From positions 1-35,711 of the forward strand of contig DAHUYZ010000019.1 of the NCBI GenBank assembly GCA_027306855.1: a DNA stretch of 35,711 bases, in the 5' to 3' direction. Below, piece after piece: positions 1 through 35,711 of this stretch (position 1 is its first letter; each line of letters opens with the position of its first letter). Below the pieces are notes generated by a model that worked only from the letters and a program-made list of their open reading frames with translations, made no database searches and was not told the origin of the DNA. The position numbers and the translations under genes are program-made. The stretch is from Solirubrobacterales bacterium (GTDB lineage Bacteria; Actinomycetota; Thermoleophilia; Solirubrobacterales; Solirubrobacteraceae).

Positions 1-1380
1 GGAGCGACGGAGCAGCGGCGAGCCCGCCAGCTCCAAGACGGCGTCCGCAAGCAGAGCGGGGCCAGCCTCGCACAGCAGGCCGGTGACGCGATCCTCGATC
101 AGCGTGAGCGGCCCGCCCTTGGCGACGGCCACGACGGGCAGACCGGACGCCTGAGCCTCGAGGATCACCTGGCCGAAAGTGTCGGTGGAGCTCGGGAACA
201 GGAACACGTCCGCCGAGGCGTACGCCTGTGCCAGTCCATGTCCGCGCAGCCAGCCCAGGAAGGTCGCGTGCTCGCCGAGGCGCTCGCGCAGGCGCTCCTG
301 CTCCGGCCCTTCGCCGGCTAGCACCAAATGCAGGCGAGGGTCGTGCTCGAGTGCGGCCAAGAAAGAGTCGGCCAGCAGCTCGGCGCCCTTCTCGCGCGTT
401 ATTCGTCCTGCGTACATGACGTTGATCCGGCTATGCGGCTCGGTTTCGCGGCCCGTCGCGTCGCGCATCCACCCTTCGCGCAGCTTCGTGGAGCGCAGCG
501 CGGGATCGAAGCGCGAGTCGCCCTCGCTCAGAACCCGCTGGATCATCAGCATCACACGCTGGGGGTCGGGAGCCTCGATGACGGCCGCGTCATCGTGGCC
601 GAGCGAGCGCGCGGCGAGCGCGATCGCCGAGTGCGCCCACTTGGCGGCGCTGCCCTGCCTGCCTTTCGCGGCGACACGGCCGGCTCGCATGTGCGCCAGG
701 AATTCGGCGGGAGTAGTGGCCGGGGGCGCCTCGGTCCATGTGCGGCCGATGTCAATCCCCGCGTGGTCGTCGCTCCCGCCGATGCCGGTGCCGTCGCTCG
801 TCGCGACGTATATGGCCGCCGGGCGGTTTAGCTCGTGCGCGCGCGAGCCGTTGCGCGTCTCCCACACGTCGAAAAGCTCGGCGAGCCGTCGCCGGTGTCG
901 TGCCGTCAGCGGCGTTCCAACTGCGTACCAGGGATGCGCCAACGCGCAGGCGATCTCCCGCTCGTGCAGATAGCCCGCGCACAGCTCGACGTCGTGGCTG
1001 TGCGCCTGCAGCCACCCGTGGTCCTCAGGGTCGATCCCGTAGCAGGGGACGTGCACAGCCTGCGATTCGCCGCGGAAACGGGCGGTCAGCTCCTCGGAGA
1101 CGAACACGTCCGGCCGATCCGCGATCTCCATCACGCCGTCGATCGTGTCGTGGTCTGTGATCGTCACGAAGTCCATCCCGCGGCGCTTGGCGAGCTCGTA
1201 GACCTCCTCGGGAGGCGTGGCGCACTCCGGTAATCCCAGGGTGCGCTGCACGCCGAGCCGCGAGACGGCGGAGGCGCTCGAATGACAGTGCATGTCCACG
1301 CGGGTGGCGCCGTCTCCCCAGACATCGGGGTTTCCCGCGATGGAATCGAACATCTCGGCCTCTCCGGCCAAGCGCGTCAT
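1..1380 (-). CDS. PHP-domain / GT4 glycosyltransferase fusion (3' end outside window)
   Basis: The frame is open from an ATG at 1380 to the left edge, giving 460 residues and continuing outside the window. The N-terminal part is a PHP-type metallohydrolase: DMHCHSSAS at about residues 29-37 and TITDHDTIDG at about 73-82 supply the expected His/Asp metal ligands, and GGSDDHAG follows further on. From about residue 320 the chain becomes a GT4 glycosyltransferase of GT-B fold, with YAGRITREKGAE, a nucleotide-sugar region LVLAGEGPEQERL, and the late acidic motif FLFPSSTDTFGQVILEA. The role is probably transfer of a sugar from an activated donor at the cytoplasmic membrane; donor and acceptor cannot be read. 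A purine-rich AAGGGA precedes the ATG. Domain calls are firm, but the purpose of joining a phosphoesterase-like domain to a transferase is unknown. Confidence 0.85.
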   Translation of the reverse strand, partial: MTRLAGEAEMFDSIAGNPDVWGDGATRVDMHCHSSASAVSRLGVQRTLGLPECATPPEEVYELAKRRGMDFVTITDHDTIDGVMEIADRPDVFVSEELTARFRGESQAVHVPCYGIDPEDHGWLQAHSHDVELCAGYLHEREIACALAHPWYAVGTPLTARHRRRLAELFDVWETRNGSRAHELNRPAAIYVATSDGTGIGGSDDHAGIDIGRTWTEAPPATTPAEFLAHMRAGRVAAKGRQGSAAKWAHSAIALAARSLGHDDAAVIEAPDPQRVMLMIQRVLSEGDSRFDPALRSTKLREGWMRDATGRETEPHSRINVMYAGRITREKGAELLADSFLAALEHDPRLHLVLAGEGPEQERLRERLGEHATFLGWLRGHGLAQAYASADVFLFPSSTDTFGQVILEAQASGLPVVAVAKGGPLTLIEDRVTGLLCEAGPALLADAVLELAGSPLLRRS

Positions 1381-1483
1381 CTGAGTTCCCTTCGGTCCGA
1401 TCGCCTATGGGAGCAGTTTTCTCCGCAAATTGCGGGCTCTTGTGACGAGCCGGGAATCTTTCTGTGAAAGGGGTGTGAACCTC

Positions 1484-2665
1484 CTATGTCGGCGCTCCCA
1501 GCAGAGTCGCCACGACCCCCGCTATTCCGGCGAGGAGCAGCGTGGGCACGACGCCTCTGCGCAGCGCCAGCAGCAAGACGATCGCCGCCGCCAGGATGGC
1601 GTACTGCCACGCCTGGCCGATCGCCGCCGTGAGCGGGATCGCAGAGCCGATGATCGCGCCGACCGCGGCCGGCGCCGTCCCCGCGAGGAACGCCCGCACG
1701 TGCCTGTTCGCGAGCAGCCGCTCAAAGCCCGCGGCTCCAAACAGGACAAACGAGAAGGAAGGCGCGTATGCGACCAGCGATGCGAGCATCGCCGCCGGCA
1801 GTCCACCGGCCGCATATCCCACTGCCGCCACCGTCTGGGTGATTGGGCCAGGGGTGATTTGGCCGAGAGCGACGGCGTTCAAGAACTGGGCATGCGTCAT
1901 CCAGTGATAGGTGTTGACGGCGTCGGCCTGCATCAGCGGCACGATCACAAAGCCACCCCCGAACGCGAGCGCGCCGACCTTGAAGGACGTCCACGCCAAG
2001 GCGCCTATGCCTCCCGTGCCGGCGGTGGCGAGCAGCGCCGTCCGGAACGGACGACGCAACGACCACAGCAGCACGCTTGCTGCGCTCTCGCTCCGGGAGA
2101 TCCTTCGCAGGCCGAGCTCGATCGCGCCGCAGGCGAGCATCACCAGCACGAGCGCCGGACCGAGCGTCGCGGCCGCGGCGCCGCCCGCCACGGCGTAGAC
2201 GACGATGCGCATGCGAGCGCCCGCCTGCGCTCGCCTCCACATCGGCATCGCGATCGTAAAGCCCGCGAGCAGTGCGACCGCCGGCACCGCCGCGCCCGCT
2301 CCGAGCCCCGCGCCACGCACCCACAGCGGCGGCGCCTTCGCCAAGAACAGCGTCGACAAAGCAATCACGAGGATCAGCCCGGGCGCCACGAAGCACAACC
2401 CCCCGACGAGCGCTCCCAACCGCCCCCGCAACCTCCATGCGCAGTAGATCGACAGCTGCGTCGACGCCGGTCCAGGCAGCATGTTGACGGCCGCCAGAGC
2501 CCGCTCGAACTGGCGCTCCTCGATCCACCCTCGATCGGTGACGCACAGCCGGCGAAGCAGCGAGATGTGGACGGCCGGGCCACCGAACCCGGTGCAGCCG
2601 ATCCGACCCCACTCGCGGACGATCTGGGCGAGCGAGGGATCGGCGGGGGTCCTCGAACTCGCCAT
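1484..2665 (-). CDS. chrA: ChrA-family chromate efflux transporter
   Basis: A 393-residue polytopic membrane protein with the two-fold repeat of the long-chain CHR family. The first half carries GCTGFGGPAVHISLL and MLPGPASTQ, and the second half carries ALAFGGGFVIVPLMQ and GQITPGPITQT; these are the paired FGGP and PGP signatures. Members export chromate (some may carry sulfate) across the inner membrane. The start chosen is ATG 2665, because TACGCT at 2680-2675 lies exactly 9 nt before it, the spacing seen at many genes here. An in-frame ATG at 2707 would add 14 residues of low-complexity sequence and lacks such a box. The gene diverges from uppP. No chromate-specific regulator is next to it, so the physiological substrate remains an inference from the family. 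Confidence 0.92.
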   Translation of the reverse strand: MASSRTPADPSLAQIVREWGRIGCTGFGGPAVHISLLRRLCVTDRGWIEERQFERALAAVNMLPGPASTQLSIYCAWRLRGRLGALVGGLCFVAPGLILVIALSTLFLAKAPPLWVRGAGLGAGAAVPAVALLAGFTIAMPMWRRAQAGARMRIVVYAVAGGAAAATLGPALVLVMLACGAIELGLRRISRSESAASVLLWSLRRPFRTALLATAGTGGIGALAWTSFKVGALAFGGGFVIVPLMQADAVNTYHWMTHAQFLNAVALGQITPGPITQTVAAVGYAAGGLPAAMLASLVAYAPSFSFVLFGAAGFERLLANRHVRAFLAGTAPAAVGAIIGSAIPLTAAIGQAWQYAILAAAIVLLLALRRGVVPTLLLAGIAGVVATLLGAPT

Positions 2666-2674
2666 CCTGCCGGG

Positions 2675-2680
2675 AGCGTA
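2675..2680 (-). promoter_or_regulatory. -10 element of chrA, leaderless start
   Basis: TACGCT on the minus strand, 9 nt before ATG 2665. It fits the TAnnnT consensus. The expected transcription start is at or next to the A of the ATG, so no Shine-Dalgarno would be used. Confidence 0.6.
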
Positions 2681-2769
2681 CGTGCTGGCGGGCAGCGGCG
2701 GCGTCATAGGGCGACGATTTGTTCACAACATCGCAACACGCCAAAGACGTCGCGCCCCTCCTGGTCGCG

Positions 2770-2775
2770 TATGCT
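2770..2775 (+). promoter_or_regulatory. -10 element of uppP, probable leaderless start
   Basis: TATGCT ends 10 nt before GTG 2786. It overlaps the alternative ATG at 2771, which argues against that ATG being the start. Confidence 0.45.
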
Positions 2776-2785
2776 GCCCGCCGCC

Positions 2786-3703
2786 GTGACGATCCTCTCC
2801 ATCGCTCCGCTGGCCTCGGCGATCAGCTACTTCCAGGCGATCGTGCTCGGCATCCTGCAGGGCGTGACCGAGCTGTTCCCGATCTCGAGCCTCGGGCATA
2901 CCGTGCTGTTCCCGACCCTGTTCGGCTGGAACGAAGTCGTGAAATTCCAGTCCCAGTCCGAGTCGCCGTGGCTTGCGTTCGTAGTGATGCTGCACGTCGG
3001 TAGCGCGATCGGCCTGCTCATCTACTTCTGGAGCACCTGGGTGGAGATCGTCAAGTCGTTCTTTGCGACGCTTGCCAAGCGTCGCGTCGAGACCTCCACC
3101 GAGCGCCTTGCGTGGCTGATCATCGTCGCGAGCATCCCCGCCGGACTGCTCGGACTCGCTTTCGAGCACCAGCTGCGTACGCTCACCGCCAAGCCCGAAG
3201 TCGCGGCGATCTTCCTGATGGTCAACGGGCTCGTGCTGTTCGCCGCAGAGCGCTACCGCCGCCGGGCGGAGGTGCGCGAACTGGCTGCTCGCGAGGGCCT
3301 GAACCCCGAGGGTGGTCGTCAGCTGGAGACGCTCGAGTATCGCGAGGCGCTGGTCGTAGGGGTCGCCCAGTCGACGGCGCTCATCGCCGGTATCAGCCGA
3401 GACGGCGTCACGATGGGAGCGGGCCTTGCGCGCGGACTCGACCACTCCGACTCCGCCCGCTTCGCCTTTCTGCTCGCCACCCCAATCATCCTCGCCGCCG
3501 GCCTGTTCAAGATGCCCGACCTGCTCGGACACCTCGGCAACGGCATCCGCGGCCAGGCGGTCGTCGCCTGCGTCACCGCGGCGATCACGGCCGTCTTCAC
3601 GGTCGCCTTCCTCGTTCGCTGGTTCAAGACGAAAACGCTGATGCCGTTCGCGATCTACTGCCTGGCGTTCGGCGGCTTCATGGTGCTCTACACGCTGGCA
3701 TGA
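2786..3703 (+). CDS. uppP: Undecaprenyl-diphosphate phosphatase, UppP/BacA family
   Basis: A 305-residue polytopic membrane protein. It would dephosphorylate undecaprenyl diphosphate to recycle the lipid carrier of wall and polysaccharide synthesis. The first signature is ILQGVTELFPISSLGHTV near residues 23-40 and the second is IAGISRDGVTMGAGLARG. Compared with the canonical VEGxTEFLPISSxGH and PGxSRSGxT, the first glutamate is Gln and SRSG is SRDG, while the second Glu and the Arg remain. This looks like a divergent branch rather than a dead enzyme. GTG 2786 is preferred because TATGCT ends 10 nt upstream; ATG 2771 would add five residues. Only 13 nt separate it from the aquaporin gene, so it probably leads an operon with aquaporin and arsC. 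Confidence 0.88.
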   Translation: MTILSIAPLASAISYFQAIVLGILQGVTELFPISSLGHTVLFPTLFGWNEVVKFQSQSESPWLAFVVMLHVGSAIGLLIYFWSTWVEIVKSFFATLAKRRVETSTERLAWLIIVASIPAGLLGLAFEHQLRTLTAKPEVAAIFLMVNGLVLFAAERYRRRAEVRELAAREGLNPEGGRQLETLEYREALVVGVAQSTALIAGISRDGVTMGAGLARGLDHSDSARFAFLLATPIILAAGLFKMPDLLGHLGNGIRGQAVVACVTAAITAVFTVAFLVRWFKTKTLMPFAIYCLAFGGFMVLYTLA

Positions 3704-3716
3704 GCAGTCTGGGTCG

Positions 3717-4448
3717 ATGAAGGGACGACTCGCCTCCGAACGATCAGACCTGGCCCGTCGGGCCGGCGCCGAGGCGCTTGGCGCGTTCGCGCTCGTGTTC
3801 GCGGGCTGCGGCGCGATCGTCACCGATGCCCACACTCATGGAGCGCTCGGCGCTGTCGGGGTGAGCCTCGTGTTCGGGCTGGTGATCCTCGCGGGGATCG
3901 CGGCCCTGGGCCACGTCTCGGGCGCGCATTTCAATCCCGCCGTGACCCTCAGCTTCTTGCTCACGCGCCACCTCCCGAGACGGGACGCGCTCGCCTACGT
4001 GGCTGCGCAGCTGATCGGCGCCGTGCTCGCGGCGCTGTTGTTGTGGGCGATCTGGCCGGGTCAGCCGGCGGACCTGGGCGCCACCGTGCCGAGCATCGCC
4101 GCGGGCCGCGCCTTCGTCGTGGAGGCGGTCATGAGCGGCCTGTTGATGCTCGTGATCCTCAGCGTCGCCACCGACACGCGCGCCGTTGGCGCTCCCGCCG
4201 CGCTTGCGATCGGCGCCACGATCGCGCTCGACGCGCTGTTCGGCGGCCCGCTCACAGGGGCGTCGATGAACCCCGCACGATCGTTTGCGCCCGCGCTCGT
4301 GTCCGGCCAATGGCACGACTTCTGGGTCTACCTCGCCGGCCCCTTCATCGGCGCGCCTCTTGGCGCCCTTGCCTATCAGCTCGTGCGCGGCGAGGCCGCC
4401 GCGCCTGCGATCCCGCCTGCCGCAGTCGAGCTGGAAGAGGTCGTCTGA
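3717..4448 (+). CDS. MIP-family aquaporin / aquaglyceroporin, probably linked to arsenite export
   Basis: A 243-residue channel with six predicted membrane helices and the two half-helix NPA boxes of the MIP family, HFNPAVT at about residues 71-77 and SMNPARS at about 184-190. The Arg following the second NPA supplies the selectivity-filter arginine. Members conduct water, glycerol or neutral metalloid hydroxides such as As(OH)3. The stop codon overlaps the ATG of arsC by one base (TGATG), so the two are translationally coupled. In known aqpS-arsC pairs the reductase makes arsenite, which leaves through the channel. That role is inferred from context; the pore sequence alone does not prove metalloid transport, and plain water or polyol transport remains possible. 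Confidence 0.9.
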   Translation: MKGRLASERSDLARRAGAEALGAFALVFAGCGAIVTDAHTHGALGAVGVSLVFGLVILAGIAALGHVSGAHFNPAVTLSFLLTRHLPRRDALAYVAAQLIGAVLAALLLWAIWPGQPADLGATVPSIAAGRAFVVEAVMSGLLMLVILSVATDTRAVGAPAALAIGATIALDALFGGPLTGASMNPARSFAPALVSGQWHDFWVYLAGPFIGAPLGALAYQLVRGEAAAPAIPPAAVELEEVV

Positions 4449-4843
4449 TGGCGAGCGTGCTGTTCGTGTGCCTGCACAACGCGGGCCGCTCGCAGATGAG
4501 CGCCGCCCTGTTCGAGCGTGAGGCGGCCGGACGCCACTGCGCCCTGTCGGCAGGCACCACGCCGGCGGAGCGTGTCCACCCGGAGGTCGTCGAGGTCATG
4601 CTCGAGCTCGGGATCGATCTTTCGGGGCGCCGTCCACAATTGCTCACGCGCGAGCTCGCCGAGCAGGCCGACGTGGTCGTCACGATGGGCTGCGGCGATG
4701 AGTGCCCCTACATCCCCGGCAAGCGCTACGTCGACTGGGACCTGCCCGACCCGAAGGGCCGTCCGATCGCCGAGGTGCGGGCTACCCGCGAGGAGATAGC
4801 ACGTCGCGTGCGAGCGCTCGTCGAGGAGCTGGACCGTCGGTAA
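4448..4843 (+). CDS. arsC: Arsenate reductase, low-molecular-weight phosphatase type
   Basis: A 131-residue cytoplasmic enzyme that reduces arsenate to arsenite. The N terminus FVCLHNAGRSQMS holds the CX5R anion-binding loop with nucleophile Cys8 and Arg14. Further on, TMGCGDECPYIPGKR provides Cys82 and Cys86, suited to the intramolecular disulfide relay of thioredoxin-coupled ArsC, and DWDLPDPKG contains the Asp-Pro motif of the fold. Length is normal for the family (about 130). The ATG overlaps the aquaporin stop by one base. No ArsR repressor, arsB or acr3 is visible in the window, so the neighbouring channel is the only candidate exit route. A generic protein tyrosine phosphatase is less likely given Cys82/Cys86. 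Confidence 0.92.
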   Translation: MASVLFVCLHNAGRSQMSAALFEREAAGRHCALSAGTTPAERVHPEVVEVMLELGIDLSGRRPQLLTRELAEQADVVVTMGCGDECPYIPGKRYVDWDLPDPKGRPIAEVRATREEIARRVRALVEELDRR

Positions 4844-4922
4844 CCGGACCGTCGCGTCAGGGCAACCGGCCGCACCCACGTCCACGCTACGCCTGTCCTC
4901 GACTACCCCAGCTGCACCCGCA

Positions 4923-4951
4923 TTGTGTCGGGCGCTCTTCGCTCTTAGAAT
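4923..4951 (+). promoter_or_regulatory. Promoter of mscS, leaderless start
   Basis: TTGTGT (4923-4928) and TAGAAT (4946-4951) are separated by 17 bp. TAGAAT ends 9 nt before GTG 4961. The rest of the 117-bp gap after arsC holds nothing else that I recognise. Confidence 0.6.
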
Positions 4952-4960
4952 CTCGCGACG

Positions 4961-5707
4961 GTGTCCACGCGAAGGCCGCTGCCATCGAAGATGTTCGAGA
5001 CGCGCAGCCAGTCCTGGCGCGAAGCGGGGCTTTTGCGCCAGATCAGTCCGGGCGCGGTGAGGCGCGCGCGCTGGGAGGCGCTTGCGCTCGTGCCGCTGTT
5101 CGTCGGGGTGGTCGTGCTCTACGAACACCGCTACTCGCTGCTCGGCCTCGACTCGCGCGGCAAAGGCGAACTGTCGTGGCTAAACGCTCCGATCGACCTG
5201 ATCACGGTCGTCGTGCTCTTGATACTCGGCTGGGCGATCGCGCGCGATGTCGGTCGCGCTTTCGGGCCGGCACTGTTCAGGCGCATGGAGCCGGCGGCCG
5301 CCGGAACGGTCGGCTTCGTCATCCGTCTGCTCACGATCGCCGTGGCGCTGGTCGTGGCGATGCGGATCGTCGGTGTCTCGCCGCGCACGCTCGCGCTCGG
5401 CGGCGCCTTCACGGCCGTCATCGTCGGGCTGGCCGCCCAGCAGACGCTCGGCAACGTGATCGCCGGCACCGTCCTTTTGAGCGCGCGTCCGTTCAGGGTC
5501 GGGGACCGCGTCCGCCTCTACAGCGGCGCGCTCGGCGGCAAGATCGAGGGGACCGTCGGCTCGCTGGGCTTGCTCTATACGACCGTCGTCACCGAGGAGG
5601 GGTCGCTGATGGTGCCCAACAGCGGCGTGCTCAACGCGGCGGTGCTGGCCCCAGAGTCCTCGATCGGCGACGGGCGCGCAAGCAGCGCGAGTGATCGTGA
5701 CGGATAG
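4961..5707 (+). CDS. MscS-family mechanosensitive channel, C-terminally short
   Basis: A 248-residue protein with three predicted membrane helices followed by the MscS pore helix and beta domain. LALGGAFTAVIVGLAAQQTL (about residues 146-165) is the glycine/alanine-rich TM3, then NVIAG, SARPFRVGDRVRLY and GTVGSLGLLYTTVV with MVPNSGVLNAAV form the beta domain. The channel would release solutes under hypo-osmotic stress. The protein ends about 25 residues after VPNSGVLNAAV, so the alpha/beta domain that builds the cytoplasmic cage in E. coli MscS is missing. No continuation is seen before the next gene at 5721. GTG 4961 is favoured by a TAGAAT box 9 nt upstream; ATG 4991 is the alternative. Confidence 0.88.
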   Translation: MSTRRPLPSKMFETRSQSWREAGLLRQISPGAVRRARWEALALVPLFVGVVVLYEHRYSLLGLDSRGKGELSWLNAPIDLITVVVLLILGWAIARDVGRAFGPALFRRMEPAAAGTVGFVIRLLTIAVALVVAMRIVGVSPRTLALGGAFTAVIVGLAAQQTLGNVIAGTVLLSARPFRVGDRVRLYSGALGGKIEGTVGSLGLLYTTVVTEEGSLMVPNSGVLNAAVLAPESSIGDGRASSASDRDG

Positions 5708-5720
5708 CCGTCGCGCGCGG

Positions 5721-6338
5721 TCAGCTCAACTTGAGCACCGCGTACCAGACGCGCTCGGCGACGATCGTGAGGTGGTCGCCGGTGCGCACCATACGGCGGT
5801 AGAGCTCGCGCTTGCCGGCGACCTCGCGCAGGTCGGGGCTGCCGATCAGCGCCGACATGGAGACGCGGTAGATGTGCTCGATGCGCCGCTGGCTGTGGAT
5901 CGCCTCGTCGGCTGCCCCGGTGGCGAGGTCTCGCTGCGCTCGTGGCGCAAGCGCATCGAGCGCCACGGCGAGGTTGCGCGTTCCCGCCGCGAGCTCGTCC
6001 GCCATGCTGGCGATCGCCGCGTCGGGAGCTGCGTCCATCACTTCCGCCTCGCGCACCATGTCCTTGGCGCGGTTGAGCACGCCGTCCAGGCCCTGTGAGA
6101 GCTCGAACAGGTCCTCCGGCTCCAGAGGCGTCGTGAACGCCTGGGTGAGCGCCGTGCGCAGCTCTCGCTTGCGCTCGTCGGCAAGATGCTCGCAGTCGCG
6201 CACCCGGTCGGCGGCGCCCCGCTCGCCGTGCGCCCAGGCCGCCAGCGCCTGCATGCCCTCGACCGTGATCTGTGCCTGTGCTCGCAACAGCCCCAGCAGA
6301 TCGGGGGACCGGGGCAAGAACCAGCGCCGTGTTCTCAT
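5721..6338 (-). CDS. DUF47 / PhoU-like Pit accessory protein
   Basis: A 205-residue, mostly helical, Arg- and Glu-rich soluble protein of the DUF47 (PhoU-like, formerly Pit accessory) family. Supporting stretches are LLRAQAQITVEGMQAL near the N terminus, LADERKRELRTALTQAF, the helix LFELSQGLDGVLNRAKDMVR, and the C-terminal ELYRRMVRTGDHLTIVAERV. Such proteins are thought to modulate or gate the partner Pit transporter; the biochemistry is poorly known. The ATG at 6338 overlaps the pit stop codon as ATGA, which argues for translational coupling. An in-frame ATG at 6353 is possible but would overlap pit by 19 nt. The gene ends 13 bp from the convergent mscS. Confidence 0.85.
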   Translation of the reverse strand: MRTRRWFLPRSPDLLGLLRAQAQITVEGMQALAAWAHGERGAADRVRDCEHLADERKRELRTALTQAFTTPLEPEDLFELSQGLDGVLNRAKDMVREAEVMDAAPDAAIASMADELAAGTRNLAVALDALAPRAQRDLATGAADEAIHSQRRIEHIYRVSMSALIGSPDLREVAGKRELYRRMVRTGDHLTIVAERVWYAVLKLS

Positions 6339-7339
6339 GCGATTGCGCTCCATGCAGCCAGGGTAATCGCGCCGAACGCGGCTGCGGCCGGGAGCGTAAC
6401 GATCCAGGCGAACACCATCGAACGCACCACCGTCCAGCGAATGTGCATCCAGCGACGGCGTCCGCTGCCCACGCCGACGACCGAGGAGGCCACCACATGC
6501 GTTGTGGACACCGGCGCGCCGGCGTAGGAGGCGGCGAGTATCACCGCGGTCGAGACGCCCTGGCTGGCAAACCCGTCGATCGGCGCCAGATGGACGATCC
6601 TCCGGCCGACCGTGCGGATGATGCGCCAGCCGCCCATCGAGGTGCCGAGCGTGAGCATGCCTGCACAGGCGAGCTTGACCCACAGCGGCACCGCGAATGA
6701 GCGCAGGTGGCCGGTCGCGAGCAGCAGCGTCGCGATCACGCCCATCGCCTTCTGGCCGTCGTTTGTTCCGTGGCTGAACGACAGCGCCGCGGACATCACC
6801 CACTCTGCCGCGAAGATCTGTGTCCTCACACGGCTTCTTGCACGGCGCAGCGCACGCCTCAACGTCCACACCGCGCCTGCTCCGAGCAGGAGTCCGATCA
6901 AGGGCGATACGGCGAGTGCGACGAGCACGCCGGCGACGCCGTAGGGGTGCAGGCCGTGTAGGCCGCCCCAGCGCACGGCATTCGTCCCTGAGTCGGCCAG
7001 CGCCGCGCCGAGGAGCCCGCCCACCAGCGCGTGACCTGAGCTCGAAGGCAGCCCCCACCACCACGTGAGCACGTTCCAAAGCGTTGCGCCCAGCACGCCT
7101 GAGCCGACCACCGCGACCGTGCTCGACGGGGATACCGTGACGATGCCGGCAATCGTGCTCGCCACAGCCGTCCCGAATAGCACCGCTCCGAGCACGTTGA
7201 ACAGCGCCGCCAGCGCGATCCCCTGCCGTGGCCTCGCGCCGCGGGTGGCCACGAGCGTCGCGATCGCGTTCGCGGCGTCGTGAAATCCGTTGGTCAACGC
7301 GAAGGCGAGCGCGCAGGCGATCGCGACGGCAAGCGCCAT
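6335..7339 (-). CDS. pit: Pit-family inorganic phosphate transporter
   Basis: A 334-residue integral membrane protein of the inorganic phosphate transporter (PiT) family, which takes up phosphate with protons or sodium. The family duplication is visible: TNGFHDAANAIATLVATRG near residues 16-34 and SFSHGTNDGQKAMGVIATL in the second half correspond to the two conserved GxNDxxNA-type motifs. About ten hydrophobic helices are evident. It is followed by the coupled DUF47 gene and preceded, 45 nt upstream on the same strand, by a CHAD-domain protein, which makes a phosphate-handling group. GGAG stands about 11 nt before ATG 7339. Confidence 0.93.
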   Translation of the reverse strand: MALAVAIACALAFALTNGFHDAANAIATLVATRGARPRQGIALAALFNVLGAVLFGTAVASTIAGIVTVSPSSTVAVVGSGVLGATLWNVLTWWWGLPSSSGHALVGGLLGAALADSGTNAVRWGGLHGLHPYGVAGVLVALAVSPLIGLLLGAGAVWTLRRALRRARSRVRTQIFAAEWVMSAALSFSHGTNDGQKAMGVIATLLLATGHLRSFAVPLWVKLACAGMLTLGTSMGGWRIIRTVGRRIVHLAPIDGFASQGVSTAVILAASYAGAPVSTTHVVASSVVGVGSGRRRWMHIRWTVVRSMVFAWIVTLPAAAAFGAITLAAWSAIA

Positions 7340-7384
7340 CCGTCAATCATCTCCGATGCGATCGTCGGTGAGCTTCGCCGGCTG

Positions 7385-8272
7385 TCAGCTCTTGGCCGGG
7401 GCGGCGTCCTGGAGGCGCTTGTACGTCTTGCGCCAGCGCAAGCGGGCGCGATATGCGGCGGCTCGCTCATGGACGGCCAGCTCGCCCGCCGCGAACGCTC
7501 CGGAGGACGAGCTCGCGTGCTCGGCCCACTCGTGCAGCCACCGCTCGGCGGCGATCGCGTCGCTGCACTCGCCCAGCACCTCCTGCAGCGATGTGGCGGC
7601 ACGCGCCAGCCTGCGCGCGGGCTTGCCCAGTACGGGGGCGCACGCTTCGGCCGCGTACCGGCAGCGCTTCGCTCTGATCCTCACCGCGTGGAGTTCCGCG
7701 TCGGTGGGCGCGCCCGCGAGCGAGTCGACCGCGTGCTCGAGCGCCCGCCATGCCCTGCGCATGACGCGCGGCAGGGCGGTGGCGGCGGGGCGGCCGGCTT
7801 CATCTGTCAGCATCGGCGCCCGCGCGGCCTCGGTCAGCCGCTCGAGTAGGACGGTGTGACGCTCGCCGCCAAGAGCCTCCCGCAGGGCGGCGTACGCCTG
7901 AACACGGTGCGTCGCAAGTGCGCAGCGCACCTCACTGAGGCCTGCTGCACTACCGGCCGGCAGCGTCTTGCCACGCTCGGACAGCCGCTCCAGCAGCACG
8001 TCGGCGTCGCGCGCGGCGCCCAACACGCCGGCGAGCCAGTCGAGCTCCGCTCGCAACCGCGCCGCCCACCGCTCGTCGAGCGCTCCGCGGAAGGTGCGCA
8101 GATCGCTGCGCAGCCGCCGCGTGGCGACCCGCGCCTTGTGCACCGCCTCGGGGTCGGCGCCGTCTCGAGAGTCGCGGCCGGATTGGCGTATGAGCGCCTC
8201 GTTGCGAACGAGTCGCGCCACCCCGCCTCTGAGCGCGGCGGTCACCACATCGCCCACCAGCATTTCGTTCAT
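7385..8272 (-). CDS. CHAD-domain protein
   Basis: A 295-residue Arg/Ala-rich helical protein with the CHAD (conserved histidine alpha-helical) domain. Diagnostic stretches are EAVHKARVATRRLRSDLRTF near residues 42-61 and LHAVRIRAKRCRYAAEACAP in the second half; both place His among clustered Arg and Lys on a helix. CHAD domains bind inorganic polyphosphate and are often encoded near phosphate or polyphosphate genes. Here it sits just upstream of pit and its DUF47 partner, in line with that role. No CYTH phosphatase domain is attached. The ATG at 8272 has no clear Shine-Dalgarno; ATG 8263 is an in-frame alternative. Confidence 0.9.
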   Translation of the reverse strand: MNEMLVGDVVTAALRGGVARLVRNEALIRQSGRDSRDGADPEAVHKARVATRRLRSDLRTFRGALDERWAARLRAELDWLAGVLGAARDADVLLERLSERGKTLPAGSAAGLSEVRCALATHRVQAYAALREALGGERHTVLLERLTEAARAPMLTDEAGRPAATALPRVMRRAWRALEHAVDSLAGAPTDAELHAVRIRAKRCRYAAEACAPVLGKPARRLARAATSLQEVLGECSDAIAAERWLHEWAEHASSSSGAFAAGELAVHERAAAYRARLRWRKTYKRLQDAAPAKS

Positions 8273-8341
8273 ACGCCCGGCCTGCCAGGCATGTGTTGAG
8301 CGTATCGCCGCAAGGCCTACATATGTGCGTCGCCGAAGTTA

Positions 8342-9247
8342 TCACTCCGCCCCGGCCGCCGCGATGACTCGATAGCGCAGGAACAGGTGCGAGCCCTGCT
8401 CTAAGACCGCGACAAGCCCGAGCTCGATCGGCTCATCGAAGCCGGGGCCGCTCACGATCCGCAGCGCCCCTGCTATGGGGTCGCCGCCGGCCAGCTTGGG
8501 CGACAGCGACAAGAAGAGCTCGTCGACCAGCCCGGCGGCGAGCAGCTGGGAGTTCAGATGAGGGCCGCCCTCGCATAGCAGCGTGCGCACGCCGAAGCGC
8601 TCGTGCAGCTGCGCCATCGCGGCGGGCAGGTCGAGCAGACCGTCTTTCGCGGCGCGGATGTACTCGATCTGGGCGCCTCCGTTTCCGTCCAGCTCGATCT
8701 GCGTGCCCTCACCGTCTGGAGAGTCCTTCCGGGGGGACAGGCTCGCGGCGGAGGAAGTCACGATGATGACGCGTGCGCCGGGATCGCCGAGGATCGGGAT
8801 GTCGGCCGGAAGGTCGAGGCTGCCCGAGACGATGCATGCAAGCGGTTCCTCGGTCAGGCCCTGCTCACGCCGAAGCCGCCTGGCGCGCTCGTCGCGCACG
8901 AGTCGCCGGTAGCGCTCCATCCGGACCGTGCCCGCCCCGACCATCACCGCGTCCACACCCGCGCGCAGCGCGTGGAAGAGCTCGCGATCGGCGCGCCCCC
9001 CGAGCGGTCCCGAGCGGCCTTCGAACGTAGCGAGGCCGTCCAGCGTGCTGATCATGTTGAGCACCAGGTACGGCCTCGGCTGCTGTTTTGAGCCCGCCAA
9101 CGCCCGGATGGCGCCGCGCTTGTCGGCGAGGCGCCCCAGCTCGATCTCCTCGACGATCTCCTGCGCCGTCACCGGCTCGCCGGCTCCCAGCAAGCGCCTG
9201 AAGACGGTTGGCGGCGGCGGTTCGGCGTCCTGCACGTGAGCAGCCAT
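8342..9247 (-). CDS. RibD C-terminal-like (dihydrofolate reductase fold) reductase
   Basis: A 301-residue protein whose main part matches the RibD_C reductase family. [20 protein letters not shown] opens the Rossmann-like fold; [22 protein letters not shown] is the family's pyridine-nucleotide region; [22 protein letters not shown] is the closing signature. The bona fide enzyme reduces a ribosylamino-uracil intermediate of riboflavin synthesis with NADPH. No deaminase domain or rib gene is near, and a roughly 60-residue N-terminal extension is present, so the true substrate is unknown. The start could be ATG 9247 (used here) or GTG 9265. It diverges from the cold-shock gene and may lead the minus-strand group running to DUF47. 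Confidence 0.82.
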
Positions 9248-9301
9248 ATACCACGTCGGTAACACGCGACCCGGCCGACCTGCTACCTTCGTTTGCGTCT
9301 G

Positions 9302-9319
9302 GCCGGGGGAAAACCCGGC
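9302..9319 (+). other. Stem-loop in the cold-shock gene leader
   Basis: GCCGGG (9302-9307) can pair with CCCGGC (9314-9319) around the loop GGAAAA. It lies about 84 nt upstream of the csp start and would be in a 5' leader if transcription begins before it. Many cold-shock genes have structured leaders; that this is one is an inference. Confidence 0.35.
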
Positions 9320-9390
9320 GAAAAGCAGTGCAAGCGCTCGCAGGGCGAGGCTCTAGAAGCATCCTCCGCGCGGCAGCACGCACATATCGT

Positions 9391-9395
9391 GGAGG
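9391..9395 (+). promoter_or_regulatory. Strong ribosome binding site of the cold-shock gene
   Basis: GGAGG, 7 nt before ATG 9403, is nearly the full anti-Shine-Dalgarno complement. It fixes the start and contrasts with the many leaderless genes around it. Confidence 0.85.
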
Positions 9396-9402
9396 AAATC
9401 AC

Positions 9403-9606
9403 ATGCCTACCGGCACAGTGAAGTGGTTCAGTGACGACAAGGGATTCGGCTTCATCACCCCTGATGACGGCGACAAGGACCTGTTCGTCCACCACACCGG
9501 AATCAACGGCGAAGGCTATCGCTCGCTGCAGGAGGGCGCCAAAGTGTCCTACGACGCAGAGCAGGGCGACAAGGGCCCGAAGGCCGTCAACGTCCAGGCG
9601 ATCTAG
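9403..9606 (+). CDS. Cold-shock protein, CspA family
   Basis: A 67-residue single cold-shock domain (OB fold), the usual length. The RNA-binding motifs are intact: KGFGFITP at residues 13-20 (RNP1) and DLFVHHTGI at 26-34 (RNP2), with KWF at 7-9 before them. It binds single-stranded RNA and DNA and acts as an RNA chaperone. The strong GGAGG site suggests high expression. It stands alone with an upstream region of about 150 bp containing a small hairpin, and is followed after 37 nt by a perfect 20-nt palindrome at 9644-9663 that could end its transcript. Confidence 0.96.
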
Positions 9607-9643
9607 AGCCTCTGACCGGGCGTAGCGACACCTTGCGAGTCGA

Positions 9644-9663
9644 CGGGGCCCTGATGGGCCCCG
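9644..9663. repeat. Perfect GC-rich palindrome around a possible start codon
   Basis: CGGGGCCC (9644-9651), loop TGAT, GGGCCCCG (9656-9663): a perfect 8-bp all-GC stem. It lies 38 nt after the csp stop and includes the ATG at 9654 of the next gene in its loop and stem. It could act as an intrinsic terminator without a T-tract, or as a start-sequestering hairpin. Confidence 0.6.
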
Positions 9664-11237
9664 TGCCCGTTAAGAGCCTCAAGGCGCGGGCCCACAAACG
9701 CGCCGACGCGGATCTGCGCGTCGAGAGGACGATCGCCGTCGGATCGCTCGCGGTGATCCTGGCGGGCAGCCTGCTGCTCGTCATCATGGCGGCCGATCGC
9801 CCGAGCGTCCTCGCTCCGGTTGCGACGCAGCGCTTCTTCCCGGGCTGGCTGGCTGGCCCGCTCGGCGGGCTGTTGCCCTCGTTGACACGCAACTCCAATG
9901 CCCTGAAGTACATCTTCACGGGCGCGATCGTCGCGATGTACGTGAGCTATCTCGTAGGCCTGCGCTACATCCCGCGCCTGCGCGCCCGCTGGGCGATCTT
10001 TGCGGTCGTCGCGGCCCACGCGATCCTGCTGCTCTCGCCGCCGCTGTCGCTGACCGACATCTTCAACTACATCAACTACGCGCGTATGGAGGTCGTCCAC
10101 CACCTCAACCCCTACACGACGATCCCTGTGCTCGAGCCGCACGGCGATCCCGCGTTCGCGCTGTCGAACTGGCATGAGCTGCTGAGCCCCTATGGCCCGC
10201 TGTTCACGCTGATCACGTTCCTTGTCGTGCCGCTCGGGGTGGCCGGATCGTTCTGGGCGCTGAAGGCGCTGCTCATGCTCGCGAGCCTCGCGACCGTGGC
10301 GCTCGTGTGGAAGTGCGCGCGCCTGCTGAGGCGAGACCCCGCGACGGCGATCGTGCTTGTCGGGCTGAACCCGATCGTGTTGATCTGGGGCCTCGGAGGC
10401 GACCACAACGACTTCTTCATGATGCTCTTCGTCGTGCTTGCCTTCTATCTGCTGCTGCGAGCGGGCGCGATGCCGGGATTGGGCGGCGATGCCGACGAGG
10501 ACGAGGGCAAGGGTGGAGCGCTTATGACCGGCGCCTCTCAACCTTTGTCGACGCGCCCACATCCCCAGGGCGCTTCCTCGCCGGCCCGCATGAATCTCCG
10601 GGGCGCTCTCTCGCCGGCTCTGCTGGGGGCGGGCGCGGCGCTTGCGACGGCGATCGCGATCAAGGCATCGGCGGCCGTCCTTCTTCCCGTCGTGCTCGCC
10701 GGGCTATGGTGGAGCAGGCGCAGCGCTGCCGAAGTCCTGCTCGGCGTCGCCCTCGGCGCCGTCGTGCTGGGGGCCGTGAGCGTGCTTGCGTTCGGACCGC
10801 ATTTCCCCGACCTCGGGACCCAAGGCCGGCTCGTCACGTACCTGAGCGTCCCCAACCTGCTCGGGCTCGCGCTCGGCCAGGGGGGCGAGACGGACACGTT
10901 GCGCGTGCTGCTGGGTGGGGCGCTGGTCGTCTCGGTCGCGCTCTGCGGCGTGCTGGCGTGGCGGCGGCGCGAGTCGTTGACGGCGGCAGGTTGGGCGTCG
11001 GTGGCGCTGCTCGTGTCGCTCGCATGGGTCTTGCCGTGGTACGTGCTGTGGGTGCTGCCGCTCGCGGCGCTGTCGAGCTCGCGCAGGCTGCGCACCGCCA
11101 CGGTCGTTATCGGCGCGTACCTGATCGTGAGCTGGGCGCCCGCGACCGGGATGTTGCTGAACGCGATCGACTTCCATCCCGAAAAGACGTCCCTCGGGCG
11201 CCTGCACCAGCGCTACGTCAAGGAACTGCTGTACTGA
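9654..11237 (+). CDS. Polytopic GT-C glycosyltransferase, MptB / DUF2029-like
   Basis: A 527-residue membrane protein with about eleven to thirteen hydrophobic helices. LSLTDIFNYINYARMEVVHH followed by LNPYT is the luminal-loop motif of polyprenyl-phosphomannose-dependent mannosyltransferases of the MptB and DUF2029 (GT87) type, with its acidic residue in a TDIF context. GGDHNDFFMMLF in a later loop is also typical of the group. The likely job is adding a sugar from a polyprenyl-phosphate donor to a cell-envelope glycan outside the membrane. A low-complexity loop around residues 280-325 is encoded partly by an imperfect direct repeat. The start is uncertain: ATG 9654 lies in a strong hairpin, and TTG 9633 would add seven residues. 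Confidence 0.8.
   Translation: MGPVPVKSLKARAHKRADADLRVERTIAVGSLAVILAGSLLLVIMAADRPSVLAPVATQRFFPGWLAGPLGGLLPSLTRNSNALKYIFTGAIVAMYVSYLVGLRYIPRLRARWAIFAVVAAHAILLLSPPLSLTDIFNYINYARMEVVHHLNPYTTIPVLEPHGDPAFALSNWHELLSPYGPLFTLITFLVVPLGVAGSFWALKALLMLASLATVALVWKCARLLRRDPATAIVLVGLNPIVLIWGLGGDHNDFFMMLFVVLAFYLLLRAGAMPGLGGDADEDEGKGGALMTGASQPLSTRPHPQGASSPARMNLRGALSPALLGAGAALATAIAIKASAAVLLPVVLAGLWWSRRSAAEVLLGVALGAVVLGAVSVLAFGPHFPDLGTQGRLVTYLSVPNLLGLALGQGGETDTLRVLLGGALVVSVALCGVLAWRRRESLTAAGWASVALLVSLAWVLPWYVLWVLPLAALSSSRRLRTATVVIGAYLIVSWAPATGMLLNAIDFHPEKTSLGRLHQRYVKELLY
10563..10619 (+). repeat. Imperfect direct repeat inside the GT-C gene
   Basis: Units 10563-10586 and 10596-10619 match at 19 of 24 positions (both contain GGGCGCT and TCGCCGGC). 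They fall in a Pro/Ser/Ala-rich loop between membrane helices, so they look like an in-frame duplication that lengthened the linker. Confidence 0.5.
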
Positions 11238-11259
11238 GCGTCGTGTGGGTGAGGCCCCG

Positions 11260-12021
11260 ATGAGCGAGCCGGCCAGACAGGACAGTCGAAAGGCCGGGGC
11301 GAGGCCGCTGCCAGGCGTATCGGCGTCCCAGCGGGCTCCACGCACCTCCGACGAGGAGCTGCTCGGCGCCGAGCATCCCGTTCTGCGCAGCACCTACACC
11401 GACGAGGAACGCCTGCAGCGAATGCGCTCGGAGGCGGCCAAGGGCTTTGCCGCTCTCAGCGACGTCAAGCGCGGGGTGGCCCTGTTCGGCTCTGCGCGCA
11501 CACCCGAGAGCGACCCTGCGTATGAGCTGGCGCGCCAGACGGCGGCGATGCTCGGCGAAGCGGGCTTTGCGATCATCACGGGCGGCGGGCCTGGCGTGAT
11601 GCGGGCCGCAAACCAGGGGGCGCGCGACGCGAAGGCGTTGTCGGTCGGACTGAATGTCGAGCTGCCGTTCGAGCAGGCGTTCAACCCGTACGTGGACATC
11701 GCGCTGCGCTTCCACTACTTCTTCACGCGCAAGCTCATGTTCGTGCGCTACTCGAGCGCATTCGTCGTGCTGCCCGGTGGCTACGGCACGCTCGATGAGC
11801 TGTTCGAGGCGCTGACGCTGATCCAGACCGGCAAGATCATGCACTTCCCGGTCGTCCGGCTTGGCAATCACTACTGGAGCGGCCTGCTCGACTGGATACG
11901 TCAGAGCATGCTCAGCGCGGGCGCCATCGCAGAGCCCGATGTCAAGCTGATCCAGACCGCCGACGACGCCGCTCACGCCGTGGCGATCGTCGAGGAGGCT
12001 GCGCGGCGACAGGGGCGCTGA
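11260..12021 (+). CDS. LOG-family / TIGR00730 Rossmann-fold protein
   Basis: A 253-residue protein of the lysine-decarboxylase-like LOG family. GVALFGSARTPESDP begins the nucleotide-binding fold, IITGGGPGVMRAANQGA follows, and VVLPGGYGTLDELFEALTLI is the PGGxGTxxE catalytic signature. Members hydrolyse cytokinin nucleoside monophosphates or related nucleotides to free the base; in bacteria the physiological substrate is often unknown. The first 45 residues are a disordered, charged extension. ATG 11260 is preferred over GTG 11245, since GTGAGG lies at a reasonable distance before it. It begins 22 nt after the GT-C gene and is probably co-transcribed. Confidence 0.88.
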   Translation: MSEPARQDSRKAGARPLPGVSASQRAPRTSDEELLGAEHPVLRSTYTDEERLQRMRSEAAKGFAALSDVKRGVALFGSARTPESDPAYELARQTAAMLGEAGFAIITGGGPGVMRAANQGARDAKALSVGLNVELPFEQAFNPYVDIALRFHYFFTRKLMFVRYSSAFVVLPGGYGTLDELFEALTLIQTGKIMHFPVVRLGNHYWSGLLDWIRQSMLSAGAIAEPDVKLIQTADDAAHAVAIVEEAARRQGR

Positions 12022-12035
12022 CCGGCCCCCGAAGA

Positions 12036-12062
12036 GACGGTCGGTCGTACTGGACGGTCGGT
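12036..12062 (+). repeat. Short direct repeat between convergent genes
   Basis: GACGGTCGGT occurs at 12036-12045 and again at 12053-12062, in the 53-bp gap between the convergent LOG and cupin genes. It may be a remnant or part of a terminator structure; little can be said. Confidence 0.3.
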
Positions 12063-12074
12063 TGCGAGAGGCGC

Positions 12075-12524
12075 TCAGGCGGCCCCGGGAGGCCCGCTGA
12101 CGCGCTGACCACCACCTGCGGCGGCGGTGCCTCCCTCCGGGGCGCGGCCATCGCGGCCGACGTAGCCGTCCTTGCCGCCGACGCAGACATACGTGGCGTC
12201 GCCCTCGCCGACGTTTCTGATCTTGCGCAGCGTGGCGGCGTCTACCCGCGCGGAGCCGCCCTCGCCAAGGCGGTGCGTAGAGCCGTCGCCGAACTCCATC
12301 TCGATCGTGCCGCGGTGCACGAAGTAGAGCTCCTCCTGGACGTCGTGATAGTGGCTGCCCGTTTCATAGCCGGTGGGCATCGTGATCGCATTGATGCCGA
12401 ACGCGGTCACGCCGAGGCCCTTGCGGATCTTGCGAAAGCCGTAGCCCTCGCCGAGCGCGTCGAGGTCATTGGCGACCGCATAGCCCTCGCCGACCTTGAT
12501 GTTGGGGTACTCCGATGCCTCCAT
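12075..12524 (-). CDS. Cupin-domain protein
   Basis: A 149-residue small cupin. The two conserved motifs are visible: GYETGSHYHDVQEELYFVHR (about residues 52-71) with the His-x-His and Glu metal ligands, and RVDAATLRKIRNVGEG further on as the weaker second motif. Such single-domain cupins bind a metal and may be dioxygenases, isomerases or sensors; the activity cannot be told. The C-terminal 30 residues are Gly/Pro-rich and probably disordered. AGGAG lies 6 nt before ATG 12524. It follows the rhodanese gene on the same strand by 75 bp, so the two probably form an operon. Confidence 0.88.
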   Translation of the reverse strand: MEASEYPNIKVGEGYAVANDLDALGEGYGFRKIRKGLGVTAFGINAITMPTGYETGSHYHDVQEELYFVHRGTIEMEFGDGSTHRLGEGGSARVDAATLRKIRNVGEGDATYVCVGGKDGYVGRDGRAPEGGTAAAGGGQRVSGPPGAA

Positions 12525-12599
12525 GGTGGTCTCCTGTCGGTGTTGGGGGATCGATCGGGGTCTGTCAGCGGCGTCGAGGTCTGTCGGGATGGTGGTCTC

Positions 12600-12956
12600 T
12601 CAGTGGTCGGCGACGACGCCACCCTCGGGCGATAGCGGAAGGCTCTCAGCCGTCCAGCGCACGAGCCCGCCGCTCATCGACATCGCCGTGTAGCCGGCTG
12701 CTCGGAAGGCCTGGGCGGCCATGTCAGAGCGCGCGCCGACGCGGCAATAAAAGACGACGGGGCGCTCCTTGTCGATTTCGCTCGCGCGGGATGAGAGCTC
12801 GACCATCGGGATATGGCTCGTGCCGGCGATATGGCCCGCGTCGCGCTCATATGGCTCGCGCACGTCGATCACCTGAAGCTCGCCGTCGCGGGCCATCAGG
12901 CCGGCGAGATCCGCCGGGTCGATGTCGGTTTGCGTGGCATCGAGAGGGGCGCTCAT
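12600..12956 (-). CDS. Single-domain rhodanese (sulfurtransferase)
   Basis: A 118-residue rhodanese homology domain. LQVIDVREPYERDAGHIAGT is the family's N-terminal CH2A-like region and VVFYCRVGARSDMAAQAF contains the active-site loop CRVGARS with the catalytic Cys at about residue 71. It would carry a persulfide sulfur in the cytoplasm, as GlpE/PspE-type proteins do. The start ATG 12956 is supported by TACGCT ending 9 nt upstream. It leads a two-gene unit with the cupin and diverges from an acyl-CoA dehydrogenase. The acceptor is unknown. Confidence 0.92.
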   Translation of the reverse strand: MSAPLDATQTDIDPADLAGLMARDGELQVIDVREPYERDAGHIAGTSHIPMVELSSRASEIDKERPVVFYCRVGARSDMAAQAFRAAGYTAMSMSGGLVRWTAESLPLSPEGGVVADH

Positions 12957-12965
12957 AGGAGCATG

Positions 12966-12971
12966 AGCGTA
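12966..12971 (-). promoter_or_regulatory. -10 element of the rhodanese gene, leaderless start
   Basis: TACGCT on the minus strand, 9 nt before ATG 12956. Confidence 0.6.
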
Positions 12972-13057
12972 GCGAGCGCGCGCGGGGCAACCCCACTACG
13001 ATCAACGCACCTCCGAATAGACCATCGACGAAGCTCGATCAAGCAGAACGGACACCC

Positions 13058-14209
13058 ATGCACCAGACCATCGCCCCCGACGTTTACACCATCCCCCAGG
13101 AGCACCTCGACTTCTGCGCCACGATCAAGCAGATCGCGCAGGAGAAGATCGCCCCACGCAGCGCGGAGATCGACGAGAAGGCGGAATACCCGTGGGACAT
13201 CCGCAAGGTGCTGGCCGAGCAGGACATCCTTGGGCTGCCGTTCCCGACCGAGTACGGTGGCACCGGGACCGGCACGCTGATGCTCAACATGGCGGTCGAG
13301 GAGATCGCCAAGGTCGACGCGGCGTGCGCGCTGATCCTGATGGTGCAGGAGCTTGGGACGCTGCCGATCCAATTGTTCGGCTCCGATGAGCTGAAGCAGC
13401 GCTTCCTGCCGAAGTGCGCGAGCGGGGAGTGGTCGCCCGCGTTCGCGCTGTCTGAGCCCGAAGCGGGCAGCGACCCCGCGGGGATGCAGACGACCGCCGT
13501 GCTCGATGGGGACGAGTGGGTGATCAACGGCACGAAGAACTGGATCTCGAACCTGGGGATCGCCGACTTCTACGTCTGCTTCGCGGTGACAGACCGCGAG
13601 AGCAAAAGGATCACCGCGTTCGTCGTCGAGGCGGACAGGCCGGGCTTCAGCGTGGGCAAGCTCGAGCACAAGCTCGGGATCAGGGCCTCGCCGACGGGGC
13701 AGCCGATCTTCGAGAATGTCAGGGTCCCTCACGAGAACGTCATCGGGCAGGTCGGAAAGGGCTTGTCGGTGGCGCTCGGGACGCTCGAACGCACGCGCCT
13801 GGGGGCCGCCGCTCAGGCCGTTGGGATCGCGCAGGGCGCGACCGACTACGCCGTCCAGTACGCGCGCGAGCGCAGGCAGTTCGGCAGGGCGATCAACGAG
13901 TTCCAGGGCATCCAGTTCAAGCTCGCCGACATGCAGACCAAGACAGCCGCCGCGCGTGAGCTGCTGTATCAGGCGTGCGCGATGGTCGATCGAGGCGACC
14001 CCCGCAGTGCCCAGTACTCCTCGATGGCGAAGCTGTTCTGCTCGGACACCGCGATGGAGGTTACGGTCGAGGCTGTACAGGTCCTGGGCGGCTACGGTTA
14101 TGTCAAGGAGTATCCGGTGGAGCGCATGATGAGAGACGCCAAGATCACCCAGATCTACGAGGGCACGAACGAGATCCAGCGGCTCGTGATTGCCCGCACG
14201 CTGAAGTAG
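13058..14209 (+). CDS. Acyl-CoA dehydrogenase
   Basis: A 383-residue flavoprotein of the acyl-CoA dehydrogenase family, normal length. FALSEPEAGSDPAGMQTTA is the FAD/substrate signature, followed by WVINGTKNWISN. The second signature lies near the C terminus, QVLGGYGYVKEYPVERMMRD, then IYEGTNEIQRLVIAR with catalytic Glu at about 368. It oxidises an acyl-CoA to the 2-enoyl-CoA and reduces ETF, which is encoded in this window (etfBA). It runs 7 nt ahead of the metallopeptidase gene and upstream of a thiolase and a CoA-transferase, so all four may be one transcript. No strong Shine-Dalgarno or leaderless box is seen; TACGAT at 12997-13002 is a possible -10. Chain-length preference cannot be read. 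Confidence 0.95.
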   Translation: MHQTIAPDVYTIPQEHLDFCATIKQIAQEKIAPRSAEIDEKAEYPWDIRKVLAEQDILGLPFPTEYGGTGTGTLMLNMAVEEIAKVDAACALILMVQELGTLPIQLFGSDELKQRFLPKCASGEWSPAFALSEPEAGSDPAGMQTTAVLDGDEWVINGTKNWISNLGIADFYVCFAVTDRESKRITAFVVEADRPGFSVGKLEHKLGIRASPTGQPIFENVRVPHENVIGQVGKGLSVALGTLERTRLGAAAQAVGIAQGATDYAVQYARERRQFGRAINEFQGIQFKLADMQTKTAAARELLYQACAMVDRGDPRSAQYSSMAKLFCSDTAMEVTVEAVQVLGGYGYVKEYPVERMMRDAKITQIYEGTNEIQRLVIARTLK

Positions 14210-14216
14210 GCGGGGC

Positions 14217-14843
14217 ATGTCGACCCACGCAAGGCGTGTGGTGCTGGCGGCGCTGATCGCGCTGGCGCTCGGCCTGGCGGTGGTTGTCGCCGGGGAGGGC
14301 TTCAGCGCGATCGGGATCGTGAGGGCGGCCGAGGAGGTCGCGCTTGGGGTGATCGTCGTGGCGGCGCTCGCGGGCGCCGCCGCGCTCGTCGCGGTCAAGC
14401 TCGCGGGTTGGCGCAACCCGGAGTCTGAGGCTGAGTTCGAGGAGATCGTGCGCCACACGGAGGAGCTGGCGCGCGAAGGGCTGGCGGTCGATCCCGAAGA
14501 AGCCGACTTCATGGCGCTCGACCCCCTCAACGACGCAGACTTCGAAGAGCTCGTGCAGGACGCGCTGGACGAGCTGCCCGACCTGCTGCGCAACGCGCTC
14601 GCGCACGTCGCCGTTGTGATCTCAGATGGCGGCAAGGCGAGGGGGGCCTACGGCCTCTACCAGGGAGACACCGTCGCCCGCGGCAACGTGCACGAGCGGA
14701 TCGTCATCTTCAGGGACACCCTGCGGCGCGACTTCGGCCACGACCCCGACTTGTTGCGCGCGCAGGTGACGAGGACCGTGCGCCATGAGTTGGCGCATCA
14801 CGTCGGCTTCGACGAGCTGGGCGTGTCCCGACTCGATCTGTAG
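14217..14843 (+). CDS. Membrane-anchored zincin-like metallopeptidase (DUF1025 type)
   Basis: A 208-residue protein with two hydrophobic helices at residues 8-25 and 39-62, then a soluble domain. The C-terminal motif VRHELAHHVGFDELG has the HExxH zinc site with a downstream Glu, as in the minimal zincin metallopeptidase family (DUF1025, PF06262). DADFEELVQDALDELPD is also typical of that family's N-terminal part. Most relatives are about 120-150-residue soluble proteins, so the membrane extension is a variation. It begins 7 nt after the acyl-CoA dehydrogenase stop. Substrate and role are unknown. Confidence 0.82.
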   Translation: MSTHARRVVLAALIALALGLAVVVAGEGFSAIGIVRAAEEVALGVIVVAALAGAAALVAVKLAGWRNPESEAEFEEIVRHTEELAREGLAVDPEEADFMALDPLNDADFEELVQDALDELPDLLRNALAHVAVVISDGGKARGAYGLYQGDTVARGNVHERIVIFRDTLRRDFGHDPDLLRAQVTRTVRHELAHHVGFDELGVSRLDL

Positions 14844-14879
14844 TCTCCCGGTCCCCTCGACCAAGGAGACCGCAAGAAG

Positions 14880-16076
14880 ATGGCTGAAGCTGTGATCGTC
14901 GACGCCGTGCGCACGCCGATAGGGCGCGCCGTGAAGGGGTCGCTAAAGACCGTCCGTGCCGACGACCTCGCCTCGATTCCGCTGAAGGCGCTGATCGAGC
15001 GCAACCCGCAGCTAGAGCAGACGGACATCGGCGACGTGATGATGGGCTGCGGCTACGGAGAGGGCGAGCAGGGCTACAACGTCGCGCGCATCGCGAGCCT
15101 GATTGCCGGCATCGACTACCACGTGCCCGGCACGACCGTCAACCGCTTCTGCGCCTCCTCGCTGCAGACGATCAGGATGGCCTTCCACGCGATCAAAGCG
15201 GGCGAGGGAGACGTGTACATCTCCGCGGGCGTCGAGGCCGTATCGCGCGCCGGGAGGGGAGGGGCCGCGTTTGAGTTCCACCCGCTCGTGGACGGCTCGG
15301 AGGGCTCGCTCTACAACGTCTACATCCCGATGGGGTTGACGGCTGAGAACGTCGCCGAGGAACGGAACGTCTCCCGTGAGGAGCAGGACGAGTGGGCGCT
15401 GATCTCCCAGACGCGGGCGGTCGCCGCCCAGGAGAGCGGGCACTTCGACAAGGAAATCATCCCTGTGACCGTGCCGGCTCACAAAGACGTCGACAGGGAA
15501 GGCAACGAGATCGACGTGCCTGAGACGGTCGTCACCAAGGACGACGGCCCGAGGCCGGGCACGACGATGGAGAAGCTCGCTTCGCTGCCGCCCGTGTTCA
15601 AGCCCGACGGGTCCGTGACGGCGGGGAACGCCTGCCCGCTGAACGACGGCGCCGCCGCGGTGCTCGTCATGTCCGAAGAGAAGGCCTCCGCGCTAGGCCT
15701 CGAGCCGAAGGCACGGATCATCGCCTCGACCGTCGCCGCGATCAGGCCGGAGATCATGGGCGTCGGCCCGATCCCCGCGATCAAAGCGCTGCTGGAGAAG
15801 ACGGGCAAGAAGATCGAGGACATCGACATCGTCGAGATCAACGAGGCGTTCGCCGCCCAGATCGTGCCCTGCAAGCAGGAGCTCGGTATCGACGACGAGC
15901 AGCTCAACCCATTCGGCGGGGCGATCGCGCTCGGCCACCCGTTCGGCATGACCGGCGCGCGCATCATGACGACGCTGCTGAACAATCTCGAGGCCAAGAA
16001 CGCGAAGTGGGGCATCGAGTCGATGTGCGTCGCCGGCGGTATGGGCATGGCGATGCTGGTCGAACGGCTCTCCTGA
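14880..16076 (+). CDS. Thiolase (acetyl-CoA acyltransferase)
   Basis: A 398-residue thiolase. The acyl-accepting Cys91 is in NRFCASSLQTI, His353 in ALGHPFGMTGAR and the second catalytic Cys383 in MCVAGGMGMAM. ITPL-type insertions are absent and the overall length is normal for acetyl-CoA acetyltransferase or 3-ketoacyl-CoA thiolase. With an acyl-CoA dehydrogenase upstream and a CoA-transferase directly downstream, a degradative 3-ketoacyl-CoA thiolase is more likely than a biosynthetic one. AAGGAG at 14863-14868 lies 11 nt before ATG 14880. The stop overlaps the next ATG by one base. Confidence 0.95.
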   Translation: MAEAVIVDAVRTPIGRAVKGSLKTVRADDLASIPLKALIERNPQLEQTDIGDVMMGCGYGEGEQGYNVARIASLIAGIDYHVPGTTVNRFCASSLQTIRMAFHAIKAGEGDVYISAGVEAVSRAGRGGAAFEFHPLVDGSEGSLYNVYIPMGLTAENVAEERNVSREEQDEWALISQTRAVAAQESGHFDKEIIPVTVPAHKDVDREGNEIDVPETVVTKDDGPRPGTTMEKLASLPPVFKPDGSVTAGNACPLNDGAAAVLVMSEEKASALGLEPKARIIASTVAAIRPEIMGVGPIPAIKALLEKTGKKIEDIDIVEINEAFAAQIVPCKQELGIDDEQLNPFGGAIALGHPFGMTGARIMTTLLNNLEAKNAKWGIESMCVAGGMGMAMLVERLS

Positions 16077-17323
16077 TGGGACTGCCGCTGGAGGGCGTTC
16101 GCGTCCTCGATCTCTCCCGCCTGTTGCCGGGCGGCTTCTGCTCGCTATTGCTCGCCGACTTCGGCGCGGATGTGCTCAAGGTCGAGGACACCGGCCAAGG
16201 CGACTACATACGCTGGGCGCCGCCCTACTACGAGGGTGCCGAGCAGAGCGCGAAGTCCGCGATGTTCCTTTCGCTCAACCGCAACAAGCGCTCGATCAGG
16301 ATCGATTTGAAGAGCGAGGCCGGGCGCGAGGTGCTGCTGCGGCTCGTGCGCGACTACGACGTCGTGCTCGAGTCCTTCCGGCCCGGCGTGCTCGACCGGC
16401 TCGGGGTCGGCTACGAGCGTATGAAGCTCCAGAACCCCGGGATCGTCTACTGCGCGATCTCAGGCTACGGCCAGACGGGCCCCAAGCGCGACGCGTCCGG
16501 GCATGACATGAACTACCTGGGCCTGATTGGGCTGCTCGGCTTGACTGGGGAGAAGGATGGCGGGCCCGTGCAGGCGGCCGGCCAGATAGCCGACATCGGC
16601 GGCGGCTCGCTGATGGCGGCGTTCGGGATCATGGCAGCCCTTCGCGAGCGTGACGGCGCACCCGGCAAGCCCGGCTCGGGCGAAGGGCAGTTCGTCGACA
16701 TCTCGATGGCCGACGGCGCGCTCTCCTGGCTTGCGATGGTCGCCGGCAGCTATTTCGCCGACGGCGCCGTTCCCCGGCGCGGCGAGCAATTGCTCGCGGG
16801 CTCGGTCATCTGCTACCGGCCGTACGAGTGCTCTGACGGCTGGGTCACGCTCGGGGCGCTGGAGCCCAAGTTCTGGCAGGCGTGGTGTCGCGGCGTCGGT
16901 CGCGAAGAGTTGATCGAGACGCAGTTCGAGAAGCCAGGATCCGCAGCGCACGAGCAGGTCATCGAGGTCTTCAAGGGCCGTACGCGTGCCGAGTGGACCC
17001 AGTTCGCTTCAGAAAACGACTGCTGTCTGGAGCCGGTGCTGGAGATCGACGAGGCGCTTTCCTCGGAGCTCGTCCGCGAGCGCGAGATGGTCGTCGAGCT
17101 AGACCAGCCAGGCGCGCAGAGCCCAGTTCGCCAGCTCGGCATCCCCGTCAAGCTCGACCGCACGCCCGGCGCGCACGACCGTCTCCCGGGGCCGGCGCTC
17201 GGCGAGCACACCGAAGAGGTCCTGCGCGACGCCGGCTACTCCGATGAGGAGATCGCCAAGCTGATCGAGCAGGGGGCCATCGCTGTTGCGGCCCCCTCCA
17301 AGCAGGACGCGTTCCTGGCGTAG
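16076..17323 (+). CDS. CaiB/BaiF family CoA-transferase or alpha-methylacyl-CoA racemase
   Basis: A 415-residue family III CoA-transferase. LEGVRVLDLSRLLPGGFCS starts the fold; ADFGADVLKVED, NRNKRSIRIDLKSEAGREV and YCAISGYGQTGP are standard motifs, and SGHDMNYLGL around Asp144 holds the residue used as transferase nucleophile or racemase acid/base. The GHDxNY form is common in the alpha-methylacyl-CoA racemase branch, which would fit branched-chain acyl-CoA beta-oxidation beside the thiolase and dehydrogenase; a true CoA-transferase is the alternative. The ATG shares one base with the thiolase stop (TGATG). A GC hairpin at 17331-17347 follows. Confidence 0.9.
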   Translation: MGLPLEGVRVLDLSRLLPGGFCSLLLADFGADVLKVEDTGQGDYIRWAPPYYEGAEQSAKSAMFLSLNRNKRSIRIDLKSEAGREVLLRLVRDYDVVLESFRPGVLDRLGVGYERMKLQNPGIVYCAISGYGQTGPKRDASGHDMNYLGLIGLLGLTGEKDGGPVQAAGQIADIGGGSLMAAFGIMAALRERDGAPGKPGSGEGQFVDISMADGALSWLAMVAGSYFADGAVPRRGEQLLAGSVICYRPYECSDGWVTLGALEPKFWQAWCRGVGREELIETQFEKPGSAAHEQVIEVFKGRTRAEWTQFASENDCCLEPVLEIDEALSSELVREREMVVELDQPGAQSPVRQLGIPVKLDRTPGAHDRLPGPALGEHTEEVLRDAGYSDEEIAKLIEQGAIAVAAPSKQDAFLA

Positions 17324-17330
17324 AGCGTCG

Positions 17331-17347
17331 CCGCAGGCGCCCTGCGG
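17331..17347 (+). terminator. Stem-loop after the thiolase/CoA-transferase unit
   Basis: CCGCAGG (17331-17337), loop CGC, CCTGCGG (17341-17347): a perfect 7-bp stem beginning 8 nt after the stop codon at 17323. No T-run follows, as is common in high-GC actinobacteria. Confidence 0.5.
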
Positions 17348-17410
17348 GTGTGCCGATGGCGTTCTGCGGGGCGTGCTGCCGCGAGGGTGCGCCGCTATCC
17401 TTGGAGCGAG

Positions 17411-17426
17411 TTGACTGACCAGTCAA
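17411..17426. promoter_or_regulatory. Putative TetR operator upstream of the nitrilase-tetR pair
   Basis: TTGACTGACCAGTCAA: 7-bp inverted arms around a 2-bp centre. It lies 86 bp before the nitrilase start. The outer half-sites TTGACT / AGTCAA recur at 30163-30178 before etfB. A TetR gene is the second gene of the downstream unit, so autoregulation is likely. The rest of the 188-bp gap holds the hairpin at 17331 and nothing else recognised. Confidence 0.65.
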
Positions 17427-17511
17427 TCTATCCACGGCCTGGGGTGGCCACCATGCGTTCGAGCGGCGTAGGGACGGCGCACGATCAAGCGCAAGAGAAC
17501 GGCGAGTCGCG

Positions 17512-18369
17512 ATGAAGGCAGCGGTCGTCCAGATGTGCTCAGGCGCCGATGTGGAGGCAAACATCGGCGCTGCCGACTCGCTCGTACGGGCCGCTGTCGC
17601 CGAGGGAGCGAAGCTCGTCGTGCTGCCCGAGAAGTGGACGGTCATCGGTGGTCCCGAGGATCTACGCGCGGGCGCGCAGCCACTCGACGGCAGTGCGATC
17701 TCCTGGGCGCGCGATGCCGCACGCGAGCTGGGCATCGACCTCGTCGCGGGCTCTATCGCCGAGCGCGCCCAGGGCAGCGAGCGTCTGCCCAACGCATCCG
17801 TCCACATCGGGCCGGATGGCGAGATCAAGGCCGTCTACCGCAAGCTGCACATGTTCGATGTCGAGATCGAGGGCAAGCCATATCGCGAGTCCGACACCGA
17901 TGAGCCCGGCGAGGAGATCGTCGTGAGCGAGGTCCCCGGGGGAGTAGAGCTGGGGCTGTCGATCTGCTACGACGTCCGCTTCCCCGAGCTCTACCGAGCG
18001 CTCGCGCTGCGTGGGGCGCGCGTGATCGCGATCCCCGCGGCGTTCACCGCGCCGACCACCCGCGACCACTGGGAGGTAATGGTGCGCGCCCGGGCGATCG
18101 AGAACCAGGTGTTCGTGCTCGCCGCCAACCAGACCGGCCCTCATCCAGGCGGCCACCGCTCGGGGGGGCATTCGCTGATCATCGACCCCTGGGGCCGAGT
18201 GCTTGCCCAGGCAGGTGAGGAGGTCGGCTTCGTCGCGGCCGAGCTGGACTTCGCTGAGCAGGATGCGATCCGCAAGCGCGTGCCGCTGCTCGATCATCGG
18301 CGCACGGACGTATACGGAGCGTTCGGCCACTCCGCGGCGCGCGTATGGCCCGAAGGGTCGGACGGGTGA
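17512..18369 (+). CDS. Nitrilase-superfamily amidohydrolase (Nit1/Nit2-like)
   Basis: A 285-residue carbon-nitrogen hydrolase of normal length. The Glu-Lys-Cys triad is complete: Glu40 in VVLPEKW, Lys111 in YRKLHMFD and Cys152 in LSICYDVRFPELYR. IDPWGRVLAQAG near the C terminus is also typical. The YRKLHMFD and CYDVRFPELYR forms resemble the Nit1/Nit2 branch, whose members hydrolyse deaminated glutathione or omega-amides, but substrate cannot be fixed from sequence. It overlaps the TetR gene by 4 nt (GTGA), and a palindrome lies 86 bp upstream, so it is probably controlled by that regulator. No strong Shine-Dalgarno is seen before ATG 17512. Confidence 0.9.
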   Translation: MKAAVVQMCSGADVEANIGAADSLVRAAVAEGAKLVVLPEKWTVIGGPEDLRAGAQPLDGSAISWARDAARELGIDLVAGSIAERAQGSERLPNASVHIGPDGEIKAVYRKLHMFDVEIEGKPYRESDTDEPGEEIVVSEVPGGVELGLSICYDVRFPELYRALALRGARVIAIPAAFTAPTTRDHWEVMVRARAIENQVFVLAANQTGPHPGGHRSGGHSLIIDPWGRVLAQAGEEVGFVAAELDFAEQDAIRKRVPLLDHRRTDVYGAFGHSAARVWPEGSDG

Positions 18370-18989
18370 GCGCCGCACGCGCCAAGGCCGTTCCCGACCG
18401 TCGCCGCGCGATTCTCGACGCGGCCGTGCGCGTGTTCGCGCGCCAGGGCTTTCACGCCTGCCGCGTCTCCGACATCGCCGATGAGGCGGGTGTCGCCTAC
18501 GGGCTGCTCTACCACTACTTCCCCTCCAAGGACGAGGTGCTGAGCACGCTGTTCCTCGAGCGCTGGGGAGTCATGCTCGAGATGATCCGCGAGGTCGACT
18601 CCCAGTCGCTGCCCGCGCGCGAGAAGCTGGGCGCGATCGCCTCGTTCATCGTCGACAGCTACGCCCACGATCCCGACCTGATGAAGGTCATCATCGTCGA
18701 GGTCACACGCGCCGCCAACTCCTTCGGCCAGACCCACCTCAGCCAGATTCGCGAGGCCTACAAGATGATCGCCGAGATCGTCACCAAGGCTCAGGAGGAC
18801 GGGGTCTTCAAGCGCGAGATCGACGCCCAGTTCGCCGCGATGGCCTTCTACGGCGCGATCGAGCAGGTCCTCACCGGCTGGATCTTCGGGCTGCTCCCGC
18901 AAGGCGAAGAGCACTTCGAGCGGGCCAAGCAGCTCGTCGTCGAGACGGTCTGCGGTGGGCTCGAAACTCCGGCCCCCGTCTCAACCTGA
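18366..18989 (+). CDS. TetR-family transcriptional regulator
   Basis: A 207-residue regulator. The N-terminal helix-turn-helix runs RRRAILDAAVRVFARQGFHA, then VSDIADEAGVAYGLLYHYFP with the recognition helix, then SKDEVLSTLF. The C-terminal all-helical domain would bind the ligand. In fold and likely target it resembles the FadR-type TetR repressors that sense long-chain acyl-CoA and control fatty-acid degradation, but the ligand is inferred. GTG 18366 is chosen since it forms a GTGA overlap with the nitrilase stop; ATG 18345 would overlap by 25 nt. The matching palindromes before its own unit and before etfB point to a small regulon including the ETF operon. Confidence 0.92.
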   Translation: MSAARAKAVPDRRRAILDAAVRVFARQGFHACRVSDIADEAGVAYGLLYHYFPSKDEVLSTLFLERWGVMLEMIREVDSQSLPAREKLGAIASFIVDSYAHDPDLMKVIIVEVTRAANSFGQTHLSQIREAYKMIAEIVTKAQEDGVFKREIDAQFAAMAFYGAIEQVLTGWIFGLLPQGEEHFERAKQLVVETVCGGLETPAPVST

Positions 18990-19001
18990 CTCTCCTCAAA
19001 C

Positions 19002-19016
19002 GAGTCCTTTGGACTC
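19002..19016. terminator. Stem-loop between convergent genes
   Basis: GAGTCC (19002-19007), loop TTT, GGACTC (19011-19016), a perfect 6-bp stem in the 38-bp gap between convergent tetR and the methyltransferase. It could serve both directions. Confidence 0.4.
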
Positions 19017-19027
19017 ATGTGCTTTGG

Positions 19028-19930
19028 CTATGGCTTGGAAGCCGTGACGATCAGGTTGTAGAAGATCGCCGCCGGCAGGCGGGACTCGAGCAGCGAGCGG
19101 TCGAGCTTCTGCAGGGTTAGGTAGCCCTTGTAAGCGTAGTTTCGCCAGCCCCACGGAACGTCTTCGGGGTGGGCGGTCGCCTCCAGCGTTCTGTTCGTCC
19201 AGCCGAACCAGTTCGCCAGCAACTCCTCACCGATCACCTTCACGTCCTGGAAACCGGCACCTCGCGCAAACGACGAGAGCTCGCCGGGCGCGAACGCGTG
19301 CACGTCGACCAGGCCCTCCAGCGAGGCCTCTGGCGCGCCGCCGTCCGCGGGCGGGGCCGGCCGGGCTTTGATGGCTGCGCGCCAAAGCGGTGCGAGGACC
19401 GTGGCGAGGTGCTTGGGAACGTTGGCGATCCGGTCCCCATAGCGCGAAGGCTCGCCCGCGAACAGCAACGTGCCCCCCGGCTTCAGCACGCGCGCAAACT
19501 CCTCGAAGGCCTGGCCAAGGTCGGGGATGTGGTGCAGGATCGCGTGCCCGATCACCAGATCGAAGCTCTCATCCTCAAAAGGAAGGCGCTCCGCGTCAGT
19601 CGGCGTCGTCTCGACGTCGAGGCCCAGCCGTTTCGCGTTGGCGCCCAGCGCCGCGAGCATGCCCGGCGAGATGTCGGTGCACGTCGCCTTCTCGATCGTG
19701 CCGGCGAGCATCAGGTTGAGCGTGAAGTAGCCCGTGCCCGAGCCGATCTCCAGGGAGTGGGCGAATGGGCCCGCGTCGCGTCTCAGCGCCTTACGCACCT
19801 TCGCCAGCACCTGGCCCTGGCCGAGCTCGCCGAAGTCGATGCCCCACTTGGCGTCGTAGTGATCGGCCGCCACGTCGTGGTAGCGCGTGTTGACGTCGCG
19901 GATCTCCTCCGCGTTCAACGTCGGTGTCAT
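19028..19930 (-). CDS. Class I SAM-dependent methyltransferase
   Basis: A 300-residue class I methyltransferase. SLEIGSGTGYFTLNL around residue 58 is the SAM-binding motif I; CTDISPGMLAAL, ERLPFEDESFDLVIGHAIL and FARVLKPGGTLLFAGEP are the later motifs of the Methyltransf_11 type. The C-terminal 110 residues are a separate helical part, perhaps for acceptor binding. The start ATG 19930 has TATGGT ending 8 nt upstream. It diverges from another methyltransferase whose start is 26 bp away. Position beside a GH57 enzyme suggests methylation of a sugar or polysaccharide, but ubiquinone-type or small-molecule substrates are not excluded. Confidence 0.88.
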   Translation of the reverse strand: MTPTLNAEEIRDVNTRYHDVAADHYDAKWGIDFGELGQGQVLAKVRKALRRDAGPFAHSLEIGSGTGYFTLNLMLAGTIEKATCTDISPGMLAALGANAKRLGLDVETTPTDAERLPFEDESFDLVIGHAILHHIPDLGQAFEEFARVLKPGGTLLFAGEPSRYGDRIANVPKHLATVLAPLWRAAIKARPAPPADGGAPEASLEGLVDVHAFAPGELSSFARGAGFQDVKVIGEELLANWFGWTNRTLEATAHPEDVPWGWRNYAYKGYLTLQKLDRSLLESRLPAAIFYNLIVTASKP

Positions 19931-19938
19931 GGCGGGGG

Positions 19939-19948
19939 ACCATATACT
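19939..19948. promoter_or_regulatory. Overlapping divergent -10 boxes of two methyltransferase genes
   Basis: TATGGT on the minus strand (19944-19939) and TATACT on the plus strand (19943-19948) share a central TA. Each ends 8 nt before its start codon (ATG 19930, GTG 19957). The two leaderless promoters cannot be opened by two polymerases at once. Confidence 0.6.
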
Positions 19949-19956
19949 CGCCGGCT

Positions 19957-20736
19957 GTGTCCGTGTCGGCGCCCGCGATCCTTCAGCGCGACCAGCCCGA
20001 GGGTGTCCCGCCGCTGCCCCTGACTGGTGAGCGCACGCTGCCGGACATCCCCGAGGAGAACTACTGGTTCCGGCGTCATCTCGCCGTATACGAGTGGATC
20101 GCCCGGCGCGTGGCCGGGCTGAGCGTGATCGACATGGCGTGCGGCGAGGGCTACGGCTCGGATGTGCTCGCCCGCTGTGCGCGCTCGGTCGTAGGAGTCG
20201 ACGCCAACCCCGAGGCTCACGAGCACGCGCGCCTGCGTTACCGGCGTGAGAACGTGCGCTTCGCACGCGACCTCATCGAGAGCTTCCCCGAGCCGGCCGA
20301 CGCGGTCGTGTTCCTGCAGACGATCGAGCACGTCCAGGACGCGCCTACGGTGCTCGCCCACTTCCGCTTGCTCGTCGGGGACGGCGGGGTTGTGTTCGTC
20401 TCAACGCCTAACGTCCTGACCCTCGCTCCGAAGGGCGCCGAGCGCTCCGACAATCCTTGGCACATCCACGAGTACCGCGCGCAAGAGTTCGAGGATCTGT
20501 GCCGCGGAACGTTCGGCACGGTCGAGATGTACGGCCTCTTCCACGCCCGCAAGCTGCACGTCCACGAGCTCGCGCTGAAGCTCGGCTGGGACGCCGTCCA
20601 CCAGCGTCTGCGGCTGACGAAGCCCTTCTACGACCGCTTCACGCCGGCGATCTCCGCGCGCGACTTCGCGTTGAGGCCGGCAGCCGAATGCGACTTGGAC
20701 AGGGCGCTGGACTTCATCGCAGCGTGCCGGCCGTGA
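19957..20736 (+). CDS. Class I SAM-dependent methyltransferase, Rv3030-like
   Basis: A 259-residue methyltransferase. LPLTGERTLPDIPEENYWFR precedes the SAM fold, in which VIDMACGEGYGSDVLA is motif I, VVGVDANPEAHEHA motif II and FLQTIEHVQDAPTVLAHFRL the later core. The GERTxPDxxxENYWFRRH opening is, from memory, shared with mycobacterial Rv3030, a methyltransferase of the methylglucose lipopolysaccharide locus that also precedes a GH57 gene. The gene overlaps the GH57 start by 4 nt (GTGA). The start is GTG 19957, given the TATACT box 8 nt upstream; GTG 19963 and GTG 19924 are alternatives. Sugar O-methylation is inferred from the pairing. Confidence 0.87.
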   Translation: MSVSAPAILQRDQPEGVPPLPLTGERTLPDIPEENYWFRRHLAVYEWIARRVAGLSVIDMACGEGYGSDVLARCARSVVGVDANPEAHEHARLRYRRENVRFARDLIESFPEPADAVVFLQTIEHVQDAPTVLAHFRLLVGDGGVVFVSTPNVLTLAPKGAERSDNPWHIHEYRAQEFEDLCRGTFGTVEMYGLFHARKLHVHELALKLGWDAVHQRLRLTKPFYDRFTPAISARDFALRPAAECDLDRALDFIAACRP

Positions 20737-22130
20737 GCCGTCCACAGGGCGAGCTGGCGATCGTCCTGCACACCCACATGCCCTACGTTGAGGGCTTCGG
20801 TACGTGGCCGTTCGGCGAGGAGTGGCTATGGGAGGCGTTCGTCGGCAGCTACCTTCCTCTGCTCGATCTGCTCGACTCGGGCGCTCCTCTCACGGTCTCG
20901 CTTACGCCGGTGCTGTGCGATCAGCTCGAAGCGCCTGGAGTCGGTGAGCGCTTTGCGAGGTTCGTCGAGGACGTGCGCCGCTACACCCACGCCGAGGACA
21001 TCGCCGGCCTGCGCGCCGGCGGTCATGAGGCGCTGGCCCAGGAGCTCGAGCGCTCGCTGACCGACTATGAGCACGCTCTCGAACGCTTCCGCGCGCGCGG
21101 GGAAGACCTGCTCGGCGCGTTTGCCCCTCACGCGCAGTGGACCTCCTCCGCGACCCACGCGGTCCTGCCCATGCTTGCGACCGACTCCTGCGTCCGCACG
21201 CAGATCCAGATTGGCGTCGACTCGCATCTGAGTCGCTTCGGCGCAGGCTGGCGCGGCGGCTTCTGGTTGCCGGAGTGTGCGCATGCGCCCCATCTCGACC
21301 CGCTGCTCGAGGAGGCGGGCGCGCACGCCACGTGCGTAGAGCTGACCAGCCGATATGGCCTGGGGGCTCGCGAGCACCTGCGCCCCCTGCTCACCGAGTC
21401 GGGTCTTGCGCTCGTGCCGATCGACCGTCTCACGATCTCGCGCATATGGAGCGAGGACGGCTACCCCGCTCACGGCCGCTACCGCGACTACCACCGCCAC
21501 ACAATCCACCATCACAACCCCTGGGCCAACGACGGCGAGCCCTACGACCACGAGCACGCGCTCGCCTTGGCGCGCGAGCACGCCTCGGATTTCGTAGCCC
21601 ACGCGATCGAGCGGCTGAGCGACGGCGGCCTCGTCGTCTGCGCTCTCGACACCGAGCTGCTCGGGCACTGGTGGTACGAGGGGGTCCACTGGCTGAGCGC
21701 GGTTGTCGAGGAGTGCTCACGCCAGGGTCTTTCGCTCGTGCGGCTCGACGAGGCGACCGTCCTGCGCGATCCGCTCCCGGTCGACGACTTTGAATGGGAT
21801 CCCTCGACATGGGGCAAGGACGGCGACCTGTCGACCTGGTCTGCGCCGGCCGTCGCTGACATCGCGTTCGAAACTCGTGCCGCCGAGCTGCGCGTGCTCG
21901 CGGCCGATGAGCGTGCGGGCAGCGCCGCATTGCGGGAGCTGCTTGCGCTCCAATCGTCGGACTGGGCGTTCATGGTCTCGCGCGAGCTGGCAGTGCCCTA
22001 CGCGCGCGATCGGTTCGCCGGCCATCGCGAGGCCGTGACTCGTGCGCTTGCCGGTGGTCGCGACGCTCCTACGGATGGCCTGCGCAACCTCGCTAGGTAC
22101 GCTGACCCGGCGCTGCTGTTCGGGCCGTAG
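20733..22130 (+). CDS. GH57 glycoside hydrolase, 1,4-alpha-glucan branching-enzyme type
   Basis: A 465-residue GH57 protein. LAIVLHTHMPYVEGFGTWPF at the start has the family's His-x-His motif; the nucleophile Glu181 is in GFWLPECAHAP and the acid/base Asp306 in CALDTELLGHWWYEG, both in the form typical of GH57 branching enzymes. Related enzymes cleave and re-form alpha-1,4 chains to make alpha-1,6 branches. It is shorter than characterised enzymes of about 520 residues, mostly between the catalytic residues and at the C terminus. GTG 20733 overlaps the methyltransferase stop (GTGA). Function on a methylated alpha-glucan is inferred from the neighbour. It converges on the acyltransferase with 6 bp between stops. 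Confidence 0.9.
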   Translation: MSRPQGELAIVLHTHMPYVEGFGTWPFGEEWLWEAFVGSYLPLLDLLDSGAPLTVSLTPVLCDQLEAPGVGERFARFVEDVRRYTHAEDIAGLRAGGHEALAQELERSLTDYEHALERFRARGEDLLGAFAPHAQWTSSATHAVLPMLATDSCVRTQIQIGVDSHLSRFGAGWRGGFWLPECAHAPHLDPLLEEAGAHATCVELTSRYGLGAREHLRPLLTESGLALVPIDRLTISRIWSEDGYPAHGRYRDYHRHTIHHHNPWANDGEPYDHEHALALAREHASDFVAHAIERLSDGGLVVCALDTELLGHWWYEGVHWLSAVVEECSRQGLSLVRLDEATVLRDPLPVDDFEWDPSTWGKDGDLSTWSAPAVADIAFETRAAELRVLAADERAGSAALRELLALQSSDWAFMVSRELAVPYARDRFAGHREAVTRALAGGRDAPTDGLRNLARYADPALLFGP

Positions 22131-22136
22131 CGGCCG

Positions 22137-22754
22137 CTACTCCCAGCGCAGCTCTTTCGGCGCCTCGCGCATCCTGATCACACGCGCGGGGACGCCGCCG
22201 ACGACTGCGTTTTCGGGGACGTCCTTCGTGACGACCGAGTTGGTCCCGACGATGCTGTTGTGGCCTACGCTCACGCCTCGCAGGATGCAGGCGCCGTAGC
22301 CGATCCAGACGTTGCTGCCGACGCGTACGTCGCGCTTATAGATGCCCTGCAGCCTGATCGGGCGCTCGACCTCGACGACGCCGTGGTCGAAGTCGATCAG
22401 CATCACCCTGTCGGCGATGATGCACTCCCGCCCGATCGACACGTGCTGGTAGCAGGAGATCGTGCACTCCTGGCCCATCACGCTCTTGGAGCCGATCGAG
22501 ACCTCGCCCTCGTGGACCCTGATCTTCGAGCCGTGCCCGATCCAGGACCAGCGGCCCATGCGCAGGACCGCGTTCTTTCCGATCTCGAGCTTCACGCCCG
22601 GGCAGATGAAGCACGGGCCGTCTGTCTGGAGGCGCTTGCCATAGCGCAGCTTCAGCCATCCCAGCCGCATGAGGAGGCGCGCGTAGTGGCGGTTGAGGAG
22701 GTTGTGGGTCCGCATCCATCGCCACGTCGCCAGTGCTTGCCGGGGGCCTGTCAC
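22137..22754 (-). CDS. Hexapeptide-repeat acyltransferase, maltose O-acetyltransferase-like
   Basis: A 205-residue left-handed beta-helix acyltransferase. After an N-terminal helical part (MRTHNLLNRHYARLLMRLG), turns of the hexapeptide type run from about residue 50: IGKNAVLRMG, IGHGSKIRV, VSIGRECIIADRV, VRVGSNVWIGYGACI and IVGTNSVVTKDVPENAVVGG. The end VVGGVPARVIR is the usual closing motif. Such enzymes move an acetyl or longer acyl group from acyl-CoA to a sugar hydroxyl. GTG 22754 is preferred because TAGGAT ends 8 nt before it; ATG 22715 is the alternative, and upstream ATG 22913 would cross the meaB start. From memory it resembles Rv3034c of the mycobacterial methylglucose lipopolysaccharide locus. 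Confidence 0.87.
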   Translation of the reverse strand: MTGPRQALATWRWMRTHNLLNRHYARLLMRLGWLKLRYGKRLQTDGPCFICPGVKLEIGKNAVLRMGRWSWIGHGSKIRVHEGEVSIGSKSVMGQECTISCYQHVSIGRECIIADRVMLIDFDHGVVEVERPIRLQGIYKRDVRVGSNVWIGYGACILRGVSVGHNSIVGTNSVVTKDVPENAVVGGVPARVIRMREAPKELRWE

Positions 22755-22762
22755 GAGCGGGC

Positions 22763-22772
22763 ATCCTAGATA
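22763..22772. promoter_or_regulatory. Overlapping divergent -10 boxes, acyltransferase / meaB
   Basis: TAGGAT on the minus strand (22768-22763) ends 8 nt before GTG 22754. TAGATA on the plus strand (22767-22772) ends 9 nt before GTG 22782 but lacks the final T, so that half is weaker. The boxes share a central TA, as at 19939-19948. Confidence 0.5.
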
Positions 22773-22781
22773 CTTCGGCCC

Positions 22782-23738
22782 GTGTCCAATTCCCTGACCC
22801 AACGTCTGCTCGACGGCGACCGCCGTGCGCTCGCGCGCGCGATCACGCTGGTGGAGGACGATCGCCCCGAGGGTTGGGAGCTGGTGCGCGAGGTCTATCC
22901 GCACACAGGGCATGCCGCCGTCTACGGCTTCACCGGCCCGCCCGGCGTCGGCAAGTCGACCCTGATCGGGGCGCTCACGAAGGCCCGTCGTGAAGCGGGG
23001 CGCACGGTTGGCGTGCTGTCCGTCGATCCTTCATCGCCCTTCACCCACGGCGCGCTGCTCGGCGACCGCATCCGCCTCACCGAGCACTTCCTCGACCCCG
23101 GCGTCTTCATCCGCTCGATGGCCAATCGCGGTGCGCTCGGCGGGCTGTCGGAGGCGGCCCTCCAGGCGGCGCTGCTGCTCGACGCGGCCGGACGCCAAGA
23201 CGTGTTCGTCGAGACAGTCGGCGTCGGTCAGGCCGAGATCGACATCATCGACCACGCCGACACGATCGTGCTCGTCTTGATGCCCGGCTCGGGCGACTCG
23301 ATTCAGGCTTTGAAGGCCGGTGTCATGGAGATCCCCGACGTGATCGTCATCAACAAGGCCGACCATCCCCTCACCGACACGATGGTCCGCGAGATCAGAG
23401 GCGTGCTCTCGCTCGCGAACCTCGACGGGGGCGCCGAGCGCGGGCGCTGGCGCGTGCCGATCGTCAAGACGGAGGCGGCCCACGACAAGGGAATCGCAGA
23501 GCTCGTCGAGCAGCTCGACGCCCACCGCGCCCACATCCTCGAGCAGGGCACTCTCCAGGAGCGCCGGGGGCGCAACCTGCGCAACGAGGTGCTCGCGATC
23601 GCGACCTCCCGCCTGCGCCGTCAGCTGGAGGATGAACTACGCGAAGACCCCGAGTTCAAGTGCTTGCTCGAGGAGGTCGTGCAGCGCAGGCTCGATCCCG
23701 CCAGCGCCGCCACAGAGCTGCTCAGCCGTCGTAGCTGA
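22782..23738 (+). CDS. meaB: MeaB-type G3E GTPase, methylmalonyl-CoA mutase chaperone
   Basis: A 318-residue P-loop GTPase. YGFTGPPGVGKSTLIGAL holds the Walker A, VGVLSVDPSSPFTHGALLGD is the conserved switch region with the metal-binding Asp, ETVGVGQAEIDI is Walker B-like and VINKADH the NKxD guanine-recognition motif. The C-terminal helix-rich part mediates dimerisation. MeaB loads adenosylcobalamin and protects the acyl-CoA mutase. A stand-alone B12-binding subunit is encoded at 29691, but no mutase large subunit is in the window. The GTG 22782 start is probably leaderless. Its last 17 bp overlap the 3' end of apt on the other strand. Confidence 0.94.
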   Translation: MSNSLTQRLLDGDRRALARAITLVEDDRPEGWELVREVYPHTGHAAVYGFTGPPGVGKSTLIGALTKARREAGRTVGVLSVDPSSPFTHGALLGDRIRLTEHFLDPGVFIRSMANRGALGGLSEAALQAALLLDAAGRQDVFVETVGVGQAEIDIIDHADTIVLVLMPGSGDSIQALKAGVMEIPDVIVINKADHPLTDTMVREIRGVLSLANLDGGAERGRWRVPIVKTEAAHDKGIAELVEQLDAHRAHILEQGTLQERRGRNLRNEVLAIATSRLRRQLEDELREDPEFKCLLEEVVQRRLDPASAATELLSRRS

Positions 23739-24258
23739 GCAAGGCGTGCGCCTCGTGCGGCGCCAGACGCTCGCGACCCTTCAGGAAAGCCAGCTCGATC
23801 AAAAAGCCACACCCGACCACCTCCCCGCCCAACTGCTCCACGAGCTCGCACAACGCGGAGGCGGTCCCACCGGTCGCGAGCAGGTCGTCGTGGACGAGCA
23901 CCCTCGCGCCGTGACCGATCGCGTCGCTGTGCAGCTCCAACTGGTCGGACCCGTACTCGAGCAAATATTCCGCGCTCACCGTCTGGAACGGCAGCTTGCC
24001 CGGCTTGCGCGCGAGCACGAACCCGGCGCCCAGCTCCAGCGCCAACGCCGGGCCGAGCAGAAAACCGCGCGCCTCGGCGGCGATCACGCAGTCGACGTTC
24101 AGCGGTCGCGCGTACTCCGCGAGTCCCTTGACAGCCGACCCGAGCGCGTCCGGGTCGGCCAGCAGCGGCGTGATGTCCTTGAAGACGATCCCCTCCTGCG
24201 GGAAGTCCGGGATGTCGCGGATCAGTCCGCGAAGCCGCTCGACGTCAGCTCTCGGCAT
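23722..24258 (-). CDS. apt: Adenine phosphoribosyltransferase
   Basis: A 178-residue purine-salvage enzyme of normal length, which converts adenine and PRPP to AMP in the cytoplasm. LIRDIPDFPQEGIVFKDITP near the N terminus is the Apt signature; CVIAAEARGFLLGPALA and VLVHDDLLATGGTASALCEL hold the substrate loop and the PRPP-binding motif. The ATG 24258 lies inside the 3' end of the upstream fatty-acid hydroxylase gene (14-bp overlap), so the two are co-transcribed. The stop overlaps convergent meaB by 17 bp. Confidence 0.95.
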   Translation of the reverse strand: MPRADVERLRGLIRDIPDFPQEGIVFKDITPLLADPDALGSAVKGLAEYARPLNVDCVIAAEARGFLLGPALALELGAGFVLARKPGKLPFQTVSAEYLLEYGSDQLELHSDAIGHGARVLVHDDLLATGGTASALCELVEQLGGEVVGCGFLIELAFLKGRERLAPHEAHALLSYDG

Positions 24259-25018
24259 GCAGCGTGCGCGCCGTCGCCGAGCGGGGCACCTCGCGCTGGT
24301 CGGGCGCAGTGCCGATCACCTTGTCGCCGACGACCGAGGTCACCCCGAACCAGTAGCGCTCGTTCTTGAAGTGGTGCAGGCGATGGTTGCGCCAGATCGC
24401 CTTGAAGTAGCGGCCCTGCGGTCGGTATGGGGTGTGGATCAAGAAGTGCATCCACTCGTATGAGGCGAGGATCGCGTAGGCGGCGACGAGACCGGTCATC
24501 GCTCCCGCGAGCCGGTCGCCACCGAGCACGAGCTGCACCGGGAAGGACATTGCCCAGTCCACGAACGCGATCATCGCGAGGAAGACCAGCACCGCGTAGA
24601 CGGGGATCAGCAGCTCCTCGAGTATGTGTGGGGCTTCATGGTGCGCACGATGCTCACGGGCGCTCGGCACCTCCATCCGGCGCCCGAACAGCGTGAACGG
24701 GGGAGAGTGCAGCAGATAGACATGGATCATCCACTCCACGAACGGGGTCACGACAACGAGGCCCGCAACGACAACTGCGTCGCGCCAGCTCCACGAGCCG
24801 ATCGCAATGCGCGCGACGAGCGCGACTAGAACGGCTCCGAACAGATACGGGGGAGAGGGCATGCGCACGAACACGCGCGCACAGTCGCGCAGCGAGGGCC
24901 CCGTGCCGCGACGGGTCGGAACCGACTCGGCTGGAGCGGTCAGATGGTCCACACCGAGGTCCCTCGTCTCGCTCGCGGGTGCGAGAACGTCGTGTTCGGC
25001 GTCGGTCGTGGCGGGCAT
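24245..25018 (-). CDS. Fatty-acid hydroxylase / sterol desaturase-family membrane protein
   Basis: A 257-residue integral membrane protein of the FA_hydroxylase superfamily. His clusters that would bind a di-iron centre are visible: EWMIHVYLLH, SAREHRAHHEAPH, YEWMHFLIHTPY and NHRLHHFKNERYWFGV. Four or so hydrophobic segments lie between them, and the first 50 residues are hydrophilic and probably cytoplasmic. Members hydroxylate or desaturate lipids, including fatty acids, sterols and carotenoids; the substrate here is unknown. ATG 25018 has TAGCAT ending 9 nt upstream. The gene overlaps apt by 14 bp, an odd pairing with a purine-salvage gene. Confidence 0.85.
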   Translation of the reverse strand: MPATTDAEHDVLAPASETRDLGVDHLTAPAESVPTRRGTGPSLRDCARVFVRMPSPPYLFGAVLVALVARIAIGSWSWRDAVVVAGLVVVTPFVEWMIHVYLLHSPPFTLFGRRMEVPSAREHRAHHEAPHILEELLIPVYAVLVFLAMIAFVDWAMSFPVQLVLGGDRLAGAMTGLVAAYAILASYEWMHFLIHTPYRPQGRYFKAIWRNHRLHHFKNERYWFGVTSVVGDKVIGTAPDQREVPRSATARTLHAES

Positions 25019-25027
25019 GACCTCTCG

Positions 25028-25045
25028 ATGCTAACCGAGTAGGCT
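25028..25045. promoter_or_regulatory. Face-to-face leaderless promoters, FA hydroxylase / F420 nitroreductase
   Basis: TAGCAT on the minus strand (25033-25028) ends 9 nt before ATG 25018, and TAGGCT on the plus strand (25040-25045) ends 9 nt before ATG 25055. Six bp separate them. ATGACC at 25017-25022 stands 17 bp before TAGGCT and is a fair -35; it overlaps the opposing start codon. Confidence 0.6.
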
Positions 25046-25054
25046 GCTCCGACC

Positions 25055-25501
25055 ATGGACTACATGCGCTGGGTCGACGGCAACTGGTCGCTGCTCACAC
25101 GGATGATGCGCGGCCACGCAAAGGTCTACCGCGCCACACGCGGCCTGATCGGTCACCGCGTGCCCGGCGTGCCCGAGATGCTGCTGCTCGACCACGTCGG
25201 CGCCAAGAGCGGCGCGAAGCGCACCACGCCGCTCGTGTTCGCCCGCGACGGCGAGGACATTGTCCTGATCGCCTCCAAGGGCGGCTACCCGAAGAACCCC
25301 GCCTGGTACTACAACCTGCTCGCCAACCCCGATACGACGATCCAGATCGGCTCGAAGGTGATTCCGGTCCACGCCAGCGTCGCTCCCGAGGAGGAGTACG
25401 ACCGGCTGTGGAAGCTCGCGGTCGACGTCTACCGCGGATACGAAGGCTACCGCCGGCGCACCGAGCGCAAGATCCCGCTGCTCGTGCTCACGCCGCGCTG
25501 A
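25055..25501 (+). CDS. Deazaflavin (F420)-dependent nitroreductase-family protein
   Basis: A 148-residue protein of the Ddn/DUF385 split-barrel family. MLLLDHVGAKSGAKRTTPLV (about residues 46-65) is the family signature, followed by IVLIASKGGYPKNPAWYYNL, whose GGxxxNPxWYxN block helps bind the F420 phosphate tail. Relatives reduce quinones or nitro compounds with F420H2. This implies that the host makes F420, as most Actinobacteria do. ATG 25055 is probably leaderless (TAGGCT 9 nt upstream). It converges on the next gene with 18 bp between stops. Confidence 0.92.
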   Translation: MDYMRWVDGNWSLLTRMMRGHAKVYRATRGLIGHRVPGVPEMLLLDHVGAKSGAKRTTPLVFARDGEDIVLIASKGGYPKNPAWYYNLLANPDTTIQIGSKVIPVHASVAPEEEYDRLWKLAVDVYRGYEGYRRRTERKIPLLVLTPR

Positions 25502-25519
25502 TCCCGCCTCAGCGGGTCC

Positions 25520-26668
25520 TCACGCGCCCAGCGCGCGGGCGATCACCATCTGCTGCACCTCGTCGGTGCCCTCGCCAATCGTGAGGATCTTGGCGTCCCG
25601 GTAGAAGCGGCAGACGGGGTACTCCTCGATGAAGCCGTACCCGCCGTGGATCTGCACCGCCTCCTCCGTGCAGCGCACCGCCAGCCGGCCCGTCTTCAGC
25701 TTGGCCTGGGCGGCGGTCAGCGTGAAGTCGCGGCCTGAGTCCTTCTCGCGAGCGGCCTTGTACACGAGCAGCCTCGCCGCCTCGATCTCGGCAGACATGT
25801 CCGCGAGCTTGGCCTGGATCGCCTGGAACTTGGAGATCGGCTTGCCGAACGCTACGCGCTGCTTGGCATACGCGAGCGCCTGATCCAGCGCACCCTGGGC
25901 GAGGCCGACTCCCATCGCCGCGACTCCGATCCGGCCGATGTCGAGGATCTTCAGAAACTGCTTGAAGCCCTGCCCGCGCTGCCCCAGCAGGCTCTCCCGC
26001 GGAACGCGACATTCGCTGAAGGACAGCGGTCGCGTGTCCGATGCGTTCCAGCCCATCTTGCGATACGGCTCGCCCTGCTCGTATCCCGATGTCCCGTTCG
26101 GAACGATGATGTTCGAGATCTCCTTCGCGCCGCCCCCTTCTTCGCCGGTGACGGCTGTGATGCAGACCATCCCCGAGATGTCGGTGCCGGCGTTCGTGAT
26201 GAATTGCTTGGCGCCGTCGATCACCCATTCGCCGTCCTCTAGACGCGCACGCGTGCGCGTGTTGCCGGCGTCGCTGCCCGCGTCTGGCTCGGTCAGCCCG
26301 AACGCCCCGAGCACCTCGCCTGAGCACAGCTTCGGCAGCCACTGCCGCTTCTGCTCCTCCGTCCCGAACAGCCAGATCGGCTGCGTTCCGAGCGAGGTGT
26401 GGGCGCAGACCGTGATTGCCACTGACGAGTCGACTCTCGTCAGCTCCTCGACGGCCAGAACGTACGCGAGCGTGTCGCCGCCGCCCCCGCCGTAATCCTG
26501 CGGGAAGGGAATCCCCATCAGCCCGAGCTCGCCTAGCTTCGCGACGATCTCATACGGGAAGGACTTGGTCCTGTCGAGCTCCTCCGCGACCGGCGCGACC
26601 TCGGCCTCGGCGAACTCCCTGACGGTGCGCCTGATCAGCTCGTGGTCTTGGGACAGGTCGAAGTCCAT
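25520..26668 (-). CDS. Acyl-CoA dehydrogenase (second copy)
   Basis: A 382-residue acyl-CoA dehydrogenase. FGLTEPDAGSDAGNTRTRA is the first family signature, WVIDGAKQFITNAG follows, and AVQIHGGYGFIEEYPVCRFY with IGEGTDEVQQMVIARAL gives the second signature and the catalytic Glu at about 366. The sequence is closest to short-chain or branched-chain types (butyryl- or isobutyryl-CoA), but this is not certain. Electrons would pass to EtfAB. ATG 26668 is supported by the typical MDFDLS start and a TAGGGT box ending 10 nt upstream; a longer reading to 26716 would run through three GCAAGT repeats that look regulatory. It differs clearly from the copy at 13058. Confidence 0.95.
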   Translation of the reverse strand: MDFDLSQDHELIRRTVREFAEAEVAPVAEELDRTKSFPYEIVAKLGELGLMGIPFPQDYGGGGGDTLAYVLAVEELTRVDSSVAITVCAHTSLGTQPIWLFGTEEQKRQWLPKLCSGEVLGAFGLTEPDAGSDAGNTRTRARLEDGEWVIDGAKQFITNAGTDISGMVCITAVTGEEGGGAKEISNIIVPNGTSGYEQGEPYRKMGWNASDTRPLSFSECRVPRESLLGQRGQGFKQFLKILDIGRIGVAAMGVGLAQGALDQALAYAKQRVAFGKPISKFQAIQAKLADMSAEIEAARLLVYKAAREKDSGRDFTLTAAQAKLKTGRLAVRCTEEAVQIHGGYGFIEEYPVCRFYRDAKILTIGEGTDEVQQMVIARALGA

Positions 26669-26678
26669 GGCGGCGCTA

Positions 26679-26716
26679 ACCCTACTTGCAAGCCACTTGC
26701 TACTACTTGCATGCAA
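26679..26716 (-). promoter_or_regulatory. Promoter of the second acyl-CoA dehydrogenase with three phased GCAAGT repeats
   Basis: On the minus strand TAGGGT (26684-26679) ends 10 nt before ATG 26668. Just upstream GCAAGT occurs three times, at 26689-26684, 26700-26695 and 26710-26705, spaced 11 and 10 bp apart, about one helical turn. Palindromes CTTGCAAG (26685-26692) and TTGCATGCAA (26707-26716) lie within the same block. No recognisable -35 is at the normal distance. Confidence 0.55.
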
Positions 26717-26778
26717 AACCTAAAAGGCGCCCAGCCGACGTCCTGCGTCTCGCCAACGAGCATCGCGTCCGCGGGCGG

Positions 26779-28260
26779 CTACGCGCAGTAGGAGCGCGCG
26801 AGCTCGACCATCAAACGCACCCCATAGCCCGAGGCGCCGTGTCCGACGTAGGCGCGGTCCAGTTCCCAGGCCGAGCCCGCGATGTCCAGGTGCGCCCACG
26901 GCACCTCGCCGACGAAGTTCGACAGGAACGCCCCGCCGATGATCGTGCCCGCCTTGCGGCCCTCCGGAGCGTTGTCGAGGTCGCCGAACTTCCCTTTGAT
27001 CAGCTCGTCGTACTCCTCGTGCAGCGGCAGCCTCCACACGATCTCGCCGCTGCGCTCCCCAGCCTCGGTGACCCGCGCGGCGAGGGTGTCGTCGTTAGAC
27101 ATCAGGCCGGCGTATGTCGAGCCGAGCGCGATGATCACCGCCCCGGTCAGCGTCGCGGCGTCGACGATCGCCTCCGCGCCGAGCGAGACCGCGTGGCAGA
27201 GGCAGTCCGACAGCACGAGCCGTCCCTCCGCGTCGGTGTTGTTGACCTCGATCGTCTTGCCGTTGGCCGCAGTCACGATGTCGCCCGGCTTGACCGAACG
27301 CCCGCTCGGCAGGTTCTCAGTGGCGCCGACGACGCCAAGCACCCGTACCGGAAGCGCCATCCTCGCGATCGCGGCGATCGCGCAGATCACGGCAGCGCCG
27401 CCCGACATGTCGAACTTCATCTCAGCCATTTTCGCTCCGGGCTTGATCGAGATGCCGCCGCTGTCGAACGTCACGGCCTTGCCGACCAGCCCAAGCAGCG
27501 GACCATCGACCCCCTCTGGCTCGTAGCGCATCGTGATGAGCGCCGGCTCCTGCTCCGATCCTTGCGCCACGGAGGCGAACGCTCCCATCGAGCGTGCAAG
27601 GATCCCCTCACGCCCCTCGACTTCGACGTCCAGAGCGTCGATCTCGCTCGCCAGCGCACGCGCATACTCCCCAAGCGCCGTCGGCGTCAGGTCGTTCGCA
27701 GGCCGGTTCTGCAGGTCGCGCGCCTCGTTCACGGTGCCCGCGACGATCGCCGCATGCGCGACGGTCTGCTCGAGATCGGCGCCCCCGGCCACGATCAGCC
27801 CATCCAGGCGCTTTGGCCGAGAGTTGCCCTCGCCGCTTGTGCCCTGCTTCTCCGACGCCGCCGACTTGAAGGTCTCGAAGGTGTAGTCCGCCAAGATCGT
27901 CCCCTCCACCAGCGCCTGCGCTGCCTCAGCGTCACTGCCTGATGGGAGCGCCCAGCACAGCGTGCGCGTGGAGAGCTCTCGTGCACGCTCGCGGGCAACG
28001 GCCGCGGCGACGCGCGCCCGCTCCGGCGTGAAGGCGTCCTTCTTTCCGAGGCCGACGATCAACCAGCGCTTGTCTTCCGCATGGCCGACCCCAAGCGACT
28101 TGAGCGATCCTCGCGCCTCGCCGTTGCGTACCAGATCGGCGACGGGCTCTGGTGTGCCCTCAGGGGCTGCCGCCCCTCCATCCTCTCCCTCGAACACACC
28201 GATCGCGACGGTGTCGGCATCGGTCAGCTGCGGCATCTGCGCTGTCCAGGAGACGTTCAC
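26779..28260 (-). CDS. pepA: Leucyl aminopeptidase, M17 family
   Basis: A 493-residue metallo-aminopeptidase. VGKAVTFDSGGISIKPG and FDMSGGAAVICAI hold metal and active-site Lys/Asp residues, NTDAEGRLVLSDCL is the M17 signature, and DAATLTGAVIIALG follows. It removes N-terminal residues from peptides using two divalent metals, usually as a hexamer. GTG 28260 (MNVSWTAQM) is chosen: TATGGT ends exactly 9 nt before it, and the N-terminal domain of homologues begins here. Upstream in-frame ATG 28380 would add 40 residues and run over a palindrome. The gene shares a 250-bp divergent region with a thiolase. Confidence 0.92.
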   Translation of the reverse strand: MNVSWTAQMPQLTDADTVAIGVFEGEDGGAAAPEGTPEPVADLVRNGEARGSLKSLGVGHAEDKRWLIVGLGKKDAFTPERARVAAAVARERARELSTRTLCWALPSGSDAEAAQALVEGTILADYTFETFKSAASEKQGTSGEGNSRPKRLDGLIVAGGADLEQTVAHAAIVAGTVNEARDLQNRPANDLTPTALGEYARALASEIDALDVEVEGREGILARSMGAFASVAQGSEQEPALITMRYEPEGVDGPLLGLVGKAVTFDSGGISIKPGAKMAEMKFDMSGGAAVICAIAAIARMALPVRVLGVVGATENLPSGRSVKPGDIVTAANGKTIEVNNTDAEGRLVLSDCLCHAVSLGAEAIVDAATLTGAVIIALGSTYAGLMSNDDTLAARVTEAGERSGEIVWRLPLHEEYDELIKGKFGDLDNAPEGRKAGTIIGGAFLSNFVGEVPWAHLDIAGSAWELDRAYVGHGASGYGVRLMVELARSYCA

Positions 28261-28269
28261 GGTGTCGGC

Positions 28270-28275
28270 ACCATA
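28270..28275 (-). promoter_or_regulatory. -10 element of pepA, leaderless start
   Basis: TATGGT on the minus strand ends 9 nt before GTG 28260. Confidence 0.55.
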
Positions 28276-28371
28276 TCCGCTGGAGAGCGCATCCGTCCGA
28301 TAGATCGGTCTGGCGTAGGCCTCGCCCTCGCGCGCGCGAAGAAAGGCGAAGAAAGGCTTACGCCGCGCGCT

Positions 28372-28389
28372 CACGCGCATACGCGCGTG
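28372..28389. repeat. Inverted repeat in the pepA / thiolase divergent region
   Basis: CACGCGC (28372-28378), centre ATAC, GCGCGTG (28383-28389), followed at once by TATATAAG, the most AT-rich patch of the region. It is a good operator candidate for the downstream thiolase or for both genes. TAGCAT at 28450-28455 is another -10-like hexamer. Nothing else is recognised in the 250-bp gap. Confidence 0.5.
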
Positions 28390-28510
28390 TATATAAGAAG
28401 GGAAGAGCGGGAAGGCCTGTTCCGCGCGGTACCCGAGACGGCCGCCCGATAGCATTGCGATCCCAGGCCGCCCCACGGCGGACCCCTCGACCTCCAGGAG
28501 AACCGCCTCG

Positions 28511-29686
<1,176 letters not shown>

Positions 29687-29690
29687 GGCG

Positions 29691-30116
29691 ATGGCGGCCG
29701 AGGCGCCCGCGAAGGGCAAGATTCGCGTCGTCGTGGCCAAGCCCGGACTGGACGGGCACGACCGCGGCGCGAAGATCATCGCGCGCGCGCTGCGCGATGC
29801 CGGTATGGAGGTCATTTACACGGGCCTGCACCAGACCCCCGAGCAGATAGTCGAGACGGTCATCCAGGAGGACGCCGACGCTGTTGGGTTGTCGATCCTC
29901 TCGGGCGCCCACATGACGCTCGTGCCGCGCGTCGTAGAGCTGCTGCGCGAGCAGTCGATCGACGACGTGCTCGTCACCGTCGGCGGCACGATCCCCGCCG
30001 AAGACATCCCGGAGCTGAAGAAGCTCGGCGTGGCCGAAGTCTTTACACCGGGAGCGCCTACGCAGGACATTGTGGAGTTCATCCGCGGGGCGACCCGCGC
30101 TCATGAGGCCGGCTGA
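29691..30116 (+). CDS. Stand-alone cobalamin-binding (acyl-CoA mutase small) subunit
   Basis: A 141-residue B12-binding domain of the methylmalonyl-CoA mutase C-terminal type. [19 protein letters not shown] contains the DxHxxG motif with His23 as the lower cobalt ligand, and [20 protein letters not shown] and [19 protein letters not shown] form the rest of the Rossmann-like fold. It must pair with a separate large subunit (methylmalonyl-, isobutyryl- or similar acyl-CoA mutase) not in the window. The MeaB GTPase at 22782 would serve the same enzyme. It begins 4 nt after the thiolase stop. Confidence 0.93.
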
Positions 30117-30162
30117 GCGGCCCTACCGATGCCGAGCATTCGCCGGCGAACCCGTCACCTGA

Positions 30163-30178
30163 TTGACTCGTCAGTCAA
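30163..30178. promoter_or_regulatory. Putative TetR operator over the etf promoter
   Basis: TTGACTCGTCAGTCAA: 6-bp inverted arms around a 4-bp centre. The half-sites equal those at 17411-17426. It contains the -35 of the etfB promoter, so a bound repressor would block polymerase. Confidence 0.65.
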
Positions 30179-30190
30179 CTCAGATAGGAT
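30163..30190 (+). promoter_or_regulatory. Promoter of the etfB-etfA-ETF-QO operon
   Basis: TTGACT (30163-30168) and TAGGAT (30185-30190) are spaced 16 bp apart. The expected start of transcription is near 30197, leaving a leader of about 27 nt with AAGGAG at 30211-30216, 7 nt before ATG 30224. Confidence 0.65.
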
Positions 30191-30223
30191 TAGTCCCATC
30201 GAGACCCCTCAAGGAGTAGCTGA

Positions 30224-31015
30224 ATGAAGATTTGCGTCCTGGTGAAGGAGGTTCCGGACGCCGCCGTCGAGAAGAGGCTCAACAACTCGACGGGGCGGAT
30301 GGACCGCAGCGGGGAGAAGAACCTCAACCCGTATGACACACACGCCATCGAGGCTGCGATGCAGATACGCGAGGGCGGCGTCGCCCCCGTCGAGGAAATC
30401 GTAGCCGTGACCATGGGCCCGGAGAGCGCCGTTCGCGCACTGCACAAGGCCGTCTCGCTCGGAGCGGACCGCTCGGTCCATCTCTCGGATGAGGCCGTCG
30501 CAGGCTCGGATGTGGCCGCCACCGGCTATGCGCTCGCGCAGACGCTGCGGCGCGAGAGCCCCGACCTGGTGCTGCTCGGCCAGCAGTCAGACGACGGCGA
30601 GTGCTACACGATCGGCGCGGTCGTCGCCGAGCACCTCGGCATGCCCTCGCTCACCCAGGTCATCAAGATGGACGTCGAGACCGGCGCGCTTCGTTGTGAG
30701 CGACAGGCCGAGTACGGCTACGACACGGTGCAGGTCAGCCTGCCGGCCGTGATCTCCGTCGGCGACGCGATCAACGAGCCGCGCTATCCGTCGTTGAAGG
30801 CGATCATGGGCGCCAAGAAGAAGCCGCTCGAGACGGTCGGTGCCGCAGATGTCGAGATCGATACCTCGAAGGTCGGCGGCGAGAACTCCGCCGCTCGCTG
30901 GATCGCCGCGAAGGCGCCGCCGGCGAAGGCCGCGGGGGAGATCATCGAGGACGAAGACACCGCCGAGACGGTCGAGAAGATCGTCGCCTGGCTCGACGAG
31001 CGCAAGCTCATCTAG
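30224..31015 (+). CDS. etfB: Electron transfer flavoprotein beta subunit
   Basis: A 263-residue EtfB. MKICVLVKEVPDA opens the fold, NPYDTHAIEAAMQI is typical, and QSDDGECYTIGAVVAEHLG with the later AINEPRYPSLKAIMGAKKKP is the family's signature end. With EtfA it forms a soluble FAD/AMP heterodimer that collects electrons from acyl-CoA dehydrogenases such as those at 13058 and 25520. It has a clear Shine-Dalgarno and its own promoter, covered by a palindrome shared with the tetR unit. etfA follows after 22 nt. Confidence 0.97.
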   Translation: MKICVLVKEVPDAAVEKRLNNSTGRMDRSGEKNLNPYDTHAIEAAMQIREGGVAPVEEIVAVTMGPESAVRALHKAVSLGADRSVHLSDEAVAGSDVAATGYALAQTLRRESPDLVLLGQQSDDGECYTIGAVVAEHLGMPSLTQVIKMDVETGALRCERQAEYGYDTVQVSLPAVISVGDAINEPRYPSLKAIMGAKKKPLETVGAADVEIDTSKVGGENSAARWIAAKAPPAKAAGEIIEDEDTAETVEKIVAWLDERKLI

Positions 31016-31037
31016 ACCAGCGAAAGGAACTGGAGAA

Positions 31038-32015
31038 ATGACAAACATCCTGGTCTACGCCCTTCACTACGAAGGCGCGATCAACAAGAACTCGCTCGGC
31101 GCCGTCTCCGAGGGTGCCAAGCTCGCCGCCGAGCTGGGTGGCGAGGCGCACGCGATCCTTGTCGGCGAGGGGGTCCCGCAGGACCTCGCCGCCTCGCTCG
31201 GCAACTACGGCGCCTCCAAGGTGCTCGTCGCCGAGGGCCCCGAAGGGCTTGCGCAGCCCGTCGTCGACGCGATGGGCGCGGCGATCTCTGGCGGCGACTA
31301 CAAATACGCGTTGTTCGGCGGCGGCCTGCTCGGCTTCGAGATCGGCGCCGGCCTGGCCGCACGCCTCGGCGCAGGCGTGGCGATGGAGGTCACAGCCGTG
31401 CGCGCCGAGGGCGGCGAGCTGATCGCAGAGCGTCCGATCCTCGGCGATTCGGCGATCTCCGAGATCTCCTACCGCTCGGAGGTCGGCATCGTGATCGGAC
31501 GGCTGAACGCGTTCGAGATCAAAGAGACCGGCGCCGGGGCCGCTGCGGTCGAGCAGCTCAGCTTCGAGCTGAGTCCGCACGCGTCGCAGGCGAAGATGAT
31601 CACGCGCGGCGAACAGCGCGGCGCTGACGTCGACATCGAGGGCGCCGACATCCTCGTCGCCGGCGGTCGCGGTCTGGGCAAGGCTGAGGGCTTCCAGCTC
31701 TGCGAGGAGCTGGCGGGTGCGTTCGGCAACAACGCGGCGGTGGCCGCGACCCGCGCGGTCGTCGACGCCGGCTGGTACCCATACGCCGCTCAGATCGGCC
31801 AGACCGGCAAGACGGTCTCGCCAAAGCTGTACCTCGCAGCGGGCATCTCCGGTGCGATCCAGCACAAGGTCGGGATGCAGTCGTCGGAGAACATCGTCGC
31901 GATCAACAAGGACTCCAACGCGCCGATCTTCGAGTTCTCCGACCTCGGCATCGTGGGCGATCTCAACAAGATCCTGCCCAAGCTGACCGAGGCCGTGAAG
32001 GCGAAGAAGGGCTGA
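31038..32015 (+). CDS. etfA: Electron transfer flavoprotein alpha subunit
   Basis: A 325-residue EtfA. The C-terminal FAD-binding domain is textbook: VAGGRGLGKAEGFQLCEELA, ATRAVVDAGWYPYAAQIGQT, GKTVSPKLYLAAGISGAIQH and VAINKDSNAPIFEFSDLGIV, with KVGMQ between the last two. The N-terminal domain contacts EtfB. It carries the FAD that accepts electrons from dehydrogenases and passes them to ETF-QO. GGAG at 31032-31035 precedes ATG 31038. Part of the etfB-etfA-ETF-QO operon. Confidence 0.97.
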   Translation: MTNILVYALHYEGAINKNSLGAVSEGAKLAAELGGEAHAILVGEGVPQDLAASLGNYGASKVLVAEGPEGLAQPVVDAMGAAISGGDYKYALFGGGLLGFEIGAGLAARLGAGVAMEVTAVRAEGGELIAERPILGDSAISEISYRSEVGIVIGRLNAFEIKETGAGAAAVEQLSFELSPHASQAKMITRGEQRGADVDIEGADILVAGGRGLGKAEGFQLCEELAGAFGNNAAVAATRAVVDAGWYPYAAQIGQTGKTVSPKLYLAAGISGAIQHKVGMQSSENIVAINKDSNAPIFEFSDLGIVGDLNKILPKLTEAVKAKKG

Positions 32016-32067
32016 GGCAGTAGGTCGTCCGGGCGGGTAAGGATGCGCGAGCGAAAAGGAGCAAGCC

Positions 32068-33825
32068 ATGTCGTCGCATAACGGTTCGAGCAACGGCAGG
32101 GTCGCGCCCGCGGCCTTCCCGCCCCCCGTCGACACCCAGAAGGAGTTCGTCAAGCGCGGGCTCGACTCCGAGGACGAGCTGATCGAGGTCGGCGTGGCGA
32201 TCGTCGGCGGCGGGACCGCAGGTCTCGCCTGCGCCAACCGTCTGCTGCAGCTACTAGGCGACGATCCCGAGACGATGGAGCGCCTCGGCGAAGTGCCAGT
32301 GGCGGTCATCGAGAAGGCCAAGACCTGCGGCGGGCACAATCTCTCGGGCGCGGTCATGCGTCCCGGTCCGCTGCAAGAGCTCTTTCCGGACATGACCCGT
32401 GAGCAGTGGCGCCAAGAGGGGTTCGCGTTCGGGGAGGTGACGAAGGAGTCGGTCTACATGCTCACCGGCCCCAAAACCAAGCTCCCGGTTCCCATTCCAG
32501 CGGTGCCGAACTTCAAGAACCACGGCAACGAGGTCATCTCCGTCTCAGCGCTCGCTCGCTTTCAGCAGCGCCAAGCCGAAGAGGGCGGCGCCTACATCCT
32601 CACGGAGACCTCTGCCACGCAGTTGATCGTCGAGGACGGCAAGGTCGTCGGTGTACGCTCAGGCGACAAGGGGCGGGGCAAGGAGGGCGAGCCGCTCGGC
32701 AACTTCGAGCCGGGGACGGACATCAAGGCGAAAGCCGTGGTGCTCGCCGAGGGCTGCTGGGGACACCTCACCGGCGCCGCGATCAGAGAGTTCGATCTCG
32801 CCGACAGCCGCGAGCCGCAGGTATGGGAGCTTGGAGTCAAGGAGGTATGGAAAGTCTCCAAGCCGCTCGACCGGGTGATCCACACGTTTGTGCAGCCATG
32901 GCCGCTGAAGGTTGCGGCCAAGTACGGACAGCTCGGCGGGACCTGGATCTACCCTATGAAGGACGAGAAGACCGGCGAGAACCTCGTGTCGATCGGATTC
33001 GTAGTCGACCTCAACTATCGCGACGCGACGACCTCGGCTCATGACCTGCTGCAGACGTTCAAGACGCATCCGCTAGTCAAGGGCATCCTCGAGGGGGGCG
33101 AGCGAATCGCATGGGGCGCCAAGGCGCTTCCGGGCGGCGGCTACTGGTCGATGCCCAAGCTCTCGATGCCTGGCGCCTTGCTCGTCGGTGACGCCGGCGG
33201 CATGGTGGACACAGCGGCCTTGAAGGGCGTGCACCACTGCATCAAGTCAGGGATGCTGGCGGCCGAGTCGATCTATGCGGCGCTCAAGCGCGGCAGCAGC
33301 GACCTGTCCGACTATGAGCAGGCGGTCGAGAACTCCTCGATCGGCAAAGAGCTGTGGGAGGTCCGCAACACACGACAGGCGTTCCAAAAGGGCTTCCTCG
33401 TCGGCAGCCTCCTAGCGGGACCGTCGATCATGTCCAAGGGCAAGCTACCCCCGGGTCGGCAGGAATGGCATCGCGATGACGCCGAGCCGATGTTCGTCGG
33501 AAACACCAAGGACCGCTATCCCAAGCCTGACGGCAAATACACGTTCGACAAGCTCTCCTCGGTCTTCATCACCGGCAACGCCACCCGCGACGACGCTCCC
33601 AACCACATCCGCATCCAAAAGCACGTCCCGCGCGAGATCGCAGAAACCTGGCGCTGGATGTGTCCGGCGGGTGTGTACGAGATCCCGGAGGACGCGCCCG
33701 AGACCGGCGATGTCGACGTGGTCGTCAACTACACCAACTGCGTGCAGTGCGGGGCGATCACCGCGAAGGGCGGGCGTTTGACGACGCCAGAGGGGGGCGA
33801 CGGCCCCCTCTACCAGTTGACCTGA
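32068..33825 (+). CDS. Electron transfer flavoprotein-quinone oxidoreductase, one Fe-S cysteine missing
   Basis: A 585-residue membrane-associated flavoprotein that moves electrons from reduced ETF to the quinone pool. VGVAIVGGGTAGLACANRLL is the FAD-binding GxGxxG region, GGHNLSGAVM and the GALLVGDAGGMVDTAALKGV stretch are family motifs, and the C-terminal ferredoxin-like part runs WMCPAGVYEIPED to PEGGDGPLY. The [4Fe-4S] ligands should be four Cys; Cys532, Cys558 and Cys561 are present, but in NCVQCGAIT the expected last Cys is Ile564 (codon 33757-33759). AAGGAG at 32056-32061 stands 6 nt before ATG 32068. It closes the etf operon and matches the two-subunit ETF next to it. Confidence 0.93.
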   Translation: MSSHNGSSNGRVAPAAFPPPVDTQKEFVKRGLDSEDELIEVGVAIVGGGTAGLACANRLLQLLGDDPETMERLGEVPVAVIEKAKTCGGHNLSGAVMRPGPLQELFPDMTREQWRQEGFAFGEVTKESVYMLTGPKTKLPVPIPAVPNFKNHGNEVISVSALARFQQRQAEEGGAYILTETSATQLIVEDGKVVGVRSGDKGRGKEGEPLGNFEPGTDIKAKAVVLAEGCWGHLTGAAIREFDLADSREPQVWELGVKEVWKVSKPLDRVIHTFVQPWPLKVAAKYGQLGGTWIYPMKDEKTGENLVSIGFVVDLNYRDATTSAHDLLQTFKTHPLVKGILEGGERIAWGAKALPGGGYWSMPKLSMPGALLVGDAGGMVDTAALKGVHHCIKSGMLAAESIYAALKRGSSDLSDYEQAVENSSIGKELWEVRNTRQAFQKGFLVGSLLAGPSIMSKGKLPPGRQEWHRDDAEPMFVGNTKDRYPKPDGKYTFDKLSSVFITGNATRDDAPNHIRIQKHVPREIAETWRWMCPAGVYEIPEDAPETGDVDVVVNYTNCVQCGAITAKGGRLTTPEGGDGPLYQLT

Positions 33826-33839
33826 ACGTCCCGAAACAC

Positions 33840-33855
33840 CACCCGTTTTCGGGTG
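33840..33855 (+). terminator. Stem-loop after the etf operon
   Basis: CACCCG (33840-33845), loop TTTT, CGGGTG (33850-33855), 14 nt after the ETF-QO stop. Followed by TT only, so a weak intrinsic terminator at best. Confidence 0.4.
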
Positions 33856-33869
33856 TTATGGACGTGTGA

Positions 33870-34409
33870 ATGGTCAGGGTGCGTCAAATCATCGGTAGCG
33901 CATGCGCGCTTGTGTGCGCGTCGGCTGTCCTCTTTGGGTCGGACTCGGCCATCGCGAGCGGCGGGGGGCGCAACGTCCCGGTGGGCGCCCCCTCCGACGC
34001 GAGCAGCTACTCGGCGACGCTCGAACAGTGCATGACGTCGTCTAATCAGCTCGAAAGGTCTGCCACGGTCACCGGCGAGATCATCGCCGGCGCCACAACG
34101 ATGCGGATGGGGATGCGCATCGAGCTGCAGCAGCGCGTAAACGACACCGAGCCTTTTCGCACGATCGTCGCCCCCGGACTCGGAGACTGGCGCTACTCCG
34201 AACCGGGCGTCAAGATCTACAAGTACGTCAAGCAGGTCACGAACCTCGCGGCGCCCGCCTCTTACCGCGCGATCGTTCGCTTTCGCTGGCTCGGCTCCCA
34301 CGGGCGCCTGCTCAAGCGGGCCGAGCTGCGCACGGCAACGTGCGAGCAGCCGCTTCCGGGGCCGCCCGCTCCACTGACGGCGTCGATGCCCGCTTCCTCC
34401 GCTCGCTAG
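33870..34409 (+). CDS. Secreted protein of unknown function
   Basis: A 179-residue protein that I do not recognise. It starts with a signal peptide: basic MVRVRQ, a hydrophobic core through residues 7-22, and a likely cleavage site after AIA near residue 29. The mature part has two cysteines (54 and 158) that could form a disulfide, mixed polar strands such as MRIELQQRV and YRAIVRFRWLG, and a Pro/Ser-rich tail. The pattern suggests a small beta-sandwich exported domain. It lies between the etf operon and rpmE with its own, unclear promoter. The start ATG 33870 is uncertain; GTG 33879 is also possible. Confidence 0.65.
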   Translation: MVRVRQIIGSACALVCASAVLFGSDSAIASGGGRNVPVGAPSDASSYSATLEQCMTSSNQLERSATVTGEIIAGATTMRMGMRIELQQRVNDTEPFRTIVAPGLGDWRYSEPGVKIYKYVKQVTNLAAPASYRAIVRFRWLGSHGRLLKRAELRTATCEQPLPGPPAPLTASMPASSAR

Positions 34410-34412
34410 AAT
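34407..34412 (+). promoter_or_regulatory. -10 element of rpmE, leaderless start
   Basis: TAGAAT ends 9 nt before ATG 34422. It overlaps the stop codon (TAG, 34407-34409) of the preceding secreted-protein gene. Confidence 0.6.
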
Positions 34413-34421
34413 ACGCGGACG

Positions 34422-34658
34422 ATGAAGCCCTCGATCCATCCCGCCTACGTGCAGGCCCACGTGCGCTGCACGTGCGGCAATGAGTTCATGACTCGCGCCA
34501 CCCAGGAGGAGCTGCACGTCGAGGTGTGCTCCAACTGCCATCCCTTCTACACGGGCAAGCAGAAGCTCGTCGACACGGGCGGGCGCGTCGAGCGCTTCCA
34601 GCGCAGGGTCGCGAAGGGACGCCTACGCTCAACGCAGTCACAGAAGCAGCCTCAGTAG
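34422..34658 (+). CDS. rpmE: 50S ribosomal protein L31, zinc-binding form
   Basis: A 78-residue L31. The C+ form is clear: RCTCGNEF at about residues 15-22 and [20 protein letters not shown] at 35-54 give the zinc ligands and the family signature, followed by RVERFQRR. The last 13 residues are a basic, Gln-rich tail that is longer than in many relatives. ATG 34422 is leaderless by its TAGAAT box. The 3' half shares DNA with the open frame of the DUF1385 gene. Confidence 0.95.
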
Positions 34659-35683
34659 AGGCCGGGTCCTCAGACTCGCCCGCCGCTGAGCTGCCGGCCC
34701 AGCGCGACGCGCCGCTGGGCGGACAGGCCGTGCTCGAGGGCGTCATGATGCGCGGCGTCCACAACTGGGCCGTCGCCGTGCGCAAGCCGGGCTCTACAGT
34801 GTCGGCCGAGGATGGCGACGGCACGCTCGGGGAGATCGAGGTCTCGACGTTTCCTTTGCGGTCGGCTCTCGCCCGCCATCGGTGGCTTCGCGTGCCGGTG
34901 CTGCGAGGCATTGTCGCGCTCGGATCGTCGCTTGCGATCGGGTTCAAGGCGCTTGGGATATCCGCAAACGCGCAGTTGCCCGAGGAGGAGAATGGGGAGA
35001 AGGGCGAGGGGTCCCAGACTCCGCAGGAAATCCCGGCCGGGGTATGGGCCGGGACGATCGTTGTCGCGCTCGCGTTCGCGATCGGCCTGTTCTTCCTGCT
35101 GCCGCTCGGCCTGACGAGCCTCATCAAGGGTCAGCTGCACTCCTCGGCGCTGTTTTGGGTCGTGGAGGGACTGCTGCGGACCGCGATCTTCCTCGGCTAC
35201 CTCGTGTTGCTCTCCCGGATCAAGGACCTGCGGCGCGTATTCGAGTACCACGGGGCCGAGCACAAGACGATCTCCTGCTTCGAGGCCGGTCTGCCGTTGA
35301 CGCCCGAGAACGCCCAGCGCTTCTCCCGCCTGCACCCCCGCTGCGGCACGAGCTTCCTGCTGATCGTGATGATCGTCTCGATCTTCGTGTTCGGCGCCGT
35401 CGGCCTGCCCGCCTGGTACTGGCTCGTCGCGACCCGCATACTCGGCGTACCCGTCATCGCCGGCATCTCGTTCGAGATCATCAAGTTCGCCGGGCGCAAC
35501 CGTCGGAGGGGCTGGGTGCGGACGGTCATGTGGCCGGGGCTGAAGCTTCAGCTGCTCACGACGCGCGAGCCCGATATCGATCAGCTTGCCGTGGCGATCG
35601 CGGCGCTGGAGGCCGTCCTGGCGCACGAGACCCCCGGGAGCCTCCACGCGAGTGACCTTGTAGGAGTCGAGGTGGTGGCGTAG
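34526..35683 (+). CDS. DUF1385 family membrane protein, start codon unresolved
   Basis: A DUF1385 protein of up to 385 residues. The conserved core begins with [14 protein letters not shown] (residues 64-77 of this frame), then four or so membrane helices, with [14 protein letters not shown] and [16 protein letters not shown] between them, the signature of the family. Function is unknown; it commonly lies between rpmE and prfA, as probably here, since the window ends just after it. The only ATG/GTG/TTG in frame before the core is GTG 34526, which overlaps rpmE by 133 bp; the next, GTG 34730, would cut into [12 protein letters not shown] or other rare start between 34659 and 34717 is possible. 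Coordinates give the longest reading. Confidence 0.78.
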
Positions 35684-35711
35684 ACTCGTCGCGTCAAGCT
35701 TCGAGAGCGAG

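Follow-up and report, generated by a model that had tools for sequence, protein, structure and literature searches.

Probable leaderless or nearly leaderless genes marked by TAnnnT boxes in a Solirubrobacteraceae genome

Leaderless (TA-led) genes are known in Actinobacteria (PMC3160421, PMC3898074). The TA-led genes of Actinobacteria and Deinococcus-Thermus resemble those reported here in having TAnnnT before the start codon, in lacking a Shine-Dalgarno (SD) site and in making up around 20% of genes, but their first T lies about 12 bp before the start (a spacer of about 6 nt), compared with 12–17 bp and a second mode at 15 in the present material (PMC3160421). The main text of that paper gives 0 occurrences for Rubrobacter and Conexibacter. 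The leaderless transcriptomes of Mycobacterium (PMC3898074, PMC6448022) are alike in their TAnnnT -10 with no -35, their VAnnnT variants and their share of about a quarter of genes; there the transcription starts were measured, whereas ours are deduced from sequence. In M. tuberculosis no ribosomal protein gene was leaderless (PMC3898074), whereas rpmE appears to be leaderless here. The bidirectional promoters of Warman, Grainger and colleagues (PMC12825309) have a pseudo-symmetrical -10 that stimulates divergent transcription, as may be the case for one gene pair described below, which differs in that only 26 nt separate its start codons and that both genes, on a reading of the sequence, would be leaderless. 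No paper on leaderless genes in Thermoleophilia was found among the open-access matches listed.

The window analysed is a 35,711-nt stretch of a metagenome-assembled Solirubrobacteraceae genome (Actinomycetota) from an uncultured soil bacterium. For comparison we used a 555-kb sample of the same genome, about a quarter of it, in which start codons were called blind to the box, and 1,150 starts from 21 Solirubrobacteraceae genomes (20 besides its own). The spacer is the number of nucleotides between the TAnnnT box and the start codon, and boxes were mainly counted at 6–11 nt. Within the 555-kb sample 78 of 475 motif-blind starts carry a box, while 200 shufflings of the upstream regions gave a mean of 12.7 and a maximum of 21; the proposal that such boxes are widespread thus survived the scan that had been suggested for it. 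When the start was left free within 60 nt, 108 of 472 genes had a box, versus 9–19 at five control bands. The excess is general across the sampled quarter of the genome. It recurs in the family, where 192 of the 1,150 starts are boxed against 18.8 expected, and among relatives 205 of 1140 starts are boxed at spacers 6–10 as against 6 at spacers 21–25. Among the 20 further genomes of the family, G254 gave 0 boxes in 33 starts.

The sequence-only reading named twelve boxes in the window, and all twelve are present at the spacers it gave; they are 12 of the 64 TAnnnT words on both strands. Its estimate of chance, about half a case among 39 genes, matches the base composition, and the actual density of boxes is lower still. 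Gene names agree with Pfam domains. With motif-blind starts a box lies at 8–10 nt in seven of the 39 genes called in the window, but chrA, uppP, mscS, the acyltransferase and pepA require a shifted start. The shifted starts of three of these are backed by orthologues that carry the box: chrA (minus strand, start 2665; TACGCT at 2675..2680, spacer 9; 5 of 6 distinct relatives after removal of a poor match), uppP (BacA; plus strand, start 2786; TATGCT at 2770..2775, spacer 10; 17 of 19 relatives when the start may vary within 60 nt) and pepA (M17; minus strand, start 28260; TATGGT at 28270..28275, spacer 9; 27 of 28 orthologues aligning from the start). The boxes of mscS (plus strand, start 4961; TAGAAT at 4946..4951, spacer 9) and the hexapeptide acyltransferase (minus strand, start 22754; TAGGAT at 22763..22768, spacer 8) are not conserved as TAnnnT. 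For mscS, a single row of 35 non-self rows has it, with some genomes represented twice; the acyltransferase box has weak backing, since 2 of the 14 rows listed carry it, at different starts. By eye, a CATCAT-like box lies at about the same place before mscS in many relatives.

The rhodanese gene (minus strand, start 12956) shows TACGCT at 12966..12971 in the window letters, spacer 9. The fatty acid hydroxylase (minus strand, start 25018) has TAGCAT at 25028..25033, spacer 9; of three relatives, L032 shares the box at spacer 8, and the remaining two align late. Facing it, 36 nt from that start, the F420-dependent reductase (plus strand, start 25055) has TAGGCT at 25040..25045, spacer 9; if the start is allowed to vary within 45 nt, 7 of 8 relatives have its box, and 4 of 7 have it when the aligned start alone is considered. 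The second acyl-CoA dehydrogenase (minus strand, start 26668) has TAGGGT at 26679..26684, spacer 10, and its 29 orthologues divide into 10 with TAnnnT, 9 with a TGn-extended VAnnnT and 10 with neither. The box called weaker at meaB can be read as GATACT, and several relatives carry TGCGATGAT there at spacer 9–10 (by eye).

Boxed genes rarely have an SD site. In the genome's own sample it was found in 8 of 78 boxed versus 135 of 397 unboxed genes, and in the family in 15 of 192 versus 322 of 958 (P=5e-15). The contrast with SD-led genes inside operons, stated from the window, holds for etfA and thiolase: etfA orthologues have an SD site in 63 of 65 cases and no box, and thiolase orthologues have an SD site in 39 of 40. 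Upstream of the boxes no -35 signal was detected. Among family genes with neither box nor SD site, TGnVAnnnT occurs at 6–11 nt 28 times against 3.7 expected, and TGn tracks the missing first T, preceding 28 of 135 VAnnnT words versus 8 of 192 TAnnnT (P=3e-6). A -10 without a -35, with TGn compensating a weak -10, is the actinobacterial pattern. By upstream context, the own sample has boxes at 32 of 144 genes with a divergent neighbour, 21 of 151 with a co-directional neighbour no more than 25 nt upstream, 10 of 36 at gaps of 26–60 nt and 2 of 12 at contig edges; they are least common, 13 of 132, where the gap exceeds 60 nt. A rule that boxes mark first genes only was dropped on the counts at gaps up to 25 nt and beyond 60 nt.

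The excess, the rarity of SD sites, the lack of a -35 signal, the recurrence of box and start in most orthologues tested, and TGn used as in sigma-70-type -10 sequences lead us to read the boxes as -10 elements. Very probably they are SigA-type -10 elements of genes that are leaderless or nearly so, a leader of 1–3 nt being indistinguishable from none, and the leaderless reading first offered for the window is upheld to that extent. From this we infer where transcription starts, which sigma factor acts and how translation begins. The housekeeping (sigma-70/SigA-type) RNA polymerase would use the boxes, their placement would set transcription to begin on the start codon or a few nucleotides before it, and about 1 gene in 6 thus seems to give a message without an SD leader, whose 5'-terminal start codon would be recognised directly for translation.

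The spacing had been called exact at 8–10 nt, which describes the window boxes but overstates the case for the family, where the range is 6–11 with modes at 6 and 9. The lower edge is sharp (2 boxes at spacer 5, 42 at spacer 6), and 111 boxes lie at 6–8 nt, the usual actinobacterial distance, with a longer tail of 81 of 192 at 9–11. Four Actinomycetota samples (a Rhodococcus plasmid, a Streptomyces plasmid and two chromosomes) gave 35 at 6–8 and 2 of 37 at 9–11 (P=4e-6 versus the family), and all outgroups together 9 of 53 at 9–11 (P=7e-4). However, neither a pool of five other phylum genomes (9 at 6–8, 7 of 16 at 9–11; P=1.0) nor other families of the same class (20 and 10 of 30; P=0.43) differ from the family, and longer spacing was dropped as a hallmark of Solirubrobacterales.

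Because some boxes lie at 9–11 nt, some messages may have leaders of 1–3 nt, as would follow if the polymerase starts at its usual 7–8 nt after the box. We consider this possible, though somewhat short of an even chance. The two spacing modes favour it, as does A at -3 of rpmE (72% of 29 loci at spacer 9 and 59% of 17 at spacer 10, where -3 is the 7th–8th base after the box; 1 of 8 at spacer 8). In leadered etfB, A likewise peaks at the 8th base past the box (45%), but that signal is weak, with 39% and 41% at positions 4 and 13. Against it, spacer 6 forms a mode of its own, as expected for transcription beginning on the codon itself, and the spacer 9 group has no clear pyrimidine-purine step at the 6th–7th base. 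A pyrimidine at -1 is slightly enriched (boxed about 60% versus 55%), too weak to decide, and judging an exact start on the codon from it was abandoned. As work on M. smegmatis classes messages with leaders no longer than 5 nt as leaderless (PMC6448022), a short leader is a shade of the leaderless reading.

It is highly unlikely that the box is a translation signal, or an A/T-rich unstructured patch before the codon, in place of a promoter. The fixed range of distances to the start codon would suit such a signal, but TGn compensation for the missing first T does not, and neither does etfB (plus strand, start 30224), a leadered control with TAGGAT at 30185..30190, 33 nt before the start, and AAGGAG at 30211-30216. 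In 44 of 64 etfB orthologues a box at 20–59 nt, mostly about 30–35 nt upstream, accompanies an SD site. The divergent methyltransferases argue likewise: within the palindrome ACCATATACT at 19939..19948, TATGGT (minus strand, start 19930, spacer 8) and TATACT (plus strand, start 19957, spacer 8) overlap in one TA, and the palindrome fills 10 of the 26 nt between the start codons. Upstream of the orthologues, 13 of 20 regions contain AnnnTAnnnT. All 19 aligned regions have the minus-side box; the plus-side box was seen in 6 of 16 rows, in which the start was poorly located because the alignments were short. Across open frames, not all of them verified genes, 16 of 246 AnnnTAnnnT occurrences (16 distinct contexts) lie between two start codons, versus 19 of 9,026 pooled for six control patterns. 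A symmetrical -10 common to divergent genes is thus found, as in bidirectional promoters, and two such genes may use one palindromic -10.

Often the TAG or TAA stop of one gene is also the beginning of the box of the gene that follows; rpmE is an example in the window (plus strand, start 34422; TAGAAT at 34407..34412, spacer 9). The boxes might thus be taken for a by-product of stop codons. We hold this to be very improbable, as boxes persist when the stop-codon cases are set aside: of 44 co-directional boxes in the own sample 9 begin on an upstream stop, but 35 do not, 32 more face a divergent neighbour, and TAR stops at other gaps have the box's T rarely, in just 18 of 141. In the compact layout of the order the neighbour's stop may instead supply the box's first letters. 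Outside the class 0 cases of sharing were seen, a weak comparison, as only 17 pairs have a gap of 9–14 nt and TAR stops occur in just 3 of these. Chance plus choice among start codons, which the five moved starts might suggest, is scarcely credible given an excess already at motif-blind starts and orthologues that back three of the five.

The rpmE gene is boxed in all distinct loci of Solirubrobacterales and kin (61 of 61 relatives' loci; 63 in all), whereas in other classes 34 of 35 loci are led by an SD site. Some Actinomycetota have an L31-Actinobacteria ribosomal leader at rpmE (RF03158; PMC7247131). Its covariance model gave 0 matches in the window and in 0 of 11 relatives' rpmE loci, whereas the same search matched 2 of 2 loci from other phylum genomes. 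A leaderless rpmE would leave no room for this leader. Its absence was dropped as special to rpmE here, the model having also matched 0 of 20 further rpmE loci of other genomes.

What seems new is the arrangement: stop and box overlapping, one palindrome per close divergent pair, and a boxed rpmE. We put at about even the prospect that in Solirubrobacterales TAG stops are kept or captured as the next gene's -10, that 10-bp palindromes serve pairs of leaderless genes as their core control region, and that rpmE traded an SD leader (elsewhere, in some Actinomycetota, an L31-binding one) for a leaderless promoter. Stop codons as -10 elements and two genes served by one 10-bp palindrome are directly testable. 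The boxes revise the start codons of several genes and supply a positional rule for annotation in the group. If the proposal is true, rpmE would lose L31 autoregulation via its own 5' leader. All loci placed in Solirubrobacterales and kin show the rpmE switch, and loci of other classes almost never do, which makes it a clean case for studying how translation start changes.

The 12 TAnnnT hexamers which the sequence-only reading placed 8–10 nt before start codons, as a sign of widespread leaderless transcripts, are all present at those positions and spacings when the window sequence is re-examined (chrA, uppP, mscS, rhodanese, the divergent methyltransferases 19930/19957, the acyltransferase, the FA hydroxylase, the F420 reductase, the acyl-CoA dehydrogenase, pepA and rpmE), and they make up a fifth of the 64 TAnnnT words on both strands. 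The proposed scan beyond the window against shuffled upstream letters bore the excess out. In a sample of the window's own genome (554,810 bases, window included, 10,891 of them N), with gene starts set by a codon-model caller blind to upstream sequence, 78 of 475 called starts carry a box at 6–11 nt, against 12.7 on average and at most 21 in 200 shuffles. When the start could shift within 60 nt, 108 of 472 genes were boxed, and five other six-nt spacing bands gave 9, 17, 13, 19 and 15. The family sample (this genome and 20 other Solirubrobacteraceae genomes) holds 192 boxes at 6–11 nt among 1,150 starts, where 18.8 are expected from spacers 15–59; two of its genomes, G254 (0/33 starts) and G234 (2/28), are low in boxes. 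In the relatives' loci, 80 loci of 1.28 Mb that are non-independent since all lie around one gene, a box is found at spacer 6–10 in 205 of 1,140 starts and at spacer 21–25 in 6. These loci and the family sample overlap, several genomes apparently being common to both.

The window genome comprises 2.23 Mb in 259 contigs and is 92% complete; the window is one of these contigs (C110). The closest named relatives of its ETF-QO-type protein are in Solirubrobacteraceae MAGs (94% and 91%), which places the organism in Solirubrobacterales (class Thermoleophilia), Actinomycetota. Close homologues of this protein (74–80% identity) are also encoded at relatives' loci L042, L068, L071, L078 and L099, whose record labels, Chlamydiae bacterium or Bifidobacterium breve, look wrong.

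Boxed starts rarely have a Shine-Dalgarno (SD) site (15/192 vs 322/958 unboxed starts in the family sample, P=5e-15), and no -35 signal was seen in sequences aligned on the box. Genes with neither TAnnnT nor SD contain TGnVAnnnT at 6–11 nt in 28 cases, where 3.7 are expected, and CATnAT in 6 against 0.7 expected (family sample). TGn precedes 28 of 135 VAnnnT words but 8 of 192 TAnnnT words (P=3e-6), and is thus commoner where the first T is missing. An extended -10 that a sigma-70-type factor recognises would show such compensation. Were the box a translation signal and not a promoter, TGn compensation for a missing first T would not be expected. The boxes therefore look like promoters of leaderless genes, with transcription start, sigma factor and leaderless translation all predicted. 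Because boxes without the first T occur with TGn, counts of TAnnnT understate the leaderless genes. Among orthologues of the window genes at 26668 and 22782, boxes without the first T are preceded by TGn (TGTGAGAAT, TGCGATGAT).

Orthologue support differs from gene to gene. The box is found in 27 of the 28 pepA orthologues aligning from the start, in 17 of 19 uppP relatives and 5 of 6 distinct chrA relatives (start free within 60 nt for both, one poor chrA match dropped), and in 7 of 8 F420 reductase relatives when the start may move within 45 nt (4/7 at the aligned start). The minus-strand methyltransferase has it in all 19 short aligned regions (of 20), and the plus-strand one in 6 of 16 rows, the alignments being short. 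Acyl-CoA dehydrogenase orthologues divide into 10 with TAnnnT, 9 TGn-extended and 10 with neither. For mscS, TAnnnT occurs in 1 of 35 non-self rows, and many rows (among loci L305–L323) have by eye a CATCAT-like box at about the same distance. Orthologue backing of the acyltransferase box is weak, and the FA hydroxylase box has one informative relative. That operon genes are led by SD instead is upheld by thiolase (39/40) and etfA (63/65) orthologues with SD and no box. As an internal control, 44 of 64 etfB orthologues have an SD together with a box 20–59 nt upstream, mostly at 30–35. Given the excess, the scarce SD, the TGn compensation and the orthologues, the leaderless reading holds for what it observed and, to the extent that sequence can show it, for what it concluded.

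The rpmE box is present in all 61 relatives with a placed start, one of which has an SD-like word. The family (2/2, one repeating a relative with identical upstream letters) and the order (1/1) bring this to 63 distinct loci, the order of individual relatives being assumed. In a comparison that takes 30 of its loci from the top scorers of a phylum survey and not from a random draw, other families of the class are boxed in 3 of 11 (one doubtful) and have SD in 7 of 11, while other classes are boxed in 1 of 35 and have SD in 34 of 35, one row without a placed start having been dropped. The L31-Actinobacteria leader (Rfam) was not detected in 11 relatives' rpmE loci, in the window or in 20 other loci, and is present before rpmE in two other genomes. 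One study found no ribosomal protein gene to be leaderless in M. tuberculosis (PMC3898074).

In the family sample 111 boxes lie at 6–8 nt and 81 at 9–11, with modes 6 and 9. Four outgroup samples (two chromosomes, tentatively one Streptomyces-like and one Mycobacterium-like, Rhodococcus jostii pRHL1 and Streptomyces clavuligerus pCLA1) gave 35 and 2 (P=4e-6 vs the family), whereas five other Actinomycetota genomes pooled (9 and 7, P=1.0) and the remaining families of the class (20 and 10, P=0.43) do not differ from the family. Longer spacing as a trait of this order was dropped after this recount, since the pooled genomes and the other class families match the family. A slight rise at 12 gives the family spacers the look of three-nt steps, and the triplet preceding starts at spacer 9 is ACG in 7 of 52. 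At rpmE, A occupies position -3 in 72% of 29 starts at spacer 9, 59% of 17 at spacer 10 and 1 of 8 at spacer 8; at spacers 9 and 10 this is the 7th or 8th base past the box. At the leadered etfB, A peaks at the 8th base past the box (45%), with positions 4 and 13 near (39% and 41%). From these A positions, part of the messages may have a leader of 1–3 nt.

Boxes can also contain the stop codon of the gene before. Upstream stops of co-directional pairs with a gap of 9–14 nt are TAG or TAA in 35 of 47 cases, compared with 141 of 327 where the gap is 15–200 nt (family sample, P=7e-5). A T three bases on completes TARnnT in 20 of these 35 cases, in none of the 12 with TGA, and in 18 of the 141 where a TAR stop has another gap (P=1.6e-7). 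The pattern recurs in the relatives' loci (18/32, 0/13 and 27/192), and within the class but beyond the order the figures are 4 of 10 TAR stops vs 1 of 40. Outgroup samples gave 0 of 504 co-directional pairs, but just 17 of these are within the 9–14 nt range. In the window, the TAG at 34407–34409 of the rpmE box (34407–34412) is the stop of the preceding gene, which has no Pfam match and similar frames in 45 relatives' loci. Two of the relatives' loci, L048 and L052, are arranged likewise, in sequence that matches what lies upstream of their rpmE. On a plain reading, a box containing TAG or TAA would end any frame entering it, so that stops gather on boxes.

Boxes can also overlap at divergent genes. 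Among called genes, the six doubly boxed divergent pairs that lie nearest to each other (23–27 nt between start codons) all have, by eye, AnnnTAnnnT, which is two -10 boxes with one TA in common. Across the 2.72 Mb of family sample and relatives' loci this pattern turns up 246 times, in 238 distinct contexts. Counting start codons 6–11 nt away that open putative frames of at least 80 codons, 16 of the 246 have such a codon on both sides, each in a context of its own, against 19 of 9,026 for six control patterns; in the outgroup set the figures are 1 of 165, that one from within the class, and 22 of 4,268. The window palindrome at 19939–19948 is kept in 13 of 20 orthologous regions. In the second divergent pair (25018/25055) each gene has a box of its own.

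The open-access literature gave no report of leaderless mRNA in Solirubrobacter; for leaderless genes in Thermoleophilia its sole match concerns anti-SD sequences, and none of the matches listed in a wider search mentions leaderless. Nor was a report found there of stop codons as -10 elements, which have no mention in the available part of PMC6448022. Bidirectional promoters are reported for all prokaryotes (PMC12825309). TA-led genes are put at ~20% in Actinobacteria by Zheng and colleagues (PMC3160421), and the leaderless share of the mycobacterial transcriptome at 22–26% (PMC3898074) or 24% (PMC6448022). The leaderless phenomenon itself is ordinary for Actinomycetota; what goes beyond the known trait is the sharing of stop codons, the sharing of palindromes and the switch at rpmE.
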